In this document: positions 1 through 64,000 of the stretch, piece after piece | Layout: each line of letters starts with the position of its first letter | Numbering within the stretch: position 1 is the stretch's first letter | Assembly: GCA_017379935.1 (NCBI GenBank) | Contig: JAFNVC010000010.1 | Span: 1 to 64,000 of the forward strand | Reading direction: 5' to 3' | Origin: Clostridia bacterium | GTDB lineage: Bacteria > Bacillota > Clostridia > Oscillospirales > Acutalibacteraceae | DNA: 64,000 nucleotides | Notes under the pieces: generated by a model | Seen by the model: the letters and a program-made list of their open reading frames with translations, nothing else | What the model was told of the DNA's origin: nothing | Databases searched by the model: none | Made by a program: the position numbers and the translations under genes

Positions 1-10
1 AATTAAATGC

Positions 11-170
11 GTGCAAAGCCTCCCTTGCCTAAAGGGAGGTGGATTTTGCGTAGCAAAAGACGGAGGGATATATTAACAAAGTTTCTTTACTGCTATATCT
101 TTTTCCGTGTCACAAACTATCCCTCCACCACTTCGTGGTCCACCTCCCTTTAGGCAAGGGAGGCTGGGTT
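11..170. repeat. Long palindromic repeat element (MITE-like)
   Basis: A 26-bp perfect inverted repeat (18-43 against 139-164) bounds the element. A second inner arm pair (62-70 against 118-126) and two small hairpins (44-58 and about 129-138) lie inside. The outer flanks (gtgcaaa near 11, tttgtgcat near 169) are also roughly inverted. No open frame is seen. The whole could fold into one long branched hairpin, as non-autonomous palindromic elements do. It lies just upstream of the pduL promoter. Confidence 0.7.
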
Positions 171-235
171 TGTGCATCATTTAAGACACCCCTATAAATT
201 AAAATTCTCAAAATTCACTTTCTTTGCGCAAGCTC

Positions 236-264
236 TTGCATTTTGTCGCGGTTTGTCTTATAAT
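236..264 (+). promoter_or_regulatory. Sigma-A type promoter for pduL
   Basis: TTGCAT (236-241), a 17-bp spacer and TATAAT (259-264) make a near-consensus vegetative promoter. The start codon of pduL is about 44 nt further on and is preceded by an ACGGAGG ribosome binding site at about 293-299. Confidence 0.75.
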
Positions 265-307
265 CTTATAGGTTAAAAAAATAACAATATTAACGGAGGT
301 TTTCAAA

Positions 308-883
308 ATGAAAAAAGAAGTTCTCGTTGAAACATCTGCACGTCACATTCACGTTTCCAAGGCTGACCTTGAAACTCTTTTCGGTGCAGGTTATGAATTG
401 ACAAAGAAAAAGGATCTTTCACAGCCCGGCCAGTTCGCTTGTGAAGAGAGAGTTCAGGTTATCGGCGCAAAGGGCAGCTTCCCCGCTGTTTCTATCCTCG
501 GCCCGACACGTCCCGACACTCAGGTTGAGCTTTCAGCTTCTGACGCTCGTTCAATCGGTGCTATCGCTCCCTGCCGTGAGTCAGGCGACATCGCAGGCAG
601 CGGCGCTTGCAAGCTCGTAGGCCCCAAGGGTGAGGTTGAGCTTAAGGAAGGCGTTATCGTTGCAAAGCGTCACATCCACGCTACTCCCGAGGATGCTGAG
701 AAATTCGGCGTTTGCGACAAGCAGATCGTTGACGTTAAGGTTGAATCTGACGGCAGAACGCTCATCTTCGGTGACGTTGTTGTCCGCGTAAGCCCGAGCT
801 ATGCTCTCGCAATGCACATCGACACAGACGAGTCAAACGCAGCATTTGCAACACCCGGTATGATGGGCGAAATCCTTGCGTAA
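308..883 (+). CDS. pduL: Phosphate propanoyltransferase (PduL-type phosphotransacylase)
   Basis: A 191-residue PduL-family protein, which swaps phosphate and CoA on short acyl groups (acyl-CoA + Pi to acyl phosphate + CoA). The two half-domains each carry the metal-binding histidine signature: ARHIHVS near residue 13 and KRHIHATPEDA near residue 122. LGPTRPDTQVELS near residue 64 is also family-typical. Length and start match free-standing PduL, and no long N-terminal microcompartment-targeting extension is present. No ackA or microcompartment genes are adjacent, so it probably serves as a housekeeping phosphotransacylase for acetate or propionate formation. It is monocistronic, with its own promoter and terminator. 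Confidence 0.9.
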   Translation: MKKEVLVETSARHIHVSKADLETLFGAGYELTKKKDLSQPGQFACEERVQVIGAKGSFPAVSILGPTRPDTQVELSASDARSIGAIAPCRESGDIAGSGACKLVGPKGEVELKEGVIVAKRHIHATPEDAEKFGVCDKQIVDVKVESDGRTLIFGDVVVRVSPSYALAMHIDTDESNAAFATPGMMGEILA

Positions 884-949
884 GCTTTGATAAAAAATAA
901 ATTTTAATAGCGCACTTACTCACCACCAGCGGTATAGGTGCAAAAAATT

Positions 950-986
950 AGAGGTAACACGGTTTTATCCGTATTACCTCTTTTTA
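950..986 (+). terminator. Rho-independent terminator after pduL
   Basis: The arms GAGGTAACACGG (951-962) and CCGTATTACCTC (969-980) pair with one mismatch and are followed by TTTTT. Confidence 0.8.
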
Positions 987-1028
987 TTTATTTGCTATTC
1001 CGAATAATTAGAAACTAATTATTTCATT

Positions 1029-1940
1029 TCAGCAATCGCTGCCTGTGTCGCAATTCTGCTTGGTTGGCAGTTTACCGCCAACCACAGAAACAGAACTGTT
1101 TTTTCTCCTTTTTCCCTCAGTTTTCATGTGAAGAGGGTCGTTGGGGTCTCCGTCAAAGCGGAGATACCAGTCGAAGCCGTCTTGCCTTGCCACAATCTTC
1201 ACTACAAAGGCTTCGATCACACTTTCGGGGATGTCACTGTCATCGGTATTTGTGTACTGCTCGAGTGCATACTGAAGCACCGTCAGCTTGTCCTTGTAGT
1301 CTGTAATTACAGGCTCTTTGTTAAACTTCAGCTGATGCTCTTCAATTTCGGCAGAGAGCTTTGCAATCTCTTCTTTAACCTCGGCAGTTTTCTTTGTGTA
1401 AGATTCTTTATCAATTTCGCCTTCTGCCCTCATATCAATGAAATTACTGAGCTTCGTTCTGTGCCTTTCAACCTCTCTGCACTTTTTCTCGATGATAGCC
1501 TCATAATCCACATCATCCTCTTTATCGTCAATGTGAGCCTCGAGCATTGAGTTGGCAAGAGCCAGTACCTTGTCCTTTTCCGAAAGATAATTGCGGAAAA
1601 TATAATTTGCCATCATCTGCAGCTTCCATTCGGGAATCATAGGCACACGGCATATTCCGTCAAGAGGCAGTCCCTTTTTCTTTCGGCTCTCGTATGACCC
1701 GGTACGCACCGAGTCATAGCACTGATAACCGATAATGGATTTATCTCCCTCTTTTCTCCAGAGCTTCGTATTGAATCTGTGACCGCACTCGCATATAAGG
1801 AGCTTAGCGTCAAAGTTGCCGTTGTTGCCTACATAAAACACATTTACATTTTTATTTTCAATCAAATCTATCAGAGTCGACCGTAAGGTCGGCTCTATTT
1901 CTTTTGGTGTGTCCTTGTGACCAAAAAAAGTACAAACCAT
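1029..1940 (-). pseudogene. SLOG-like N-terminus fused to C-terminal part of a large serine recombinase (recombinase remnant)
   Basis: The 303-residue frame is chimeric. The first 45 residues (start MVCTFFGHKDTP) look like the beginning of a SLOG/DUF1273-type protein. From about residue 46 it becomes the zinc-ribbon region of a large serine recombinase (CECGH near 51 and YQC near 73). The recombinase part continues into a charged coiled coil (about 130-210) and the usual C-terminal tail ending in DTGSDC. The catalytic serine-recombinase domain and the recombinase domain are missing, so the protein cannot be an active integrase. The junction is in frame and has a good ribosome binding site (AGAGGTGGT), so a product could still be made. 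It is most simply a scar of an integrated element that recombined into a SLOG gene. It is divergent from the HTH gene at 2074. Confidence 0.65.
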
Positions 1941-1959
1941 AAAATACCACCTCTTAATA

Positions 1960-2057
1960 TGGGATATATCGCAATTATATCACAAGAATTACAAATATGC
2001 GATATGTCCCACACGATTTATCGCATATTTTATTAAACTTATATTAGCGATATATCG
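1960..2057. promoter_or_regulatory. Operator array in the divergent promoter region
   Basis: Inverted copies of a GATATATCGC-like word occupy the space between two divergent genes. TGGGATATATCGCA (1960-1973) is inverted against TGCGATATGTCCCA (1997-2010), 13 of 14 positions. AAATATGCGATA (1993-2004) is a perfect inverse of TATCGCATATTT (2019-2030). The palindrome CGATATATCG lies at 2048-2057. These are plausible binding sites for the HTH protein encoded at 2074. Confidence 0.55.
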
Positions 2058-2073
2058 TAAAGGTGGTATAGAT

Positions 2074-2316
2074 ATGAATATTAAGGAAGCGGTTGAAAAG
2101 AGAATAATTGAGCTTTGCAATGAAAGAAATATTGCAATTAATGCACTTGCAAACATCTCCGGTGTTTCACCCTCGACAATTTACAGTATGCTTAACGAGA
2201 AAAGCAAAAATCCCGGTGTAGTGTCAATCAAAAAGATTTGCGACGGTCTGGAAATCAGTATCAGAGAATTCTTTGACAGCGATTTGTTTGATGATTTAGA
2301 ACAAGAGATTAAATGA
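2074..2316 (+). CDS. XRE-family helix-turn-helix regulator
   Basis: An 80-residue protein that is almost entirely a Cro/CI-type HTH domain. The helices around ALANISGVSPSTIYSMLNE and VSIKKICDGLEISIREFF fit the family. The start has a clear AAGGTGG site upstream. The gene is divergent from the recombinase remnant, and the shared intergenic region carries repeated GATATATCGC-like palindromes. It is therefore probably an autoregulatory repressor of the mobile-element remnant. No ligand-binding domain is present. Confidence 0.8.
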   Translation: MNIKEAVEKRIIELCNERNIAINALANISGVSPSTIYSMLNEKSKNPGVVSIKKICDGLEISIREFFDSDLFDDLEQEIK

Positions 2317-2322
2317 GTTTTG

Positions 2323-2369
2323 AAGTGGCTGCATCACGAACGAAGCGAAGCAACCACTTGTTATTTATT
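2323..2369 (+). terminator. Probable terminator after the HTH gene
   Basis: AAGTGGCTGC (2323-2332) pairs imperfectly with GCAACCACTT (2350-2359), followed by a T-rich tract. The right arm overlaps the -35 box of the next promoter. Confidence 0.5.
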
Positions 2370-2386
2370 TGTATATATGCTATACT
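2358..2386 (+). promoter_or_regulatory. Promoter of the GNAT gene
   Basis: TTGTTA (2358-2363), a 17-bp spacer and TATACT (2381-2386). The transcript would start near 2393 and carry a leader of about 150 nt. Confidence 0.6.
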
Positions 2387-2437
2387 TAATTTACAGGCAA
2401 AAGCCTGAATAAAATTTTTGGAGAATGCTGTTTGAAA

Positions 2438-2536
2438 ATGAATAACACCTTGGAGATAGTAATGTAAACCGTGAGGTTTGCAAATACTTCTCCCCGCAAG
2501 CCTCCGGTGATTGAAGGTCAACAATTTTGGAGGTTT
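2438..2536 (+). promoter_or_regulatory. Leader with short upstream ORF and SD-sequestering hairpin (putative translational attenuator)
   Basis: A nine-residue upstream ORF (ATG 2438, stop 2465-2467; MNNTLEIVM) overlaps a long hairpin. In it GGAGA..AGTA (2452-2461) pairs with TACTTCTCC (2485-2493), and GTAAACC (2464-2470) pairs with GGTTTGC (2475-2481). Downstream, AAGCCTCC (2498-2505) can pair with GGAGGTTT (2529-2536), which is the Shine-Dalgarno sequence of the GNAT gene. This layout resembles attenuators of antibiotic-resistance genes. The function is inferred. Confidence 0.5.
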
Positions 2537-2540
2537 AACA

Positions 2541-3164
2541 ATGAAAAATGACTGCATCATTCGTTTGGAAAAAACAGAAGAACACCGCGAAACCGAAGCT
2601 CTCGTCAGGGAAGCGTTCTGGAACGTGTACCGTCCCGGTTGTTTTGAGCATTATGTACTCAATCAGCTGAGGAACGACGAAGCGTTTGTGCCCGAGCTTA
2701 ATTTCGTTATGGAAAAAGACGGCAGACTGATTGGTCAAAATATGTTTATGAGGGCGGCTATCAAAGCCGATGACGGCTCAGATTTGCCCATTATGACTAT
2801 GGGACCCATCTGCATTTCACCCGAATTACAAGGGCAAGGTTACGGCAAGATACTGCTTGACTATTCCTTGGAAAAGGCGGCAGAGTTTGGTTGCGGAGCA
2901 CTTTGCTTTGAGGGAAATATCAATTTCTACGGTAAAAGCGGATTCACATATGCGAGCGAATTCGGTATCCGTTACCACGGTTTGCCCGAAGGTGCGGACG
3001 CATCGTTCTTTCTTTGCAAGGAGCTGAAAAAAGGTTATCTTGACGGCATCAGCGGTGAATACACTCCACCAAAGGGATATTTTGTTGATAAGGCAGAAGC
3101 CGAAGAATTCGACAAACAGTTCCCACCGAAAGAAAAGCTGAAACTCCCCACACAACTGTTTTAA
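2541..3164 (+). CDS. GNAT-family N-acetyltransferase
   Basis: A 207-residue acyl-CoA N-acyltransferase. Starting at ATG 2541 puts GGAGG at an ideal distance; an earlier in-frame TTG at 2511 is less likely. The acetyl-CoA pyrophosphate loop is visible as ISPELQGQGYGKILL (about residues 95-109). It is preceded by the typical beta-4 strand IMTMGPICI and followed by CLCFEGN-like and NFYGKSGF segments. The C-terminal 50 residues are an extension beyond the core fold. The substrate cannot be read from sequence. The structured leader with its own small ORF suggests expression is induced by ribosome stalling, which fits detoxification or antibiotic modification, but that is inference. Confidence 0.75.
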   Translation: MKNDCIIRLEKTEEHRETEALVREAFWNVYRPGCFEHYVLNQLRNDEAFVPELNFVMEKDGRLIGQNMFMRAAIKADDGSDLPIMTMGPICISPELQGQGYGKILLDYSLEKAAEFGCGALCFEGNINFYGKSGFTYASEFGIRYHGLPEGADASFFLCKELKKGYLDGISGEYTPPKGYFVDKAEAEEFDKQFPPKEKLKLPTQLF

Positions 3165-3211
3165 CCTGACTGAATAAAAAGAGCCGTCCGAGTAATCGGG
3201 CGGCTTGATGT

Positions 3212-3568
3212 TTATACATATATCAGCTCATTGCAAACAATCTCATTTGCTCGTTCCTGAATGCTGTTCATTCGGTGTACCCATTCGAGTTGGTTTTGGG
3301 CTTTGAGGTGTTCGGTGATGTTTTCGGTTTTTGTCATTTGTGATACGAGAGTGTTGAACATCTGCTGTGCTTGGGTGTCGATTTGGGCACAGTGTTGGTA
3401 GAGTTTGCCTTGGGTAAGGAGAGTTGCGAAGAGAACGGGGTTGTATTTTTGCAAGTAGTCCTTATACAGCATACCCCATTTGCCGAGGCGGATAGATGTT
3501 TCTTCGGGTGGGAGTGTGAGGTTGGGTATCATATAATCATTGACCTGTCTATATGTTATGCTTGCCAT
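3212..3568 (-). CDS. tnpV: TnpV-family transposon-encoded protein
   Basis: A 118-residue protein with the TnpV pattern: an N-terminal YMIPNLTLPPEE segment, GKWGMLYKDYLQKYNP (about 30-45), a central KLYQHCAQIDTQAQ stretch, and the C-terminal WVHRMNSIQERANEIVCNELIY. TnpV proteins are small accessory proteins of clostridial integrative elements of the Tn4451/CTn type; their biochemical role is unknown. The gene follows the 92-residue gene by five bases, so the two are co-transcribed with the small ORF at 3864. No integrase is next to it, so this is a leftover module. Confidence 0.8.
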   Translation of the reverse strand: MASITYRQVNDYMIPNLTLPPEETSIRLGKWGMLYKDYLQKYNPVLFATLLTQGKLYQHCAQIDTQAQQMFNTLVSQMTKTENITEHLKAQNQLEWVHRMNSIQERANEIVCNELIYV

Positions 3569-3573
3569 AAATT

Positions 3574-3852
3574 TTATCCTTTCTTGGTATCAATAAAAGT
3601 ATCGTATGTGAAGCGTGCCCCGAGTCTGAAGCCGACGGTGAAGCTGTCTGCGTTGCAGAGGCTTGAAAATTTGATATAGGTTGCTACATAGTCGGTAAAA
3701 AGCTCCTGCTCCTTGTCAGCGAGGATTGATGTCAGGTGCTCCTCTTTGCCTGTAAGCTCACTCAGACTCTTTTTAACCTTTGCCGTCAGGTTGGTGGTGC
3801 ACTCCTGCGGCTCGATGTTTCCGTAGTAAAAATCTTCAATAAAGTCAGACAT
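3574..3852 (-). CDS. DUF6809-like small protein of mobile elements
   Basis: A 92-residue protein beginning MSDFIEDFYYGNIEPQE. This DFYYGNI.P.E start is typical of a family of unknown function that travels with TnpV and with small KLTDFE-type proteins in clostridial elements. The protein is predicted to be helical, with a C-terminal GFRLGARFTYDTF motif. It sits 11 bases after the small gene at 3864-4022 and 5 bases before tnpV. Function unknown; assigned by remembered family resemblance only. Confidence 0.55.
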   Translation of the reverse strand: MSDFIEDFYYGNIEPQECTTNLTAKVKKSLSELTGKEEHLTSILADKEQELFTDYVATYIKFSSLCNADSFTVGFRLGARFTYDTFIDTKKG

Positions 3853-3863
3853 AGTATCCCCCC

Positions 3864-4022
3864 CTACCGTTCAGATTTGTTGATGATTTTCAGGAGCAGT
3901 TCGTCAACATCTTCTGTTGGAATACCATCCGAGAGAAGCATATTTCGGAATTCGTTCATTCCGTTGATTAATAGGTTACACTCAAAATCTGTGAGTTTCA
4001 GTTTGGTTTTCTTACTGAACAT
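3864..4022 (-). CDS. Small conserved protein (52 aa) of a TnpV module
   Basis: A short ORF of 52 residues starting MFSKKTKLKLTDFECN and containing LLINGMNEFRN and VDELLLKI. It has a strong ribosome binding site (AAGGAGG, nine bases from ATG) and its own promoter block upstream. Its downstream neighbours are the DUF6809-like gene and tnpV, with short gaps, so it heads a three-gene unit. Similar KL.DFE..LLINGMN.FRN proteins are common in clostridial mobile elements. No catalytic motif is visible, and the role is unknown. Confidence 0.6.
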   Translation of the reverse strand: MFSKKTKLKLTDFECNLLINGMNEFRNMLLSDGIPTEDVDELLLKIINKSER

Positions 4023-4030
4023 AAAAATGA

Positions 4031-4092
4031 CCTCCTTGTATTTGGTAATACCATTTTACAAAGAGGTCCGTGTTTTGTCGAATGTGCGGAAT
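4031..4092 (-). promoter_or_regulatory. Promoter/operator block A (one of three related copies)
   Basis: On the minus strand TCGACA, a 17-bp spacer and TAAAAT form a promoter for the small gene at 4022. The near-palindrome TGGTATTACCA follows directly. The same words recur at 4874-4930 (block C, weaker) and 6547-6612 (block B): TTTGGTAATACCATTT, then GTGTTTTGTnGAATGTGCGGAAT on the plus strand. Confidence 0.55.
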
Positions 4093-4093
4093 T

Positions 4094-4804
4094 TTATTCT
4101 ATGATGTTTTTGATTTTCTTTACTACTCGCAAAGATTCAAATTCTTGTTTTGCTGATGTATATTTATCAAATTTCCAATTCCATTTATCTGTTATCTCTG
4201 CGTTTTTAATTATAGATTTAATGTCATAATCTTTGTACAGATCAACAATATCGTTTGTATATATTTTTTTGACAAAGCTTTTTATTAAAAATAAAATTTG
4301 TTTTGTGCATTCATCTGTTTCTGTTTGCCAACAATATTCTTTAAAAACATCTTCTATATCAGCACGCAAATAGTTTATTTCTTCTGGGTAAACATATTCA
4401 TAACTTCCATCATCAAGCTCCCTAGGAATACATCTTGGATTTATTCCTATAGCCTTCAAACGATCTTCAACATCTGAAACGATTGCAGTAGCATTTGCTT
4501 GGTTTTCGTTGTAAGAAGATACTAACCAATATTCTTTAATCAGTTTGAAAAATTTTTCCTTTTCTTTTCTATAAAAAAATCTTATCAAAGGACTTTTTGA
4601 TATCTCTTTAATTTCAACCAAATTTTTTCTAGAAACAGGTTCTTCTATAATAGTTATCAGTGGAATAATAACTGCAGATTTAAGATTAACTCTATTACCT
4701 TTATGAAAATATGCGGCTGAAATAATCCAAGAAATTCCACCTGATAAAAAAATGGACAATATAGTTAACCACTCTTCCTTAAAAAAATCAATTATTTTAT
4801 CCAT
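4094..4804 (-). CDS. Membrane-anchored protein of unknown function
   Basis: A 236-residue protein with a short cytoplasmic start (MDKIIDFFKEEW), one hydrophobic segment at about residues 13-32, and a charged, helical remainder of about 200 residues. No enzyme motif is recognised. A DECTKQILFLIKSFVKKI helix and an acidic VYPEEINYLRADIEDVFKEY stretch stand out. The gene is AT-rich and follows the large HNH gene in the same direction, with a 159-bp gap that carries its own promoter-like block. The HNH/membrane protein pair resembles a two-gene defence cassette, but nothing in the sequence proves that. Confidence 0.55.
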   Translation of the reverse strand: MDKIIDFFKEEWLTILSIFLSGGISWIISAAYFHKGNRVNLKSAVIIPLITIIEEPVSRKNLVEIKEISKSPLIRFFYRKEKEKFFKLIKEYWLVSSYNENQANATAIVSDVEDRLKAIGINPRCIPRELDDGSYEYVYPEEINYLRADIEDVFKEYCWQTETDECTKQILFLIKSFVKKIYTNDIVDLYKDYDIKSIIKNAEITDKWNWKFDKYTSAKQEFESLRVVKKIKNIIE

Positions 4805-4873
4805 ATTATATCTCCTTGTAATTTTTAATAAATCTTTTTAATTTATATCGCAAACGGAATAATTATCACACAC

Positions 4874-4930
4874 ATAAAATTTCTTTGTGTGATAACACTA
4901 TTTTACAATGGGGTTTTGTTTTAGCGGCTG
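4874..4930 (-). promoter_or_regulatory. Promoter/operator block C
   Basis: The minus-strand sequence CTAAAACAAAACCCCATTGTAAAATAGTGTTATCACACAAAG-like region (4876-4919) keeps the TAAAAT box and the flanking order seen in block A, with a diverged operator (AGTGTTATCAC). It precedes the 4094-4804 gene. Confidence 0.4.
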
Positions 4931-4963
4931 TGCAAAAAATAATCCATATTATTTTTGATAGAA

Positions 4964-6478
4964 TTATTTATACATAGTTAAAAGTTGCTCTAATGAAATA
5001 TCAATACCCTCACTTTTAAGAGCATCTTTTCTTTGGTTGTATAATTCCGTTATGATTATCTCGGCGCCTTGGCCGTAATGGATTTGATTATGACAGTTAC
5101 TACAAAGAGATACGATATTTGATTCTGTGTCTAACGTAGCATTAGGGAAGCAATCCTGAAAAGCCATCGGGACTAAATGATGTGATTCTGTGTAATTTAC
5201 ATTTGCATTTTTTCGTAAAAATGTTGGATGTTCTTTATTATATTCACACAAATATCCTGCTCGGTTTAATGCATTCAAGGCTCTTTGTTTTTCTCTTTTA
5301 TATCGTTTTCCGTGTTTTGTTTCAACTAATTCAGGTTTTTCTCTCGGAACACCAACAAACTGTTTGAATTCAGATTGAGTTACAAATTTAACAGTTGATA
5401 TTTCACGCTCTACTTCATTATCAGCCTCATATTCGTTAGCTATAATTTCTGCGTTTTTTGTTATGCGTTCAATATTACCCTGATTAAGCAATAATTCAGG
5501 GTGCAACTGTTCGAGTGCCTCTGCTAATTCAGGTTTTATCTCCCATTCAAAATGATTGTCTTGTAGGTATTGTCCTCTAAACAAAACACTCCAACCACGA
5601 GTTTTACCGTTCTCTCTATAATTAGTTTTAAAATTCAAATGTTTAGCAATTCTATTTCCAGCCTTACCGACGGCCAAATTATATACTGCAACAGGAATTC
5701 CTGTTTTCTCTTCCATTGACGAACATGTTGAAGTATGATTCGGAGCATTATAAAAGCTTTTTAAAATATCTATATCATTTTGTTTTAACAGAGAATCATT
5801 TTGTAAGATTTCAAGCCAGATTTCTTTCGTTATATGATGTTTTTTTGCTTCGTTAACCATCCACACGAAAGAATGTGCATCTAAAAGACTGATTTCTAAT
5901 GAGAAGTATTTTTCAAACTCCTCTTTAATTTCAGTGATGATTGAAAGGTAAGCAGAATAACTGTTCCAAGAACAATTGTATTGTAATTTAATATCGATGC
6001 CCAATGTTTCAAATGCATCCTCAAAACGCTGTGGAGCTATAGGTAAATATGTATCTTTATTTTTTATGAAAAACATATAGGCAATTAAATCATATTTTGC
6101 GCCAAAAAAACTAACCGCTTTTTCAAATGCTATAGCGTCATTATCGCCTAAATAAATGTCATATAATACAGCTTCAGCCTCTTTGATATTACCATTTATT
6201 CTCTTCTCTGTTCTACCGCCGTCCTGATAATAAATCAAATTCCCCTTTTTCTTGTACGCATTTTTGAAACATTCAGAAATATAACCTGTTCCAATTGATT
6301 CTTTATGCCAGGAAGACAGGTTTAAGCATTTTTGCGCTTCAGTAAACACTTTGGATTTGTAGCCTTCTTCTCTTTCTAAAAAGTAATTGCCTTCAAATCC
6401 ATTAAAACGGCCACCACTATACATTTCAACAAAAGACTGAAAAAGATAAAAGCAATTATGTAAAATCAGTTTATCCAC
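4964..6478 (-). CDS. HNH endonuclease-domain protein
   Basis: About 504 residues from a GTG at 6478, chosen because GAGGTG sits eight bases before it; an earlier GTG at 6485-6487 overlaps that site. The C-terminal 100 residues form a clear HNH nuclease. ESHHLVPMAFQ supplies the first His pair, then LDTESNIVSLCSNCHNQIHYG supplies the Asn, a CxxC zinc pair and the final His. The N-terminal 350 residues include PIAPQRFEDAFETLGIDI and a KTRGWSVLFRGQYL segment, probably a target-recognition region. A nuclease with a large recognition domain suggests modification-dependent restriction or other DNA defence. No methyltransferase is nearby. Related HNH architectures occur in type IV restriction enzymes; the target is unknown. 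Confidence 0.7.
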   Translation of the reverse strand: MDKLILHNCFYLFQSFVEMYSGGRFNGFEGNYFLEREEGYKSKVFTEAQKCLNLSSWHKESIGTGYISECFKNAYKKKGNLIYYQDGGRTEKRINGNIKEAEAVLYDIYLGDNDAIAFEKAVSFFGAKYDLIAYMFFIKNKDTYLPIAPQRFEDAFETLGIDIKLQYNCSWNSYSAYLSIITEIKEEFEKYFSLEISLLDAHSFVWMVNEAKKHHITKEIWLEILQNDSLLKQNDIDILKSFYNAPNHTSTCSSMEEKTGIPVAVYNLAVGKAGNRIAKHLNFKTNYRENGKTRGWSVLFRGQYLQDNHFEWEIKPELAEALEQLHPELLLNQGNIERITKNAEIIANEYEADNEVEREISTVKFVTQSEFKQFVGVPREKPELVETKHGKRYKREKQRALNALNRAGYLCEYNKEHPTFLRKNANVNYTESHHLVPMAFQDCFPNATLDTESNIVSLCSNCHNQIHYGQGAEIIITELYNQRKDALKSEGIDISLEQLLTMYK

Positions 6479-6546
6479 GATAGTCACCTCGCAGTTTTAT
6501 ATAATTAAATTATACCACAAACACAATAATTATCTCAATACCCATA

Positions 6547-6612
6547 CACGCAAAAACTCCTTGTGTTTGGTAATACCATTTAACACGTATGTGTTTTGTA
6601 GAATGTGCGGAA
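6547..6612 (-). promoter_or_regulatory. Promoter/operator block B
   Basis: CTCCTTGTGTTTGGTAATACC (about 6557-6577) and GTGTTTTGTAGAATGTGCGGAAT (about 6590-6613) match block A at nearly every position. Four to five bases between the -35 and -10 words are deleted, so the spacing is short. It lies upstream of the HNH gene. Confidence 0.5.
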
Positions 6613-6657
6613 TAAGACATTTATATCAAAGCATTAACTTGTTTTGGCAAAACTCTC

Positions 6658-6686
6658 TTGATATTTTAATCTCAATGCTATATACT
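6658..6686 (+). promoter_or_regulatory. Promoter of a noncoding RNA
   Basis: TTGATA (6658-6663), a 17-bp spacer and TATACT (6681-6686) give a strong promoter with no ORF start close behind it. Transcription would begin near 6693. Confidence 0.6.
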
Positions 6687-6692
6687 AATATT

Positions 6693-7030
6693 GTAGTCAA
6701 TGTTATGTTAAATGCACGGAAGCCCGTATGACAGCCGGACGAGAAAGCTGAAGATGACGAGAGAACTGCAACTTTTGACTGCATGACAAAAAAGTAAATT
6801 CCAAGATACTATCAACTGTGATTAAAATTCTCGTTACATTGTTGAGAACCCATGAGTAAGCTCCGGGAGATAACACTCTTTTGAGGTGGGCTCGATTGCT
6901 GTATCAAGGCTTTACACCATACTACATTAGGCGATTGCTATTTAGCGATGGTCTTTGTTGTTGTGTGTGTAAAGCATCAATCCGAACCGTTGAAGTCTAT
7001 ACACACATAAGTGTATGGACTTTTTATTTT
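6693..7030 (+). ncRNA. Candidate structured noncoding RNA, about 340 nt
   Basis: The 574 bases from 6479 to 7052 contain no credible gene. They have a consensus promoter at 6658-6686 and a strong intrinsic terminator ending at 7030, which frames a discrete transcript. Local folds are visible: ACGG/CCGT near 6716-6730; CAGC/GCTG near 6732-6751; a three-way junction closed by GAG..CCCA (6844-6852) and TGGGCTC (6887-6893) with two small CTC/GAG hairpins inside; and ATTGCT/AGCGAT near 6934-6950. I found no group I or II intron core and could not place it in a known RNA family. A small HNH protein and an acidic protein follow on the same strand. Confidence 0.55.
6994..7030 (+). terminator. Intrinsic terminator of the noncoding RNA
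   Basis: AGTCTATACAC (6994-7004) pairs with GTGTATGGACT (7011-7021) around a six-base loop, followed by TTTTTATTTT. It lies 23 bases before the start codon of the next gene, so it separates RNA from gene or works as an attenuator. Confidence 0.75.
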
Positions 7031-7052
7031 GGTTCGAGTTGGAGGTGATACA

Positions 7053-7394
7053 ATGAAAATTTGTAGAAAAAATGCACTTCGTTTGTGGGAAGAATATTTT
7101 GGAAATTCAGAGTTTGCCGAAGATTTTCACGGGAATTTAATGTGCCGTAATGGATATGGTGATGCAAACTTTAGCATTTATCGTTTTGGTGAGCGTATAT
7201 ATTGTGGTTGGAATATTCATCATATATTACCACTTTCGTGTGGCGGAACAAATGAAAAACATAATTTGATTTGTACAAACATCTATACAAACGATGAGGC
7301 GGAAGACAAAATTACCTTTTGGATTGATAGCTGCCTCTATCAAGTGCAACGGGTTTACGGAACACGAGAACATCAAATAATTAAACTAAATTAA
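7053..7394 (+). CDS. Small HNH-motif protein
   Basis: A 113-residue protein. ATG 7053 is preceded by GGAGGTGAT, and the 14 extra codons upstream lie inside the terminator. The centre reads CGWNIHHILPLSCGGTNEKH followed by NLICTN. This is the HH..P...GG......N signature of an HNH/beta-beta-alpha-metal nuclease, but the last His/Cys ligands are not obvious. It is too short to carry a target-recognition domain. The N-terminal part (ALRLWEEYFGN and DFHGNLMCRNGYGD) is conserved-looking. It directly follows the structured RNA and precedes a tiny acidic gene by 13 bases. An RNA-associated or RNA-guided role is an open speculation. Confidence 0.65.
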   Translation: MKICRKNALRLWEEYFGNSEFAEDFHGNLMCRNGYGDANFSIYRFGERIYCGWNIHHILPLSCGGTNEKHNLICTNIYTNDEAEDKITFWIDSCLYQVQRVYGTREHQIIKLN

Positions 7395-7407
7395 GGAGGA
7401 AGCGTAA

Positions 7408-7584
7408 ATGTCAAAACCGATTTTTGATTTAGAGGACGGAGATTTCATATTTTCAACATCTGGGAATTTAGGATTTGATTCTGATGGAAATATGATGATG
7501 CGCATGTCGGATAATATGGCAATGGATATGGATTCGGGTGATATCCATTTTACTTCATCTTGGGATAATGATGAGGATGATTAA
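7408..7584 (+). CDS. Small acidic protein (58 aa) downstream of the HNH gene
   Basis: An ORF with an excellent AAGGAGGAAG ribosome binding site. It encodes a 58-residue, strongly acidic, methionine-rich protein, with a GNMMMRMSDNMAMDMDSGD core and a DNDEDD tail. It lacks hydrophobic or cysteine motifs. The acidity would suit a DNA-mimic or an inhibitor of the preceding HNH protein, but no function is recognised. It is co-transcribed with the HNH gene and closed by a terminator. Confidence 0.6.
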   Translation: MSKPIFDLEDGDFIFSTSGNLGFDSDGNMMMRMSDNMAMDMDSGDIHFTSSWDNDEDD

Positions 7585-7601
7585 ATTCCAATAACCACAA
7601 A

Positions 7602-7640
7602 AACTCCCTCTGTCATTTCTGACAAAGGGAGTTCATTTTA
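7602..7640 (+). terminator. Terminator of the HNH/acidic protein unit
   Basis: AACTCCCTCTGTCA (7602-7615) pairs with TGACAAAGGGAGTT (7620-7633) with one mismatch, followed by a T-rich tail. Confidence 0.75.
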
Positions 7641-7823
7641 AATATAGAGTTTTACTTCAATATCTCGCCAGCCTCTTACACGCTTTGTTGGGGATATGGA
7701 ATAGACATATTCCTGTGCATCCTCAATCGTCAGAGTGAATTCAGCGAAATTTGTGAAGTAGGTAGGATTTATTTCCTGCCATCGGCAATAGCTGCCTGTG
7801 TGGCAACGAAGAAATATAGGAGA
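7638..7823 (-). pseudogene. C-terminal coding relic
   Basis: A minus-strand frame of about 60 codons is open from a stop at 7824-7826 to TAA at 7638-7640 and has no start codon. The predicted piece runs through CHTGSYCRWQEINPTYF and ends in PTKRVRGWRDIEVKLYI. Its first codons (ACACAGGCAGC) match the last codons of the recombinase remnant at 1029. It is probably a cut-off 3-prime end of a mobile-element gene; the family is not identified. Confidence 0.35.
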
Positions 7824-7860
7824 TTATTCTATTAATTTTTAATGTTAGAAATAAAACTAC

Positions 7861-8754
7861 TTACTTTAATGACATTTCTTTTCTCTTTTGTTTTTCTATG
7901 TTTTTCTTGTGAACCTTTATTCGATGCTTTATTTTGTATAAATATTCTCTAAGCAGACTTTTTGTTGTTGCTTTATTTTTATTATTTTCATCTTCATAAG
8001 GAATACCAATAGCATCATAATAAATCTTGTATTTAATTCCGAGATTTTCAAAATTTACTTTTATACCATATTTCTCAAAAAGTTCGATATTTTTTGGAAG
8101 CCAGCCGCCACATGTTAGTCCATGTCCATACTGAATGTCTACATTATAATTGAACACGCAAGGACAAGCACCATCTGAATTGTTTATAATAAGAACCTTT
8201 TCCGGTGTTCTTCTTGATCTTTCTGAACCGTATAATTCAAATTCCCAGGGAGTTTCGTGATCTCTGATAAGTGTTTCTAACCAAGACTTTTTCCAAAGAG
8301 CAGTCATACTATTAATTCTATTAACGGATACAACTTTATCTTTGTTGATAAATCTTTGGGTATTGTCTTCATCATCAGGATTACGATATTCTCTTTTTTC
8401 TTGGTATTTTAATCCGATATATCCGACATCACCTTTTTTTATAACATCTAATGCCTCAAGAAATGTGTCGTGACTAACTTTTTCAAGCAAAAAGAAATCT
8501 TCAAGCATATAAAGTATGAAATCTGTTTCAATATGTGAAAGTGCAAATTTCAATCGTTCAGACCATGTTCTTTCTTTTCCTCCACATACCGTTTCTATAT
8601 TGAGAAAATCACAGTTATATATTTTGGTTTCTGTGTTAAGAATGATTCTGTATTGTTCACATTCAGGCCAATTAATTTTTAATATTTTAAAAAATGGTTC
8701 CCATGCATCTTCATATTTATCACATGAATTTACCAGTATTGTGCAATTTTCCAT
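7861..8754 (-). CDS. Putative glycosyltransferase-like protein
   Basis: A 297-residue cytoplasmic protein starting MENCTILVNSCDKYEDAWEP. The TILVNSCDKYEDAW..FF start, the FILYMLEDFFLLEK segment (about 98-111, an acidic D/E motif like the DxD of GT-A enzymes) and a GHGLTCGGWLP motif near residue 218 are typical of a family found in cell-surface polysaccharide loci of gut Firmicutes. It lies 29 bases after the family 2 glycosyltransferase gene and is probably co-transcribed. The sugar and acceptor are unknown. The basic C-terminal 40 residues may bind membrane lipids. Confidence 0.55.
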   Translation of the reverse strand: MENCTILVNSCDKYEDAWEPFFKILKINWPECEQYRIILNTETKIYNCDFLNIETVCGGKERTWSERLKFALSHIETDFILYMLEDFFLLEKVSHDTFLEALDVIKKGDVGYIGLKYQEKREYRNPDDEDNTQRFINKDKVVSVNRINSMTALWKKSWLETLIRDHETPWEFELYGSERSRRTPEKVLIINNSDGACPCVFNYNVDIQYGHGLTCGGWLPKNIELFEKYGIKVNFENLGIKYKIYYDAIGIPYEDENNKNKATTKSLLREYLYKIKHRIKVHKKNIEKQKRKEMSLK

Positions 8755-8783
8755 GTCTTTTTCTCCTTGTTTGAAAACGACTT

Positions 8784-9818
8784 TTAGTCAGTTATTTTTA
8801 AAACTTTTTTTATTATACGAACAATTGGTGCTGGCAATAATTTTTTCAGACGCGATCTGGTTTTTTTATAGTATGCCCTTTTCCAAATTTTGAAATGTTG
8901 TATTAAATATATTTTTTTAAGAGTGTATTCGCCAGGTAAATTTAATCCTTCTAATTTTGTGAGATTAAACAGTCCTGTAGTTTTCATTTCTTTGAAATAT
9001 TTTGCGGCAATTTTTATACTAAGTCTTTTAAAACAGTATTGAACTAATTCATATCTTGCTTGTAAAAATTCTTTAGCAAATCCACTCTTATATTTACCTG
9101 ATTCTATACCATTTTTCAAAATTACCATTGATAGTATTACAGATTCCAATCTCTTGATCTGATTTTCAAAAACCAACAAATTATTCATAGCCGAATTTGG
9201 ATTCTTGCGATACAGATAATTTGTATGGTCAAGTAAAAATGTACGTTCAGAATGTTCAATTACATCATTGTTAAACATCTCATCTTCGCCATATATTATG
9301 CGATTATTAAACTTAATTTCATTTTCAAGTATAATGGATTTTTTATATACACGAAATGTAGAATAGCCCCAATATGTTTTATTTGCCTTAAGTCTATTAT
9401 TTTTCAACAATTCTTTTTCTTCTGCATTCAATTCCTGATCAAATGCATATCCGCCAAAATTTAAAATATCATAATTCTCAATTGATAACCTTTTTAATTC
9501 TCGAAGACAATTTTCTCTGACAAAATCATCTGAATCAACAAACCAAATATATTTGCCTTTTGCGATATCTATACCGTAATTTCGAGCTGAACTAACACCG
9601 CCGTTTTCTTTATGCACAACTACAATGTTAGTATATTTTTCGGCATACAAATCTAATATTTCTCCACTTTTGTCTGTTGAACCGTCATCAATACAAATGA
9701 TTTCATATTCATCGTGTGAAACATCCTGATTTACTAAAGAATCAAGACATTCTCCGAGATACTCTTCAACATTGTAAACCGGCACTATAAAACTTAAAAA
9801 AATTTTTTGAGTGTTCAT
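8784..9818 (-). CDS. Family 2 glycosyltransferase
   Basis: A 344-residue GT-A fold enzyme. The N-terminus SFIVPVYNVEEYLGECLDSL, the nucleotide-binding CIDDGSTDKSGEIL (about 42-55), HKENGGVSSARNYGI (about 70-84) and the DxD motif FVDSDDFV (about 93-100) are all intact. The remaining 240 residues are helical, without a clear transmembrane segment. Such enzymes extend capsular, teichoic or exopolysaccharide chains from UDP-sugars at the inner membrane face. It heads a two-gene AT-rich unit with the 7861-8754 gene. This is a small isolated pair rather than a whole polysaccharide locus, which suggests transfer. Confidence 0.85.
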   Translation of the reverse strand: MNTQKIFLSFIVPVYNVEEYLGECLDSLVNQDVSHDEYEIICIDDGSTDKSGEILDLYAEKYTNIVVVHKENGGVSSARNYGIDIAKGKYIWFVDSDDFVRENCLRELKRLSIENYDILNFGGYAFDQELNAEEKELLKNNRLKANKTYWGYSTFRVYKKSIILENEIKFNNRIIYGEDEMFNNDVIEHSERTFLLDHTNYLYRKNPNSAMNNLLVFENQIKRLESVILSMVILKNGIESGKYKSGFAKEFLQARYELVQYCFKRLSIKIAAKYFKEMKTTGLFNLTKLEGLNLPGEYTLKKIYLIQHFKIWKRAYYKKTRSRLKKLLPAPIVRIIKKVLKITD

Positions 9819-9897
9819 TTTTCGCCTCTATTCTAAACAAGTTTTTTATTAATTCTATCATAGCATGCAATACAATTCAATATAATTTTTATAACGT

Positions 9898-9927
9898 AGC
9901 CCCCATACTCTTTCGAATACGGGGAGC
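9898..9927 (-). terminator. Hairpin downstream of the large minus-strand cluster
   Basis: On the minus strand AGCTCCCCGTATTC and GAGTATGGGGGCT pair around GAAA, with one bulge. The following tract is A/T rich but not a pure U run. It may terminate transcripts leaving the 10113-30316 cluster. The 294 bases at 9819-10112 otherwise hold no gene. Confidence 0.4.
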
Positions 9928-10112
9928 TGATTGCTTATTTCATAGCTGTTATACAGCTACAACTGATGTAGGAGCAGTCGTGAAACCCTTGATTTTACTG
10001 GGTTTCAGCTTAATTCCTTCATCCCTTGATTGCTGCCTGTGGGCGACAAGTCTAGCGATAAAAGCCGTGTTAAACTTTTCTTAATAGTACGACTTATATT
10101 CGAGTTCCTTTT

Positions 10113-10604
10113 TTATTTCACCGTTACATTCACAATTCCGTTGACCTCGCCCATAAGCTCGCCGTTCTGATATGCGAGCGCGGAATACGAGCAGTTATAT
10201 ACCCCCGATTTCACAACTGCAGTCAGCTTATCCTTTTCGAGATACTGTCCCGCCTTTATCAGAGGTGAGGTATAAATCATTTCACCCTGCGTGTTATAAA
10301 TCACGAACTGCAGGTCATAGCCGCAGCTTTCGGGATTTTCGAGCATCACATCGCCGAGTGCATACGGATTCTCAAACACTATCTGCTTGTTGATAAGGTA
10401 GCGTATTTCGCCCTCGGGTACATCAGTAATATGCAGCTCGTCCCCGACTGACGGCAGAACGCCGTCGCAGACCGTACCGCTGTCGGCGAATTTAAGCATC
10501 ACCGTCGGCACAGCCTTCGTGAGGGTTATAACGGAAAGTACAATCGCGATAATGCTGACCGCGATTATAATTCCCGATTTTATTTTTGCTTTTTTATCTG
10601 ACAT
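10113..10604 (-). CDS. Single-span extracytoplasmic protein of the SipW cluster
   Basis: A 163-residue protein with a short basic start (MSDKKAKIKSG), a hydrophobic helix at about 11-32 and a 130-residue outer domain predicted to be beta-rich. It lacks the AWF motif seen in other proteins of the cluster, so it is probably membrane-anchored rather than released. Two cysteines (about 46 and 94) could form a disulfide. Its ATG directly follows the TAA of the gene at 10605 (TAAATG), which indicates translational coupling. It is the last gene of the cluster. The family is not recognised; the pattern of charged start, one span and beta domain resembles the neighbour at 10605. Confidence 0.6.
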   Translation of the reverse strand: MSDKKAKIKSGIIIAVSIIAIVLSVITLTKAVPTVMLKFADSGTVCDGVLPSVGDELHITDVPEGEIRYLINKQIVFENPYALGDVMLENPESCGYDLQFVIYNTQGEMIYTSPLIKAGQYLEKDKLTAVVKSGVYNCSYSALAYQNGELMGEVNGIVNVTVK

Positions 10605-11492
10605 TTAAACACCAACCGAAAGCGTAATTTCAGCATATTTCGTTGCGATTTTTTCGTTTGTTTCGCCGTTGTAAGCGTTGACCGCGACCTTCACATCGTG
10701 AGTGCCGAACGCGATTTCTTCAAAAAATCTTGCAGAGTTTATCTCCTTACCCTCATCAAGTCCAAGCGAGCGGTAAAGCACCCTGCCGTCATCATCGTAA
10801 ACTGTCGCAACGAGAATACAGTCATTCCCCTGCGGATTGCCGAAGCGCAGATTTTCCGTCTTACCGTTATCGTCAATAACAACATTCGTATTGAAATAAA
10901 ATTGAAATTCATCCGTTCCGCGCGCGGAGGTTGAATCGATGAACATCGCCTGCTGACTTTCGCTGAAGGCGGACGGCTTTGCCGTTAGTCCGCTTTCAAT
11001 TCTTCCCGAAAACTCAAGCTCGCGTATCTCCGACGGGACAGCTACAAGCGGTGTCAGCAAAAGGAAATATATTCCGACGCCGATAAGCACCAACGGAAGA
11101 ACGATGAAAATTAAAATTCTGCTGTATCTGAACGAGCCTAAAAACTCCTTGCTCGTGTAATAGCGAAGCCTGCCGCCGAGTTTTTTAAAGAATCTGCGGA
11201 CGGACTCAACCTCATTTTTTACCGATGAGGCAGCCCTCGCCTTCGCCTCAGCCTTCTTTTCATCCTTCTCGTCCTTAATGCGCTGTTTTTCGCGCCGCTT
11301 CTGAATATCCTCGCTCTTTTTTGCACGCTCACGCTCAGCCTTCAGCCTTTCCTCCCGCACGCGCTGTGCCTGCTTTTCGGCCTCCGACTTATTTTTGCCG
11401 TTATTCTTTTTATTATCGGGGATTTTCTTCCCCGAATTAGTTTTGCCTGCGACAGATTTTCCTGCCGCAGGCTTCTTTTTCTTATTCGACAT
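10605..11492 (-). CDS. Lysine-rich cytoplasmic region + TM + outer domain protein
   Basis: 295 residues from ATG 11492, chosen because GGAAG lies nine bases upstream; the frame extends to a TTG at 11501. The first 115 residues are a very basic and acidic low-complexity stretch with coiled-coil tendency (RVREERLKAERERAKKSED). A transmembrane helix at about 127-147 follows, then an outer domain of about 145 residues ending in KIATKYAEITLSVGV. The charged tail would lie inside the cell and could dock the 720-residue coiled-coil protein of the same cluster; that pairing is inference. It is coupled to 10113-10604 and starts 15 bases after the 11508 gene. Confidence 0.6.
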   Translation of the reverse strand: MSNKKKKPAAGKSVAGKTNSGKKIPDNKKNNGKNKSEAEKQAQRVREERLKAERERAKKSEDIQKRREKQRIKDEKDEKKAEAKARAASSVKNEVESVRRFFKKLGGRLRYYTSKEFLGSFRYSRILIFIVLPLVLIGVGIYFLLLTPLVAVPSEIRELEFSGRIESGLTAKPSAFSESQQAMFIDSTSARGTDEFQFYFNTNVVIDDNGKTENLRFGNPQGNDCILVATVYDDDGRVLYRSLGLDEGKEINSARFFEEIAFGTHDVKVAVNAYNGETNEKIATKYAEITLSVGV

Positions 11493-11507
11493 AAAAATCA
11501 ACTTCCA

Positions 11508-12122
11508 TTATTTCCACGGGAGCTTTTCAATATTCCACAGCTGCGGATAACGGTTGACCTGAACAGCATCAACCTGAATTAACACGCGAACCTGTGTTCC
11601 GTCTGCAAGATCTGCTGTGTCAAGCTTAGCTTCATCAATACCCCTGATGAAGCTGACGGAATCAAAATCCGCCTTGCCCGACATATCCTTGCCCGCATAA
11701 TAAACGCTGTAATCGGCGTTACGGTTATCGAACCAATGCTCACCGAAAGCGTACGGAACATTCACGCTTCTCTGCAAGACCTCGCCGTCGGGAGACGTCC
11801 ATTCGTGGCTCATTCTCACACGGACACAAGCCGTGCCCTCGAGATTAACGTCAGCATGAAGGTTGCCGATGTAATTAACGTCAGTATAATCAAGGCTCAG
11901 AACATAGAGACCGTCCTTATCCTTGAAATCATCAGCGCTGAATTTAGTGTTGCTTCCGTCAACAAAATAAACATCTGCGCTTACATCTATACCTGCAAGG
12001 TTAATATTCTGCAACAAGGAGCTGCGGGTTACAAACCATGCAAAAGAGCTGCCGACAACCGCAATAACCGCAACAACTGCGACGATTATAACGATTGCGC
12101 GTCTGTTAAGTTTATGCAACAT
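11508..12122 (-). CDS. SipW-class secreted protein
   Basis: 204 residues from ATG 12122, with GAGGTG six bases upstream; the frame extends to a GTG at 12131. The N-terminus has a basic LNRRAIVI start, a hydrophobic core, and SSFAWFVTRSS at about residues 26-36. This AWF-type cleavage region marks substrates of SipW/ER-type signal peptidases. The mature part (about 170 residues) looks beta-rich, with VDVS-like strands (GIDVSADVYFVDGS), as in TasA/camelysin-type matrix proteins. No sorting signal is at the C-terminus. It lies within the block holding three peptidase genes. Confidence 0.65.
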   Translation of the reverse strand: MLHKLNRRAIVIIVAVVAVIAVVGSSFAWFVTRSSLLQNINLAGIDVSADVYFVDGSNTKFSADDFKDKDGLYVLSLDYTDVNYIGNLHADVNLEGTACVRVRMSHEWTSPDGEVLQRSVNVPYAFGEHWFDNRNADYSVYYAGKDMSGKADFDSVSFIRGIDEAKLDTADLADGTQVRVLIQVDAVQVNRYPQLWNIEKLPWK

Positions 12123-12139
12123 CCTTGTCACCTCACTTT

Positions 12140-12772
12140 TTATCTTTCAAGTGCTCCGTCCACATCCTGTGTGGCGATGAGCGAAATTTCAACATCATAG
12201 CCGTCGGGCACGCCGCCCTTTTCAAGCTCTTCCTTTACAAAATCATACTCAATCCAGGTCGCAATTTTAAGCGTCATAATCTCGCCCGGATTGATAACGA
12301 AATACTTTCCGCCGTTTGAATCCGCGCCGAAATCGTATTCGTAAAGAGCCTTATCCGTCATTTCGGGAAGAACTGACGCGATAGTTTTCTTCACGCTGCC
12401 GTCAACAAGCATCGTATCGTCATAGAAGAACCAGCGAAGGCCCTTGCCGTTACCTGTATTCTTGACATCAGCATAAATTCTTGCAGGAATTGTACCCGAA
12501 TTGTTTACAAGAATCTCGTTGACATTGATAACCTCGTCAAAAAGAAGCTCGTCGGGATCCGCAAATTTTGTTGCGCCGTCGAAGGTAATTTCAGACTTTG
12601 AGTTAAAGAAGGTGTCCACCGACAAGTCACCGAAAACGAAGCTGTCACCGCTGTCAATCACACCGCTGTCATAAAACCACGCGGAGGTTGTCGGTATTTT
12701 TTGGAAATATCCCGCGCAAAGAACAAGCACGAACGCCATTATTACTGACATAATACTTCTGAAGCTACTCAT
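12140..12772 (-). CDS. SipW-class secreted protein (SAWF type)
   Basis: 210 residues from ATG 12772, eight bases inside the end of the preceding peptidase gene; the frame extends to a GTG at 12781. A hydrophobic segment at about 8-24 is followed by PTTSAWFYDSGV. The mature domain has alternating strands with NNSGTIPARIYADVKNTG (about 112-129). This N-x-G-x-x-x-A motif is typical of TasA-like folds, which describe themselves through lateral strand exchange. Overlap with the peptidase gene strongly suggests that this protein is that peptidase's substrate. Confidence 0.65.
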   Translation of the reverse strand: MSSFRSIMSVIMAFVLVLCAGYFQKIPTTSAWFYDSGVIDSGDSFVFGDLSVDTFFNSKSEITFDGATKFADPDELLFDEVINVNEILVNNSGTIPARIYADVKNTGNGKGLRWFFYDDTMLVDGSVKKTIASVLPEMTDKALYEYDFGADSNGGKYFVINPGEIMTLKIATWIEYDFVKEELEKGGVPDGYDVEISLIATQDVDGALER

Positions 12773-13283
12773 CGCTGTCACCTCTTTTCTTTTTCTTTAA
12801 TATTTTCGGAAGAACTATATTAACCAGAACAAGTACAACCGCTATCATCACGTGGACTATAAGCCATTTGTCATGCGACATACTGAAATTCAGCACCATA
12901 GTCAGATATCCGAGGAGCGGTACGCTGTACCACATTCTGCCGACGATTCTTTCGGCGTCAGTCGGCATCGGATCATCCGCGCCGTTAGCGTCACCGCGGG
13001 TTGTAATTGTTTTTTTATCCTTGTCGATACCGACAATTCTGTGAGTGAAAAAGCTCTTTTCGTCCGAGGCTGCAACGGTTACGACATCGCCGACCTGCAA
13101 ATCCTCAAAGCTGACATCCCTGACAAAAACGATATCACCCACATTAAGAGTATCCTTCATACTCGGGGATGTAACCGCATAACCCTTCGCACCCGAAATC
13201 AGATTGAATCCGATAAAGGCAACCGCAAGCACGGTTATGATTGCAAAAACATTGAACAGAACGTTCTTAAACTTAATCTTCAC
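12765..13283 (-). CDS. Signal peptidase I, SipW/ER type (copy D)
   Basis: A 172-residue integral membrane peptidase that removes signal peptides at the outer membrane face. TM1 lies at about 8-27. The catalytic serine sits in TSPSM (about 38-42), and FFTHRIVG (about 78-85) carries His instead of the bacterial-type Lys, so it is a Ser-His S26B enzyme. TTRGDANGADD (about 93-103) supplies the conserved GD motif. A second hydrophobic segment lies near the C-terminus (about 138-162). GTG is the likely start. It lies between two AWF-type secreted proteins and overlaps the downstream one, so processing of neighbours is the obvious role. Confidence 0.85.
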   Translation of the reverse strand: MKIKFKNVLFNVFAIITVLAVAFIGFNLISGAKGYAVTSPSMKDTLNVGDIVFVRDVSFEDLQVGDVVTVAASDEKSFFTHRIVGIDKDKKTITTRGDANGADDPMPTDAERIVGRMWYSVPLLGYLTMVLNFSMSHDKWLIVHVMIAVVLVLVNIVLPKILKKKKRGDSDE

Positions 13284-13286
13284 GGA

Positions 13287-13934
13287 TTATTCACCCAAGC
13301 CTGCAACAGCATAAGAATCAATTGCCGACCAGGTGATATTCTCAGCCTGCTTTGATTCAAAGGTTACCTTGACGTTAATCTTCTGGCCCGAATAAGCATA
13401 AGAAATGTCATCCTTATAATAAATCTTTTCAATTGCGGGGATTGATGCGACTGACGGAGAAACCGTCGGCACGGAATTGATATCCGAAACCGTCGCGCCG
13501 AAGGAGCCGCCCATATAGTAGAAATAGCTGACACCTGCTACATTGACGTTCTTTGCCCACGCATCGTTCGCGAATTCAACAACGATATCGTCATCCTCAC
13601 TCGCGGAATAAATCACCTGCTCAGCCTTACCCGAGCGGTAGGAGGTATATTCAACGGTAATACGAAGCTGAGTATCCGTCGTTGACTTATTATCAAGTCG
13701 GAGTGCGGCTGACCTGCCGTCAAGGCTGACAAGGTTGTCACCCTGCACGATGATTGTGCCTGAAGGAGCCTGCAGATCCGAAAGACTTGCGGAATGGATG
13801 TTGCTGACAAGTGAAACCGAGATGCTCTGCTTTTTCTGCGACGAGGTCGCAAACCATGCGAAGGAGCTGCTCGATGCCATAAGTCCGAAAATAACAGCCA
13901 AGGAAGCTACAAACAATATTAATCTTTTAGTCAT
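13287..13934 (-). CDS. SipW-class secreted protein
   Basis: 215 residues. The signal region contains a hydrophobic core, LMASSSSFAWFATSSQKKQ, at about 18-36. The mature part is Ser/Thr/Val-rich with predicted beta strands and no cysteine. The start overlaps the end of peptidase copy C by eight bases, and it is followed three bases later by peptidase copy D, so it is sandwiched between two proteases. This is the typical linkage of SipW enzymes with TasA-like substrates. A matrix or fibre subunit role is inferred from the class, not from a named family hit. Confidence 0.65.
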   Translation of the reverse strand: MTKRLILFVASLAVIFGLMASSSSFAWFATSSQKKQSISVSLVSNIHSASLSDLQAPSGTIIVQGDNLVSLDGRSAALRLDNKSTTDTQLRITVEYTSYRSGKAEQVIYSASEDDDIVVEFANDAWAKNVNVAGVSYFYYMGGSFGATVSDINSVPTVSPSVASIPAIEKIYYKDDISYAYSGQKINVKVTFESKQAENITWSAIDSYAVAGLGE

Positions 13935-14433
13935 ATTTTTTCTTCCTTTCTGTTAAGTATAGTTCAATTTCAATCGCCGCCCACGCGATATAAATGACGG
14001 CTAAAGCAATTTTGACAACTGTATTTTTGAGAAAAACCGCGGCATAACCAAGATACGGAATTGAAAATTCCACCTTGCCGACAGCGTAAACATACTGAGT
14101 CGGGCTGAGATCGGGCTCCGTATTCGCATCGCCCTTTGTTGTAAAGGCTTCGGAAACGGGATTTATCGAAATTATCCTGTGCGTGAAGCTTTTGCCCGTC
14201 ACGTTATCTGTAAAGGTAACAATATCGTTGACCTTATAATCCTCAAAGCTATGATATTTTCTGACATAAACCATACTGCCCTCGGGGATTTTAGGAGCCA
14301 TACTGCCCGTTTCAATCGTGAAAGCCTCAAGCCCCATAACCGAAGGAACGTAAACTATGCCGACCGCGACAACCGCGATAAAAATTACAAGTGAGGTCAG
14401 AAAGACACTAATTTTTTGTTTTTGCTTTTTCAT
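13927..14433 (-). CDS. Signal peptidase I, SipW/ER type (copy C)
   Basis: 168 residues from ATG 14433, preceded by GAGGAAACGGAAG and lying inside the last 26 bases of copy B. TM1 spans about 9-28. TIETGSMAPKIPEG (about 41-54) provides the catalytic Ser, SFTHRIIS (about 83-90) the catalytic His, and FTTKGDANTEPD (about 98-109) the GD motif. A C-terminal hydrophobic segment follows (YAAVFLKNTVVKIALAVIYI). The enzyme class is ER-type Ser-His. Its gene overlaps both neighbours, indicating tight translational coupling. Confidence 0.85.
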   Translation of the reverse strand: MKKQKQKISVFLTSLVIFIAVVAVGIVYVPSVMGLEAFTIETGSMAPKIPEGSMVYVRKYHSFEDYKVNDIVTFTDNVTGKSFTHRIISINPVSEAFTTKGDANTEPDLSPTQYVYAVGKVEFSIPYLGYAAVFLKNTVVKIALAVIYIAWAAIEIELYLTERKKKYD

Positions 14434-15010
14434 CTTCCGTTTCCTCTTCACCGTACTTGTACTTTGCAATCAGCGTTGCGAGATTGACCGCCTCGCCGAG
14501 AGTTATAAAAATAAGCGGAAGGACGATGACGAAAAATATGACATTCGGATTGCGGAAAACACCGATGATCGAGCCGCTGACCGTACCGAGGTCATAGACA
14601 ACCTCACCGATGACATTTGAGGAATAAACCTTATCCTTATCCACGGTTGAGTTTGCATCGCCTTTTGTTGTAAAAATCGGGTCGGGATCCGTGCCCCAGC
14701 CGTATTCAATGCTGTCGATACGATGGGTATTGACCTTACCCGCAATTTTGCTGTCCGTCGAATAGAAGCTGATGATATCGCCCTTTTCGAGTGAACGGAC
14801 ATCGGTTTTACGGACAACGATAACGCTGCCCGTCATCAGCTCAGGCTCCATACTGCCCGTGCTGACCTGCAGGACGCTGAAGCCGAAAACACTCGGCACC
14901 TTACCCGCCGTCGCATTGAGAACACAGCCGAAAATGACCAGACCGAAAAGAAAAATCACAATCGAGACAACAGACATAATTCTGCTGAAAATCTTCTTCG
15001 CCTTTTCCAT
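14408..15010 (-). CDS. Signal peptidase I, SipW/ER type (copy B)
   Basis: A 200-residue membrane protease. It has TM1 at about 10-33, QVSTGSMEPELMTGS (about 48-62) with the catalytic Ser, VNTHRIDSI (about 93-101) with His in place of Lys, and FTTKGDANSTVD (about 113-124). A strong TM helix lies at about 155-178 before a charged tail (KYGEEETEDEKAKTKN). It is more than 30 residues longer than copies C and D because of that tail, and it starts three bases after the secreted protein gene at 15014. Two consecutive, overlapping, non-identical peptidase genes (B and C) suggest different substrate sets. Confidence 0.85.
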   Translation of the reverse strand: MEKAKKIFSRIMSVVSIVIFLFGLVIFGCVLNATAGKVPSVFGFSVLQVSTGSMEPELMTGSVIVVRKTDVRSLEKGDIISFYSTDSKIAGKVNTHRIDSIEYGWGTDPDPIFTTKGDANSTVDKDKVYSSNVIGEVVYDLGTVSGSIIGVFRNPNVIFFVIVLPLIFITLGEAVNLATLIAKYKYGEEETEDEKAKTKN

Positions 15011-15013
15011 CTT

Positions 15014-15646
15014 TTAACCTACACGCTGTGCGCTGACCTTAACGCTGCCGAGGTCGGAGGACAAGCCGCCGATTGAAGACGGGCTCGTCTCTGAAAGTCC
15101 GATTTCGTAATAAATCACGAATTTGTCAGCAGAGGATGTCTGATAATTTGAAAGATAAAGCCCCTCGAAAATAATTCCGTCCTTAAGAGTCGAAAGCGGA
15201 ACATATCCGTTTGAAGCATCAATAAGATCCGCACCGCTGTAGGAAGCCTTGCCGTCTGTGCCGACAGTTTCCTTTGCCGTCATCAGGGTATATTTAATGT
15301 TGACGGCATCGCTGAGCTCAGCGTTGAGATCCTCGGGAAGTCCGACGATACCGAAATTCATTTTCAGCGGGTCGGAGGTTTTGGTCGAAACAACCATCAT
15401 ATATTTATTGTAGCTGCCGGGAACAAAATCCTTAAGCACGATGTCACCGTCGAGCGGAGAATATTTCTCCTCCTCGTCCGCAACGAAGAAATCAACGTTG
15501 ATGATATCACCGCCGATTGTTGCTTCAAAATCCGAAACCTCGTTATCATAGGTTACGTTGAACCAAGCAAAGGTAACAGCTACAAGAGTAAGGGCAGATG
15601 CCACGAGCAATATTATGTTTTTATAAAACTGAAACTTACTTTTCAT
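15014..15646 (-). CDS. SipW-class secreted protein (TasA-like candidate)
   Basis: 210 residues. The N-terminus reads LLVASALTLVAVTFAWFNVTYD, split by the AWF cleavage motif at about residue 27. The mature domain contains IGGDIINVDFFVADEE and a VPGSYNKYMMVVSTKTSDPLK stretch. The latter resembles the PG..y..y..v.N.gs.p signature of TasA/CotN/camelysin proteins, which assemble into amyloid-like matrix fibres in bacilli. It lies directly after the giant exoprotein gene and ahead of peptidase copies B and C. The fibre-subunit role is inference. Confidence 0.65.
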   Translation of the reverse strand: MKSKFQFYKNIILLVASALTLVAVTFAWFNVTYDNEVSDFEATIGGDIINVDFFVADEEEKYSPLDGDIVLKDFVPGSYNKYMMVVSTKTSDPLKMNFGIVGLPEDLNAELSDAVNIKYTLMTAKETVGTDGKASYSGADLIDASNGYVPLSTLKDGIIFEGLYLSNYQTSSADKFVIYYEIGLSETSPSSIGGLSSDLGSVKVSAQRVG

Positions 15647-15667
15647 AAGGCATCTGACCCCCTTTCA

Positions 15668-18600
15668 TTATTTTGTGATTGCACCCCAGAGAGCGCGCAA
15701 GCCCCATACCTCATCTTTTTCCACGATTGAGATTGTGAGTGAAGCAGATGAAGCCTCGCCCGCGTTCACGAGAATTCCCTCGTTACCTGCATCCTCGCAA
15801 AGGAGTGATGCGCCGTTTTCGTCGGCTGCGTTGACGGTGAAGGTATAGCCCTCGGGAAGAAGCATATCAACGAATATCTCGCCGTTTTCCGTTCTTATTG
15901 CGCCGAGTGACTCGGGCTGTGAGCCTGCCTTTGCAAAGAAGCTGAGCGACTGAGCACCGTTATCATCCTTCGACTTGAGAAGAACTGCGATAAGCTTTGA
16001 AGTAAGTGCTGAATCTGCCGTTGCATTGATGATAGTGCAATTTACCTTTACGGCATTTTCGTCATAGCTTGCATTCTCTGCGAGAATATCGATTGCGATT
16101 TCAAGTCCGCCGTTGTATGTGAAGACAAGCTTTGCCGGCTTTGCCGGAGCCTTGACAAGTCTGACTGCAGAAGCGTCAGCGTCATATTCCGCAACGCCCT
16201 CGGCATCGGATGCGATACCTTCAAGCACATATTCGCGGTTGCCGATTGTGAACGCTCTGAATGTGCCGTCGGCACCGTTGAGGATGATACTGTCATCACC
16301 GAGAGCGGTCGGCTCGGTACCGAGCATAATTGACGGATAAATCACACCGCCGACACTGTAGGAAATGTCGCTGAGGTCTATGATTTCATATTCGCCGTTC
16401 TGATATGCGTTAAAGCCTTCAGCGCCGAATGCGCCGAGATCGTTCTGATACGATGAGTAGTAAATATTATCGAAAACAGCTGCCTGTGCGTTCTGTGCAT
16501 CAGCTGCAAGCTTTTCGGAAACGTCGGCAATTACAACCGCCTTAACCGAAGCGCCGTCAATGCCTGCTGTGACAACTGTATCGCGGACAAGTGAACGGTT
16601 GAGCTTATCAAACGCCTTTGCCTCGTCCTCGCCGTTGACGCGTGCGATAACACCCGAAGCGAGATCTTCACCGAGAACATTGCCTGCGACTGTTGCGCCG
16701 TCAATGCCGAAATACATCGCGTCGTTCACTTCGCCGACAAGACCTGCCGCCGTCGGAGCGATAACGCTAGCATCTGTATCGACGTTGGAAATATACGTTC
16801 CGCCGTTTGCAACACCTACAAGACCTGCGCCGATCGAATCGGATTCAACAGCTCCGCTGAATTTAACAGACTTGATCGTACCGCTGAAAATACCTGCGAT
16901 ACCGCCTGCAGCCTCTACGGTTGCCTTTGTAGCGTTGAGAGTTGTTCTGACGCTCACACCGCTGAGGTATGCTCCGTCGATTGTTGTCTCTGCGCCGACA
17001 GCCACAACACCGCCTGCAACCGAGCCGTTGCCCGTTGATTCAACAGAAGAATTGTTGATTGAAATATTTCTTATTACAGTATTTCTTGCATTTCCGACGA
17101 GGATACCTGCGCCGATGCCTGCAGAAACATCTGCATCATTTATAACAAGATCGGAGATTACTGCACCGTCGGTAACGGCAAAGATACCGCCGAAGGCTTC
17201 AGCCGAAAGTCTGAGACCCGTGATTGAATGAACCTTACCGTCATAAAGACCGGTGAACGTGCCGTTGAAGGGCTTATCGGATGAGCCGATTGAAACGATG
17301 CCGTTGCCGATGTTGTAGAAGGCACCGCCGAATTCGTAATCAGCATCCGTGAGAACGATATCCTCGCTGAGTGCGAAATATGCGTTCATATCTGCATACT
17401 GTGAAACAGCCTCAAGGTCATAAGCATCCTTGATAAGGTACGGCTCAGACTGAGTTCCGTTACCCTCGAGAGTCTCGTAAACCTCGGAATTAACCGTGAA
17501 GCTGACGGGGATTCTCACCTGGCCGTCGCTTTCGAGAACATAGTAGCCGACGATGTTGACCTGACCGCGGCGTTCAGCCTTGAGAACAAGCTCATTCTCT
17601 GAAGAGGAAACAACCTGAACTCTGTCCGCTGATTCTGATGTCCAGCCCGTTGCAGAGTCGAAGACATAGCCGCTAACAACCGGAAGACCGTAGAGCTTGA
17701 CTGTTGTTTCATCCTTCGTGCTGAGTGTATTGACTGTCGGATTGATACCGCCGCTCATATCAGTGTAGCCTGATTCAGACTTTTCTGTCGGATAAGCGTT
17801 CACTCCGTAATATGTTGTAAGAATAATGTCGCTCACGGCAAGAATCTGGTATTCGGACGGGATGACATCGCCTTCGGCTTCACCGAAGATAATGCCTGCC
17901 GAGGTTGCCGCTGATGCATCAAGCCTTGAGAAGACAACGATATCGGAAGCAATTCTGCCGGCGCCCGTGTATTCCTCTCCGTCCTTGATGATGCCGACAA
18001 TTCCGCCGACTGCAGCCGCACCGCTCACCGAGCCGCCGACCTTGACGGATTTAAGCTCAACATTGTTGATTGCCGCTGCACCGATTCTGCCGAGTACGCC
18101 CGCCGCAGAAACTGCATTAGCGGTCATACTGCCGTTCACGGTTGCAAGAGTCTTTGCGCCCGTAAGAACGAGAACACTTTCAGCACCCGAGCAGTCACCG
18201 ACAAGACCTGCGCTGACAGCCGCACCGCTGATTACGGTATTTTCGTCAACCGTAACGTTTTCGATTGTTGCCGTACCGCCCGCGTTGTGAACGCCGAGGA
18301 TACCTGCGGCAACTGTATTTGCATCGTCTGAAAGAATTTCAGAAGCGATAACACTTGCATTTCTGATAACGAGCGCACCGTCCGCTACACTCTTACCGAT
18401 GATACCGCCCGCAACACCTGCACGGATTACGGTATTTTCAACGCTTACATCCTCAGCAAGTGAGCCGAGAACTGCAGCGATACCGCCTGCTGTGTTAGCA
18501 GAAGTGATTGCGAAGGTTGCGATTTCAGAATTTCTGACAGCGGAAGCCCTGATTACAGTCTCGCCGTTACCGCTCGCAATACCCGAAACCTCGGATACAC

Positions 18601-21600
18601 CGCGGAGAGCCGCACCGCTGACAGTAATATTTTCGAGTCTTATCTCACCGATTGCGAGACCGACAGCACCTGCGACATAGCTTGCGCCGTCTGCCCTGAA
18701 GGACTCAACAGTCACGCCAATGATTTCTGCCTTACCGTTGACACGGCCTGCAACAGCACCGACATAATTTGAATCGGAAAGAATCGTATTGTTTTTAAGT
18801 GTGATATCCTTGATGATTGCAGATTCACTGTCAACAGCACCTGCAAGAACACCAGTATAAAGTCCGTGTGATGTAACGTCCGCACCCTCAATGCTGATAC
18901 CGCTGATGAGAGTCTCGCCCGTTACCTGACCTGCAAGCACAGCCGCATATCCGCCCTCAGACTTAACATCTGCATTGACGAGCTTCACATTCTTAACGGT
19001 TGCGCCGTCAAGAACAGCGAAGAGGCCTGACTTTGCCGTACCGTCGATTGAAAGCTTTCTGATAGCCTTGCCGTTACCGTCGAAGGTACCGCTGAAAGCG
19101 ATATCGGTTGTTCCGATCGGTGCGAAATCACCGATGACGGACATATCCACATCGTTCATCATAATAAAGTCTGCATCCGCAAGCTCTGCGATGTTTTCGC
19201 TTAAGTATGCAAGGTCATAAGCTGTTGTGATAATATATCTGCCCTGTGCATCCTTCTCGAGACCGTTGGAAACGAGAATGGTTGCAGAAAGACCTGTTTT
19301 CTTATTAACTACGCTGACAGGTGCATCCTTAACGGTTACAACACCCTCAGCGCGCTCTACCGTAAGAGTGAGCTTGCCGTCAGCAACGCTGACAACCGCC
19401 TTGAGGATTGCGCCGTCGCAGATTACCTCATAATCGTCTGCCGAAGCAGCGAAAGCCTTGATTGCAGGAAGTGTAGCCGTGAAGCTGCCGCCGTTACCTG
19501 TGAAGAAGCCTGCACCGACGTCGAAGGACCAGCCTGCAACAATATTCTTAATGGTAATCTTTTCGGGCTTATCGGCAATAAATTCACCTTCGCCGTCAAA
19601 GTAGCATGCGTCAAATACAGTGTTGTCAGCCGTTACGCTGCCGACGAAGTCCGCTGTCTTTTCAGCCTTAATGCCGTCACCGATAGTGATATCAACAACA
19701 GCACCGCTGTCAGCAACGCTTGCCTTGCCGTCAACGAGACCTGCAAAGCCGCCGATTGCAGAAAGCTTATCTGCTCCGACGAGAATTGAACCCTGCACAT
19801 GGCAATCGTCAATTACACTCTCTCCGCCGATACGGTTGAAGAGAATACCTGTATTTTCTGTTGCCGCATTGAGCTTAACGCCCTCTGCCATCTTAACTGT
19901 AACACCGCTGACATCCGCACCGATTGCATTACCGAGCACAGCACAGGCAATATCTGCCGTTACATTGATATTTACATTCTTGACAGCACCGTAAACCGCC
20001 GAAGCGATCGGACCGGCAGCCGTGATTGTATGTCCGCTGCCGTCGAGTGTACCCTTGATTGCGGGAACAGCCGAGGAAACCTTGATATCACCGCCGAGAA
20101 CCGCGTTCATTGACGGTGCGTGCTTATAGAGATTGAAATCGCCTGCAGATCTTATTACAAACGGATTTTCAGCAGTGCCGTTGCCCTTTGCATCAGCGGA
20201 AACGGTGATGATGCTTACCTTGAAGTACTGCTTGAGGGTTGCATTCGCATTCTCTGCACCGACAGCCGCGGGAAGCATAAGCTTTGCCATATATGTTGCA
20301 TAAGCAAGCTTGCCTGCTGTCTTTGCCGTAATTTCAGCCTTGCCGTCAGCACATACTGCCTGAACGCCGTCGCCCTTGACTGCGATTTCTCCGTCAAGAA
20401 CGGCATTGGCCTTTCCGAATACGGTTGCGCTTATATCCGAGGCAGAGAGAGTTACCTTCTTGCCCTCGGGGATAATGATAAACTGAGATGAAAGGTCGTT
20501 GACACCTGCGCCGAAGTCTGTTACGCAAGCATTCTTGCCGCTTACAGCACTTGACCAGAAGCAATCCTTGAGCATTTCCGGCCTGCCGTCCGCGCCGATT
20601 ACGCCGCAGCCCTGTGCCGTCTTCGAAAGTGCAACGAGAGTATAGTTATTTGTAAGGGCAGAAGCCGCCTTGTCACCGCCGACGGGTGCGACAGCCTTAC
20701 CGACAACACCGCCGATAATATCGTCAGCCTTGCCGCCCATTACGTTACCTGTTGAAACGCTGTTAAGAACAGAGCCTGAGGATGCACCTGCAACACCGCC
20801 GTATACAACAGCCTTCTCAGTCTCGGGAAGGAACATTCCGATATTGAGTGCAGATGCGTTGGCAATAGTTCCGCGGTTGAGACCTGCAACGGCACCAACC
20901 GTTCCGCTTGCGGAAATTGTATGGTTATCGGCAGTTGCGGCGCTGATATTAGTGTGTGTGCCCTGTACAGTGATGTGTGAAAGAGCTCCCTCGTTCACTG
21001 CAGCAACAAATGCAGCATAATCTGCCTTCTCAGCCGTAAGAACGGGATATGCCAGCGTTACACCGCTGAGTGTACCCTTATTCTCTGCCGTAACAATTGC
21101 GAAGCGCGACATTTCGTCTGAGGTTGAGCTGAATACAGGACGGTCAATTCTGATATTCTTAACAACTGATTTTGCATTAAACGTGCCGAAAACGGAAGCC
21201 TCTGTGCCCTTCGTGAACTCAACGTTAAGTCCCTTGAGCGAGTAGCCGTTACCGTCGAGGTTAATAAAGACGTTTGCAGACTTTTCAGCGAGGGTCTTAT
21301 CAATACCGACAAGTGAGCCGTTTTCAAAATCCTTTGCAGTTACGGATGAAAGGTCGATATCGTTCATAAGAACGAAGAACTTATCTGCGCTTGCAGTATT
21401 GTTGACCTTGTTGCCGATTGCAAGGAAATCCTCGGCAGTTGAAATCTGATACGGATTTTCCTTTGTGCCGTCACCGTTATCAGTGATAACCGAGCCGCCC
21501 TCGACAGCAACCGTTGAAGAGGTGATTGAGCCGCCCTCCTGAGTAACGGATGACGAGGTTGTTGACGCTGTGGTTGAGGAAACGGGCGCAGCCGAAGACT

Positions 21601-21703
21601 CACTGACATTGACTGCCAGCGATGAAACTATTCCGGTTGATGTCAACAGCATAACGATGCTGAGGAGCATAACCGCAACCTTTTCAAATCTCCTTCTCTG
21701 CAT
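15668..21703 (-). CDS. Giant GLUG/beta-helix-like exoprotein (2011 aa)
   Basis: A 2011-residue secreted protein. The signal peptide at 1-31 (RRRFEKVAVMLLSIVMLLTS) is followed by a Ser/Thr-rich linker. The body repeats a module that begins with a G-x-G-T-x-x-x-P-Y-x-I line and runs into F.L..DID..........G.F.G......L. This start recurs near residues 75, 508, 823 and 1418. Between them lie dozens of G-G-x-x-G-x-x-x-G turns, such as AGGIAAVLGSL, of the GLUG type. The protein is rich in Ala, Gly, Val and Asp, with very few Cys or Trp. It is predicted to form a long right-handed beta-helix or similar fibre. The C-terminus (VWGLRALWGAITK) has no LPXTG signal, so attachment is unclear. It is likely an adhesin or matrix backbone. 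Confidence 0.75.
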   Translation of the reverse strand: MQRRRFEKVAVMLLSIVMLLTSTGIVSSLAVNVSESSAAPVSSTTASTTSSSVTQEGGSITSSTVAVEGGSVITDNGDGTKENPYQISTAEDFLAIGNKVNNTASADKFFVLMNDIDLSSVTAKDFENGSLVGIDKTLAEKSANVFINLDGNGYSLKGLNVEFTKGTEASVFGTFNAKSVVKNIRIDRPVFSSTSDEMSRFAIVTAENKGTLSGVTLAYPVLTAEKADYAAFVAAVNEGALSHITVQGTHTNISAATADNHTISASGTVGAVAGLNRGTIANASALNIGMFLPETEKAVVYGGVAGASSGSVLNSVSTGNVMGGKADDIIGGVVGKAVAPVGGDKAASALTNNYTLVALSKTAQGCGVIGADGRPEMLKDCFWSSAVSGKNACVTDFGAGVNDLSSQFIIIPEGKKVTLSASDISATVFGKANAVLDGEIAVKGDGVQAVCADGKAEITAKTAGKLAYATYMAKLMLPAAVGAENANATLKQYFKVSIITVSADAKGNGTAENPFVIRSAGDFNLYKHAPSMNAVLGGDIKVSSAVPAIKGTLDGSGHTITAAGPIASAVYGAVKNVNINVTADIACAVLGNAIGADVSGVTVKMAEGVKLNAATENTGILFNRIGGESVIDDCHVQGSILVGADKLSAIGGFAGLVDGKASVADSGAVVDITIGDGIKAEKTADFVGSVTADNTVFDACYFDGEGEFIADKPEKITIKNIVAGWSFDVGAGFFTGNGGSFTATLPAIKAFAASADDYEVICDGAILKAVVSVADGKLTLTVERAEGVVTVKDAPVSVVNKKTGLSATILVSNGLEKDAQGRYIITTAYDLAYLSENIAELADADFIMMNDVDMSVIGDFAPIGTTDIAFSGTFDGNGKAIRKLSIDGTAKSGLFAVLDGATVKNVKLVNADVKSEGGYAAVLAGQVTGETLISGISIEGADVTSHGLYTGVLAGAVDSESAIIKDITLKNNTILSDSNYVGAVAGRVNGKAEIIGVTVESFRADGASYVAGAVGLAIGEIRLENITVSGAALRGVSEVSGIASGNGETVIRASAVRNSEIATFAITSANTAGGIAAVLGSLAEDVSVENTVIRAGVAGGIIGKSVADGALVIRNASVIASEILSDDANTVAAGILGVHNAGGTATIENVTVDENTVISGAAVSAGLVGDCSGAESVLVLTGAKTLATVNGSMTANAVSAAGVLGRIGAAAINNVELKSVKVGGSVSGAAAVGGIVGIIKDGEEYTGAGRIASDIVVFSRLDASAATSAGIIFGEAEGDVIPSEYQILAVSDIILTTYYGVNAYPTEKSESGYTDMSGGINPTVNTLSTKDETTVKLYGLPVVSGYVFDSATGWTSESADRVQVVSSSENELVLKAERRGQVNIVGYYVLESDGQVRIPVSFTVNSEVYETLEGNGTQSEPYLIKDAYDLEAVSQYADMNAYFALSEDIVLTDADYEFGGAFYNIGNGIVSIGSSDKPFNGTFTGLYDGKVHSITGLRLSAEAFGGIFAVTDGAVISDLVINDADVSAGIGAGILVGNARNTVIRNISINNSSVESTGNGSVAGGVVAVGAETTIDGAYLSGVSVRTTLNATKATVEAAGGIAGIFSGTIKSVKFSGAVESDSIGAGLVGVANGGTYISNVDTDASVIAPTAAGLVGEVNDAMYFGIDGATVAGNVLGEDLASGVIARVNGEDEAKAFDKLNRSLVRDTVVTAGIDGASVKAVVIADVSEKLAADAQNAQAAVFDNIYYSSYQNDLGAFGAEGFNAYQNGEYEIIDLSDISYSVGGVIYPSIMLGTEPTALGDDSIILNGADGTFRAFTIGNREYVLEGIASDAEGVAEYDADASAVRLVKAPAKPAKLVFTYNGGLEIAIDILAENASYDENAVKVNCTIINATADSALTSKLIAVLLKSKDDNGAQSLSFFAKAGSQPESLGAIRTENGEIFVDMLLPEGYTFTVNAADENGASLLCEDAGNEGILVNAGEASSASLTISIVEKDEVWGLRALWGAITK

Positions 21704-21730
21704 TATTTTTCCTCCGAAAATCCGTAGATA

Positions 21731-23893
21731 TTATTTATTCTTTGCCTTAAGAGCCTTTTCCTTAGCCTTTGCTTTCTCGCGGGCTATTCTTTCCTGCTCT
21801 TTTGCTTTAGCCTTGGCCTTCTCGCGCGCAAGTCTTTCCTTTTCGCGCGCCTTTGCTTTAGCTATCTTTTCCTGCTCCTTGATTTTCTCACGAGCGAGGC
21901 GTTCTTTTTCTCTTGCCTTTTCCTTAGCGATTCTCTCCTTTTCAGCGAGAGCCGCCTTTTCTCTTGCAAGACGTTCCTTTTCCTTGAGCTTTGCCTTTTC
22001 CTTGTCCGCCTTCATCTTTTCAGCGGCCTTTTCTTTAGCAATTCTCTCTTTTTCCTTAGCCTTTTCACGGGCTATTCTTTCTTTTTCAGCCAAAAGCGCT
22101 TTTTCCTTTGCAAGACGCTCCTTTTCCTTGAGCTTTTCTGCCTTTGCCTTTTCTTCAGCGAGTGCCTTTGCCGCTCTTTCCTTTTCCTTCGCTTTTTCGC
22201 GGGCAAGTCTTTCCTTCTCGGCAAGGGCTGCCTTTTCCTTGGCTATGCGCTCTTTTTCACGCTGCTTTGCGGCACGTTCTTTTTCCTTAGCCTTGCGAAG
22301 AGCCTCTTCTTTTGCGAGACGCTCCTTTTCGCGGGCCTTGGCTTTTGCTGCCTTTTCTTTTTCAATAAGAGCCTGCTTATTTGCTTCCTCACGAGCCTTG
22401 CGGTCAGCTTCACGCTGCTTTTCCTTCGCGATTCTTGCTTCTTCCTGAAGACGAAGCTTTTCTGCTCTCTCTTTTTCCTTGAGAAGTCTTGCTTTCTCCT
22501 TTTCCTTCTCGATGCGGAGACGTTCCTTCTCTCTTTCTCTTGCAAGACGAGCCTTTTCTCTCTCCTTGCGTGCACGCTCCTTGGCAAGTGCAAGCTCTTT
22601 TTCCTTGCGTGCCTTCTCGCGTGCCTTCTCCTTCGCAATACGCTCCTTTTCCTTGAGCTTTGCAAGGCGCTCTTTCTCTTTTTCTCTTGCTATGCGGCGG
22701 CGCTCCATCTCTTTTTCGTGAGCGATCTGCGCCTTGATTTTGTCCTCGATTGCCTTTTTACGTGCATTTTCGGAATCAAGAGCACGCTGGATAGCCTCCT
22801 GAATCTTCTTTTCGCCTTCCATCTTTTTCTTGCTGACGCGCTTGATCTCTTCAACGAAGACACGCTGAATTTCGATGTCCTCCATATCGTAATCAAGAAC
22901 GAGCTCTTCTGCAAGACGCTTAAGAAGCTTCGGCTTGAGCTTACGGCGCTTCTGCTTGCCCACTGCATCCTCGGATGTTGTATTCGCCTTGAGCATCATA
23001 TAGTTAAGCGCCATCATCTGGTTAAGCTGATTTCTGTATTCGTCATTGACCATATCGTTGGATTCCTTGACGGTAATCTCATAACCAAGGTCAGTATATG
23101 ACTGGATGAACTGCCAGAGCTTAAGACACGCTCTGAAGTTCGGATTTTTCTGAATAGCGTTCGTTCTCATAATCGGAGGACGGACGGGTACACAGTTCTT
23201 CAGCTCCTTCATAAACGAAGAATGTGCATATTCGTTGATAATCTTTTTGATTCTCTCGATTCTCTGGAAGGCTGATGCATTCTCGCCGTCGATAGTGGCT
23301 GTATCGTCAAGCTCGCTTCCGCCCGACTGAGCAGAAACCTCAAGACGGTATGTAACCTTTTCTTTGCCGCGGGAAAAATCGCTTTCCATCTTAAGAGAAG
23401 CCATATTATCGTCATCCGAAACGTTGAAAAGAACGTTGTAGCGGATATCGATAAAGCGGATAAGGTTCTGCATAAGAGTAAAGACAAATCTGTTCTCGTA
23501 AACCTCGTAGCTTTCCTCTCTGAAAACATTGAGAATCTGGTTCGGGGTAACGTCGTCACCCTCAACCTTTGCGATCATATTTGTATGCTGTGCAAGGTGG
23601 CGGATAGACTCGTTGGTTATCTTTCTTGCACGCTCAATAGGTACGATTTCCTCTTCCTGAACGATGAACTTACGGGGAACTCGCATAATATTATCAAGGG
23701 GAATGATACATGCTTCAATTTCCTCAACCCATCTCAGGTCGATTTTCTTTTCAAAATATCTGTTGAATAAGGAATACCTGTTATCACCCGTATCGATGCA
23801 GTTTTCCATAGCGTCATAGAAAACATTATCCGTTGTGAGAGAAGCAAGGGAATCCTTATATTCAAGATATAATTCAAGATAAGATTTTTCCAT
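21731..23893 (-). CDS. DUF2357/McrC-like N-terminal domain with long charged coiled coil
   Basis: 720 residues, cytoplasmic (no signal peptide or TM). The first 340 residues look globular. YEVYENRFVFTLMQNLIRF (about 130-148) and QKNPNFRACLKLWQFIQSY (about 248-266) match the NRF and R-x-x-R-x-x-L-x-L-x-Q landmarks I associate with DUF2357, the McrC-like partner of McrB ATPases. From about residue 350 to the end it is almost only K, E, R and A (KEKERLAKEKAREKARKEKE type), a coiled coil or single alpha-helix of 370 residues. The McrC nuclease region is not visible. It lies 33 bases after the AAA+ ATPase gene, its presumed partner. It could be a scaffold for the export system. Confidence 0.6.
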   Translation of the reverse strand: MEKSYLELYLEYKDSLASLTTDNVFYDAMENCIDTGDNRYSLFNRYFEKKIDLRWVEEIEACIIPLDNIMRVPRKFIVQEEEIVPIERARKITNESIRHLAQHTNMIAKVEGDDVTPNQILNVFREESYEVYENRFVFTLMQNLIRFIDIRYNVLFNVSDDDNMASLKMESDFSRGKEKVTYRLEVSAQSGGSELDDTATIDGENASAFQRIERIKKIINEYAHSSFMKELKNCVPVRPPIMRTNAIQKNPNFRACLKLWQFIQSYTDLGYEITVKESNDMVNDEYRNQLNQMMALNYMMLKANTTSEDAVGKQKRRKLKPKLLKRLAEELVLDYDMEDIEIQRVFVEEIKRVSKKKMEGEKKIQEAIQRALDSENARKKAIEDKIKAQIAHEKEMERRRIAREKEKERLAKLKEKERIAKEKAREKARKEKELALAKERARKEREKARLAREREKERLRIEKEKEKARLLKEKERAEKLRLQEEARIAKEKQREADRKAREEANKQALIEKEKAAKAKAREKERLAKEEALRKAKEKERAAKQREKERIAKEKAALAEKERLAREKAKEKERAAKALAEEKAKAEKLKEKERLAKEKALLAEKERIAREKAKEKERIAKEKAAEKMKADKEKAKLKEKERLAREKAALAEKERIAKEKAREKERLAREKIKEQEKIAKAKAREKERLAREKAKAKAKEQERIAREKAKAKEKALKAKNK

Positions 23894-23926
23894 GGATTAT
23901 GTCCCCTTTTAATAGTTGATAGCGAA

Positions 23927-25492
23927 TTACATAAGTCTCTTAAGAAGCTGGAGATATTCCTTACACTCGTTCATATTCGCCTTACCGAAGTGCTTGTTAA
24001 GATATGTAACAAGTCCGTCGATTTCGTCACGGATGAAGGAAAGGTTCAAGCTTTCGAACTTACGGAAAACCTTCTTTGCAAGAACGAAGTCGATACCGTC
24101 GATTTCCGTACCGCCGCAGCCGACATAAGCAGGAACAAATTCCTTAAGCTGCTTAACAATACGGTTACCGAATGCAAGACGGAAATGCTCAATAACATAG
24201 TCGTCAAGCTCTTCGATCTTCTTAAGGTTTTCATCAGAAACCTTGTACTTTGTCTGACAGTCTCTGAACATATCCTCAAGATGCTTGTAGCTGAGTGTGA
24301 GGTTTTCTGTATACGGTGCCTCGAAGAATTTACCCTTACTGTTAAGGTCGATCGGAATAGCACGGTCATAAACCTTATCGGAAACGGCGAATGTAGAGTC
24401 GTCGTTGTTGATTGTACCGATGTACCACATATTTTCGGGAAGTCTGAGCTTACCGTCGATAACGTGCTTCGGGTCTGTCGGCCATACGCTCGGAACAAGG
24501 GAAACAACCCACTCGTCACGAGACGGCATTTCGAGGATTGAAAGAAGCTCTGCGAAGTAGTACTCAACACGGGCGATGTTCATCTCGTCAAGAACGGTGA
24601 TGAAGATATCCTCTTTAAAGGTTGCCTCGTACATCTTCTTGAGAACCTCAGTTTCGTTGAAGCGCTTTGTAAATTCGTTAAAGTAACCGAAGATTTCAGT
24701 ACGGTCACGCCATGACGGCTGAACAGATGCGATTGTTACGTCGTTCTGAAGGAACTTACCCCAGGCATAAGCAAGTGAGGTTTTACCTGTACCTGAAATA
24801 CCCTGAAGGATGATAAGACGTGTTGATGCAAATGCTGAAAGGAAAAGTCTGATAACCTTGATTTCGTAGAAAAGACCGAGTCTTGAGCAAGCAAAGTTAC
24901 GGAACATTTCACAGATTTCGGGAAGCGTGATTTCGTTGTCATACTCAGGTGCAACATAGCTTTCAAGCTCAAGGTCAACCTGTGTACACTTATAGAAACG
25001 GCTGTAGTCGTCAGCTGTCTTATCAACCTCGCCGTCAGCCTTCTTCTCGCCCTCTTCAGCTGCTGCATCAGAAGTCTCAGCGATATCAGCATAAGCGCTT
25101 TCGCCGGGCTTGAGACCGAGCTGTGAAACCTTCATAGCGAGAATCTTCTCCTTCTCGTTTGAAAGCTTGATAATCTCACGGTTAAGGTTGCCGACCTCGT
25201 TGAGAAGCTCCTCCTGATCAACAAGTGTCTTGCGTACTCTTACATACTTCTTGATAAGAACAACAACAAGAATAACCGCTGCTACAAGAACTGCAACCGT
25301 TGCAACTACTGCGAGGATTGCGAGAATCCAGTCAACTGCAGTAAAGTCGCCCGACCATGACTTGAAGATTGCGACGTACTCGGGAACATTGAAGATGTTC
25401 GCGATACCGAGACCGATACCCTTGAAGATTCCCCAGACACCCTTTATGAAAAACTGATTTAAGAATTCTGCAATGAATTTTGTTACTGTCAT
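23927..25492 (-). CDS. Membrane-anchored McrB-like AAA+ ATPase
   Basis: 521 residues. A hydrophobic helix lies at about 53-82 (ILAILAVVATVAVLVAAVIL), then a short coiled coil (about 93-118), an acidic linker, and the AAA+ module. Walker A is ILQGISGTGKTSLAYA (about 234-249). FITVLDEMNIARVEYYFAELLS (about 309-330) is Walker B with the DEMN variant of the McrB DEINR motif. WYIGTINNDDSTFAVSDKVYDRA (about 369-391) is sensor 1 and the arginine region. McrB relatives normally are soluble GTPases that drive DNA cutting. A transmembrane anchor and the company of signal peptidases point instead to energising assembly or export at the membrane. That is inference; defence remains an alternative. Confidence 0.75.
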   Translation of the reverse strand: MTVTKFIAEFLNQFFIKGVWGIFKGIGLGIANIFNVPEYVAIFKSWSGDFTAVDWILAILAVVATVAVLVAAVILVVVLIKKYVRVRKTLVDQEELLNEVGNLNREIIKLSNEKEKILAMKVSQLGLKPGESAYADIAETSDAAAEEGEKKADGEVDKTADDYSRFYKCTQVDLELESYVAPEYDNEITLPEICEMFRNFACSRLGLFYEIKVIRLFLSAFASTRLIILQGISGTGKTSLAYAWGKFLQNDVTIASVQPSWRDRTEIFGYFNEFTKRFNETEVLKKMYEATFKEDIFITVLDEMNIARVEYYFAELLSILEMPSRDEWVVSLVPSVWPTDPKHVIDGKLRLPENMWYIGTINNDDSTFAVSDKVYDRAIPIDLNSKGKFFEAPYTENLTLSYKHLEDMFRDCQTKYKVSDENLKKIEELDDYVIEHFRLAFGNRIVKQLKEFVPAYVGCGGTEIDGIDFVLAKKVFRKFESLNLSFIRDEIDGLVTYLNKHFGKANMNECKEYLQLLKRLM

Positions 25493-25572
25493 TTTCAGCC
25501 ACCCTTTAAAACTTAATAACTATTGCCGTAGGCTTATATATTATAGGAACAGTGAATGTATTCGTGTAAAAA

Positions 25573-26286
25573 TTATTCCTTAGGCGTGTCGCCTGACTCA
25601 GCCTGCTTTGCAGCCTGCTCAGCGAGATATTCTTCAATCGCGCGGCGCTTTGTCTCTTCATCAATGTCAGCTGCCTTAGCCTCCATAAACATTGCGATGA
25701 GCTTATAAATCTGCCAGATGAAGAACAAAGCAAGAGGAATAATGATGCAGATCATAAATCCTGTTCTTGACTGGAGGAAGTTGAGAGCCGAACCGAAGTT
25801 CGCAATCATAAGGCCTTCCTTATAATTTCCGTTTTCATCGATACCCGAGTTTACCTGCTTTGCGATAACCTCATCGGGAAGAACAAGTGTTGTATCCTCC
25901 ATGCTGATTCCGTCACCCTTTGTTGCAAAGGCTCTGATGGTTTTGTCCTCGTTATATTCAATATCGATGATTCGGTGAGTATTGAAGCCGCGGACGCTTC
26001 TGCCCTCTGCATCGGTAAGAACCGTTGAATAGGTGATGACGTCACCCTTCTGAAGCTCGTTGATGTTCTTGACCTCTCTCGTGATAATAAGGTCACCCGT
26101 CTTGAAGGTCGGTCTCATTGAATCTGACTGAATTGAGAACGGTGTGTAACCGAAGATATTACCGATACCGGTATCTGAATTTTTTGATGTGAAGGTCATA
26201 ACCGTGATAACAATCGCGATTACGAGAATCAATACTAACAGTATGTCGGAAACGACTCCGACGATTTTCTTGCCTTTTTCTTTCAT
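25573..26286 (-). CDS. Signal peptidase I, SipW/ER type (copy A)
   Basis: 237 residues, the longest of the four peptidases in the cluster. TM1 is at about 10-32. FSIQSDSMRPTFKTGDLII (about 50-68) holds the catalytic Ser, and GFNTHRIIDI (about 99-108) the catalytic His, so Ser-His type. FATKGDGISMEDT (about 119-131) is the GD box. A second TM at about 177-198 precedes a 40-residue acidic cytoplasmic tail. It follows the paired surface-protein genes at 26507 and 27659 after a 220-bp gap containing hairpins. It therefore probably processes those abundant subunits. Confidence 0.85.
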   Translation of the reverse strand: MKEKGKKIVGVVSDILLVLILVIAIVITVMTFTSKNSDTGIGNIFGYTPFSIQSDSMRPTFKTGDLIITREVKNINELQKGDVITYSTVLTDAEGRSVRGFNTHRIIDIEYNEDKTIRAFATKGDGISMEDTTLVLPDEVIAKQVNSGIDENGNYKEGLMIANFGSALNFLQSRTGFMICIIIPLALFFIWQIYKLIAMFMEAKAADIDEETKRRAIEEYLAEQAAKQAESGDTPKE

Positions 26287-26408
26287 TTTTTACACTCACT
26301 CCTGATTATATTTGACTTAAAGGTCATTTTCAGGCATCTGCCGATACCCAAAAATCGCCCTTAAGGCATTTTTTATTCAATCTTAACAACTTATATTTTT
26401 ATTTATAT

Positions 26409-26481
26409 CGGGTGACGTGTGACGAACGCGCCACCCGTTAAATGTGACGGAGTTCCGCAGAGCAGAGCCCTGCTCTGCGGA
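26409..26481 (-). terminator. Two strong hairpins between a subunit gene and peptidase copy A
   Basis: A perfect 12-bp stem (26454-26465 with 26470-26481, four-base loop) is followed on the minus strand by CGGGTG/CACCCG (26432-26437 with 26409-26414). No long U tract follows. It may act as a partial terminator or an mRNA 3-prime stabiliser that lets the subunit mRNA outnumber the peptidase mRNA. Confidence 0.5.
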
Positions 26482-26506
26482 GAGAAGTCTGTTAACTTAC
26501 AATAAA

Positions 26507-27439
26507 TTATTTAAGTGTAAGAACAAGGTTGAAGTCGATTGTTGCACCAGCTACATCGTTAGCGCAGTCAACGTCGTTACCTTCCATCCAGAGATATACA
26601 CGGATACGGTTTACACCTGTCTGAACGGAGATATAACCTTCAGTGTCAACATTGTTTTCATTAACTTTTCCTGTTGCGCTTGTGACTCTTGCGTTATACG
26701 GATCGTCAACATAGTACTTTTCTGCAGATGCATCAACCATCTTTACGTTGTTTCCAGCTGCCCAAATATACTTATCATGGGTAGCTGGGCCAGCACTATA
26801 TCCTGAATGCTGCGTATGGTTTGTTGAATCAAACTCATATAGTGTTGCTCTTCTACCATTTTGATCAATAGGAAGAACCGCGCTTATAGCTGCTGCATCT
26901 GATTTTTCTGTGACTGTTCCGCAATTGATAAAAGCCATTCTCATTGCTGTCGGAACATCAGCATTTCCTTCACAAGTTAAAGTTGTTTCGTTAAACCAAA
27001 CAGTCTCAGGTTTACTTACTTTTACAAAAAGATCGAAAACAACATAACCACTGCTTGTATCAGCTACCTGATACAAATTAAGCTGCTTGCTGTCATTAAC
27101 GGAGCCCTCAAAAAATACAGGTAAACTTTTGCTAAAACTAAGCACTGATGATGACGGACGAAGAAGCTCGGGGAAGTTATTTGTATTTCCATCATAAGCA
27201 TCCCAGCGTGCACCCGAAAGACCCATAAGGTCATCATAAGTCAACATTGTTGTAAAAGCATCAGTATTACCGGAAATCTGAACACCGTCGGGAGAAGTGA
27301 TGTTGAGCTGCATTTTCTCAACTTCAACTCTTTTTGCCATTGAGAACCATGCAAATGTTGAAGATGTCAACACGATTGCTGACACGAGAAGCATAGCAAT
27401 GGCAGAAATGAACGTACGTTTTCTTAATGTGTTTTTCAT
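26507..27439 (-). CDS. SipW-class surface protein with C-terminal WMEGND..C motif
   Basis: 310 residues from ATG 27439, nine bases after GGAGG; the frame extends to an ATG six codons upstream that overlaps the ribosome binding site. The signal segment SAIVLTSSTFAWFSMAKRVE has AWF at about 29-31. The mature part is about 275 residues, beta-rich and Asn/Ser/Thr-rich. It shares with the 27659 protein a FINCGTVT motif (about 172-179) and the C-terminal VNRIRVYLWMEGNDVDCAND. The two conserved cysteines suggest a disulfide. It is a likely major surface or fibre subunit, with a structured 200-nt leader upstream. Confidence 0.7.
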   Translation of the reverse strand: MKNTLRKRTFISAIAMLLVSAIVLTSSTFAWFSMAKRVEVEKMQLNITSPDGVQISGNTDAFTTMLTYDDLMGLSGARWDAYDGNTNNFPELLRPSSSVLSFSKSLPVFFEGSVNDSKQLNLYQVADTSSGYVVFDLFVKVSKPETVWFNETTLTCEGNADVPTAMRMAFINCGTVTEKSDAAAISAVLPIDQNGRRATLYEFDSTNHTQHSGYSAGPATHDKYIWAAGNNVKMVDASAEKYYVDDPYNARVTSATGKVNENNVDTEGYISVQTGVNRIRVYLWMEGNDVDCANDVAGATIDFNLVLTLK

Positions 27440-27449
27440 TTGTTTCTTT

Positions 27450-27658
27450 ACCTCCATAAAGATTTTTTGCTTCGGCGACCGTTAACTCGCCGCCAATGCG
27501 GGGTTTCTGAATTATGTTCCGTGCACCGGGATTAAATACGGTTTTCCGGTAACCCGGTTTGCAAGAATTGCATCTCCAAATTTCAGCTGAATATTACCTT
27601 TCAACCGGATACATCCCGGAGTCATTGAAACATTATTCAGAAGATAAGAAATTTTGGA
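27450..27658 (-). promoter_or_regulatory. Structured leader, possible riboswitch-like element
   Basis: The minus-strand RNA of this 200-nt gap has a long-range stem CCGGGAT...ATCCCGG enclosing about 80 nt. Inside are hairpins ATTCAG/CTGAAT-like, TGCAA-TTC-TTGCA and CCGG-GTTA-CCGG, and a later CGGCGA...TCGCCG stem precedes the ribosome binding site. Words such as GATGCAA and CCGGGTTACCGG recall parts of c-di-GMP-I (GEMM) aptamers, but the full aptamer cannot be traced. Class not assigned. Confidence 0.35.
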
Positions 27659-28627
27659 TTATACCATTGAGAATACAAGGCTTGCAGAAATGAGCTGACT
27701 CTGGAGAGAGTCTGTGCAAGCTGCATCCTGACCTTCCATCCAGATATAAACTCTGATCTGGTTGACACCTGACTTAAGAGTAAGCGTCTGGTCAAGAGCA
27801 CCTGTTTCTACAGGACAATCGTAAGCATTGGCAACTGTAAGTGTGCCTGCTGCTGACGGAGATACTGTATAAGCATCGTCTGCAAGAGTGCCGCTGATAC
27901 CTGTACCTGCGATAGGATTAGTATTGCGTGCATCCTCGTTGGTAGCGAAAATGACTGCCTCAGAACCTGAAGAAGCTGCAGGGGGAGTCTGTCCCTTTGT
28001 AACTGTACCACAGTTAACAAAACCTACTCGCATAGCATTTGCTGCCTCAGCAATAGCAGTTGTTCCGTCGCTCTCGTCATTTTTCACTGAAATTGATGAG
28101 CTGCCGATTTTAACCTGAGCGGTAGCATCGGGTGAGCTTGCACTGTAATCAATGAAAACGTCAAAAGCGTAGAAGCCTGCTCTCTTCGCACCAGAGGGAA
28201 TTTCAGCATCGCCCTTACCGTAAACGGTTACACCGTCAGCGGAAGTAGCTGCAAAGCTCTCCATTGTTTTTGAAGCCTTATCGATACCGCCTGCGAAGAA
28301 TGCAGGAAGAGTGCTAAGACCGAAGCGTGATGATGAGGGGCTGATCTCAGCGGGGAAGAAGTTGAATTCTTCTGTCGGTGCCTGGAAGCCTGATGTTGAA
28401 GTACCGTTAAGGTCCTCAAAAGTAAGCTCATCTGTGAAAGTAGTGGCATTTGCAGAGATCTGGATACCTTCGCCCTGCTTTGTAACCTTAAGATCAAGAT
28501 TACTTGCCATTGCGCTTCTGCCCAATGTGAACCAAGCAAAAGATGCTGTTGTAATTACGATAGCCGAAAGAAGGATCATCGCAATTGCAGCAAAGAATGC
28601 GCGATTTTTCTGATTCTTTTTGAACAT
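27659..28627 (-). CDS. SipW-class surface protein, paralogue of the 26507 product
   Basis: 322 residues with ATG preceded by AAGGAGGTAAGG. The signal segment is SAIVITTASFAWFTLGRSAM, AWF at about 31-33. The protein shares its signal sequence style, an FVNCGTVTKG motif (about 202-211) and a C-terminal VNQIRVYIWMEGQDAACTD with the 26507 protein. These are tandem paralogues with diverged middles. The mature region is rich in Ala, Ser, Thr and Asp and predicted as beta sandwich. The first hairpin-bearing leader (28628-28738) includes GTTTCC-CGAC-GGAAAC. It is a likely structural subunit of the cluster's surface assembly. Confidence 0.7.
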   Translation of the reverse strand: MFKKNQKNRAFFAAIAMILLSAIVITTASFAWFTLGRSAMASNLDLKVTKQGEGIQISANATTFTDELTFEDLNGTSTSGFQAPTEEFNFFPAEISPSSSRFGLSTLPAFFAGGIDKASKTMESFAATSADGVTVYGKGDAEIPSGAKRAGFYAFDVFIDYSASSPDATAQVKIGSSSISVKNDESDGTTAIAEAANAMRVGFVNCGTVTKGQTPPAASSGSEAVIFATNEDARNTNPIAGTGISGTLADDAYTVSPSAAGTLTVANAYDCPVETGALDQTLTLKSGVNQIRVYIWMEGQDAACTDSLQSQLISASLVFSMV

Positions 28628-28738
28628 TGTCTTTTCCTTACCTCCTTTTTAGATTTTATGTACGGGTGATAATCGCAACCCTGACATAATATATCTCAAA
28701 TGTGTGAAGTTTCCGTCGGGAAACAAGGTAACAAGCTC

Positions 28739-29560
28739 TTACTGCTGAGCGGATGATCCGTCACCATCATCCAGTTCATAGCACCAGAAGCCCATTGACA
28801 TCTTGATTTCGCCGTCGAGAATCTTGTTTACACATTCAGGATCCCAACCTTCGAGCCAGATAACAACCGTATACTTGTCAATGTCGCCGACTTCAAAGAG
28901 CTTCTCTTCCTCTTCCATAACCTTAGTGCTGGAAACGAAGTTCTTGTCAACGGTGTACTGGATAACGCCTGCGGTATTTTTATTTTCCTCAAGCTGATCC
29001 GTTGTACCGTTTTTCGGTTTGGCGTAGATTGTAGGCTCGCCGTTTTTGTAAACCATGACACGTACTGCATCATCAGCGCCTAACGCAACAGAATCGATAA
29101 GAATCTGTGAGTTATATCCGACGTCAACGTTACCTGCATTCTTCACATAGAAGGTATATGCAAGGAACTCCTGACCGTTCGAGCGGTTATGTGAGCCGTC
29201 GATCTGATCGATGTCGTCGGGAAGCCAGCTGAAAGTACAGTCGCCCATATTTTCGCATTTTTCACCGGCAAGGAAACGCGAGGGATTTTCGAATCCCGGA
29301 GTTTCCGAAAGAGTAATGCCCATGTTATATGCGTCTTTATCCATTGTAACCGTAAAGTCACCTGCTTTGTTAACGTATGAAGAGCAAGCGAACATTATGG
29401 ACAGGAAAAGCAGAAGTAAAACAAGGATAATCACGAGGATTCGTATTAAAGCTTCTCTTTTCTTAACCTTTTTAGACTCGGTTTTAACGCCGTAGCGGTC
29501 CATCTGACCGTTCTGCATCGCTGCATTGTCCGGCGCCTGATCCTTTTTCTTTTTAGCCAA
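28739..29560 (-). CDS. Membrane-anchored relative of the surface subunits
   Basis: 273 residues. A basic cytoplasmic start (MAKKKKDQAPDN, about 36 residues) precedes a TM helix at about 40-60 (ILVIILVLLLLFLSIMFA). The outer domain ends with KYTVVIWLEGWDPECVNKIL. That C-terminal W-x-E-G-x-D-x-x-C motif is shared with the two AWF proteins downstream, but here no AWF cleavage site follows the helix. The protein is therefore expected to stay in the membrane, perhaps as anchor or initiator for the cleaved subunits. It also has a C-x-x-x-x-x-C pair in GEKCENMGDCTF. It starts 15 bases after the EAL gene. Confidence 0.6.
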   Translation of the reverse strand: MAKKKKDQAPDNAAMQNGQMDRYGVKTESKKVKKREALIRILVIILVLLLLFLSIMFACSSYVNKAGDFTVTMDKDAYNMGITLSETPGFENPSRFLAGEKCENMGDCTFSWLPDDIDQIDGSHNRSNGQEFLAYTFYVKNAGNVDVGYNSQILIDSVALGADDAVRVMVYKNGEPTIYAKPKNGTTDQLEENKNTAGVIQYTVDKNFVSSTKVMEEEEKLFEVGDIDKYTVVIWLEGWDPECVNKILDGEIKMSMGFWCYELDDGDGSSAQQ

Positions 29561-29575
29561 GCGAATCCTCCTCCT

Positions 29576-30316
29576 TTAGTTGATTTGTTTATCCTTAACG
29601 AACTCTCCGAAGTACGGACCGCTGAAACGGTCAGCACCCATTTTATTGAGAAGATCGAATTCTTCCTTTGACTCAATTCCGTCAACGATGACCTGAGTAT
29701 CAATCTTCTTGCAGAAATCGATGATACCCTGAACGGTATTCTGCACCTTCTCGTTGTAGAGAATATCCTCAATCATACTCTTATGTATGCCGATATAATC
29801 AACGTCGTAATGAGAGAGATTTGAGAGAGACGTATATTCGAGGCCGAGGTCGTCGATAGAAATTCTGAAGCCGAGCTCGCGCAGAGCGTTGATTGTTTCA
29901 ATGACTCTGTCCTTGACAGCCTCGAGGATGCTTTCGGTAATATTGAAGCAGAAGCTGTCGGGAGAAATGCCGTACTTATCAACAATCTTTTTGACCTGAT
30001 TTACAAAATTCTTTTTCGTAAGAGTTTTTACAGATACCCAGATGATAACGCTGTTCATATCAACCTCGCGCTCGGCGCATCTCTTAATAGCCTCGCAGGC
30101 CTCTTCAACCGCCCAGAGATTGAGCTGAACAACCTGGTTTGATTTTTCGGCAACGGGGATGAAAACCTTTTCGGGAATAACACCCTGTACCTTATCGTTG
30201 ATACGCATTGAAGTTTCGTAATCAATCGCCATATTAAGATGAATGTCAAAAACAGGTCTGTAAAAAAGCTCGATTGCTCTGAGTCTTGAGCCTGTATTTT
30301 TCTGATTTTCAGCCAT
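29576..30316 (-). CDS. Degenerate EAL-domain protein
   Basis: A 246-residue single EAL domain without TM or GGDEF. The fold is recognisable: YETSMRI in place of the EAL line (about 33-39), FNITESIL (about 122-129), ISIDDLGLEYTSLSNL (about 151-166), IVDGIESKEEF (about 210-220). Several residues needed for c-di-GMP hydrolysis are changed. The Asn of the VNLS strand is Trp (IIWVSV), the IKID line is IGIHKS, and the E of AEGVE is D. It most likely binds c-di-GMP or a partner without cleaving it, acting as a sensor for the cluster. It heads the cluster and has its own promoter. Confidence 0.75.
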   Translation of the reverse strand: MAENQKNTGSRLRAIELFYRPVFDIHLNMAIDYETSMRINDKVQGVIPEKVFIPVAEKSNQVVQLNLWAVEEACEAIKRCAEREVDMNSVIIWVSVKTLTKKNFVNQVKKIVDKYGISPDSFCFNITESILEAVKDRVIETINALRELGFRISIDDLGLEYTSLSNLSHYDVDYIGIHKSMIEDILYNEKVQNTVQGIIDFCKKIDTQVIVDGIESKEEFDLLNKMGADRFSGPYFGEFVKDKQIN

Positions 30317-30443
30317 AGCTACTCACTCCAACAAATTTATCAGAAATCCGTACGCTTATATATATTATAAATGTATACGGATTTTGCACCCTGAAAAGCA
30401 TTTTTCCGTTTTTGGGCGCACTTTGCCTATAAAGAGACTAATA

Positions 30444-30472
30444 TACATATAATACTTTATCACAACAGTCAA
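30444..30472 (-). promoter_or_regulatory. Promoter at the head of the SipW cluster
   Basis: On the minus strand TTGACT (30467-30472), a 17-bp spacer and TATGTA (30444-30449). A leader of about 120 nt precedes the EAL gene and contains an ATCCGTA/TACGGAT inverted repeat. Confidence 0.55.
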
Positions 30473-30500
30473 CAATAGTCAACAAAAATGTTGCCAAAAC

Positions 30501-30531
30501 AAAAAAATTCCCCGTCAAAATCGACGAGGAA
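30501..30531 (-). terminator. Terminator after the oxidoreductase unit
   Basis: On the minus strand TTCCTCGTC (30523-30531) pairs with GACGGGGAA (30508-30516), followed by seven T. It isolates the downstream SipW cluster from the 30546-33224 genes. Confidence 0.8.
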
Positions 30532-30545
30532 ATTTTGTTTATTTT

Positions 30546-31520
30546 TTATAAAATATTGCACTGATTTTTTACTTCATACATCAGCTTATTTACTTCGGAA
30601 ATTATATTGTTAATATAGAAATATTCTTCCTTATTTTTTTCAAAACCGGTGATAAAACCGTAGAATTTTTCTGCTTCATAAGACATCAGAATATACTTTT
30701 CCGTTTCGCCCGTAACCTCCTCGGTTTTTCCGTCGGCAAAATGTATTTTTATATTCGTCAGCTTTGAGATTGACTCAATCGTAATTGTTCCCTTATCGCC
30801 GAAAATCTGTGAGCCGAGGTAATCCTGACCGATCTTTGAATATGTAAGCGTCACCTGCTTGTCAGGATAATCAAGCACCGCCGTACCGTAGCCGTCCGCA
30901 CCCGTTTCAATAAAGCCTGCACGCGACGTAATTTTTTCGGGAATTCCGAAAAATTCAACCGCGGGATAGTAGCAGTAAATACCTAAATCGCGGAGGCATC
31001 CCGTCTTCATTTCGGGATTGAAAATATTCGGATTTTCTCCTCTTTTAAGTGCTGCATATTTTGAAGAAAGCTGAGAAAAATCAAAGTGTGCCGTAGTGAT
31101 TTTTCCGATTTTTCCGAGCGCGTTTCTGAGAAGATTTCTGTTCGGAGAAAACATCATCATTATCGCTTCGGTATAAATTAAATTTTTACTCTGTGCAAGA
31201 GTAAAAAGCTCCGAAAATTCGTCGGGCGTAATCGTGATCGGCTTTTCGCAAAGAACGTGCTTTCCGTTTTCAAGCATCAGCTTGCTCTGCTCATAATGAA
31301 AAACATTCGGGCTCGCGATATACACCGCATCGATATCACTTTTTGCAAATTTTTCAAGGTCTGTATAGATATTTTCGCATCCGAATTTTTCTGCAAATTC
31401 TTTTCCTTTTTCATAAGTTCTTGAATACATTGCGGCAAACTCGAGACCTTCAACCGTCTGAGCACCCATAACGAATTCCTCGGCAATCCAGCCCGATCCG
31501 ATAACACCGTATTTGATCAT
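30546..31520 (-). CDS. Gfo/Idh/MocA-family oxidoreductase
   Basis: A 324-residue NAD(P)-dependent dehydrogenase. The Rossmann fingerprint YGVIGSGWIAEEF is at the N-terminus. SDIDAVYIASPNVFHYEQSKLMLENGKHVLCEKPITI (about 62-98) carries the diagnostic EKP motif with the catalytic lysine. A C-terminal beta-sheet domain follows, with CLRDLGIYCYYPAVEFFG (about 175-192). The family acts on sugars, inositols and related polyols; the exact substrate cannot be told. It is the last gene of a short AT-rich minus-strand unit with a P-loop kinase and a membrane protein, without other sugar genes nearby. Confidence 0.85.
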   Translation of the reverse strand: MIKYGVIGSGWIAEEFVMGAQTVEGLEFAAMYSRTYEKGKEFAEKFGCENIYTDLEKFAKSDIDAVYIASPNVFHYEQSKLMLENGKHVLCEKPITITPDEFSELFTLAQSKNLIYTEAIMMMFSPNRNLLRNALGKIGKITTAHFDFSQLSSKYAALKRGENPNIFNPEMKTGCLRDLGIYCYYPAVEFFGIPEKITSRAGFIETGADGYGTAVLDYPDKQVTLTYSKIGQDYLGSQIFGDKGTITIESISKLTNIKIHFADGKTEEVTGETEKYILMSYEAEKFYGFITGFEKNKEEYFYINNIISEVNKLMYEVKNQCNIL

Positions 31521-31535
31521 AATTTTCTCCTGCTT

Positions 31536-32039
31536 TCAAAAATTTATTTCATATTTTTCATCGATTAAAATGTAATCTAGCTTAAGTTTTTCTGCGAGCT
31601 TCAGGTTGTTTGAATTATCGCGGATAAGCTCATCCTTTTCACAATCATCGCATAATCTTTTTTCAATTGTGTCCGCAAAATTTTTTATATTTTCAAAATT
31701 ATTTTCTATATATTTTTCGCTCATTATCAGCAGAAAAAATTTAATTTTTTCAAGATATTTTTCTTCAAAATTCTTTTGCCAGTCAAGCGGAATATAACAG
31801 CCCTCGACGATGAGATTCTGTTCATTTTCGATTGCGGTTTTTATCATTTCGCGGACAATCGGCCAGAGATATTCCGTCAGCTTTTCATCGTCCATCGGAG
31901 TAAGCGACGTATTCCCGCTGCGTATCAGTCCCATTTTGAGATGGTCGATTGACAGGTACGGATATTTATATTTTTCAAGCATTTTCTGCGCAAGTGCAGT
32001 CTTTCCCGTATGCGATGCACCAGTTATGATTACGACCAT
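31536..32039 (-). CDS. P-loop kinase-like protein
   Basis: A 167-residue nucleoside/small-molecule kinase-like protein. Walker A is VIITGASHTGKTALAQKML (about 3-21). YPYLSIDHLKMGLIRS (about 27-42) resembles the substrate-binding strand of 2-phosphoglycerate kinase and adenylate-kinase-like proteins. NLIVEGCYIPLDW (about 95-107) fits a Walker B-like strand. The C-terminal half is Asn- and Lys-rich. The substrate is unknown. It starts 10 bases after the membrane protein gene and ends 15 bases before the oxidoreductase gene. Confidence 0.65.
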   Translation of the reverse strand: MVVIITGASHTGKTALAQKMLEKYKYPYLSIDHLKMGLIRSGNTSLTPMDDEKLTEYLWPIVREMIKTAIENEQNLIVEGCYIPLDWQKNFEEKYLEKIKFFLLIMSEKYIENNFENIKNFADTIEKRLCDDCEKDELIRDNSNNLKLAEKLKLDYILIDEKYEINF

Positions 32040-32049
32040 TTTATCACCC

Positions 32050-32799
32050 TTATTTCTTTTTAATACATCTTACGGTCTGAAAAATTCCGACTGCAAACAG
32101 CATCAGCGGAACGAAAATCCAAAATCCAAAATTCTGCAGAGTTTTTAATATAGAGTAAGTTTCCGTAAATTTCAGCAGAGGAATACCTATTCCCACTGCA
32201 GTAAAAAACACACCTATATACAAGCCCAAAACATCCGTTTTAATTTTATCAAAGCAACCCATAGCCGTCAAACCAAAAATTATGAACGCACCTGCGCCGA
32301 AGGTGAAAAACAAGCCTGCAAAAATCATCATTTTTTCTGCACTTATAATGCCGAAAATAATTAAAAACAATCCCGATAATAATACGGCAGCTACCAGCCC
32401 CGCGCTGACGAATTTTATTAAATTAAATCTTGATTTTTCCTCTTTTTCTGCGTCACCTTTAAACAGCTTTCTTTTCAGAAAATAAATTCCGATAAGCCAG
32501 AAAGGTATTGTAAAAACGGTTAAAGAATAGTTTTTATCTCTTAGGGTTATGTAATCGGCAACAGCGAGGAAGCCGAACCAGAAAAGAAAAAATCCTGCTT
32601 TGAATAATTTATCGAACAGTACCGCAATTTTTTCTTTATTTAAAATTATTCCCAGACTTTTTCCCGCCATTGATAAGCTGCAGATTAAAAACGGAACAAA
32701 AATTATTTTCGGACTTGTTGTTTTTATCATAAAATAAATCAGCAAAGCCGTGATAAAAATTGATGAAATCAGCTTGCCTGTAAGGCTGTTTATTCTCAT
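32050..32799 (-). CDS. Polytopic membrane protein of unknown function
   Basis: A 249-residue protein with about eight hydrophobic segments (about 8-25, 32-50, 65-82, 93-110, 127-152, 157-178, 190-208 and 222-242) and a basic loop KRKLFKGDAEKEEKSR near 110-125. There is no signal peptide or catalytic motif. AT-rich codon use sets it apart from the replication genes nearby. It is probably translated as part of the unit with the P-loop protein. No family recognised; transporter and sensor roles are equally open. Confidence 0.5.
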   Translation of the reverse strand: MRINSLTGKLISSIFITALLIYFMIKTTSPKIIFVPFLICSLSMAGKSLGIILNKEKIAVLFDKLFKAGFFLFWFGFLAVADYITLRDKNYSLTVFTIPFWLIGIYFLKRKLFKGDAEKEEKSRFNLIKFVSAGLVAAVLLSGLFLIIFGIISAEKMMIFAGLFFTFGAGAFIIFGLTAMGCFDKIKTDVLGLYIGVFFTAVGIGIPLLKFTETYSILKTLQNFGFWIFVPLMLFAVGIFQTVRCIKKK

Positions 32800-32861
32800 A
32801 TTTTTTCTCTTTTCTGTTCAGGATGACATATTTGAAATACATATAAATCGGAGTTTGTTGA

Positions 32862-33224
32862 TTACACAGGTGTTCCTACCTCGATTAAATTACCGTCCAA
32901 ATCGTAGAATCGGATTACTCGTTGTCCCCAACTGTGTGTCATAAGATGATTTACATATTCAATCGAGGGATATAATGTTTCCAGTTTTTTAACAAATGAT
33001 TCGATATCCTGTTCTTCAAAATATAATTCGCAAGAGTTACTTTTCGGAACAATGTCTCTGTCTAAAAAAGATTTCCATATTTTCTCGTCTTGAAGGACAA
33101 GACCTTCTGTTAAAATCATATTACCGTCGTTGTCAAGCACCAATTCTATTCCGAATAAGTCGTGATAGAATTTTCTCGATTTTTCTATGTCTTTAACAAC
33201 AATCAAAATATTTTTCAGTTTCAT
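32862..33224 (-). CDS. VOC/glyoxalase-fold protein
   Basis: A 120-residue vicinal oxygen chelate protein. The N-terminal strand-helix MKLKNILIVVKDIEKSRKFYHDLFGIEL and the C-terminal VIRFYDLDGNLIEVGTPV are typical of both half-modules. A Glu in NLIEV is in the usual metal-ligand position, but the usual His in the first strand is replaced (NILIVV). Such small VOC proteins include antibiotic-binding and dioxygenase-like members; specificity is not predictable. It faces ychF divergently. Confidence 0.8.
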   Translation of the reverse strand: MKLKNILIVVKDIEKSRKFYHDLFGIELVLDNDGNMILTEGLVLQDEKIWKSFLDRDIVPKSNSCELYFEEQDIESFVKKLETLYPSIEYVNHLMTHSWGQRVIRFYDLDGNLIEVGTPV

Positions 33225-33323
33225 ATCATTTCTCCGTCAAATTAAAATTCATCTGCCAAATTCCGTTTCACATCCTGATTATATCTTTTTTCCTCACTTT
33301 TTTCAACGATTAAATATATTCTC

Positions 33324-33352
33324 TTGAAATTTTGGCGGTTTGCATTTATAAT
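33324..33352 (+). promoter_or_regulatory. Promoter of ychF
   Basis: TTGAAA (33324-33329), a 17-bp spacer and TATAAT (33347-33352), 33 bases before the ychF start codon. Confidence 0.8.
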
Positions 33353-33385
33353 GTTATAGTAATTTTTGAAAAAAGGAAGAAAAAT

Positions 33386-34480
33386 ATGAAGCTTGGTATA
33401 GTAGGTCTGCCGAATGTCGGCAAAAGCACGCTTTTTAACGCTATTACAAATGCAGGTGCACAGTCTGCGAACTATCCGTTCTGCACAATTGAGCCGAACG
33501 TCGGTGTTGTTGCAGTTCCCGACAGCAGAATTGATGCTCTCTGCGAGATGTATAACCCCGCAAAGGTTACACCCGCCGTTATCGAATTTGTTGACATCGC
33601 AGGTCTTGTACGCGGTGCATCAAAGGGTGAGGGACTCGGTAATAAGTTCCTTTCACACATCCGTGAGGTTGATGCAGTTATCCACGTTGTACGCTGCTTT
33701 GAAAATGACGATATCATCCACGTTGACGGAAGCGTTGACCCCGCAAGAGATATCGAAACAATCAACCTTGAGCTTATTTTCTCTGATATTGAAATGGTTG
33801 AGCGCCGTATCGACAGAACAACAAAGGCACTCAAGGGTGATAAGAGCCTCGCAAAGGAGCTTGATTTCCTTAAGTCACTCAAGGCTCACCTTGAAGAGGG
33901 TAAATCCGCTAGAAGCATTGAATGTGACGATGACGAGAAAGAGGTTCTCAATGATATCGCACTGCTTACAACAAAGCCGGTTATCTACGCCTGCAATATG
34001 AGCGAGGATGACTTTGCAAACAGCATTGATTCCAACGTACGCTTCAACGCGGTCTGTAAGATTGCCGCAGAGGACGGCTCACAGGTGCTTCCCATCTGTG
34101 CCGAAATGGAGGCAGAAATCGCAAGCCTTGACAAGGAAGAAAAGGAAATGTTCCTCGCTGATCTCGGTATTGAGCAGGGCGGTCTTGATCTTCTTATCCA
34201 GAGAAGCTACGATCTCCTCGGTCTTATCTCCTACCTCACAGCCGGTACTCCCGAGGTGCGCGCATGGACTATCAGAAAGGGCACGAAGGCTCCGCAGGCA
34301 GCAGGTAAAATCCATTCTGATTTTGAAAAGGGCTTTATCCGCGCAGAGGTTATCAGCTTTGAAAATCTTATGGACTGCGGCTCACTTGCAGCGGCAAGAG
34401 AAAAGGGTCTTATCCGCTCTGAGGGTAAGGAATATGTTATGAAGGACGGCGACGTTGTTCACTTCCTTTTCAACGTATAA
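33386..34480 (+). CDS. ychF: YchF/OLA1 family ribosome-binding ATPase
   Basis: 364 residues from ATG 33386 (AAAGGAAG upstream; in-frame codons before it lie within the promoter). G1 is LPNVGKSTLFNAITNA (about 8-23), followed by NYPFCTIEPNVG and DIAGLVRGASKGEGLGNKFL (about 68-87). CNMSEDD stands in place of the NKxD motif, which marks YchF as ATP- rather than GTP-preferring. The C-terminal TGS-like domain ends in GKEYVMKDGDVVHFLFNV. Length fits the family. YchF binds ribosomes and is involved in stress responses and translation quality. It is monocistronic upstream of the SRP RNA. Confidence 0.95.
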   Translation: MKLGIVGLPNVGKSTLFNAITNAGAQSANYPFCTIEPNVGVVAVPDSRIDALCEMYNPAKVTPAVIEFVDIAGLVRGASKGEGLGNKFLSHIREVDAVIHVVRCFENDDIIHVDGSVDPARDIETINLELIFSDIEMVERRIDRTTKALKGDKSLAKELDFLKSLKAHLEEGKSARSIECDDDEKEVLNDIALLTTKPVIYACNMSEDDFANSIDSNVRFNAVCKIAAEDGSQVLPICAEMEAEIASLDKEEKEMFLADLGIEQGGLDLLIQRSYDLLGLISYLTAGTPEVRAWTIRKGTKAPQAAGKIHSDFEKGFIRAEVISFENLMDCGSLAAAREKGLIRSEGKEYVMKDGDVVHFLFNV

Positions 34481-34528
34481 AATTTAATATTATTTCCTGC
34501 AATATCTTAAAAAAATTTGCAATTTTAC

Positions 34529-34557
34529 TTGATATATAAGGTAAAATATATTATAAT
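34529..34557 (+). promoter_or_regulatory. Promoter of the SRP RNA
   Basis: TTGATA (34529-34534), a 17-bp spacer and TATAAT (34552-34557). Confidence 0.7.
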
Positions 34558-34585
34558 GTATAAGATATTGCAGGCGATTTATCGA

Positions 34586-34730
34586 AGCATTATTTCAGTC
34601 ATGTGGTGTGTTGGTCCTGTGCGACGGGGTGCCACGAACCATGTCAGGCGGGGAACCGAGCAGCATTAAGAGGTTAACACCGTGCGACACAGTCCGGCCT
34701 GCGCACCATATGACTGAGGTAATGCTTTTT
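34586..34730 (+). ncRNA. ffs: Signal recognition particle RNA (4.5S/scRNA type)
   Basis: The core ACCATGTCAGG...GGAA...GAGCAGCA (about 34638-34668), with GGTCCTGTGCGAC before it and CCGTGCGACACAGTCC after it, is the conserved domain IV hairpin of bacterial SRP RNA. The terminal stem AGCATTA..TTCAGTCAT (34586-34602) pairs with ATGACTGA..TAATGCT (34709-34726), and a T run follows. The position just upstream of dnaX is the classic Firmicute arrangement. Confidence 0.9.
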
Positions 34731-34750
34731 ATTTTTAAGGTGGTGATTTT

Positions 34751-36358
34751 TTGTACAGAGTTCTTTACCGTAAATGGAGACCGCAGACCTTTGCCGACGT
34801 TGTCGGTCAGGAGCATATAACCTCTACCCTCGCCCACGAGGTCGAGTCGGGCAAGGTTTCCCACGCCTATCTTTTCACAGGCTCAAGAGGTACGGGTAAG
34901 ACCACCTGCGCAAAAATTCTCGCAAAGGCGGCTAACTGCCTTAATCCCGTTGACGGTAATCCGTGTAACGAATGTGCAGTCTGTAAGGGACTCGACGACG
35001 GCTCGATTCTCGACGTTATTGAAATTGACGCGGCAAGCAACAACGGTGTTGACAACATACGCGACCTGCGCGAGGAAGCGAACTACACCCCTGTTCATAC
35101 AAAATACCGCGTTTACATCATTGACGAGGTTCATATGCTTTCAATCGGCGCCTTCAACGCGCTTCTGAAAACACTTGAGGAGCCTCCCGCTCACGTTAAA
35201 TTCATCCTCGCAACAACGGAGGTTCACAAGCTCCCCGCGACGATACTTTCAAGATGTCAGCGCTTTGATTTCCACAGAATCACGCCCGAAAACATCACCC
35301 ACCGTCTGCGCTACGTTGCAGAATGTGAAAATATCGACCTTGACGGCGATGCGGCTCTTCTTATTGCAAGAATTGCCGACGGTGCAATGCGTGATGCGCT
35401 TTCAATCCTCGACCGTTGCTCGGGTATAACAAATCACGTTACGAGTGAGGTTGTCAGCAACGCGGCAGGACTTGCAGGTAAGGATTATCTTTTCGAGCTT
35501 GTTGATAATATCAATAAAAATAATCCGTCTGAAGTTCTCTCAATCGTTGCAAAGCTTCATAACGATTCCTGCGATATGGAAAGACTCTGTACGGAGCTTA
35601 TCAACCATTACCGCAATCTTATGATTATAAAAACGGTCAGAGATCCGCAGAAGCTTATCGTCTGCACGGACATTGACCTTGAATCCTACAAAAAGCAGGC
35701 GGAAAAAACCACACTTTTCAAGGTGCTTTCGTGCATAACTACCCTTGAAGAATGCTCGGCGATGCTCAAATCCTCTTCAAATAAGCGTACAGAAATGGAA
35801 ATGAGCGTTATCAAGCTCTGCATCCCCGATATTTCGAATGACAATACAGCAATTCTTGCAAGAATTGAACGTCTTGAAAATATGCTAAAGGACGGAAAAA
35901 TCACCGTCAGCGAGAAAAAGGAAGCTGCACCGCAGGAAAAACCGTCCGAGGCTCCTGCACCCGCTCCCGTTGAGGAGAAAAAAGAGGAAGCTCCCCTGCC
36001 TCCTCCACCTCCCGAGGCTCCCGCTTCACCCGTTCAGGACAGCGCACCCGATGTTGATGTGCTTTTCACGGGCTGGGGTGAGGTACTTGATAAGCTTAAC
36101 GTTACAGATAAGCCGCTGATAGGTATTCTCGGCTTGTCCTCGGCTTATATCAGAGGAGATTTTCTTCTCATCAAGTGTGATAATCCTGTTTTCTCACAGT
36201 TCATCCGTCAGGGAAATCACGCAAACGCTATCAAAACCGCGGTTTATGAGGTCACGGGCAGAAAATTCCGTCTCGGCATCTATAAATCCGACGATTCAAA
36301 GGCAAATTCAAACGATCCCCTCGCGGATCTCGTAAGTAAAATAAATAATCTTCAATAA
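34751..36358 (+). CDS. dnaX: DNA polymerase III subunit gamma/tau
   Basis: 535 residues starting at a TTG after AAGGTGGTG. The product starts YRVLYRKWRPQTFADVVGQE, as DnaX proteins do. Walker A is LFTGSRGTGKTTCAK (about 40-54). A zinc module C..NPVDGNPCNECAVC (about 64-79) follows, then IDEVHMLS (about 121-128) and sensor 1 ATTEVHKLPATILSR (about 154-168). A Pro/Ala/Glu-rich linker (about 395-435) precedes a short tau-like C-terminal domain. The clamp loader places the DnaN clamp on primed DNA. It is followed 17 bases later by ebfC and then recR, the standard order. Confidence 0.95.
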   Translation: MYRVLYRKWRPQTFADVVGQEHITSTLAHEVESGKVSHAYLFTGSRGTGKTTCAKILAKAANCLNPVDGNPCNECAVCKGLDDGSILDVIEIDAASNNGVDNIRDLREEANYTPVHTKYRVYIIDEVHMLSIGAFNALLKTLEEPPAHVKFILATTEVHKLPATILSRCQRFDFHRITPENITHRLRYVAECENIDLDGDAALLIARIADGAMRDALSILDRCSGITNHVTSEVVSNAAGLAGKDYLFELVDNINKNNPSEVLSIVAKLHNDSCDMERLCTELINHYRNLMIIKTVRDPQKLIVCTDIDLESYKKQAEKTTLFKVLSCITTLEECSAMLKSSSNKRTEMEMSVIKLCIPDISNDNTAILARIERLENMLKDGKITVSEKKEAAPQEKPSEAPAPAPVEEKKEEAPLPPPPPEAPASPVQDSAPDVDVLFTGWGEVLDKLNVTDKPLIGILGLSSAYIRGDFLLIKCDNPVFSQFIRQGNHANAIKTAVYEVTGRKFRLGIYKSDDSKANSNDPLADLVSKINNLQ

Positions 36359-36375
36359 TGAAAGGATAAATCACA

Positions 36376-36708
36376 ATGAAAGCTAGAATTCCTAACGCTC
36401 CGAGTCAGGGCAATATGATGAAGCAGATCCAGAAAATGCAGGAGGATATGGAGAGAATCCAGGCTGAGGTTGAAGCAAGCGAATATACAGCTTCTGTCGG
36501 CGGCGGTGCAGTTGAGGTTACTGTCAACGGCTCACACGAGGTACTCTCTGTTAAAATGAAGCCCGAGGTCGTAGACCCCGAGGATATCGAGATGCTTGAG
36601 GATCTTCTTATTTCCGCACTCAACGAAAGCATCCGCAAGGCTAACGACGCTATGTCACAGGGTATGGAAAAGGCAAAGGGCGGACTTTCAATCCCGGGTC
36701 TTTTCTGA
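36376..36708 (+). CDS. ebfC: YbaB/EbfC family nucleoid-associated protein
   Basis: A 110-residue protein of the YbaB/EbfC family, which forms tweezer-like dimers that bind DNA. MMKQIQKMQEDMERIQAEVE is the N-terminal helix, ASVGGGAVEVTVNGSHEVLSV (about 39-59) the sheet, and MEDLL-like ILMLEDLLISALNE the second helix. The stop overlaps the recR start (TGATG), so both are translationally coupled. The dnaX-ebfC-recR order is widely conserved. Confidence 0.92.
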   Translation: MKARIPNAPSQGNMMKQIQKMQEDMERIQAEVEASEYTASVGGGAVEVTVNGSHEVLSVKMKPEVVDPEDIEMLEDLLISALNESIRKANDAMSQGMEKAKGGLSIPGLF

Positions 36709-37307
36709 TGGCACGCAACGTAGTCCCGCTTGCTAATCTTATCGAGCAGTTCGAGCGCTTGCCGGGTATCGGACACAAAAGCGCGCAGAAGCTCGCCTTT
36801 CATATTCTTAATATGACCGATGAACAGGCAAAACGCTTTGCCGATACGATTATGCTCGCTCACGAAAAAATTCACCGTTGCTCCGTCTGCTGTGATCTTA
36901 CGGATTCCGACGTCTGCAACATCTGTCTCGATGATAAAAGAGACCGCACAACGATCTGCGTCGTCGAAAATTCAAAGGACGTTATCGCAATTGAGCGCAC
37001 ACGCGAATATAACGGAATGTATCACGTGCTTCACGGCTCGATTTCCCCGATGAACGGTATCGGCCCCGATGAAATTACGATCAAGGAGCTTCTCAGCCGC
37101 CTTAATAATGACGAGGTTCAGGAAATTATTATGGCAACAAACCCCACAGTTGAGGGTGAAGCGACCGCGATGTATATTTCAAGGCTTATAAAGCCGCTCG
37201 GAATCAAGGTTTCGCGTCTCGCTTACGGTGTTCCCGTCGGTGCTGACCTTGAATATGCCGACGAAATCACGCTTACGAGGGCTATTGAAGGAAGACAGGT
37301 GCTTTAA
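36708..37307 (+). CDS. recR: Recombination mediator RecR
   Basis: 199 residues. A helix-hairpin-helix region (RLPGIGHKSAQKLAFHIL, about 17-34), a C4 zinc finger (CSVCCDLTDSDVCNIC, about 56-71) and a Toprim domain (TICVVENSKDVIAIE, about 79-93) appear in order. MATNPTVEGEATAMYISRL near 138-156 is the conserved C-terminal part. RecR works with RecO and RecF to load RecA at gaps, and recF itself lies 1.6 kb downstream. Length matches the family. Confidence 0.95.
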   Translation: MARNVVPLANLIEQFERLPGIGHKSAQKLAFHILNMTDEQAKRFADTIMLAHEKIHRCSVCCDLTDSDVCNICLDDKRDRTTICVVENSKDVIAIERTREYNGMYHVLHGSISPMNGIGPDEITIKELLSRLNNDEVQEIIMATNPTVEGEATAMYISRLIKPLGIKVSRLAYGVPVGADLEYADEITLTRAIEGRQVL

Positions 37308-37308
37308 A

Positions 37309-37525
37309 ACTTCCACACTTTCTTTAACATTCTTTCCACAGCCTTCCACACTTTCCACAGCGATAATTTTTTAACACTTTTTTCCACAATTTTTTCACAA
37401 CGGAAATGTTGGAAATTTTTAAGAAAAATCCTTGATAATAAAAGGCTTCAGGAGTTTTCCATACTTTCAACATCCCCTACTGCTACTAATATAATATATA
37501 TATAATATAATTATTAAATTTCCCG
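37309..37525. other. Candidate replication origin element (DnaA-box-like cluster plus AT-rich stretch)
   Basis: The 234 bases between recR and dnaN contain no gene. Six TTCCACA or TTTCACA words in the same orientation lie at 37311-37399. The best DnaA-box matches are TTTTCCACA (37380-37388) and TTTTTCACA (37391-37399), each 8 of 9 to TTATNCACA. A strongly AT-rich run (about 37485-37520, alternating TA) follows and could unwind. The place beside dnaN is usual for oriC, but dnaA is absent here. Confidence 0.45.
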
Positions 37526-37541
37526 AAGCGGAGGAATTAAA

Positions 37542-38663
37542 ATGAAATTTATCTGCGAAACAGCATCACTTTCAAGTGCTTGTCAGAACGTTCAGAGAGC
37601 GGTTTCTGCAAAGTCATCAATCCCGGGAACAGAGGGTATCCTTATCAAGGCTCAGGGTAACGAGCTTAACCTTACGGGATATGACCTTGAAATCGGCATC
37701 AACACTTCAATCTATGCAAAAATTGAAGAAGCAGGCTCAGTTGTGCTTAACGCAAAGGTGCTTTGCGAGATTCTTCGCCGTATTCCTAACCAGACGGTTA
37801 CAATTGAATGTGACGAAAGAAATTTTGCCGTTATCAGAAGCGGTGACATAAAATACGAAATAATGGGTATCTCTGCCGAGGATTATCCCGAGCTTCCGAC
37901 AGTTCAGGGCGGATTTACCATTGATATCAACAGAAAAATGCTTTCTGAAATGGTAAAGCAGACTATTTTTGCCGTTGCTGTTACGGATTCAAAGGTTGTT
38001 TATACAGGTATCAAGTTTGAAATCTCCGACGGTGAGCTCAAGCTTATCGCTGTTGACGGCTTCAGAATGGCTATCAGAACAGAAAAAATTGATTATCACG
38101 GTGAGGATATCACATTTATCGTTCCTGCAAAGACAATGTCAGAAATTATCAAGCTTTCTGTTGAAGATGCGGAAAATGAGGAAGGAATTGTTTCTCTCGG
38201 ACTCGGCAACCGCCATATTATCTTCGAGGTTAACGGCTACAGCATAATTTCAAGACTTCTCGAGGGTGAATTTATCAACTATAAGTCAACAATCCCCGTT
38301 TCCGTTGCAACAACAGTCGAGGTTGATACAAGAAGCCTTATCGACAGTATCGAAAGAACATCACTTATCATCACAGATAAGACAAAGAGCCTTATCAACT
38401 GCGTTTTTGATACAGATTTTATCAGAATTTCAAGTATTGCGGCGCTCGGCACGGCTAATGATAAGGTTGCGGCAGACGTTGAGGGTAACAGAGTTGAAAT
38501 CGGCTTTAACAACCGCTATCTTCTCGATGCACTCAGAGCATGCAACACGGACAGAGTCAGAATTCAGCTCAACGGCGCAATTTCTCCGATTCTTATTCTT
38601 CCGACAGAGGGTGAAAGCTTCATCTTCCTTGTTCTTCCTGTGAGGTTGAAGAAAAATGATTGA
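37542..38663 (+). CDS. dnaN: DNA polymerase III beta sliding clamp
   Basis: 373 residues with an AAGCGGAGG ribosome binding site. The three clamp domains are recognisable: N-terminal MKFICETASLSSACQNVQRAV, central AEDYPELPTVQGGFTIDINRKML (about 112-134), and the C-terminal end SPILILPTEGESFIFLVLPVRL. That end is the usual PxR(L) tail of DnaN and makes part of the peptide-binding pocket. The ring confers processivity on Pol III and recruits other proteins. It starts a dnaN-rlbA-recF-remB unit downstream of the origin-like gap; dnaA is not adjacent. Confidence 0.95.
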   Translation: MKFICETASLSSACQNVQRAVSAKSSIPGTEGILIKAQGNELNLTGYDLEIGINTSIYAKIEEAGSVVLNAKVLCEILRRIPNQTVTIECDERNFAVIRSGDIKYEIMGISAEDYPELPTVQGGFTIDINRKMLSEMVKQTIFAVAVTDSKVVYTGIKFEISDGELKLIAVDGFRMAIRTEKIDYHGEDITFIVPAKTMSEIIKLSVEDAENEEGIVSLGLGNRHIIFEVNGYSIISRLLEGEFINYKSTIPVSVATTVEVDTRSLIDSIERTSLIITDKTKSLINCVFDTDFIRISSIAALGTANDKVAADVEGNRVEIGFNNRYLLDALRACNTDRVRIQLNGAISPILILPTEGESFIFLVLPVRLKKND

Positions 38664-38907
38664 TAAAAGACGAATCCGATTAAAAATCAAGGAAAAACCC
38701 GTTGTACAGAAAAGTATTCACACCGAATTTATCCGACTTGATGCGTTTTTAAAGCTTTGCGATGCCGTTCAGTCGGGCGGACACGCAAAAATCGTCATTC
38801 AGGACGGAGAAATCAAGGTTAACAACGAGGTCTGCACCCAGAGAGGCAAAAAGCTTCATCCGGGCGACAGGGTTGAATTTGAAAATACGGTTTACGAGAT
38901 AGTTTGA
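38656..38907 (+). CDS. rlbA: S4-domain RNA-binding protein (YaaA/RlbA type)
   Basis: An 83-residue protein, eight bases overlapped by dnaN. The S4 signature is FIRLDAFLKLCDAVQSGGHAK followed by VIQDGEIKVNNEVCTQRGKKL (about 25-68). An extra 15-residue basic start precedes the usual beginning. Firmicutes keep this small gene between dnaN and recF; in Bacillus it is involved in ribosome assembly. It ends one base before the recF start, so translation is coupled. Confidence 0.88.
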   Translation: MIDKRRIRLKIKEKPVVQKSIHTEFIRLDAFLKLCDAVQSGGHAKIVIQDGEIKVNNEVCTQRGKKLHPGDRVEFENTVYEIV

Positions 38908-38908
38908 T

Positions 38909-40003
38909 ATGAATATTGAAAACCATGTTATAAAAAATTTCCGGAATATCGAGCATATTGAAATCGAACCTGTGAACGGAATCAACGTCATTTACGGCGA
39001 AAACGGTCACGGTAAGACAAATATTATCGAAAGCATCTGGCTTTTCACGGGCTGTAACAGCTTCAGAACGAGAAAAAATACCGAGCTTATCAATAAGGAC
39101 TCGGATTTTTCGGAAATTAATATGGATTTCTTCTCTTTTGACAGACAGCAGACGGCAAAGCTCGTCATTGCGGCACAGAAAGAGGCTTATCTTAACGGTA
39201 TCAAGCAAATCTCGCCGAGAAAATTTTTAGGAGAATTTCAGGCGGTGGTTTTTTCACCGTCTGTTCTTTCTGTTATAAAGGACGGCCCGTCAGAAAAGCG
39301 AAAGTTTCTTGACATCGCAATAAGCCTTGTGAAGCCGAATTACGCGGTTTTGCTTTCAAAGTATAACAAGGCGGTCTTTCAGCGTAACGCGCTTTTAAAG
39401 CAAATCAGCCAGACCTCAAAGGGTGAGGATCTGCTCTTTGCCTTTGATGAGGAAATTGCGCGCTACGGCGGAAGAATTATCGACTACCGACTTAATTATA
39501 TCGAAGATTTAAAGGAATTTTCCTCTGATGTTTACAGAGAAATTTCTTCTGACCGCGAGCAGATGGAGATTGCTTATATAAATTCTTTAAAAGAAATTGG
39601 CTCCGATGCAAAGGAATGGTCTGAAATTCTTTATAACGAATGTGTTAAAAATCATAAGAAGGATGTTTTCCGTCTTGCAACGAGTGCAGGCCCACATAAG
39701 GATGACCTTAACATTATGCTCAGCGGTATGGACGCGAGAAGCTACGGCTCACAGGGACAGCAGCGCTCATGTGCGCTTTCTCTGAAGCTCAGCGAAGCAT
39801 CAATTCTTAAAAAATATTCGGGTGAACAGCCGATTGCCCTTCTCGATGATGTTATGAGTGAGCTTGACGGCAAAAGACAGAAATATCTTATAAAATATTT
39901 TGACGGCTGGCAGGTTTTTGTCACCTGCTGTGACAGATCACATCTGAGAAAAATAAAATCAGACAAAACATTTAAAATTGCGGACGGTAAGGTTAAAAAA
40001 TAA
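38909..40003 (+). CDS. recF: DNA replication and repair protein RecF
   Basis: 364 residues. Walker A is YGENGHGKTNIIESIWLF (about 28-45), the ABC-type signature is SYGSQGQQRSCALSLKLSEA (about 274-293), and Walker B is PIALLDDVMSELDGKR (about 307-322). The family start NHVIKNFRNIEHIEIEP is intact. RecF binds gapped DNA with RecR and RecO and helps restart replication. Its position after dnaN and the S4 gene is standard for the origin region. Confidence 0.95.
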   Translation: MNIENHVIKNFRNIEHIEIEPVNGINVIYGENGHGKTNIIESIWLFTGCNSFRTRKNTELINKDSDFSEINMDFFSFDRQQTAKLVIAAQKEAYLNGIKQISPRKFLGEFQAVVFSPSVLSVIKDGPSEKRKFLDIAISLVKPNYAVLLSKYNKAVFQRNALLKQISQTSKGEDLLFAFDEEIARYGGRIIDYRLNYIEDLKEFSSDVYREISSDREQMEIAYINSLKEIGSDAKEWSEILYNECVKNHKKDVFRLATSAGPHKDDLNIMLSGMDARSYGSQGQQRSCALSLKLSEASILKKYSGEQPIALLDDVMSELDGKRQKYLIKYFDGWQVFVTCCDRSHLRKIKSDKTFKIADGKVKK

Positions 40004-40015
40004 GAGGGTGAAAAA

Positions 40016-40288
40016 ATGTTTTTGCATCTCGGACAGGATACAATTATAACAACGGATGAAATTATAGGAATATTTGACCTCGATACATCAACTGTTATGA
40101 AATCAACAAGAGATTTTTTATCAATGATGTCAAAGGAAAAAAAGGTTGTTAATGTCAGCTACGAATTACCGAAATCCTTCGTCATGACATATAACGAAAA
40201 AACTAAGGAAAAAACAATGTACATCTCCCCTATCTCAAGCATGACCTTACTCAAGAGAATTGAGAATGTGAATTATATTAAGGAATAA
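40016..40288 (+). CDS. remB: RemB-like extracellular matrix regulator (DUF370)
   Basis: 90 residues of the DUF370 family: MFLHLGQDTIITTDEIIGIFDLDTSTV and a PKSFVMTYN segment. In Bacillus the equivalent gene (yaaB/remB) also follows recF, and the paralogue RemA activates matrix operons, including the one encoding TasA and SipW. This makes it a candidate regulator of the SipW-rich cluster in the same window; no binding site has been shown. It is the last gene of the dnaN unit, with a terminator after it. Confidence 0.8.
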   Translation: MFLHLGQDTIITTDEIIGIFDLDTSTVMKSTRDFLSMMSKEKKVVNVSYELPKSFVMTYNEKTKEKTMYISPISSMTLLKRIENVNYIKE

Positions 40289-40293
40289 AAATT

Positions 40294-40327
40294 AAGGATT
40301 GCAGAAATTGCTCTGCAATCCTTTTTG
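40294..40327. terminator. Bidirectional terminator between remB and the nuclease gene
   Basis: AAGGATTGCAGA (40294-40305) pairs perfectly with TCTGCAATCCTT (40312-40323) and is followed by T; both converging genes can use it. Confidence 0.85.
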
Positions 40328-41458
40328 TTACCAACATTTACTGCAACGAGTGTATCCAAGACTTTTTGCTTCTGCTTCTGTTACTTTACTTGGTCCTTTC
40401 ATATTACTGCAACCTGAATGGCTGTGATATTTAGAACCAGATTTAGGAATCCATACATATCCGCCTTGCGGCTCCTGATATTTCGTTGTTGTAGTTTTCT
40501 TTGTAGTTGTAGGCGCTTTAGTTGTTGTAACTTTTTTTGTGGTAGTTTCTTTTTTAGTTGTTGTTACCTTCTTTGTAGTAGTAGTTGTGGTACTACCATC
40601 AGAACTGCTTCCGTTTGCATAATTTATAGTTATATTAGGCTGAACGTTAAAGCAATAAACATTAAAGCAGATTCCTTCGCCGTTATCTTCAACTGAATAT
40701 GCTTCTATCTGTACTCCTGAGCAAACAAGATTATTTCCCTGATAAATAGGTGTAACACGGTATGCAACGTGGTTTCCTGTTTCTTTTATGTAGTCTGCAA
40801 CCATATTTTCAAACGGCAACATACCGTTTATATTCATATATCGTGTGCCTGTTATAAGATTTTTTCTGTTTGCATTTTCTGCAGAGAGCTGCCAGCCAAT
40901 AAGATGACATCTGTTCCAGAGATATCCGCCTGAAATACCGTTATATTTTGCCTGATTCCAGCCTGAAGGTTTAATTGAGCTTATGCTTCCGCGTTCCTCA
41001 TTTGCGCCCGGCATAATTTCTTTACCGCAGGATGCTGTTGCAACACCGCAACGACCTAGGCTGTCAAGCGGACTGTATTTTTCATAGGCTTTTGTTGTTA
41101 ATTCCGCTGAACTGAAATTAGGAATATTATTATTTATTGCAACATAAGGCTTGCCCGAATATACAGGAAGTTTTGAAGATTGAACAGGTTTAGCACTACC
41201 GGATCCTACAGGAGCATTTGTTTTTGTTGTTTCTTTTGTAGTAATAGTTGTAGTAGCTGTAGTAGTTGTAGTTATAGTTGATTTATTTTCTGACTTTTCT
41301 GTACTATTAGAATTTAAATTATTATTTTCAGTTATTTGTTCATCAGAATATGAGGATGTTTCAGGTTGTTGTATATTTTCCTCATTACCAAGTGAACCAA
41401 TAATACCTATTCCTAAAAATACTGCAAGAATAATACCTATAATTTTAATTTTTTTCAT
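40328..41458 (-). CDS. Secreted DNA/RNA non-specific endonuclease with Thr-rich linkers
   Basis: A 376-residue exported protein. The signal segment KIIGIILAVFLGIGIIGSLG is followed by an Asn/Ser/Thr-rich spacer with TTTTTATTTITTKETTKT. The nuclease domain (about 90-275) contains GGYLWNRCHLIGWQLSAEN (about 172-190), the NRCHLI version of the DRGH motif of beta-beta-alpha-metal nucleases, and NLITGTRYMNINGM with the metal-binding Asn. A second Thr/Lys-rich linker (TTTKKVTTTK repeats, about 288-325) leads to a C-terminal domain HSHSGCSNMKGPSKVTEAEA...YTRCSKCW, a probable zinc-binding module. It is similar to EndA/Spd1-type surface nucleases used for nutrient or DNA uptake. It precedes a small regulator pair. 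Confidence 0.85.
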   Translation of the reverse strand: MKKIKIIGIILAVFLGIGIIGSLGNEENIQQPETSSYSDEQITENNNLNSNSTEKSENKSTITTTTTATTTITTKETTKTNAPVGSGSAKPVQSSKLPVYSGKPYVAINNNIPNFSSAELTTKAYEKYSPLDSLGRCGVATASCGKEIMPGANEERGSISSIKPSGWNQAKYNGISGGYLWNRCHLIGWQLSAENANRKNLITGTRYMNINGMLPFENMVADYIKETGNHVAYRVTPIYQGNNLVCSGVQIEAYSVEDNGEGICFNVYCFNVQPNITINYANGSSSDGSTTTTTTKKVTTTKKETTTKKVTTTKAPTTTKKTTTTKYQEPQGGYVWIPKSGSKYHSHSGCSNMKGPSKVTEAEAKSLGYTRCSKCW

Positions 41459-41468
41459 TTTTTTTCTC

Positions 41469-41870
41469 CTATTTTTTTATATAAATTTCTTCTGTAATTT
41501 TCTCGTGAGAACTGCCTGAAAAATCTGTTGAGCTTATCTTTTTAAATCCTTTTTTTAAATCAATTTTAAAATAAGTATCGGCGGGATATTTTCTGTTCCA
41601 TTTGTAAATAATTATTTCTTCAATTCCTTCTGTCGGAATTTCACTGTTTTCAATAAAGCAATAATTTTCTTTTTCAGCTTCATTTAAAAAGTTTTCTGAA
41701 ATAAAAATATTATTTTTATTTTCAAATTGCTTTGCAGAATAATTGTTCATTAAAAGTTTTGAATTTTTACTAATTTCAATTATTCTTTTGCGTAATTCCT
41801 CATCCTGACTTTGACGCCGAGAATTAAAAAGCATACCGTTTGATTTATCAACGCAGACGATAATTTTCAT
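41469..41870 (-). CDS. Small conserved protein of unknown function, DHFR-like start
   Basis: 133 residues from ATG 41870, with AGGAGGTG upstream; a longer frame begins at 41900. MKIIVCVDKSNGMLFNSRRQSQD, IIIYKWNRKYPADTYF and GSSHEKITEEIY are conserved-looking blocks. I recall homologues in gut Clostridia, often labelled ribonuclease Z without support: no metallo-beta-lactamase motif is present. The gene is divergent from an HTH gene and lies 10 bases before the nuclease gene, so it probably shares its transcript. Function unknown. Confidence 0.55.
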   Translation of the reverse strand: MKIIVCVDKSNGMLFNSRRQSQDEELRKRIIEISKNSKLLMNNYSAKQFENKNNIFISENFLNEAEKENYCFIENSEIPTEGIEEIIIYKWNRKYPADTYFKIDLKKGFKKISSTDFSGSSHEKITEEIYIKK

Positions 41871-41892
41871 TTTTACACCTCCTATAAATAAA

Positions 41893-41940
41893 TACAACAA
41901 ACGATGTATTTAATATACAACGCTTGTTGTTTTTTGTCAA
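41893..41940 (-). promoter_or_regulatory. Promoter with overlapping operator
   Basis: On the minus strand TTGACA (41935-41940), a 17-bp spacer and TATATT (41912-41917). The inverted repeat CAACAAACG (41894-41902) against CGCTTGTTG (41921-41929) overlaps the boxes and is a likely site for the HTH protein encoded divergently at 41984. Confidence 0.65.
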
Positions 41941-41983
41941 TATAATATGATTTCTTATGGCATAATACATCTAGGTGATGTTT

Positions 41984-42202
41984 ATGCAGTATTATCCTAG
42001 ATTAAGAGATTTACGAGAAGATATGGATTTAACTCAGGATGAGCTTGTTAAAATTTTAAATATGCATAAAACAACATATACAAATTATGAGCAAGGAAAA
42101 AGAGAACCTCCTTTTGATTTAATAATAAAATTAGCTAAGTTATATAATGTTTCGATTGATTATATTGCCGGTTTAACAAATATAAAAAGAGAATTAAAAT
42201 AA
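41984..42202 (+). CDS. Short XRE-family HTH regulator
   Basis: 72 residues from ATG 41984, seven bases after AGGTGATG; in-frame GTG and ATG codons upstream would overlap that site. The whole product is a Cro/CI HTH: LRDLREDMDLTQDELVKILNMHKTTYTNYEQGKREPPFDLIIKLAKLYNVSIDYIAG in shorter blocks. It probably represses the divergent nuclease unit and itself through the inverted repeat between them. It ends before a terminator shared with serS. Confidence 0.85.
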   Translation: MQYYPRLRDLREDMDLTQDELVKILNMHKTTYTNYEQGKREPPFDLIIKLAKLYNVSIDYIAGLTNIKRELK

Positions 42203-42204
42203 AA

Positions 42205-42247
42205 AAGCAGTAACTCTCAAAATGAAAGTTACTGCTTGATTTTTTAT
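42205..42247. terminator. Bidirectional terminator
   Basis: AAGCAGTAACT (42205-42215) and AGTTACTGCTT (42227-42237) form a perfect stem followed by T; it lies between the convergent HTH and serS genes. Confidence 0.85.
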
Positions 42248-42251
42248 AAGC

Positions 42252-43520
42252 TTATTTAATTATATCCGTACCCATATAAGGAACAAGAACCTCGGGAATT
42301 GTTACTGTTCCGTCCTCGTTCTGGAAGTTTTCAAGAATTGCCGCAACTGTTCTGCCGACTGCAACGCCTGAGCCGTTGAGTGTGTGAACAAGCTGTGCCT
42401 TTGATTTCTGATCTTTCTTGAAGCGGATTGCCGCACGGCGTGCCTGGAAATCCTCAAAGTTTGAGCAGGAAGAAATCTCAACATATCTGCCGTATGAGGG
42501 CATCCATACCTCGATGTCATAGGTCTTTGCTGAGGAGAAGCCGATGTCGCCCGTTGAAAGACATACAACTCTGTGAGGAAGTCCGAGAAGCTGAAGAACT
42601 CGCTCTGCATCGTTAGTGAGCTTTTCAAGCTCATCGTATGATGTTTCAGGGTCAACAAACTTTACAAGCTCAACCTTATTGAACTGATGCTGACGGATAA
42701 GACCTCTTGTATCGCGGCCTGCTGAGCCTGCCTCTGCGCGGAAGCATGCTGAATATGCACAATAGCTGATGGGAAGCTTGCTGCCGTCGATGATTTCATC
42801 GCGGTACATATTTGTTACGGGTACCTCAGCTGTCGGAATAAGGAAGAAATCGTCAGTTGTCTTGAATGCATCCTCTTCAAACTTCGGAAGCTGACCTGTA
42901 CCTGTCATTGATGCGCGGTTTACAAGGAACGGCGGAAGAATTTCTGTATAGCCGTGCTCTGTATGAGTGTTGAGGAAGAAGCTGATGATAGCTCTCTCAA
43001 GGCGTGCGCCGAGACCCTTATAGAAATGGAAGCGTGTGCCGGTAACCTTTGCGGCTGTTTCGGGATCGAGAATGCCGAGGTCAGCACCGATATCCCAATG
43101 TGCCTTCGGCTCAAAGCCGAACTCTCTGGGCTCACCAAAACGGCGGATTTCTACATTTTCGCTGTCATCCTTACCCTGGGGAACGCTCTCGTTCGGAACG
43201 TTCGGGAATTCGTACATAATTGTCTTCTGCTTCTTATCAAGCTCTGCAATTTCTGCATCGTTTGCCTTAACCTTTTCCTTGATTTCGTTCATACGAGCCA
43301 TAATCTCGGAAATGTCGCCGCCTGCCTTTTTGATCTGCGGAATCTGCTTGCTTGCAGAATTCTGCTCCTGCTTCATTGCATCTGTAATCTGCATAAGCTC
43401 GCGACGCTGAACGTCAATAGCGAGTACCTCGTCAACAAGTGCATCCATATCCTTATTTCTCGACTTCATAGCCGCCTTGACCAAGTCGGGATTTTCTCTG
43501 ATTAGTTTGATATCTAACAT
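42252..43520 (-). CDS. serS: Seryl-tRNA synthetase
   Basis: A 422-residue class II aminoacyl-tRNA synthetase. [22 protein letters not shown] starts the N-terminal arm, whose long antiparallel coiled coil (about 30-105) recognises the tRNA-Ser variable arm. Motif 2 is visible as [33 protein letters not shown] (about 250-282), and motif 3 as [18 protein letters not shown] (about 379-396). Length and domain order are normal. It is downstream of parB in the same direction. No T-box leader is present because it sits within the unit. Confidence 0.95.
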
Positions 43521-43542
43521 TTATTATCACTCCTGATAAATA

Positions 43543-44409
43543 TTATTTTCCGTAATTTTCAAGCTGTAATGCAAGGCTTTCGAGGTCTGACTTATCAAAA
43601 AACTCAATTTCGAGAACGCCTGCACCCTTCTTGCCGCTTTCTTTGATTTTAACCTTTCTGCCAAGGTTGTTTTTAAGTGCGAGCTCAACCTCGCTGAAAA
43701 ACTTTTCCTTCTTCTTTTCAGGCTTCGGCTCCTTCGGTGCTTTTTTTGAAAGCTTTACGAGAGCTTCAATCTGACGGACAGAAATATCCTCTTTAATAAT
43801 CATATTAGCGGTTGCAATCATATCTGCTTCATTTGCAAATCCGAGCAAAGCTCTTGCATGACCTGCTGAAATAAGATTATTTTTTACCATTTCCTGAATT
43901 TCTTCAGGCAATTTCAAAAGACGGAGAGAGTTTGCAATCGCCGGACGGGATTTGCCGACCTTTTCGGCTGCCTCCTCCTGTGTGATTTTAAGCTCCTGCA
44001 TCATATAGCTGTAGCCGAGCGCTTCTTCAAGAGGATTGAGGTCCTCTCGCTGAAGGTTCTCAACCATAGCAATTTCAATGGTTTCCTCGTCGGTAAGCTC
44101 CTTGATTATAACGGGAACCTCTGAAAGACCTGCAATTCTTGCCGCGCGCCAGCGTCTTTCACCCGCGACGAGCTGATAACCGCCGTTTGTCATCGGACGT
44201 ACAACGAGCGGCTGAAGAACACCGTGCTGTGAGATGCTGTCTGCAAGCTCTGTCAGAGCCTTTTCATCAAAAATCTTTCTCGGCTGGTCGTGATTCGGCT
44301 CAATTTCCATAAGCTTCAGCTTATTTGTTGAAGCGTTGATTTCTTCAACGGAATTGTCAACGAAAAGAGACTCAAGTCCCCTGCCGAGACCGTTTCTTTT
44401 AACTGCCAT
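43543..44409 (-). CDS. parB: Chromosome partition protein ParB/Spo0J
   Basis: 288 residues. NGLGRGLESLF at the start is the conserved ParA-stimulating peptide. PNHDQPRKIFDEKALTELADSI and VAGERRWRAARIAGL (about 80-94) form the CTP-binding ParB/Srx domain. AEKVGKSRPAIANSLRLLKL (about 145-164) is the helix-turn-helix for parS, and a C-terminal dimerisation domain follows a basic linker. Three perfect parS sites occur within 3 kb. The start overlaps the parA stop (TAATG), as usual. Confidence 0.95.
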   Translation of the reverse strand: MAVKRNGLGRGLESLFVDNSVEEINASTNKLKLMEIEPNHDQPRKIFDEKALTELADSISQHGVLQPLVVRPMTNGGYQLVAGERRWRAARIAGLSEVPVIIKELTDEETIEIAMVENLQREDLNPLEEALGYSYMMQELKITQEEAAEKVGKSRPAIANSLRLLKLPEEIQEMVKNNLISAGHARALLGFANEADMIATANMIIKEDISVRQIEALVKLSKKAPKEPKPEKKKEKFFSEVELALKNNLGRKVKIKESGKKGAGVLEIEFFDKSDLESLALQLENYGK

Positions 44410-45185
44410 TATTTCACTACCTTTCCGTTAAGCTTTAAAAATTCATCGCTGAGTGCATCGTAAGCGAGCGCACCCTTCGAGGTTTTATCATAATAATTGA
44501 TTGGCAAGCCGTAGCTCGGTGCCTCAGAAAGCTTTACATTACGCGGAATTACCGTATTATAAACCTTTCTCGGGAAAAATCTCTTAAGCTCGTCCACAAC
44601 CTGATGTGTAAGGTTGAGTCTGCCGTCATACATTGTAAGAAGCACACCTTCCATATCAATCAGCGGATTGTAGAGCCTTTTAATCTGTCTGATAGTCGCC
44701 ATAAGCTGTGAAAGACCTTCGAGCGCGTAATATTCACATTGAATCGGCACAAGAACGGTATCAGCCGCACAGAGACCGTTGAGTGTAAGCAGTCCGAGTG
44801 ACGGCGGACAGTCAAGGAAAATAAAGTCAAAGCTGTCCTTTACAAGCGCAATAGCGTTTTTAAGCTTTGATTCTCGTCTGTTCATATCAACAAGCTCAAG
44901 CTCTGCACCCGCAAGATTCATACTTGAAGGAAGCACCCAGAGGTTATCAAACTCTGTTTTGACCATAACCTTTTCAATCTGCATCGAATTTACAAGCACA
45001 TCATAGGATGAAATCTTCAATTCGCGCTTATTTATGCCGAGACCGCTCGTTGCATTACCCTGCGGATCAATGTCTGCAAGGAGTACGCGGAAGCCTTTGG
45101 CAGCAACGCAGGCGGCAAGATTGACGGTTGAAGTGGTTTTACCCACACCGCCCTTCTGATTAACAACTGCAATTGTTTTAGCCAT
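44409..45185 (-). CDS. parA: Chromosome partition ATPase ParA/Soj
   Basis: 258 residues. The deviant Walker A VNQKGGVGKTTSTVNLAA (about 7-24) with its signature lysine, DIDPQGNATSGLGI (about 39-52) and the Walker B line FIFLDCPPSLGLLTLNGL (about 118-135) identify ParA/Soj. The short N-terminus without HTH is the chromosomal (Soj) type. It works with ParB and parS to separate replication origins. It is preceded by a 147-bp gap that contains two parS sites and the end of noc. Confidence 0.95.
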   Translation of the reverse strand: MAKTIAVVNQKGGVGKTTSTVNLAACVAAKGFRVLLADIDPQGNATSGLGINKRELKISSYDVLVNSMQIEKVMVKTEFDNLWVLPSSMNLAGAELELVDMNRRESKLKNAIALVKDSFDFIFLDCPPSLGLLTLNGLCAADTVLVPIQCEYYALEGLSQLMATIRQIKRLYNPLIDMEGVLLTMYDGRLNLTHQVVDELKRFFPRKVYNTVIPRNVKLSEAPSYGLPINYYDKTSKGALAYDALSDEFLKLNGKVVK

Positions 45186-45277
45186 TATTATCTCTCCAAA
45201 AAATTACTGAAGATTATTATAACATAATTATTTTTAAAATTAAAGTATAAATCATTATTTTTTATAAAAAAGATAAA

Positions 45278-45293
45278 TGTTTCACGTGAAACA
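45278..45293. promoter_or_regulatory. parS site 1
   Basis: A perfect TGTTTCACGTGAAACA palindrome in the parA upstream region. Confidence 0.95.
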
Positions 45294-45315
45294 TAAGAAA
45301 AGAGCTCTCCTACCC

Positions 45316-45331
45316 TGTTTCACGTGAAACA
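45316..45331. promoter_or_regulatory. parS site 2
   Basis: A second perfect TGTTTCACGTGAAACA palindrome, 22 bases from site 1 and one base beyond the noc stop codon. Confidence 0.95.
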
Positions 45332-45332
45332 T

Positions 45333-46142
45333 TCAGTTTGTTTTATTTATTCTGACGGTGTATTCTATGTACTCATCCGTATCATTTCTTGTTGCTCTCG
45401 CATTTATACCGCTTTTTCGCATTGTACTGACCGCATGGTTAAGAGTGTTTATAAATATCCTTACATCCTTAAAAACCATTACAGTCTTCCCCTTCTTGCT
45501 TTTATCTGACGGCTTTGACAGCATTTCACTTATAAGCTGATCTGTTGCGCTGACGGACATCCCCTCCTCGACTATTCTGTCAATTGCCTGCTCCATAAGT
45601 GAGGTTGTCGGTAATTTTAGTAAAGCGCGTGCATGGCGCTCAGTCAGTCCGTAAAGCATAATATTATAGCGTATTTCATCGGGAAGTCTGAGTATCTGAA
45701 GCTTATTTGATAATACTGCAACCGATTTGCCTGTTTTCCGGGCAATTTCCTCCTGTGTCAATCCAAATCCTTTTATAAGACGCTCCAGAGCGATTGCTTC
45801 TTCAAAAAAGTGCAGATCCTCGCGCTGCAGATTTTCTGTTACTGATAGCAATGCCGCCTTTTCCTCGTCAATATCAATAACAATTGACGGAATGGATGAT
45901 AATCCTGCCATTTTGCATGCTCTGAGTCTGCGTTCACCTGAAATCAGCTCGTATTTGTTATCATTCTTCTTTCGTACGGTAATCGGCTGTAAAAGTCCGT
46001 TATAATGGATGCTTTGCGAAAGCTCCTCCAGATCGTCCCAATTAAAGCCTGTTCTGAGCTGATGCGGGTTCGGTAATATCATCCTTGCGGGAATCTGTAT
46101 AACCTCATTGCTTCTTTTTGGTTTATTACGGTTTTTTAACAT
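45333..46142 (-). CDS. noc: Second ParB-family protein (Noc-like nucleoid occlusion factor)
   Basis: 269 residues with the same ParB/Srx plus HTH plan as parB: LISGERRLRACKMAGLSSIPSIV (about 63-85), VTENLQREDLHFFEEAIALERL (about 99-120) and the HTH ARKTGKSVAVLSNKLQILRLP (about 129-149). It lacks the GLGRGL ParA-stimulating start of the other copy, which fits Noc rather than Spo0J. In bacilli noc also lies between rsmG and soj. Noc protects the nucleoid from division. I did not find a classic Noc-binding site in this window, so the DNA target is uncertain. Confidence 0.8.
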   Translation of the reverse strand: MLKNRNKPKRSNEVIQIPARMILPNPHQLRTGFNWDDLEELSQSIHYNGLLQPITVRKKNDNKYELISGERRLRACKMAGLSSIPSIVIDIDEEKAALLSVTENLQREDLHFFEEAIALERLIKGFGLTQEEIARKTGKSVAVLSNKLQILRLPDEIRYNIMLYGLTERHARALLKLPTTSLMEQAIDRIVEEGMSVSATDQLISEMLSKPSDKSKKGKTVMVFKDVRIFINTLNHAVSTMRKSGINARATRNDTDEYIEYTVRINKTN

Positions 46143-46143
46143 A

Positions 46144-46192
46144 AAAAGCCTCCCTTAAAATACCAAATATAATTTAGCATTCTTAAGAGAGG
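46144..46192 (-). promoter_or_regulatory. Hairpin that includes the noc ribosome binding site
   Basis: On the minus strand CCTCTCTTAA (46183-46192) pairs with TTAAGGGAGG (46149-46158), 9 of 10 positions, followed by CTTTTT then the noc ATG. The right arm contains the GGGAGG ribosome binding site, so the structure may act as a weak terminator after rsmG and also mask noc translation. Confidence 0.5.
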
Positions 46193-46245
46193 TTGTCCAA
46201 TGTTTTCGATTGACTGAATATTCTGTATTTTTCGTAAATTCTGCC

Positions 46246-46959
46246 TTATGCGAGCGGCTTTTTTGAAATCTGTGCCGAAGCACGCGGATATTTTGGCGGA
46301 GTTTGCGATATTTTCTTTGTAATAATGATGCATCTTTCACCGCAGTTTGCAATATCAAGGTGGCAGACCTTGTCAACCTTGCCGCCGAGAAGCTTTATTG
46401 CACCTTCTGCACTGTCAAGCTCCTCATCGGCTTTCGCAGCCTTCATCGGAGCAAAAATACCGCCGACCTTGGCAAAAGGCATACAATATTCGCTCAAGGT
46501 ATTCATATTTGCTACTGCACGTGCCGTAACGAGGTCAAATTTTTCGCGGTAAGCCTTATCTTTACCTGCAAGCTCTGCGCGTGAATGGAGAATCTCTGCA
46601 TCAAGACCGATTTCGTCCAAAACTGAACGGATAAAATTAAGTCGCTTATTCGTACCGTCCATAAGGGTAATTTTTATGTCAGGTCTCGCAATGAGAAGAA
46701 CTACACCGGGAAATCCTGCACCTGTACCGACATCTATAACCTTTGCGCCTTCCTTGAGGTTAATAACCGTCAGAAGGCTTAAGCTGTCAATAAAATGCTT
46801 ATAAAGTATCTCGTCAGGCTCTGTGATAGCGGTAAGATTAAGAGTTTTATTTGTTTCTACAATCATTTCAGCGTATTTATCAAGACGGGTAAGCGCAGTA
46901 TCGTCAAGAATGATACCGATTTTATCAGCTTCCGACTTAAGAAGGGTAGTATTGATCAT
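46246..46959 (-). CDS. rsmG: 16S rRNA (guanine-N7) methyltransferase RsmG/GidB
   Basis: 237 residues from ATG 46959, which overlaps the mnmG stop (ATGA) behind AAGGAG; the frame extends to a GTG at 46968. The SAM-binding motif is VIDVGTGAGFPGVVLLIARP (about 69-88), preceded by LYKHFIDSLSLL (about 51-62), both diagnostic. The enzyme methylates G527 of 16S rRNA. Gene order mnmE-mnmG-rsmG-noc is classic for Firmicutes. The last residues (about 210-237) look less conserved. Confidence 0.93.
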   Translation of the reverse strand: MINTTLLKSEADKIGIILDDTALTRLDKYAEMIVETNKTLNLTAITEPDEILYKHFIDSLSLLTVINLKEGAKVIDVGTGAGFPGVVLLIARPDIKITLMDGTNKRLNFIRSVLDEIGLDAEILHSRAELAGKDKAYREKFDLVTARAVANMNTLSEYCMPFAKVGGIFAPMKAAKADEELDSAEGAIKLLGGKVDKVCHLDIANCGERCIIITKKISQTPPKYPRASAQISKKPLA

Positions 46960-48830
46960 TTTCTGCACTCCTTTTCAAGATAAATAAGCAGGACGGATAT
47001 ATCAGAAGGACTGACACCTGATATTCTTGATGCCTGACCGATATTATGCGGGCGGATTTTTGAAAGCTTTTCTCTGGCTTCAAGGCGAAGACCGTGAATT
47101 GAGTTATAATCCGTGTCTTCCGGCAGCTTTTTGACCTCGAGGCGGTGCATTTCATCAACCTGTGCCTGCTGACGTCTGATATAACCTTCATATTTGATAT
47201 CAATTTCGACCTGCTCAAAAATCTCGTAGGGCAGGGGAGGACGGTTTGTATCAAAAGCGGTTAATATCTCATAATTGAGCTGAGGACGCTTAAGAAGCTC
47301 TGCAAAACGTACACCCGTGTTCAGCGGCGATGTTTCACGTGAAACAAGTAGGTCATTTATCTCTGCTGACGGTGAAATAACAAGATTTTGCACGCGTTTT
47401 TTCTCAATATCGATAAGCTCGAGCTTTTTGAGATATTTCTGGTATCTTTCTTCGCTGATAAGACCGATTTCATAGCCGATCGGTGTAAGTCTGCGGTCAG
47501 CATTGTCCTGGCGGAGCAGAAGTCTGTATTCTGAACGTGATGTCATCATTCTGTACGGGTCTGAGCAGCCTTTTGTTACAAGGTCATCAATAAGTGTACC
47601 TATATAAGAGTCTGAACGCTCTAGTATAAGCGGTTCTTTACCCAATATTTTGTGTGCGGCATTGATACCTGCAACAAGACCTTGTGCGGCGGCTTCTTCG
47701 TAACCTGATGAGCCGTTGAACTGTCCCGCTCCGAAAAGACCGCTGTAATCGTTAAATTCAAGGCTTGATTTAAGCGCAAGCGGGTCAACACAGTCATATT
47801 CGATAGCGTAAGCCGTTCTCATAGTCTCTGCATTTTCAAGACCGGGGATAGAACGGATGAATTTAAGCTGAACATCCTCGGGAAGGGAAGAGGAGAGTCC
47901 CTGAAGGTACATTTCCTCCGTATTTTCACCGCATGGCTCGATAAAAATCTGATGTCTCTCTTTTTCTGCAAAGCGGACGATCTTATCCTCGATGCTCGGA
48001 CAGTATCTAGGACCTTTTCCGTCGATTTTTCCGCCGTAAAGAGGGGAGCGGTGCAGATTTTTAAGAATTATATCCTTTGTTTCAAGGTTTGTATATGTAA
48101 CATAGCAGGGGAGCTTGTTCTGAATTTCAATATTATTATCGAAGGAGAAAGGAACAATAGTCGGATCTCCTTCTTGAATTTCTAATTTAGAAAAATCAAC
48201 AGTTTTTCTGTTGACACGTGACGGTGTACCCGTCTTGAAGCGTCGCGTCGGAAGTCCTATATTCTTGAGAGCAACGCCTAATTTATTAGCGGGGAACATT
48301 CCGTCGGGACCGCTTTCGTAGGAAACATCACCGACATAAACCTTACCGGCAAGGAAGGTGCCCGTTGCAAGGATAACACAATCGGCTGTATAAACTGCCT
48401 CAAGATGAGTTTTAACCTGCCATGTACCGTCTTCGAGCTGAGAAAGGTCGGTAATCTCCGCCTGACGAAGGTCGAGATTGTCCTGAAGCTCAAGGACGTG
48501 CTTCATATAGTCGGAATAGAGTCTGCGGTCAATCTGAGCGCGCAGACTGTGGACGGCAGGACCCTTGCCGAGGTTAAGAATACGGCTCTGCAGGGTATTT
48601 GCGTCAGCCGCCTTACCCATTTCACCGCCGAGAGCGTCAATTTCGCGTACGAGATGACCCTTTGATGTGCCGCCGATGGACGGATTGCACGCCATATTGC
48701 CGACCCAGTCAAGATTTATCGTAAAAACGCAGGTTTCGCATCCGAGACGCGCCGAAGCAAGTCCCGCTTCAATGCCCGCGTGACCTGCGCCGATTACTAT
48801 TACCTGATATTTTTTTGCAAAATATTCCAT
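46956..48830 (-). CDS. mnmG: tRNA uridine-34 5-carboxymethylaminomethyl modification enzyme MnmG/GidA
   Basis: A 624-residue FAD enzyme. The dinucleotide fold VIVIGAGHAGIEAGLASARLG (about 11-31), FTINLDWVGNMACNPSIGG (about 36-54) and the FAD line LATGTFLAGKVYVG (about 152-165) are intact. FNGSSGYEEAAAQGLVAGINA (about 372-392) is the second FAD motif, and SGVSPSDISVLLIYL closes the C-terminal helical domain. It forms cmnm5U34 with MnmE, whose gene lies nine bases upstream. A perfect parS site lies within the reading frame at 47331-47346. Confidence 0.96.
   Translation of the reverse strand: MEYFAKKYQVIVIGAGHAGIEAGLASARLGCETCVFTINLDWVGNMACNPSIGGTSKGHLVREIDALGGEMGKAADANTLQSRILNLGKGPAVHSLRAQIDRRLYSDYMKHVLELQDNLDLRQAEITDLSQLEDGTWQVKTHLEAVYTADCVILATGTFLAGKVYVGDVSYESGPDGMFPANKLGVALKNIGLPTRRFKTGTPSRVNRKTVDFSKLEIQEGDPTIVPFSFDNNIEIQNKLPCYVTYTNLETKDIILKNLHRSPLYGGKIDGKGPRYCPSIEDKIVRFAEKERHQIFIEPCGENTEEMYLQGLSSSLPEDVQLKFIRSIPGLENAETMRTAYAIEYDCVDPLALKSSLEFNDYSGLFGAGQFNGSSGYEEAAAQGLVAGINAAHKILGKEPLILERSDSYIGTLIDDLVTKGCSDPYRMMTSRSEYRLLLRQDNADRRLTPIGYEIGLISEERYQKYLKKLELIDIEKKRVQNLVISPSAEINDLLVSRETSPLNTGVRFAELLKRPQLNYEILTAFDTNRPPLPYEIFEQVEIDIKYEGYIRRQQAQVDEMHRLEVKKLPEDTDYNSIHGLRLEAREKLSKIRPHNIGQASRISGVSPSDISVLLIYLEKECRK
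47331..47346. promoter_or_regulatory. parS site 3 inside mnmG
   Basis: A perfect TGTTTCACGTGAAACA palindrome within the coding sequence of mnmG; the codons encode the VSRETS run of the protein. Confidence 0.95.
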
Positions 48831-48838
48831 AGACTTCC

Positions 48839-50209
48839 TTACTTTCCTACACAGAATTGTCTGAATACCTCATCAACAACGGCTTCGCTTGCCTTTTGAC
48901 CCGTTAATTCAAGGAGGGCGGCGATTGCATCGTCGATGCAGACACCGATTGCATCAAGTGTCAGACCGAAATCAATTGCCTCAAGAGCCTCTTTAAGGCT
49001 TGTAACGGCATTTTCACAGCAGAGACGCTGTCTTTCGTTGGCAAGCATAGCCGCAGAGGTGTCAAAATCCTTTGTTCCGATAAGGGATGTAACCCTTTCG
49101 CATAATTCATCGTAGCCGTCGCCGTCCTTTGCAGAAATTGCAACGCATTTGCCGAGTGAATTTTCTATAACAGAAATATCAGCCTTACGTTCAAGGTCTG
49201 TTTTATTTATAATAGGTATAACCGTTCTGCCCTTGCACATTTCAATAAGCTCGAGATCCTCGGGTGAAAGCTCGCGCGAAAGGTCAAACACGGCAAAAAT
49301 CACAGCCGCGCGCTCTAATTTTTTACGGCTGCGGTCAACACCGATTTTTTCAACGAGGTCGCCTGTCTCACGCATACCGGCTGTGTCAGAAAGGCGGAGA
49401 ATACATCCGTCAAGGCTGACGGTTTCTTCGACAACGTCGCGGGTTGTGCCTTCAACGGCGGTAACGATTGAACGGTCGTAGCCCGTAAGAAGATTCATCA
49501 GCGTTGATTTGCCGACATTCGGCTTACCGACGATTGCCGCGTCAACGCCCGTAGTGACGGCCATACCGCTGTCAAAGCGCGAAAGCAGCAGATTTATCTT
49601 GTCAAGTGCCGCTTGCACAGTGCTTCTGAGGTTGTTTTCGTCAATTTCCTCAATCTCATCGTCGGGATAATCCACCCAAGCGGCAAGATGTGCCGCAACG
49701 GAAAGGAGAGAGGAGTTGATTTTTTCAATTTTTCGGCTGAGTGATCCTTCGAGCAGGTTATAGGCGGCATTTGCACCCTGTTCACCCTGCGCGGAGATGA
49801 GCGACATAACGCCTTCAGCCTTCGAAAGATCCATTTTTCCGTTGAGAAATGCTCTTTTTGTAAATTCACCGGGCGCGGCAGGGGAGGCGCCGTTTTCAAG
49901 AACAAGGCGGAGTATCTTTTTCATAAGGAAAACACCGCCGTGGCAGTTGATTTCAACCACGTTTTCGCCCGTGTAACTGTGCGGCGCTCTGAAAACAAGG
50001 CAAATTGCCTCATCAACAGCATTTTCGCCGTCAAAAATTCTTCCGTAATGCGCCTTATAGCCCTCGGAATCCGCGAGAGCCTTACCCGAAAAGGCTTTGA
50101 AAATCTTATCCGTGATTTCCATAGCGTTTTCGCCCGATATTCTTATAATTCCAACGCCGCCTGTACCCATAGGCGTGGATATGGCGGCGATAGTTGTCTT
50201 GTCTGTCAT
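48839..50209 (-). CDS. mnmE: tRNA modification GTPase MnmE/TrmE
   Basis: 456 residues. The N-terminal folate-binding domain starts ISTPMGTGGVGIIRISG (about 9-25). The GTPase domain includes AIVGKPNVGKSTLMNLLTG (about 228-246), the switch TTRDVVEE, DTAGMRETGDLVEKIG (about 275-290) and NKTDLE (about 340-345). The C-terminus ends FRQFCVGK with the catalytic cysteine of the CIGK-type motif. It modifies the wobble uridine of tRNA with MnmG. It lies 12 bases after the MinD-like gene. Confidence 0.96.
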   Translation of the reverse strand: MTDKTTIAAISTPMGTGGVGIIRISGENAMEITDKIFKAFSGKALADSEGYKAHYGRIFDGENAVDEAICLVFRAPHSYTGENVVEINCHGGVFLMKKILRLVLENGASPAAPGEFTKRAFLNGKMDLSKAEGVMSLISAQGEQGANAAYNLLEGSLSRKIEKINSSLLSVAAHLAAWVDYPDDEIEEIDENNLRSTVQAALDKINLLLSRFDSGMAVTTGVDAAIVGKPNVGKSTLMNLLTGYDRSIVTAVEGTTRDVVEETVSLDGCILRLSDTAGMRETGDLVEKIGVDRSRKKLERAAVIFAVFDLSRELSPEDLELIEMCKGRTVIPIINKTDLERKADISVIENSLGKCVAISAKDGDGYDELCERVTSLIGTKDFDTSAAMLANERQRLCCENAVTSLKEALEAIDFGLTLDAIGVCIDDAIAALLELTGQKASEAVVDEVFRQFCVGK

Positions 50210-50221
50210 AGTAAAAATCCT

Positions 50222-50944
50222 TTATATAACAAGATTTACGTTTATGCCCTCGAGCCGCTTGGCAATACGGTGAAAGGCGGACTTTGCGGGGGATTTAAGA
50301 AGGGTCTGCATACCCGTGACGGAGCAATACGAGAGCTTTCTGTCCTCGGGAACAACTCCGATAAGCTGAAGCACGGTTGCATCAATAACCTCGTCAATGT
50401 TGAGGTAGTGTCCCTTGGTTGTAAGCTTTTTGTTGAAGCGGTTGATAATCAGACGAACCTCTTCAATGCCGAGGGAGTAGAGCTTGTCACCTGCATACTG
50501 ACCGACGCGTACGCAAACGTCATCGGGAGTTGAAACGATAATTCCCTCGTCAGCACATTCTGCCGCGAGAAGAAAACCTCCGCTGACACCCGCAGGTGCA
50601 TCAAAAAGAATGTAATCAAAATCTCTGTCATAGGAAGCAATCATTTTTCTGACTGAATCGGCTGTGAATGAATCGTCGTTAGCTGTCGGAGCGACGAGAA
50701 GCTTCGGGCCGATTGTTGAGCGCAGAGCAGTTTCGGGCTCGCAGATGCCGTTTACAACATCGCCCCAGTTGAAAATGCCCGTATCATCAGCGGCAAGAAT
50801 AAGGTCGAGACAGCCCATGCCGATATCAAAATCGATAACGAGCGTTTTGAAGCCGATTTCGCACAGAGCGATTGCAATACCTGCCGTCAGCGAGGATTTG
50901 CCGACACCGCCCTTGCCGGAAGCGAATATAATTTTTCTTGCCAT
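50222..50944 (-). CDS. MinD/FlhG-like ParA-family ATPase
   Basis: 240 residues from ATG 50944, with GAGGTG nine bases upstream; the GTG at 50953 overlaps that site. The deviant Walker A IFASGKGGVGKSSLTAGIAIAL (split at about 5-26) carries the signature lysine. VIDFDIGMGCLDLIL (about 36-50) is switch I and YILFDAPAGVSGGF (about 112-125) Walker B. The C-terminus lacks a clear amphipathic MinD membrane-targeting helix, so it may be a MinD-like division factor or a FlhG-type paralogue. MinC and MinE are not adjacent. It is downstream of the elongation operon across a MITE and upstream of mnmE. Confidence 0.8.
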   Translation of the reverse strand: MARKIIFASGKGGVGKSSLTAGIAIALCEIGFKTLVIDFDIGMGCLDLILAADDTGIFNWGDVVNGICEPETALRSTIGPKLLVAPTANDDSFTADSVRKMIASYDRDFDYILFDAPAGVSGGFLLAAECADEGIIVSTPDDVCVRVGQYAGDKLYSLGIEEVRLIINRFNKKLTTKGHYLNIDEVIDATVLQLIGVVPEDRKLSYCSVTGMQTLLKSPAKSAFHRIAKRLEGINVNLVI

Positions 50945-50957
50945 AGTTTTCACCTCG

Positions 50958-51233
50958 TAGGGTGACGGTAATAATCCGAACCGTGTTTTTTATCGGATGA
51001 TTTCCGCCACTTCTTTGTTAAAATACTCGCCAATCCGCAAGGATTGCCTGCGTTTTTGCCTTGAATTGCCAAAAATCCTCTCGATAAAAAATCTTCGACC
51101 CGAAAGCTGAGGATTTTCAGATGATTTTTGGATGTTTCGGATGCCGACAGGCTGACGCCTTTCAAAGACGAAACGCCGAAAAGAGCTGAAAAGTCGCGCT
51201 TTCGGGCAGGTTCGGATTGCTATCGTCACCCTA
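50958..51233. mobile_element. MITE-like element with 24-bp terminal inverted repeats and TA flanks
   Basis: AGGGTGACGGTAATAATCCGAACC (50959-50982, stated in full only as ends AGGGTGACGG and ATCCGAACC) is inverted at 51209-51232 with 22 of 24 positions matching. The outermost GGGTGACG ends are flanked on both sides by TA, as in IS630/Tc1-mariner type MITEs. The 272-bp interior has no real gene, though it gives open frames on the minus strand. Confidence 0.7.
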
Positions 51234-53297
51234 ATAAAGAAGACTGCTGTTTACATCCGTATTAATTTCGTCATCCGAAGAATCGGAGGAGTCATTAGTT
51301 TTATCTTCAAAATAGTAGTTGTATATATCGCACGCAACGGGAGCGCATCCGCCGCCCGAGGTTGCACCCTCAACAGCGACAGCAACTGCAAGCTCGGGAT
51401 CGTCGTAGGGTGCAAAAGAAATGTTGAAGCCGTTTGTGTAGGTCTTTTTTGTGCCGTTTATAACCTTATCAACCTGTGATGTACCTGTTTTGCAGGCAAC
51501 GGCAATATCAAGAAGACCGAAATTATACTGACACGAGCCGTTGGTAACAACAAGACGCATTCCCTCGTGAACAGTTTTGATGTTTTTCTCTGAAAAGCCT
51601 GTTTCAACAACAACCTTCGGTTCTTTTTCAAGAAGCGTCATCGTGTTGTCGGCTGTGAGAACGGATTTGATGAGGTGAGCCTCATATCTTGTACCGCCGT
51701 TTGCGATAGTTGCAACATAGTTGCACAGCTGAAGCGGAGTGAAGAGATTACCTGCCTGTCCGATAGCGGACTGAAGCGAGAAGCCGGGCATCCATGTCTG
51801 ACCGATTGATGTGCGGTAGCTCGGGGAGTCAAGAACGCCTGTATTTTCAGCAATTTCAATGCCCGTCGGCTGCCCGAGACCGAGCATTTCACGGTACATA
51901 TTCATTTTATCGATACCGAGCTGCTCACCGCCGTAAAAATAGAAGAAGGAGTTGCACGAATCCTGCAGGGCTGTGCGAACGGTAAGTGTTCTGTTTGCGT
52001 GATTGATCTGGCAGACGAAGTTGTGTCCGCGGTAGGGATAGTTATAAGCGCAATACTTGTCCGATGAGCCGTCGATGATTCCCTCCTCAAGGCAGGCGAT
52101 AGAGGTCGAAACCTTTGCCGTCGAGCCGGGCGCATAGGTGCTTAAGGTCGCGCGGTTGTAAAGAGGGGAGTTAGTATTCTGAGCGAGCTTGTTGTAATCC
52201 TCATAATATGTTGAAAGGTCATAGGTCGGGTAGGATGCCATTGCAAGAATTTCACCCGTTTTGCAGTTCATAACGACTACTGCGCCGCCGCCCGAGTTAG
52301 CCGTGCCGACGGAATCGCACTTTGCCTTGAGAGCATCCTGTGCAATCTTCTGCAGCTTCGCATCGATTGTGAGAACGATGTTGTCGCCGTTTCTGAGACC
52401 TGAAATCTTCGTCTCCTGAGTGCCGTCCGTTGAGGTTGTGACGGTCTTGATGCCGTTCGTACCCTTGAGATTTTCTTCGAAAACCTTTTCAATGCCGCTC
52501 TTGCCGAGGATATCGTCCATCGCATATCCCTTTGCTCTGAGGGTAGCGTACTCTTCCGCATTGATAACGCCTGTTACACCGAGAATGTGAGGCGCGATTG
52601 TACCGTCCGTATATTCGCGGTAGGTTACAATCTGAACGTCAACGCCCTTGTAAAAGCTGCTGTTTTCCTTGACGACGGAAACAACCTCATCGCTGACATC
52701 CTGAGCAAAAACGTAAGGGTTAGCGGTATTGAATGCCGTCTGCTTCATATTACAGCAGACCGAAGCGATGCGGAGAATATCATTTTTCGAATAATTCTCA
52801 AGCTTATATTTTTCAACGATTTCCTGCATACAGTCGTCTGCTGTTGCGTATTTGTTGAGGTGGAGCATATCACGGGACTTGAGCTTTGCAATATCTGACT
52901 CTCTGTCCTCGATGAACTGATAATTTCCGTTCGCATCAAGGGTGATGGGCAGCTCGTTAATCCATTCCTCACCCGTTTTGTCAAAAAGATTGACAAGCGA
53001 AAGGATGATTTCGTTGCGCTCCTCCTGATTGCTTAAGGAGGGAAATTTGCCCGCGTTGAAAATAATATCATTACCCTGACGGTTGCCGACGAGCACGTTG
53101 CCGTTGCGGTCAAGAATCTGACCTCTCATTGCCTTGACGGTCGTCTGCGAGGTCGAGGCGGTGCTGGTTGCGGCATATTTATCGCCGTTGATGACCTGAA
53201 TATTGATCAGTCGGGCACAGAAAAGAAGAAAAAGGCAGACGAAGATTGATATAAGGGCAATAAATCTGCCTTTTTTCTCTTCTCTTGCCAGTCTCAT
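51231..53297 (-). CDS. mrdA: Penicillin-binding protein 2 (elongasome transpeptidase)
   Basis: 688 residues from ATG 53297, with GGAG upstream; the frame is open 18 codons further. The start RLAREEKKGRF is followed by a TM helix (about 15-35). A dimerisation domain with GQILDRNGNVLVGN follows. The transpeptidase domain has STYAPGSTAKVST (about 386-398) with active Ser in SxxK, SCNSFFYFYG (about 450-459) for SxN, and CKTGTSQV (about 607-614) for KTG. PBP2 cross-links peptidoglycan in the rod complex with MreBCD. The tail is acidic. The stop codon TAG is formed by the flank of the MITE. Confidence 0.93.
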   Translation of the reverse strand: MRLAREEKKGRFIALISIFVCLFLLFCARLINIQVINGDKYAATSTASTSQTTVKAMRGQILDRNGNVLVGNRQGNDIIFNAGKFPSLSNQEERNEIILSLVNLFDKTGEEWINELPITLDANGNYQFIEDRESDIAKLKSRDMLHLNKYATADDCMQEIVEKYKLENYSKNDILRIASVCCNMKQTAFNTANPYVFAQDVSDEVVSVVKENSSFYKGVDVQIVTYREYTDGTIAPHILGVTGVINAEEYATLRAKGYAMDDILGKSGIEKVFEENLKGTNGIKTVTTSTDGTQETKISGLRNGDNIVLTIDAKLQKIAQDALKAKCDSVGTANSGGGAVVVMNCKTGEILAMASYPTYDLSTYYEDYNKLAQNTNSPLYNRATLSTYAPGSTAKVSTSIACLEEGIIDGSSDKYCAYNYPYRGHNFVCQINHANRTLTVRTALQDSCNSFFYFYGGEQLGIDKMNMYREMLGLGQPTGIEIAENTGVLDSPSYRTSIGQTWMPGFSLQSAIGQAGNLFTPLQLCNYVATIANGGTRYEAHLIKSVLTADNTMTLLEKEPKVVVETGFSEKNIKTVHEGMRLVVTNGSCQYNFGLLDIAVACKTGTSQVDKVINGTKKTYTNGFNISFAPYDDPELAVAVAVEGATSGGGCAPVACDIYNYYFEDKTNDSSDSSDDEINTDVNSSLLY

Positions 53298-53319
53298 CTT
53301 GTATACTCCTTTAAAAATT

Positions 53320-53847
53320 TTAGTTTTCTTTGAATTCTTTGAAAATTGCACGGACGATGATGTAATAAAGAGGAGTCATCAGTACCGTGAAGATTGCCGA
53401 AGCGAGATAATATCTGAGATAAAAAATAAAATGATTTTCTAACGTGTCGAAGGCGCAGTAAACGAGAAATGAAAGCGTCGTGTAAAAAAAAGAAACAACG
53501 GCTGTCATAATCGTCGCGCAAAGCAGATTGTTACGCATAAGATAGGTTATCAGTGCGCCTGCGGTAAAGCCTATGACCGTGAAGAAAAGCGAATTGAAAA
53601 CAACGGACTGCGAGCTGAAGGAATCGAGCATAACGCCCGACAGCAGGCCGAAGAAGATACCTGCAAATTCACGCTCGAACATCGCGATGCAGATTGTCAG
53701 CGGAATCAGCAGAAGCGCCTTTATTCCGAAGGGGGAGAGGAAAAGACCTCCCGTGTTCTGAAAAATAAAAGTAAGAACGGCAAGCGCAATCAGGATAGCA
53801 CGTCGCTCAACCGTTTTTTTACCGCCGAGTTTACCGATGTAATCCAT
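53320..53847 (-). CDS. mreD: Rod shape-determining protein MreD
   Basis: 175 residues with five or six hydrophobic segments between about 18 and 170, LFLSPFGIKALLLIPLTICIAMFEREFAGIFFGLLSGVMLD being the most family-like region (in blocks). It is poorly conserved as MreD proteins are, but its place between mreC and the PBP2 gene and its size fit. It ends 22 bases before the PBP2 start. It is an integral membrane protein of the elongasome. Confidence 0.85.
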   Translation of the reverse strand: MDYIGKLGGKKTVERRAILIALAVLTFIFQNTGGLFLSPFGIKALLLIPLTICIAMFEREFAGIFFGLLSGVMLDSFSSQSVVFNSLFFTVIGFTAGALITYLMRNNLLCATIMTAVVSFFYTTLSFLVYCAFDTLENHFIFYLRYYLASAIFTVLMTPLYYIIVRAIFKEFKEN

Positions 53848-53883
53848 ACCGTAGCCGTTCTCCTTCCCTTATTTTTTTAAAAT

Positions 53884-54744
53884 TCAGTCAGCCGTGACCG
53901 TTACAACGCCCTGACCGTCAAAGCTTTTGATGATAAAGACCTCCGAAAGCTCCTCAAGGTTGACCGCCGAGCGTACCGTTGCAAAGGATGAGATTCCGTC
54001 CTTCGCATCGTCAACCTCGACAACCGTGCCGACGATAAGATCCTTAGGATAAATTCCGCCGCTGCCCGAGGTTGCAAGGATTCCGTTGGGAGAAACTGCC
54101 GTCTCCGCCGTAAGTCCGGGAAGCTTGCAGTAGACTCTGTCCTTCGCGTTGCCTGTGCCTGTTATATAGCCGACCTCGCCCGTATATGTTTCGTAAACGC
54201 TGACGTTCACGTCGGGATTTGCGATTGTGCTGACCGTGCAGGATGCGGGTGAAACCGAGGTAACAACACCGACAAGATTTGTTCCGTAAATGACGGGATC
54301 ATTGACCTGAATGTCGTCAAGCGAGCCCTTGCTGAGTGTAAATGACTCGTAGGGGTCGGTTGAATCCCTGGAAATTATAGTTGCACTTTCAAAAATAAAG
54401 TCAGGATTCTCTTCCTTGACGCCGAGGAAATCCTCATAGGTTTCGAGCTTCTTTTTAGCCTCGTTGTAGCCGATGATTTCCTTCTGGTACTGCTCGATCT
54501 GTGATTTCAGCTCCTTGTTCTCCTTTTCAAGAGTTGCGGAGGACTGAAAATTATCGTTGAAGTTGGAGAGCTTGTAGCTCAGGTAAGCGGAGACACGCTG
54601 AAGCGGATATAACGCCGTGCTTGTTGCCGCAGAAAGGGGAGTATTGTTGCTGTGGGAAAGGGCGGCAATGACCGCACCGAGAATTATGGCAATGATGACA
54701 CTTACAAATGCCTTCAATGCACCGCTCTGCAGAAATCTGCGCAT
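53884..54744 (-). CDS. mreC: Rod shape-determining protein MreC
   Basis: 286 residues with an AGGAGGTGAAG site before ATG 54744. A TM helix lies at about 11-28, then a coiled coil (about 66-105, LEKENKELKSQIEQYQKEI). Periplasmic-type beta domains contain FTLSKGSLDDIQVNDPVI (about 134-151) and VVGVVTSVSPASCTVST. MreC bridges MreB inside with PBP2 outside. The mreB gene is 127 bases upstream, a gap filled by four tandem hairpin repeats. Confidence 0.92.
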   Translation of the reverse strand: MRRFLQSGALKAFVSVIIAIILGAVIAALSHSNNTPLSAATSTALYPLQRVSAYLSYKLSNFNDNFQSSATLEKENKELKSQIEQYQKEIIGYNEAKKKLETYEDFLGVKEENPDFIFESATIISRDSTDPYESFTLSKGSLDDIQVNDPVIYGTNLVGVVTSVSPASCTVSTIANPDVNVSVYETYTGEVGYITGTGNAKDRVYCKLPGLTAETAVSPNGILATSGSGGIYPKDLIVGTVVEVDDAKDGISSFATVRSAVNLEELSEVFIIKSFDGQGVVTVTAD

Positions 54745-54780
54745 ATCGCTTCACCTCCTAAGCAAAAATAAATTTTTGCA

Positions 54781-54870
54781 GTGATATAAGACCTGATGGT
54801 CTTGTGATATGTTGCTTACGCAACGTGATATATCGGCTTTGCCGATGTGATATATTTTCCTTCGGAAAAT
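54781..54870. repeat. Four tandem hairpin repeats with constant linker GTGATAT
   Basis: Units at 54781-54803, 54804-54824, 54825-54846 and 54847-54870 each consist of GTGATAT plus a short hairpin. The stems differ from unit to unit: AAGACC/GGTCTT, GTTGC/GCAAC, ATCGGC/GCCGAT and ATTTTCC/GGAAAAT. So the linker is conserved while each stem keeps pairing with a different sequence. The array fills the mreB-mreC gap and ends two bases before the mreB stop. Confidence 0.85.
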
Positions 54871-54871
54871 G

Positions 54872-55858
54872 TTAATGATGCTTTTCAAGGCAGATGCCCG
54901 TACCCTCAACAACGCAGTCAAGCGGATTGTCGGAGATTGTAACGGGAATCTTGACCTCCTTCTCAATGAGCTTGTCAAGTCCGCGCAGTAGCGCACCGCC
55001 GCCCGTGAGAGTGATACCGCCGTCAATGATGTCGGCTGAAAGCTCGGGGGGAGTGTTTTCGAGTGTTGTGCGGATTGCATCAAGCACCTGTGCGATGCTG
55101 TCCTTAAGAGCCTCGCGGATTTCGTCAGCGGAAACCTCAACATCCTTCGGCAGACCGTCAATAAGGTTTCTGCCCTTGACGTTCATTGCGCCCTCGCCCT
55201 CGTAGGGGTATGCGGAGCCGATCTGGATTTTGATATCCTCTGCAGTTCTTTCACCGATGAGAAGGCTGTATTTCTTTCTTATGTAATTGATGATTGCCTC
55301 GTCGTAGCTGTCGCCTGCAACCTTAACGGAGCGTGATGTTACGATGTCTCCGAGGGCAACAACAGCAACCTCGGCAGTTCCGCCGCCGATGTCAACGATC
55401 ATTGAGCCCTTCGCAGCCTCAACGGGGAGACCCGCACCGATAGCCGCAGCCATGGGCTGCTCGATAAGGCTGACGTATCTTGCACCCGCACTCTTTGCCG
55501 CGTCATTAACCGCTCTGCGCTCAACCTCGGTAACGCCCGACGGAACGCATATCATAACGCGAGTCTTGCTGAAGGGAGAAGCCGTAACAGCCTTGCGGAT
55601 GAATTTTCTGAGCATTTCCGCAGTTGCGTCAAAGTCGGCAATAACGCCGTTACGCAACGGGCGTACGGCACCGATTGAGCCGGGAGTTCTGCCGATCATA
55701 TCCTTTGCCTCGGAGCCGACGGCAACAACACGAACGGGATTATATCTCTGATCAACGGCAACAACCGAGGGCTCACGGATGATAATACCCTTACCCTTTA
55801 CAAAAACGAGGGTATTGGCTGTGCCTAAATCTATACCGATGTCCTGTGAAAACAACAT
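54872..55858 (-). CDS. mreB: Rod shape-determining actin homologue MreB
   Basis: 328 residues. Phosphate 1 is IGIDLGTANTLVFVKGKGI (about 8-26). VIADFDATAEMLRKFIRK and PSGVTEVERRAV (about 108-119), phosphate 2 MIVDIGGGTAEVAVVALGDIV (about 153-173) and adenosine motif LTGGGALLRGLDKLIE (about 284-299) are all present. It polymerises under the membrane and directs cell-wall elongation. It is 18 bases after the lipoprotein gene and begins the mreBCD-mrdA series. Confidence 0.96.
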   Translation of the reverse strand: MLFSQDIGIDLGTANTLVFVKGKGIIIREPSVVAVDQRYNPVRVVAVGSEAKDMIGRTPGSIGAVRPLRNGVIADFDATAEMLRKFIRKAVTASPFSKTRVMICVPSGVTEVERRAVNDAAKSAGARYVSLIEQPMAAAIGAGLPVEAAKGSMIVDIGGGTAEVAVVALGDIVTSRSVKVAGDSYDEAIINYIRKKYSLLIGERTAEDIKIQIGSAYPYEGEGAMNVKGRNLIDGLPKDVEVSADEIREALKDSIAQVLDAIRTTLENTPPELSADIIDGGITLTGGGALLRGLDKLIEKEVKIPVTISDNPLDCVVEGTGICLEKHH

Positions 55859-55876
55859 ATCAATTACTCCTAAAAA

Positions 55877-56623
55877 TTATTCTGCAGTTGAATCCTCTGA
55901 GCTTGCCTCGGTTGGCGGAAGTGTAGGTCTTACGCCGCCGAGATCCTTGAGTACATAGGCTTTTTCGATAGCTTCCTTGATTTCTTCCTCTGTGAAGCAT
56001 CTGTCGTTGGCAAAGAACTCGATCTCAAAGGCAGCGAGTCCGCGCTCAACGAGGTAGTAGTAGAATGTACCGCCCTCACCGCTTGAACCGTCCGTACGGT
56101 AAGAGATTACTCTTGCGGGGAGACCGAAGATTTCGGATTCATATTCCTTGAGGTCGCCGATATTGAACTGGCTTTCAGCAAGCCAGCGTGCGGGACCGAG
56201 ATATTCCTTATAAAGATCATCGCTTGCAGACATCACGTTCCATTTGATTTCAACCTGACAGCGAGCCTCCTGCATATCAAGGCATTCGCCGTTATGCTGG
56301 ATAGAAAGCTTGTTGTTGGCGCTGAAATTATTCCAGCCTCTCGGAATTGCAAGCTTGATGAAGGAATTTTCGAGCTTATTGCCTCTTTTATTAGTGACTC
56401 TGTCGGGGAAAATGAAGCCCTTTGTCTGAGTTTCGCCGAGAGCATCCGTAACGACCTCGAAAAGTCCGCCGAATTCGTCCTGAACGAATTCACCGTGCTT
56501 GTCCGTAAGAATAATGTGCTTTTCACCGTTATCGTCATAGATAACGTTCTTTTTACTGCAAGCAGTAAAAGCTATTGAAAGAACAAGAATAAGAACAGAA
56601 ATAACTGCAATTGATTTTTTCAC
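55877..56623 (-). CDS. Lipoprotein upstream of mreB
   Basis: 248 residues starting at a GTG. The lipobox is LSIAFTAC (cysteine at about 22), so the mature protein is lipid-anchored outside the membrane. GKHGEF-type strands and FIKLAIPRGWNNFSANNKLSIQ (about 87-108) belong to a globular domain of unknown family; the C-terminal 20 residues are acidic and Ser/Pro-rich. It is the first gene of the elongation operon and has the only clear promoter there, so it may be tied to cell-wall growth. Confidence 0.65.
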   Translation of the reverse strand: MKKSIAVISVLILVLSIAFTACSKKNVIYDDNGEKHIILTDKHGEFVQDEFGGLFEVVTDALGETQTKGFIFPDRVTNKRGNKLENSFIKLAIPRGWNNFSANNKLSIQHNGECLDMQEARCQVEIKWNVMSASDDLYKEYLGPARWLAESQFNIGDLKEYESEIFGLPARVISYRTDGSSGEGGTFYYYLVERGLAAFEIEFFANDRCFTEEEIKEAIEKAYVLKDLGGVRPTLPPTEASSEDSTAE

Positions 56624-56659
56624 AAAAAACGCCTACTTTACAATTTTATTCAGTTTAAT

Positions 56660-56688
56660 AGTATATCATTACACCGTCAAAAAGTCAA
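56660..56688 (-). promoter_or_regulatory. Promoter of the lipoprotein-mreBCD operon
   Basis: On the minus strand TTGACT (56683-56688), a 17-bp spacer and TATACT (56660-56665). Confidence 0.7.
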
Positions 56689-56720
56689 TGCACAATAAGG
56701 CTTTTATGGCGTATTTATGG

Positions 56721-56749
56721 TTGACAATAAAATGTTTTTTTGTTAAAAT
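56721..56749 (+). promoter_or_regulatory. Promoter of tRNA-Arg
   Basis: TTGACA (56721-56726), a 17-bp spacer and TAAAAT (56744-56749), 13 bases before the tRNA. Confidence 0.75.
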
Positions 56750-56762
56750 AAAACGCATCTAA

Positions 56763-56837
56763 GCCCCTTTAGTTAAATGGATATAATAAACCCCTCCTAA
56801 GGGTTAGTTGTGGGTTCGATTCCCGCAGGGGGTGCCA
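56763..56837 (+). tRNA. tRNA-Arg (anticodon CCT)
   Basis: The cloverleaf is complete. The acceptor GCCCCTT pairs with AGGGGGT, with G discriminator and encoded CCA. The D-arm is AGTTAAATGGATATAAT, the anticodon arm AACCC-CTCCTAA-GGGTT puts CCT in the loop, and the T-arm is GTGGG-TTCGATT-CCCGC. Confidence 0.93.
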
Positions 56838-56876
56838 ACAAAACCGCTTTTATCTTCGGATAAGAGCGGTTTTGTC
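56838..56876 (+). terminator. Terminator after tRNA-Arg
   Basis: ACAAAACCGCTTTTATC pairs with GATAAGAGCGGTTTTGT around a TTCG loop, starting directly after the CCA end; one base is bulged. Confidence 0.85.
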
Positions 56877-56890
56877 ATACCCATATATTA

Positions 56891-56919
56891 TTGAAAAGAA
56901 CAATGTTCCGTGGTATAAT
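56891..56919 (+). promoter_or_regulatory. Promoter of the EEP-family gene
   Basis: TTGAAA (56891-56896), a 17-bp spacer and TATAAT (56914-56919). The presence of this promoter argues against a start codon earlier than 56939. Confidence 0.8.
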
Positions 56920-56938
56920 AATTACGGAGAGTGATTTT

Positions 56939-57676
56939 ATGAAATTTATGTCCTTTAATATTCAGCACGCGACGGATTACATCCGTCAGGTGATTGACCT
57001 TGAATATTTTGCAGAGGAGATCAAGCGTCTGAATCCGGATTTTCTCGGTCTTAACGAGGTTATGAACGAGGGTGACGACGAGGAATATACCGATCAGGTC
57101 GGATTTTTCTGTGAAAAGCTCGGCTGGAACGGATTTTTCGGTCTCGGCGATTTGATCGACGGCAATAACCCCTTCGGCAACGCGATTCTGACGAAATATC
57201 CTATTTTCGAGGTTGAAAACTTCCATATTCCCGACCCCGAGGATAAGAGCGAGCCCGCATATTATGAATCGCGCTGTGTTATCCGCGCGACGGTTGACAT
57301 CGACGGCGTTGAGGTCTGCTGGCTCGTGTGCCATATGGGACTGGCAAAGCTCGAGAGGGTGAACGCGGTCGAGCTTATTACGCTTCTTATCGACTCTACG
57401 GACAAGCCGATTATTCTTATGGGTGATTTCAACGTTGAGCCTGATGATCCCGTGCTTGATCCTATCCGCGAAAGACTGCTCGACACAGCCGATTTGTTTG
57501 AGGGTGCGAGGGAATGCACTTATCCGTCGGACAAGCCGTTCAAGAAGATTGACTATATCTTCTTCCGCGGACTTGAGTGTACAAGCGCAGAAACCCTGCA
57601 CGATGTTATCGCAGACCACCTGCCTGTCGTCGCGAATTTCGAGGCACTTGAGAATCCGAAGCTCAGAATTGTATAA
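56939..57676 (+). CDS. Endonuclease/exonuclease/phosphatase-family hydrolase
   Basis: 245 residues from ATG 56939 with GGAGAGTG upstream. The fold's motifs appear in order: MKFMSFNIQHA, LNPDFLGLNEVMNEG with the metal-binding Glu (about 31-45), VCHMGLAKLERV, ILMGDFNVEPDDPVL (about 158-172), and the terminal DYIFFRGLE...IADHLPVVANFE with the catalytic Asp-His. The substrate may be DNA, phosphoinositide-like lipid or another phosphodiester; it cannot be told. No signal peptide. It is monocistronic with its own promoter and a shared terminator. Confidence 0.85.
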   Translation: MKFMSFNIQHATDYIRQVIDLEYFAEEIKRLNPDFLGLNEVMNEGDDEEYTDQVGFFCEKLGWNGFFGLGDLIDGNNPFGNAILTKYPIFEVENFHIPDPEDKSEPAYYESRCVIRATVDIDGVEVCWLVCHMGLAKLERVNAVELITLLIDSTDKPIILMGDFNVEPDDPVLDPIRERLLDTADLFEGARECTYPSDKPFKKIDYIFFRGLECTSAETLHDVIADHLPVVANFEALENPKLRIV

Positions 57677-57681
57677 AAAAC

Positions 57682-57716
57682 GAAAGAGAAGCGAGTTTTC
57701 CGCTTCTCTTTTTGCA
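57682..57716. terminator. Bidirectional terminator
   Basis: AAAGAGAAGCG and CGCTTCTCTTT flank a short loop, with A and T runs at both sides. It serves the convergent EEP and VTT genes. Confidence 0.85.
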
Positions 57717-57718
57717 TA

Positions 57719-58384
57719 TCATTTTTTCTTTCCGACCAGCTTTTTTATGACGATTACCGCACCAGCAATGGGGATGGCGCAGATTGCGATAAGGACGATA
57801 TATTTCATCGGGATAAGGTCATAGATTTTATCGCCGAGGATTGTGAAGGCGATAACTCTCGGTGCGAGTCCTGCGACCGAGCAGAGGAAATAGGGTAGGA
57901 ATTTAAAATCGAATGCGCCCATAAAAAGTGACGAAAAATCAATCGGGAATGCGGGTACGAAGCGGATGATGAAGGTCGCGAGATTTTTATTTTTATCCTT
58001 CATCGAAAGCAGCTTGTCGCCGCCCTTTGTACCCTTGAGCTTCTTTTCGACGGTGTCCTTACCGAGGAATTTTCCGAGGAAGTATGTGATGATAACCTCG
58101 ATTGCGATGCCCGCGACGTTGACGAGCACGGCGGTTTTCGTATCGAGCGCAACACCGACGGAAATATAGATTACCGAAGCGGGGAGGACGAGCAGAATTG
58201 CCTTTACAACATACACCCCGAGAATGAGCATTATCGCAACGGCAAGGCTCGATGCGCCCGCGACGAGAAGACGGATGTCGAGGTTCGACAGGGTTTTGTA
58301 ATTGAGAGCCGCCGCAAGAAAAATTACCGCCGCAACGGTTATTTTTATAACGTTAAGAATTTTGTCTTTTTTGTTTTTATCCAT
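57719..58384 (-). CDS. TVP38/TMEM64 (VTT/DedA-like) membrane protein
   Basis: 221 residues from ATG 58384 with GAGGTG upstream; the frame extends further but lacks a ribosome binding site. Six hydrophobic segments are predicted. The VTT signature reads LPASVIYISVGVALDTKTAVLVN, then AGIAIEVIITYFLGKFLG, then the re-entrant region FIIRFVPAFPIDFSSLFMGAF with its conserved R-x-x-P, and GLAPRVIAFTILGD. The family is linked to lipid scrambling and membrane homeostasis. It is monocistronic; a TGTACA-17-TATCCT promoter can be drawn upstream. Confidence 0.85.
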   Translation of the reverse strand: MDKNKKDKILNVIKITVAAVIFLAAALNYKTLSNLDIRLLVAGASSLAVAIMLILGVYVVKAILLVLPASVIYISVGVALDTKTAVLVNVAGIAIEVIITYFLGKFLGKDTVEKKLKGTKGGDKLLSMKDKNKNLATFIIRFVPAFPIDFSSLFMGAFDFKFLPYFLCSVAGLAPRVIAFTILGDKIYDLIPMKYIVLIAICAIPIAGAVIVIKKLVGKKK

Positions 58385-58494
58385 ATTACACCTCACGGAT
58401 TTGCTTTTATTAGGATAACACAGTTTTCGGTAATTGTACATAAACAGATTAAAATTTATTTTCAAGCAGAAAAGGAAATAAAAATCAGGATCCG

Positions 58495-58558
58495 ATTGTC
58501 AAATTTGTGACAATATTTTCAATATCATCTTGAAATTGCTTTTCCTTTATTATATAAT
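58495..58558 (+). promoter_or_regulatory. Promoter and palindrome before the aconitase X genes
   Basis: TTGAAA (58530-58535), a 17-bp spacer and TATAAT (58553-58558). Fifteen bases upstream of the -35 is ATTGTCA-aatttg-TGACAAT (58495-58514), a perfect 7-bp inverted repeat that could bind a regulator. Confidence 0.7.
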
Positions 58559-58620
58559 AAAAAGGATTTAGGCAAGTTCAACTTGCACTTGGTATTTTAA
58601 TCAAGAGGAGGAAAATCATT

Positions 58621-59934
58621 ATGAATGAAAACTTCACTTACAAAATGAAGCTTACTGATGACGAGGTTGCCATTCTTCACGGCTCAAAGGGCGAAACAAT
58701 GGCAAAGGTTATGAAAACTCTCGTTCTCTACGGTGATGCTTTCGGCGCAGAAAAGTTCGTTTCTGTTGCAGGCAACAAGGGTCACCTTGTTACAAGCTTC
58801 GGTATCTCTGTTCTTAAGCCCGTGTTCAATATCACACAGGAGCTTATCGATGCAGGTCTTACAGTTGACGAGACCTTCTCTGTTGACCCCAGACCTATCG
58901 ACTATGAAAACGTAAAGTGCAATCCGCTTCAGAAGCTTATTTTCAATAAGATTCTCTACGGTATGCAGGATTCTTATGAGGCTCAGCTCAAGAAGCTCGG
59001 CATCATGAACAGCAATGCTTTCACATGTACCTGCTATATGGACGAGGTTGGCAACAATCCGAAGAAGGGCGACATCCTTTCATGGGCAGAGTCTTCAGCT
59101 GTTGTTTACGCTAACTCTGTTATCGGTGCAAGATGTAACCGTAACTCCGGTATCATCGAGCTCTTCGGTTCAATCCTCGGTAAGGTTCCCGCTTTCGACC
59201 TTGTTACTGACGAGGGAAGAAAAGCAAAGTGGATTATCGAAGTTAAGACAACAAAGATTCCCGAGGCTCAGGTTCTCGGTTCAGCAATCGGTATGAAGGT
59301 TATGGAAGACGTTCCCTACGTCAAGGGTCTTGACAAGTGGATCGGCACAGAGCTTGACGATAAGACAAAGGCTTATCTTAAGGATTTCGGTGCTGCAACA
59401 GCTTCTAACGGCGCAGTTGGTCTCTACCATATCGAAAACCTTACTCCCGAAGCAGTTGAAATGGGCGAAGACCTCATCGTTGAAGGCGCAAAGACTTACG
59501 TTATCGACGATGCAGAGCTCGAGAGAGTTTACAAGAACTATCCCGTTATCTGGAAGGATAAGAACGCAACACCGAAGCTTTGCTTCATCGGCTGTCCTCA
59601 CCTTTCCTTCGAGCAGCTCGGCGAGTGGGCTGACAGAATTGATGACGAATGCAAGAAGCAGGGTCAGAAGAAGGTACAGATCCGTACTGTTATGACAGCT
59701 GCTCCCGACGTTCTTGAAAGATTCAAGAAGGAGAACAAGGCTGCTTACAACAAGCTCCTTCTCCGCGGTGTAAATCTTTCTTATATCTGCCCGCTTATGT
59801 ATATGAACAACCCGCTCTGCGGCGGCGACTCAAGCAACGTTATCACTTGCTCAAACAAGCTCCGTACATATACAACAGCACGTTATTTCACAACAGACGA
59901 TATCACAAAAATTGTTGTTAAGGGAGGTTATTGA
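58621..59934 (+). CDS. Aconitase X, large (catalytic) subunit
   Basis: 437 residues of the AcnX/DUF521 family. LHGSKGETMAKVMKTLVLYGDAFGAE (about 19-44) is the N-terminal signature. FTCTCYMDEVGNNPKKGD (about 138-155) and SVIGARCNRNSGIIEL (about 175-190) carry cluster/substrate residues, and CPLMYMNNPLCGGDS (about 390-405) is the cysteine-rich end. Two-subunit AcnX enzymes include cis-3-hydroxy-L-proline dehydratase in bacteria and phosphomevalonate dehydratase in archaea. With no other mevalonate genes here, the hydroxyproline role is more likely, but unproven. Highly biased codon use suggests strong expression. It ends just before the small subunit gene. Confidence 0.85.
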   Translation: MNENFTYKMKLTDDEVAILHGSKGETMAKVMKTLVLYGDAFGAEKFVSVAGNKGHLVTSFGISVLKPVFNITQELIDAGLTVDETFSVDPRPIDYENVKCNPLQKLIFNKILYGMQDSYEAQLKKLGIMNSNAFTCTCYMDEVGNNPKKGDILSWAESSAVVYANSVIGARCNRNSGIIELFGSILGKVPAFDLVTDEGRKAKWIIEVKTTKIPEAQVLGSAIGMKVMEDVPYVKGLDKWIGTELDDKTKAYLKDFGAATASNGAVGLYHIENLTPEAVEMGEDLIVEGAKTYVIDDAELERVYKNYPVIWKDKNATPKLCFIGCPHLSFEQLGEWADRIDDECKKQGQKKVQIRTVMTAAPDVLERFKKENKAAYNKLLLRGVNLSYICPLMYMNNPLCGGDSSNVITCSNKLRTYTTARYFTTDDITKIVVKGGY

Positions 59935-59936
59935 TT

Positions 59937-60401
59937 ATGAGTAAAACATTTAAAGGCCGTCCTGTCGTAGCAGGTAAAATCGATAAGGGCGAGGCAGTAG
60001 TATCTCACAACGGTGTCAATACTCTTGCTACTTTCCAGAAAACTGCTCTTCTTCACGACATCCCCGTTCTCGGTAAGGATTACGTTATCGGTTCTGACCA
60101 GAACAATCCCGATGTTTACGGCAAAAACCTTACAGGTAAGGTTCTCTGCCTTCCTCAGACAATCGGTTCAACAACAGGCGGTATGGTTATCTATACTGTT
60201 GCTGCTCTCAAGCTTGCTCCGAGCGCAATGCTTTTCTCACAGCCGATTGACTCACTTGCAGCTGCAGGCGTAATTCTTGCAGACGTATGGACAGACAACT
60301 CAATCGTTGCTGTTGACTCTCTCGGTGAGGATTTCCTCAACGCAGTCAAGGACGGCGACAAGATCACAATCCAGGAAGACGGTACGGTTATCGTTGACTG
60401 A
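59937..60401 (+). CDS. Aconitase X, small (swivel) subunit
   Basis: 154 residues from ATG 59937 with GGGAGG upstream, starting two bases after the large subunit stop. The family start is SKTFKGRPVVAGKIDKGEAVVS, and GKVLCLPQTIGSTTGGMVIYT (about 62-82) carries the conserved Ser-Thr-Thr-Gly loop that binds substrate phosphate or carboxylate. It forms the swivelling domain that closes the active site of the large subunit. The separate genes define the heterodimeric type of AcnX. Confidence 0.88.
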   Translation: MSKTFKGRPVVAGKIDKGEAVVSHNGVNTLATFQKTALLHDIPVLGKDYVIGSDQNNPDVYGKNLTGKVLCLPQTIGSTTGGMVIYTVAALKLAPSAMLFSQPIDSLAAAGVILADVWTDNSIVAVDSLGEDFLNAVKDGDKITIQEDGTVIVD

Positions 60402-60415
60402 TTGACTTTAACTTC

Positions 60416-60445
60416 AAGGGGGCTGGCAACAGCCCCTTTCTCTTT
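60416..60445 (+). terminator. Terminator after the aconitase X genes
   Basis: AAGGGGCTG-gcaa-CAGCCCCTT with a T-rich tail (CTCTTTATC). Confidence 0.75.
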
Positions 60446-60459
60446 ATCAGGTGAAAAAT

Positions 60460-61092
60460 ATGAAAAAAGAAGCTGTAAAAGAACCCGTTGATTGGTTCAG
60501 ATATGAAAACGAAGCCAAGGCAGAGGGCTTTGGCATTGTCTGCGGTATTGATGAGGCAGGCAGAGGACCGCTCGCAGGTCCCGTATGCGCCGCCGCGGTA
60601 ATCCTTCCCGAGGGTTGCGTGATTGACGGCGTTAACGATTCTAAAAAATTAACAGAGAAAAAACGCGAGGCTCTTTTTGATGTTATAAAAGAAAAGGCTC
60701 TCGCTTACAGTATAGCCGTTGCCGACGAAAAGGAGATTGACGAAATCAACATTCTGCAGGCAACATATCTCGCGATGCGCCGCGCGTTTGACGGCCTTTC
60801 GGTAAAGCCCGATATGGCGCTCGTTGACGGCAACCGTGACCCAGGTCTCGGTGTACCGACAAGAACAATCGTCAAGGGTGATGCGAATTCAATGTCGATT
60901 GCCGCCGCATCAATTCTCGCGAAGGTGACGCGAGACAGATTTATGCTCGAAATGGACGAGAAATATCCCGAATATCAGTTCGCGAAGCATAAGGGCTACG
61001 GTACGAAGCTCCATTATGAGATGCTGACAGAGTACGGCCCGTCCGAAATTCACCGTATGACATTTTTAAAGAGCTTCTATGGAGATAAATAA
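60460..61092 (+). CDS. rnhB: Ribonuclease HII
   Basis: 210 residues from ATG 60460, seven bases after AGGTG; a GTG nine bases earlier overlaps that site. The active site is complete: GIDEAGRGPLAGPVCAAAVIL (Asp and Glu, about 28-48), DGVNDSKKLTEKKRE (about 52-66), ALVDGNRD, and the terminal Asp in ASILAKVTRDRFMLEMDEKYP (about 150-170). It removes ribonucleotides from DNA. It overlaps yraN by 14 bases. Confidence 0.95.
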   Translation: MKKEAVKEPVDWFRYENEAKAEGFGIVCGIDEAGRGPLAGPVCAAAVILPEGCVIDGVNDSKKLTEKKREALFDVIKEKALAYSIAVADEKEIDEINILQATYLAMRRAFDGLSVKPDMALVDGNRDPGLGVPTRTIVKGDANSMSIAAASILAKVTRDRFMLEMDEKYPEYQFAKHKGYGTKLHYEMLTEYGPSEIHRMTFLKSFYGDK

Positions 61093-61438
61093 GCAGGGAA
61101 TATGGGGCGAGATTTTTGCGGTCAGGTATATGCGCGACCGCGGCTACACGCCGGTAACGATAAATTTCCGCTGCCGTGTCGGCGAGATTGATATTGTTGC
61201 GCGCAGGGACGGCTATATGTGCCTTGTGGAGGTAAAAACCCGCGGAGAAAATGCGATTTCCGCGCCTGCAGAGGCGGTTGACACCGAAAAGCAGAGAAAG
61301 CTGATCGCCGCGGCAAAGATTTTTGCCCGCGCACATCCGCATCCCGAGCAGGACAGATTCGACGTCTGCGAGGTATACCTTGACGAAAATATGAAGCCTG
61401 TAAAAATCAATTACATAGAAAATGCGTTTAACGGTTGA
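61079..61438 (+). CDS. YraN/UPF0102 family nuclease-fold protein
   Basis: 119 residues. GIWGEIFAVRYMRDRGYTPVTINFRCRVGEIDIVARRDGYMCLVEVKTR (in blocks, about 8-56) is the conserved Holliday-junction-resolvase-like half, with GEIDIVARRD and VEVKTR as catalytic-type residues. The family is widespread and its function is unsettled. It overlaps rnhB, a conserved pairing, which suggests a role in DNA metabolism. Confidence 0.9.
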   Translation: MEINKQGIWGEIFAVRYMRDRGYTPVTINFRCRVGEIDIVARRDGYMCLVEVKTRGENAISAPAEAVDTEKQRKLIAAAKIFARAHPHPEQDRFDVCEVYLDENMKPVKINYIENAFNG

Positions 61439-61463
61439 GAGTATTGACAAGGTATGATATAAT
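61435..61463 (+). promoter_or_regulatory. Promoter of thrC
   Basis: TTGAGA (61435-61440), a 17-bp spacer and TATAAT (61458-61463); it overlaps the end of yraN. Confidence 0.65.
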
Positions 61464-61509
61464 ATTTCGGATGAAAAATAAAAACCTTTTCCACGAAGGA
61501 GAATGAACA

Positions 61510-63003
61510 ATGTTATATACAAGCACAAGAGACAAATCGATAAAGGTAAGCTCCGCCGAGGCTATTGCCCACGGTATTTCAAAAGAGGGCGGACTTTTTG
61601 TTCCCGAGTCAATTCCGCAGATTTCGATGGACGATATCGTCCGTCTTTCAAAGCTCGATTACATAGGCAGAGCAAAGGAAATCCTTTCCCTTTACCTCAC
61701 AGATTTTTCTGCCGAGGAGCTTGATGCCTGCGTAAACGGCGCATACGGCGAGGGCAAATTCTCGAGCGAGAAGGTATCTCCGCTTCATACTCTTACAGAG
61801 GGTACAGAGATTCTCGAGCTCTGGAAGGGCCCGACCTGCGCCTTCAAGGATATGGCTCTCCAGCTTCTTCCGCATCTTCTCACGGTTGCTTCTTCAAAGT
61901 CAGCACCCGATAAGGAGATTGTAATCCTCGTTGCAACCTCAGGCGATACAGGTAAGGCTGCGCTCGAGGGCTTCAAGGATGTTAAAAATACAAGAATTCT
62001 TGTTTTCTACCCCAACGACGGTGTCAGCCCGATGCAGAAGCTTCAGATGACAACTCAGGAGGGCTCTAATGTCGGCGTTTGTGCAATCGAGGGTAACTTC
62101 GACGATGCACAGTCAGGCGTTAAGAAGATTTTCACAGACAAGGCTGTTGCCGCAAAGCTTGAGGAAAAGGGAATGATGTTCTCTTCAGCAAACTCAATCA
62201 ACTGGGGCAGACTTGTTCCGCAGATTGTTTATTATGTTTCCGCTTACTGCGATATGCTCGAAAAGGACGCAATCAATGCGGGCGACGAAATCAACGTTGT
62301 TGTTCCGACAGGAAACTTCGGCAATATCCTTGCCGCTTACTATGCAAAGGAAATGGGCGTTCCGATGAAGAAGCTCATCTGCGCATCGAATGCAAACAAC
62401 GTTCTTACGGATTTCCTCAAGACAGGTAACTATAACCGTGTAAGAGATTTCTATACAACAATCTCTCCGTCAATGGATATTCTCATTTCTTCAAACCTCG
62501 AGAGACTTCTCTTCCTTCTTTCAGATATGGACGATGCTCTCGTACGCGATTGGATGAATTCACTTTCAGCAGAAGGAAAGTACAGCGTTAACGAGGCTGT
62601 TTTCGCGAAGCTTACAGCTCTCTTTGATGCAGGCTGCTGTGATGATGAGGGTACTCAGGCGTGCATCGCAAAGACCTTCAAGGAAAACTCTTACCTCTGC
62701 GACACTCATACAGCTGTTGCTGTTTCTGTCTATGACGACTACAAGGCTGTGACAGGCGATGCAACACCGACGGTTATCGCATCAACTGCTAACCCCTACA
62801 AGTTCAGCAAGGCTGTTCTCGATGCAGTGCATCCGGGAATGAGCGAGGGTATGGATGAGTTTGATATGGTTCTCGGTCTCAAGGTTGAGACGGGCGAGGA
62901 GTGTCCTCCCCAGCTTGCAAACCTCAAGGGCAAGACTCCGCGCTTCACGGGCTGCTGCAAGAAAGAGGATATGGAGCAGGTCGTTTTCGATATGCTTAAA
63001 TAA
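61510..63003 (+). CDS. thrC: Threonine synthase
   Basis: 497 residues with AAGGAG before the ATG. This pyridoxal-phosphate enzyme converts O-phospho-L-homoserine to threonine. The long (type I) form starts MLYTSTRDKSIKVSSAEAIAHGISKEGGLFVPE (in blocks). GPTCAFKDMALQLLP (about 110-124) holds the PLP lysine, VATSGDTGKAALEGF (about 142-156) the phosphate loop, and NVVVPTGNFGNILAAYYAKE (about 262-281) the glycine-rich site. No homoserine kinase or dehydrogenase is adjacent. A riboswitch or attenuator is not seen in its short leader. Confidence 0.95.
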   Translation: MLYTSTRDKSIKVSSAEAIAHGISKEGGLFVPESIPQISMDDIVRLSKLDYIGRAKEILSLYLTDFSAEELDACVNGAYGEGKFSSEKVSPLHTLTEGTEILELWKGPTCAFKDMALQLLPHLLTVASSKSAPDKEIVILVATSGDTGKAALEGFKDVKNTRILVFYPNDGVSPMQKLQMTTQEGSNVGVCAIEGNFDDAQSGVKKIFTDKAVAAKLEEKGMMFSSANSINWGRLVPQIVYYVSAYCDMLEKDAINAGDEINVVVPTGNFGNILAAYYAKEMGVPMKKLICASNANNVLTDFLKTGNYNRVRDFYTTISPSMDILISSNLERLLFLLSDMDDALVRDWMNSLSAEGKYSVNEAVFAKLTALFDAGCCDDEGTQACIAKTFKENSYLCDTHTAVAVSVYDDYKAVTGDATPTVIASTANPYKFSKAVLDAVHPGMSEGMDEFDMVLGLKVETGEECPPQLANLKGKTPRFTGCCKKEDMEQVVFDMLK

Positions 63004-63009
63004 GAAACG

Positions 63010-63043
63010 AAAATGGGCGTGCCTTATGCACGCCCTTGTTTTC
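63010..63043. terminator. Terminator after thrC
   Basis: GGGCGTGC-cttat-GCACGCCC followed by TTGTTTT; A-rich on the other side, so it can also serve the convergent DUF1540 gene. Confidence 0.85.
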
Positions 63044-63051
63044 CCTAATGC

Positions 63052-63219
63052 TTACTTGTTTGCGTTTGTGCCCGGTTCAAAGGTTGCACAGATTGTATCT
63101 GCACAGGTGCAGGCGCTTGAAGGGCCGATTTCAACGTGACCTGCAACGCATCTGCAACCGTCCTCGTTGTAGATACAGTTGTGAGCATTACACTTGATTT
63201 CCTTGATTTCTTTTTTCAT
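63052..63219 (-). CDS. DUF1540 small cysteine-rich protein
   Basis: A 55-residue protein with GGAG upstream. It starts MKKEIKEIKCNAHNCIYNEDG and continues CRCVAGHVEIG and CTCADTICATFEPG. Cysteines in the C-x(4)-C...C-x-C pattern, with His and the final C-x-T-F, are typical of DUF1540, a small putative metal-binding family common in Clostridia, some linked with sporulation. It is monocistronic and divergent from the phosphoesterase gene across a 93-bp gap that carries the inverted repeat GTGAC-aaacg-GTCAC (63245-63259). Confidence 0.8.
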   Translation of the reverse strand: MKKEIKEIKCNAHNCIYNEDGCRCVAGHVEIGPSSACTCADTICATFEPGTNANK

Positions 63220-63312
63220 TTCAGGTAACTCCTTAATTTTTTTAGTGACAAACGGTCACACTTTTATTATGAAAAAATTTTTTATGAATATACTGAAAAG
63301 AGGTGAAGAACA

Positions 63313-64000
63313 ATGTCTTTATTTGCTATTGCCGATACTCATCTTTCCTTTTCCGTTGACAAGCCGATGGATATTTTCCGAGGCTGGCAGGATTTTGAAA
63401 AAAGACTCGAAAAAAACTGGAACGCCGTTGTCGGCGAGGATGATTTCGTTATAATTCCCGGTGACGTTTCGTGGGGAATGAATATGGAAGAAACGCTTGA
63501 GGATTTCCGTTTTCTGGAAAAGCTAAACGGAACGAAAATTATTATGAAGGGCAACCACGACTATTGGTGGTCGACGAAAAGCAAGACGGAAAAGTTCTTT
63601 GCCGAAAATGATATAAATTCCGTTAAGGTGCTTTTTAACAACGCTTACCGGGTCGGTGATTATACCGTCTGCGGAACAAGAGGCTGGTTCTTCGACTGTG
63701 AAAAGAAAGAGGACGAAAAGGTGCTTCTCCGCGAGGCGGGCAGACTGAGGATGTCACTTGACGAGGCAAAAAAGCTCGGCGGTGAGCCGATAATCTTCCT
63801 GCATTATCCGCCCGTCAGCCTTACTCAGACCTGCTCCGAGATTTACGATATAGTCGTTTCGTCGGGCGCAAAGCGCTGTTATTACGGTCATCTTCACGGT
63901 CCGTCGGTCAACTGGGCGTTCCGCGGAGAGCGTGACGGAGTCGAATTTGACCTCGTTTCCGCGGATTTTCTCGAATTTTGCCCGAAATTGTTGGTAAAAT
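63313..64000 (+). CDS. Metallophosphoesterase (cut by the window end)
   Basis: At least 229 residues from ATG 63313 (AGAGGTGAAG upstream); no stop before position 64000. Metal-binding motifs appear in order: FAIADTHLSF (D and H), IIPGDVSWGM (D), MKGNHDYWW (N and H), FLHYPP (H) and CYYGHLHG (H, H). This is the calcineurin-like phosphoesterase fold. The product resembles the YkuE/serine-threonine-phosphatase-like predicted phosphohydrolases of Clostridia; the substrate is unknown. Confidence 0.85.
   Translation, partial: MSLFAIADTHLSFSVDKPMDIFRGWQDFEKRLEKNWNAVVGEDDFVIIPGDVSWGMNMEETLEDFRFLEKLNGTKIIMKGNHDYWWSTKSKTEKFFAENDINSVKVLFNNAYRVGDYTVCGTRGWFFDCEKKEDEKVLLREAGRLRMSLDEAKKLGGEPIIFLHYPPVSLTQTCSEIYDIVVSSGAKRCYYGHLHGPSVNWAFRGERDGVEFDLVSADFLEFCPKLLVK

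Follow-up and report, generated by a model that had tools for sequence, protein, structure and literature searches.

The 17 genes at positions 10113-30316 of the window, by which we mean the whole 64,000 nt stretch of contig JAFNVC010000010.1 (assembly GCA_017379935.1) that was analysed, most likely encode, as far as their sequences tell, an NTP-driven, membrane-tethered machine for SipW-dependent fibres. We hold it somewhat probable that the cluster is a CoCoPALM-type system specialised for such surface fibres, because its core features match the CoCoPALM description (PMC11090510) and the block is kept across the genus relatives, because all four SipW-type peptidase matches of the host genome lie within the cluster and the DUF2357 gene stands at most two genes from the ATPase gene in 71 of 75 loci, and because TM1 is homologous to AWF1/2, the leader covaries and the filament-making sipW-bsaA offers a precedent (PMC7395162).

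Organisation of the gene cluster

An ORF check gave 17 ORFs, all on the minus strand. Four encode SipW-type (Ser-His) peptidases, six AWF signal proteins and three single-span proteins; two make up the AAA+/DUF2357 pair, and the remaining two are the 2011-residue exoprotein and the degenerate EAL protein. Count and strand agree with a preliminary description made from the sequence, but the overlaps or short gaps that it reported give way to looser spacing among the first genes, the intergenic gaps ranging from -62 to +220 bp with four of at least 80 bp (80, 111, 201 and 220). Where it had named two further single-span proteins, we count three (TM1, TM2 and TM3). The features are:

30454..30531 (-), possible 5' boundary with a terminator-like hairpin at 30531-30508 (10 pairs, T run) and, after it, a promoter-like TTGACT-17-TAAAGT carrying TG
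29576..30316 (-), EAL protein, 246 aa, first gene, degenerate EAL domain (PF00563, E 9e-51)
28739..29560 (-), TM1, 273 aa, single-span AWF1/AWF2 paralogue (hhalign 98.7-98.8%), TM-like 41-59
27659..28627 (-), AWF1, 322 aa, predicted SipW-type secreted subunit, AWF after hydrophobic stretch
26507..27457 (-), AWF2, 316 aa, predicted SipW-type secreted subunit, AWF motif, hhalign 100% to AWF1
26454..26481 (-), leader hairpin 1, 12-bp perfect stem, covariation, single copy in own genome
26409..26437 (-), leader hairpin 2, covariation
26300..26369 (-), leader hairpin 3, just upstream of the sip1 ribosome-binding site, matching once in own genome
25573..26286 (-), Sip1, 237 aa, SipW-type Ser-His signal peptidase, TIGR02228 73.5 bits, THRI
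23927..25492 (-), ATPase, 521 aa, membrane-tethered McrB-like AAA+ NTPase, TM about 62-80, helix to 124, AAA from about 190
21731..23893 (-), DUF2357 (McrC N-domain-like) protein, 720 aa, 370-residue charged helical tail, nuclease not found
15668..21703 (-), giant secreted protein, 2011 aa, Peptidase_M26_N-like stretch under the cut-off
15014..15646 (-), AWF3, 210 aa, predicted SipW-type secreted protein, AWF, hhalign 95-96% to AWF1/2 over 47-50 columns
14408..15010 (-), Sip2, 200 aa, SipW-type signal peptidase, TIGR02228 77.6 bits
13927..14469 (-), Sip3, 180 aa, SipW-type signal peptidase, TIGR02228 86.2 bits
13287..13934 (-), AWF4, 215 aa, predicted SipW-type secreted protein, AWF motif
12765..13283 (-), Sip4, 172 aa, SipW-type signal peptidase, TIGR02228 84.3 bits
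12140..12781 (-), AWF5, 213 aa, predicted SipW-type secreted protein, AWF motif
11508..12131 (-), AWF6, 207 aa, predicted SipW-type secreted protein, AWF motif
10605..11501 (-), TM2, single-span, charged N-terminal tail of about 125 aa, TM-like 129-147, TM3 paralogue (hhalign 96%)
10113..10604 (-), TM3, 163 aa, single-span, last gene, TM2 paralogue

The gaps of 80-220 bp, together with the conserved leader, indicate that the cluster may be two transcription units, a point against the fibre reading. In the alignment of hairpin 3, 98% of the cells are paired and 11 of 19 pairs are changed on both sides; the one Rfam match to the leader (17.7 bits, opposite strand, cut-off 77.3) was rejected. The call of a 5' boundary is weak, since the promoter-like (5 versus 4.1 in shuffles) and terminator-like sites (1 versus 1.4) in that region do not exceed chance, and the counts inside the cluster carry little weight for an internal promoter (34 sites versus 24.1, sd 4.9) or terminator (25 versus 22.8).

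Peptidases and their candidate substrates

The Ser motif and THRI are present in each of the four peptidases, as first described, and by sequence all four have the S26 fold with the Ser-His pair that characterises SipW-type signal peptidases. Their TIGR02228 scores (73.5-86.2 bits) lie above the cut-off of that model (51.85) and below that of the stricter Bacillus SipW model (190). Across ten genus genomes, one of them the window's own, the block contains 40 of the 43 SipW-type matches, and this, with the retention of the block in the genus, upholds the earlier proposal of one dedicated surface system.

An exact AWF behind a hydrophobic stretch is found in six of the 17 cluster genes versus none of the window's 44 other ORFs with 90 or more residues (Fisher p 2e-4); the laxer variants AYF and AYL occur in two of these 44. 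The set of six small AWF proteins, predicted to be secreted, is confirmed; TM1 lacks the motif. The fibre reading is weakened in that searches brought up no kinship of AWF1/2 to TasA or BsaA: their profile gave zero matches to solved structures (PDB) and NCBIfam yielded, for 30 AWF members, only single-member matches at E 0.004 or worse and no convincing family. The TM1 profile had three PDB matches, all at chance level. The 2011-residue protein stands as described, with homologues in all ten fetched genus relatives, but its beta-helix-like character goes back to one sub-threshold match (25.2 bits, cut-off 27.7).

The McrB-like NTPase and its DUF2357 partner

Against solved structures, the ATPase profile matched only McrB chains at E 0.01 (6hz4, E 7e-9), which, together with the TM prediction, bears out the original assignment as an McrB-like ATPase with a TM helix. 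The AF2 model (pLDDT 77.9) has a helix at residues 52-124, and by fold its AAA domain is nearest to 2r44 (putative ATPase, E 3.4e-6), with McrB 6hz4_E just behind (5.4e-6). We take 2r44 to be MoxR-like. The slight lead of 2r44 speaks for an alternative that we consider unlikely, namely that the pair acts as a general machine for remodelling or quality control of membrane proteins, MoxR-like in its action and housed by chance with the genes of self-assembling fibres, whereas the restriction of sequence matches to McrB chains speaks against it. N-x-D-D is present in the window ATPase and at 74 of the 75 non-redundant loci. The exception, L106, has N-x-D followed by E or Q, as do 35 of the 36 remoter rows (L133-L168). 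A phylum sample outside the window's family contained no match at the level of this family and only remoter NxD relatives.

No Pfam model matches the window DUF2357-like protein itself, which is one of 15 full-length members, out of 41, without PF09823 at E 0.01, a model found in the other 26. Its profile had zero sequence matches in the PDB. For the AF2 model of residues 1-380 (pLDDT 81.1), the top Foldseek match was 6hz4_M, a chain of the McrBC complex that is McrC to judge by its length, but the match is weak (E 0.043). A viral fold library was also tried and set aside (best E 0.043, probability 0.08). The 370-residue tail is 63% charged and 13% ILVMF, with no Pro and one Gly, and the heptad period of 3.5 is absent from its eight strongest periods. 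The charged tail and the family kinship thus hold, while the 370-residue coiled coil initially proposed lacks detectable heptads, and the tail may form a single charged helix instead of a classical coiled coil. Some DUF2357 members match coiled-coil-type Pfam models, and in two of the context classes defined below (S and R) the partner lacks the long tail.

The pair appears to lack the active nuclease, PD-(D/E)xK or HEPN, by which McrBC and CoCoNuT systems are recognised. The DUF2357 protein has no conserved acid pair for a PD-(D/E)xK site and, in the model, a single strand after residue 245; no PD-(D/E)xK model is among the 25 commonest of the 56 families listed for the 41 members, and no nuclease, HEPN included, was found among the neighbour genes scanned, which cover a minority of those at other loci. 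The McrBC ancestry of the pair and an ATPase match to the PADLOC candidate-defence model PDC-M26A (E 9e-36) would suit a defence system, RNA- or DNA-targeting and CoCoNuT-like, lying beside unrelated surface genes. We regard this as very unlikely because no nuclease was found and the block is fixed: the ATPase occurs in 16 of 18 genus genomes, and 15 of the 17 cluster genes have homologues in all ten fetched relatives, unlike patchy defence islands. The other two, EAL and TM1, have homologues in nine of the ten, the tenth stretch (G011) stopping short of both, and the nine flanking window genes compared each recur in at most six.

Genomic context and phylogeny of the pair

A contig scan found 97 relatives, of which 80 were retained. 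The 75 non-redundant loci result from clustering, by shared 5-mers, 150 loci whose ATPase ORF had 380 residues or more and scored over 250 bits. Four context classes were used (R, S, D and W). The tree omits L106, includes the second ATPases from double loci and has 14 outgroup rows; alignment A3 includes one dummy row (three bases of L169), which is in no count. At some loci (e.g. L011, L034, L046, L053 and L183) the ORF caller chose wrong-strand ORFs, hiding genes there.

Of the 55 non-redundant loci in classes W and S, 46 have a SipW-type peptidase no more than four genes from the ATPase, W being the remainder after R, S and D were named and including some short-flank D relatives. The other nine are contig ends (L056, L104, L106), double-ATPase-type relatives (L127, L130, L131, L183), a long branch (L188) and a locus with spurious ORFs between (L034). 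Within the same distance no peptidase was found at the 15 R or the five D loci, several of which have short flanks. Co-occurrence of ATPase and peptidase, set beforehand as the test that could refute the proposal, therefore held in W and S and failed in two side clades. The linkage argues against the remodelling machine, which the two clades favour; these clades, and the weak resemblance in fold between the DUF2357 model and the McrBC complex, also count against a CoCoPALM-type fibre system. At the loci read in all four classes, single-span or secreted proteins adjoin the pair.

Cell-wall or division genes are in reach at nine of the 14 R-clade loci that extend 5 kb or more to one side, the neighbour homologues being mraZ, mraW, PBP, mraY, ftsW, murG, murB or ftsQ. 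Pfam names division/wall genes at L061, plus a DivIC/FtsL-type gene, and ten such genes across L060, L063, L070, L072, L073 and L079. This seat would suit a machine whose ancestral task lay at the cell wall or septum, with fibres as the use of one lineage. We find this distinctly improbable, as the R clade is nested in the tree among peptidase-linked lineages, so that its seat among division genes looks derived, and five of the 14 loci lack such genes. The C-terminal domain of the 423-residue R-clade partner showed no homology to TM1 or AWF6 (hhalign about 1%).

Taken together, the data suggest a defence motor without its cutting part, reused to build the cell surface. Tentatively, and with some doubt, a restriction-type NTP motor, membrane-tied and nuclease-less, may have been exapted for envelope building, serving SipW fibres in Clostridia, lying beside division/wall genes in a gut lineage labelled Bacilli/Tenericutes and accompanying a surface transglutaminase in a third lineage. 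If so, an immune-type NTPase would now belong to the machinery of surface building or division, and gut Clostridia not yet cultured would own an energised route to SipW-type fibres.

Comparison with known systems

The paper that named CoCoPALM is, we take it, that of Bell et al. It does so in one paragraph, with details deferred (eLife 2024, PMC11090510), and describes an NxD McrB-like NTPase fused to a TM helix and coiled coil, a McrC homologue with a coiled coil, and association with signal peptidases; by its account, the NxD signature continues with E or D, and the N-terminal domain of the NTPase is homologous to FtsB. The core pair fits this description, so the earlier statement that no system of such make-up had been described does not stand. 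The N-x-D-D variant, the TM segment with its predicted helix, the DUF2357 McrC homologue and the association with signal peptidases all agree, although the charged tail of the window protein shows no detectable heptads. No DivIC match that would point to FtsB kinship was found in 32 ATPases at E 0.01, in a search with Pfam models, which are insensitive to short helices. Neither AWF substrates nor a membrane-anchored paralogue of a subunit are mentioned in the naming paragraph, and the EAL gene, the leader RNA, the division-gene seat and the transglutaminase clade are likewise absent from it (PMC11090510). New relative to it, as predicted here, are the membrane-anchored paralogue of AWF1/AWF2 (TM1), the covarying RNA leader ahead of the first peptidase gene, a relocated clade without linked peptidases near cell-wall/division genes, and a second clade adjoining a transglutaminase surface protein. 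That paragraph gives CoCoPALM a name but no function (PMC11090510); the block links it to defined candidate substrates and offers a direct test case for the role of a nuclease-less McrBC pair.

McrBC (PDB 6hz4) shares the AAA domain and DUF2357 partner, but in the window pair no nuclease domain was found, NxD replaces NxxD, and a TM anchor and long charged helix are present. Literature searches found nothing on SipW and TasA in Oscillospiraceae or Ruminococcus and, judged by title, nothing bearing on McrB with division genes. The Bacillus subtilis operon tapA-sipW-tasA likewise combines a SipW-type peptidase with dedicated matrix substrates; to our knowledge it has one peptidase, two substrates and no NTPase, and we know of no sipW operon with such a motor. 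TapA and TasA are the SipW substrates of B. subtilis, and in Clostridium perfringens sipW-bsaABCRSD, where a SipW-type peptidase also adjoins secreted proteins, sipW-bsaA makes filaments, SipW is required and recombinant BsaA forms polymers in E. coli (PMC7395162). The cluster is likened to this operon by gene content, and the operon differs in having one peptidase and a two-component system, with no ATPase named in it in the parts of the source that describe it (PMC7395162). That BsaA polymerises unaided by such an ATPase favours the remodelling machine and leaves the need for a motor unexplained (PMC7395162).

Proposed mechanism

In the fibre system that we prefer, the AWF proteins would exit via Sec and be held by their signal helix until a SipW-type peptidase frees them, whereas TM1 would stay membrane-bound and serve as the base or nucleator. 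The NTPase would form a ring below the membrane, its hydrolysis, presumably triggered by the DUF2357 protein as by McrC for McrB, extracting, positioning or handing over subunits, while the long charged helix may bridge rings or sites. The leader RNA might tune the output of peptidase and motor relative to the upstream subunits.

The EAL protein

The EAL domain is real, and it is degenerate, as had been noted: in comparison with the EAL structure 4rni, ETS stands in place of the EAL motif, Trp replaces the Asn of the NLS stretch, GIH replaces KID, and Ser takes the position of the Gln that precedes the last Gly. The protein thus appears to lack the EAL motif and metal-binding residues expected of a c-di-GMP phosphodiesterase. 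It is the only EAL match in the host genome. A search of 18 genus genomes for GGDEF domains came up empty in 16, among them the window's own. Incomplete genomes weaken this negative, but the three with at least 90% completeness in which the ATPase was found (G005, G008 and G015) have none either. The suggested c-di-GMP-related input is disfavoured by this result and by the loss of binding and catalytic residues. A c-di-GMP-controlled matrix system, as the EAL gene had been read, is in our judgement extremely unlikely, even though the fold is retained, the gene heads the block in all nine genus stretches that reach that end, longer EAL proteins with intact-looking motifs occur at some loci outside the genus, and block-bearing G002 has two GGDEF matches and a second EAL. 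The protein may instead be a scaffold or regulator that no longer needs c-di-GMP, and its retention in genomes without detectable GGDEF makes it a clean candidate for a non-signalling EAL scaffold.

A conserved seventeen-gene cluster

The 17 minus-strand open reading frames (ORFs) that the preliminary description had placed at 10113–30316 are all present at their positions, with intergenic gaps of -62 to 220 bp. Its four Ser-His peptidases, Sip1–Sip4, all score above the TIGR02228 signal peptidase cut-off and have the Ser motif and THRI in common, and the claim of six AWF genes (AWF1–AWF6, predicted SipW-type secreted proteins) is borne out by an exact AWF after a hydrophobic stretch in six block genes. 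Among the 44 other window ORFs of at least 90 residues, none has an exact AWF behind a hydrophobic stretch, and two carry laxer variants (AYF, AYL). As for the single-span proteins, TM2 and TM3 are paralogous to each other (96%), and TM1, which has a span but no AWF, is paralogous to AWF1 and AWF2 (98.7–98.8%). The C-terminal element common to AWF1/2 members, W-x-E-G-x-D-x-D-C, is found in TM1 as W-x-E-G-x-D-P-E-C; AWF1/2 and TM1 matched no solved structure, and no named family in a convincing way. We infer that the AWF proteins form fibres, and that TM1 is a base subunit.

The ATPase gene of the block is present in 16 of 18 genomes of the genus, and a close relative of the window genome (1.84 Mb, 84.84% complete), a Clostridia MAG from sheep rectum, has a 97% identical ATPase. 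The block was fetched from ten of the genus genomes. Fifteen of its 17 genes have homologues in all ten, and those for the EAL protein and TM1 in nine, the G011 stretch ending before both; AWF1 and AWF2 cross-match, so these homologue counts do not prove both genes in each genome, and G005 has a single upstream AWF gene. The flanks, judged from nine window genes on both sides, are less fixed than the block: an upstream oxidoreductase recurs in six of the ten relatives, a GTPase gene further out in three, and the remaining genes in none or one. In the window genome and nine genus relatives, 40 of 43 SipW-type matches at E 1e-6 lie inside the block (4/4 in the window genome), and the three outside it are weak (E 1e-9 to 2e-7).

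Some kilobases from the block, at 33332–55858, we recognised by eye from the ORFs dnaX, recR, dnaN, recF, serS, parA/parB, gidA/gidB, trmE, a MinD-like gene, a PBP gene and mreBCD, which places the block near origin and cell-shape genes. The same region holds a small SRP RNA (34609–34706) and a Gut-1 RNA (54779–54858, 59.9 bits), the latter adjoining the gene named by eye as mreB.

The ATPase–DUF2357 pair

At E 0.01, the only solved structures matched by the ATPase profile are those of McrB (three sequences, E 7e-9 to 2e-8). Among 75 non-redundant loci, 74 carry its signature as N-x-D-D; L106 and 35 of 36 remoter rows have N-x-D followed by E or Q, and no N-x-D pattern was found in the remaining row, L138. 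A set of 32 diverse members shows no variation in Walker A, Walker B or the signature, so the ATPase should hydrolyse NTP. A TM-like stretch (residues 62–80) lies ahead of the AAA part.

The partner of the ATPase is a DUF2357 protein. Its copy at locus L061 matches the family with 46.7 bits (cut-off 23.3), and a match at E 0.01 is found in 26 of 41 full-length members, the window's own not being among them. An AlphaFold model of the window protein (residues 1–380; pLDDT 81.1, pTM 0.55) has as its first Foldseek match a chain of the McrBC complex, McrC by its length, which is weak (E 0.043, probability 0.72); another McrBC entry has a chain that is matched at E 0.22 (probability 0.82). Past residue 245 a single strand is modelled, and of the acid residues only one, in the final helix, is conserved in 80% of the members; on these grounds we see no PD-(D/E)xK nuclease in the DUF2357 protein. 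Directly before the ATPase, two clades have a protein of 333–357 residues without a Pfam family (L170, 7745–8746; L061, 8913–9986), which may be a further partner of the pair.

Distribution and genomic contexts

An even draw of the class gave an ATPase match at E 1e-100 or better in 22 of 392 genomes, and a draw of the phylum in two of 398, both from the family of the window genome. A DUF2357 gene lies at most two genes from the ATPase in 71 of the 75 non-redundant loci, the other four being L005, L006 and L106, at contig ends, and L188, a long-branch outlier. The co-occurrence of the pair with SipW-type peptidases, proposed earlier as a check, holds within four genes for 41 of the 50 loci of class W, which is the default left over after the other classes, and for 5/5 of class S, where peptidases flank on both sides; it does not hold for classes R (0/15) and D (0/5). 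Among the nine W loci without a near peptidase are L188, L034 (spurious ORFs in between) and L056, L104 and L106 (contig ends), and the remaining four (L127, L130, L131, L183) are relatives of D on the tree. Separately, one genome carries two copies of the system, L170 (G223:C24) and L171 (G223:C56), and has 11 SipW-type matches.

In class D, two membrane ATPases surround one DUF2357 gene. A transglutaminase core was identified in a large anchored protein of L185 (13163–17188, E 3e-21) and in one of L179 (12884–15595, E 8e-22); L186 and L187 carry a homologue of this protein, and none was recognised in L184.

The ATPase tree (92 rows) was made by a quick method and has long outgroup branches; in it R, S and D each form one clade (SH-aLRT 100, 99 and 96%). 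A group with 95% support, made up of R, S and the W row L025, is nested among the peptidase-linked loci; D branches off earlier. As R is nested in this way, the peptidase linkage looks older than its loss in the R clade.

The R clade comprises 19 loci from MAGs labelled Bacilli, Bacillota, Tenericutes, Erysipelotrichaceae or bacterium. No SipW-type peptidase was found in the stretches around the pair (0/19 loci), and nine R-clade genomes searched have one to four SipW-type matches each. An R locus contains a 357-residue protein that shows kinship (hhalign 94.7%) with the gene product found upstream in S, the ATPase and a short, tailless DUF2357 protein; 18 of 19 also have a homologue of the 423-residue protein of L061, a type that by eye (L060, L061, L072) shows one hydrophobic span and D-rich repeats. 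In L061 the set is flanked by mraZ-mraW-DivIC/FtsL-PBP and murG-murB-ftsQ (Pfam names). Division or cell-wall genes are near the pair in nine of the 19 loci, or nine of the 14 that have a flank of 5 kb or longer on one side. Five of the nine (L061, L068, L070, L071, L073) have mraZ, mraW and PBP; the other four (L060, L063, L072, L079) have PBP and mraY, in some cases accompanied by ftsW. Neighbours were labelled by phmmer with L060 and L061 proteins, and ten labels verified by Pfam all hold; the L060 MraY matched the glycosyltransferase-4 family, with no MraY signature at E 1e-5. If each locus is assumed to have a 3–5% chance of such neighbours, a binomial tail of 3e-11 to 3e-9 results, which is overstated because the R loci are related.

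Relation to CoCoPALM and proposed function

The preliminary description knew of no described system of this kind, which fails for the core. One paragraph of the eLife paper on CoCoNuTs (PMC11090510) presents NxD GTPases that form a large clade, are fused to an FtsB-like TM and a coiled coil and are linked to signal peptidases; it names this clade CoCoPALM and defers the details. Kinship to FtsB aside, where a Pfam search, not sensitive for short helices, gave no DivIC match in 32 ATPases at E 0.01, the tested features of the window pair agree with this description. A search of the literature since 2023 that combined McrB, signal peptidase and pilus assembly gave nothing beyond that paper and its preprint. 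The core is already known by name; we claim only that the make-up of the cluster, the anchored paralogue, the division-gene and transglutaminase clades, the leader and the orphan EAL protein are not in the CoCoPALM text, its supplementary tables aside, or in the search results.

The analysis establishes the composition and linkage, the TM-like tether, the intact NTPase motifs, the lack of a detectable nuclease, the anchored paralogue and the structured leader. The pair could be a general membrane-remodelling machine, which we consider rather unlikely; ahead of this we place, with modest preference, a dedicated fibre-assembly system. In such a fibre-assembly system the AWF proteins would be secreted by Sec, cleaved at AWF and built into fibres, the ATPase would form a ring and spend NTP on subunit handling, and the charged helix and the EAL protein would each have a role.

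The EAL protein

Alignment with 4rni (labelled motility regulator) shows that the window EAL protein no longer has the EAL motif, the Asn, the Gln, or the Lys and Asp of KID. Most of these losses are shared by the aligned orthologues of the genus, and EAL proteins at some more distant loci look intact. The window genome has no detected GGDEF protein and this one EAL protein. Within the genus, EAL was found in 16 of 18 genomes and GGDEF in two, G001 and G002, the latter having the block. Genes can be absent from draft assemblies, but in G005, G008 and G015 (95–97% complete, ATPase found) EAL was likewise found and GGDEF was not. Longer EAL proteins with intact-looking motifs occur near the pair outside the genus (L173, 10731–13019; L177, 5066–7321; L182, 14635–16044).

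A structured leader

26287–26506: covarying leader of three hairpins between AWF2 and sip1, matching no Rfam family

An alignment of 13 sequences, one of them the window's own, shows pairing in 96.8% of cells and two-sided changes at 24 of 37 pairs. Its covariation score of 0.510 compares with no more than 0.149 when the structure is slid along; since the structure was derived from the alignment that was scored, it is somewhat favoured. Hairpin 1 is single-copy in the window genome, absent in L197 and poorly aligned in L199, L005 and L021. Of 20 genomes searched for hairpin 3, 12 have a single strong match each, and G005 has one weak match, in the same position but on the reverse strand; in L012 and L013 the matches adjoin other cluster genes. 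By eye, a repeat upstream of hairpin 2 offers its first strand a possible alternative pairing partner, which would suit attenuation.
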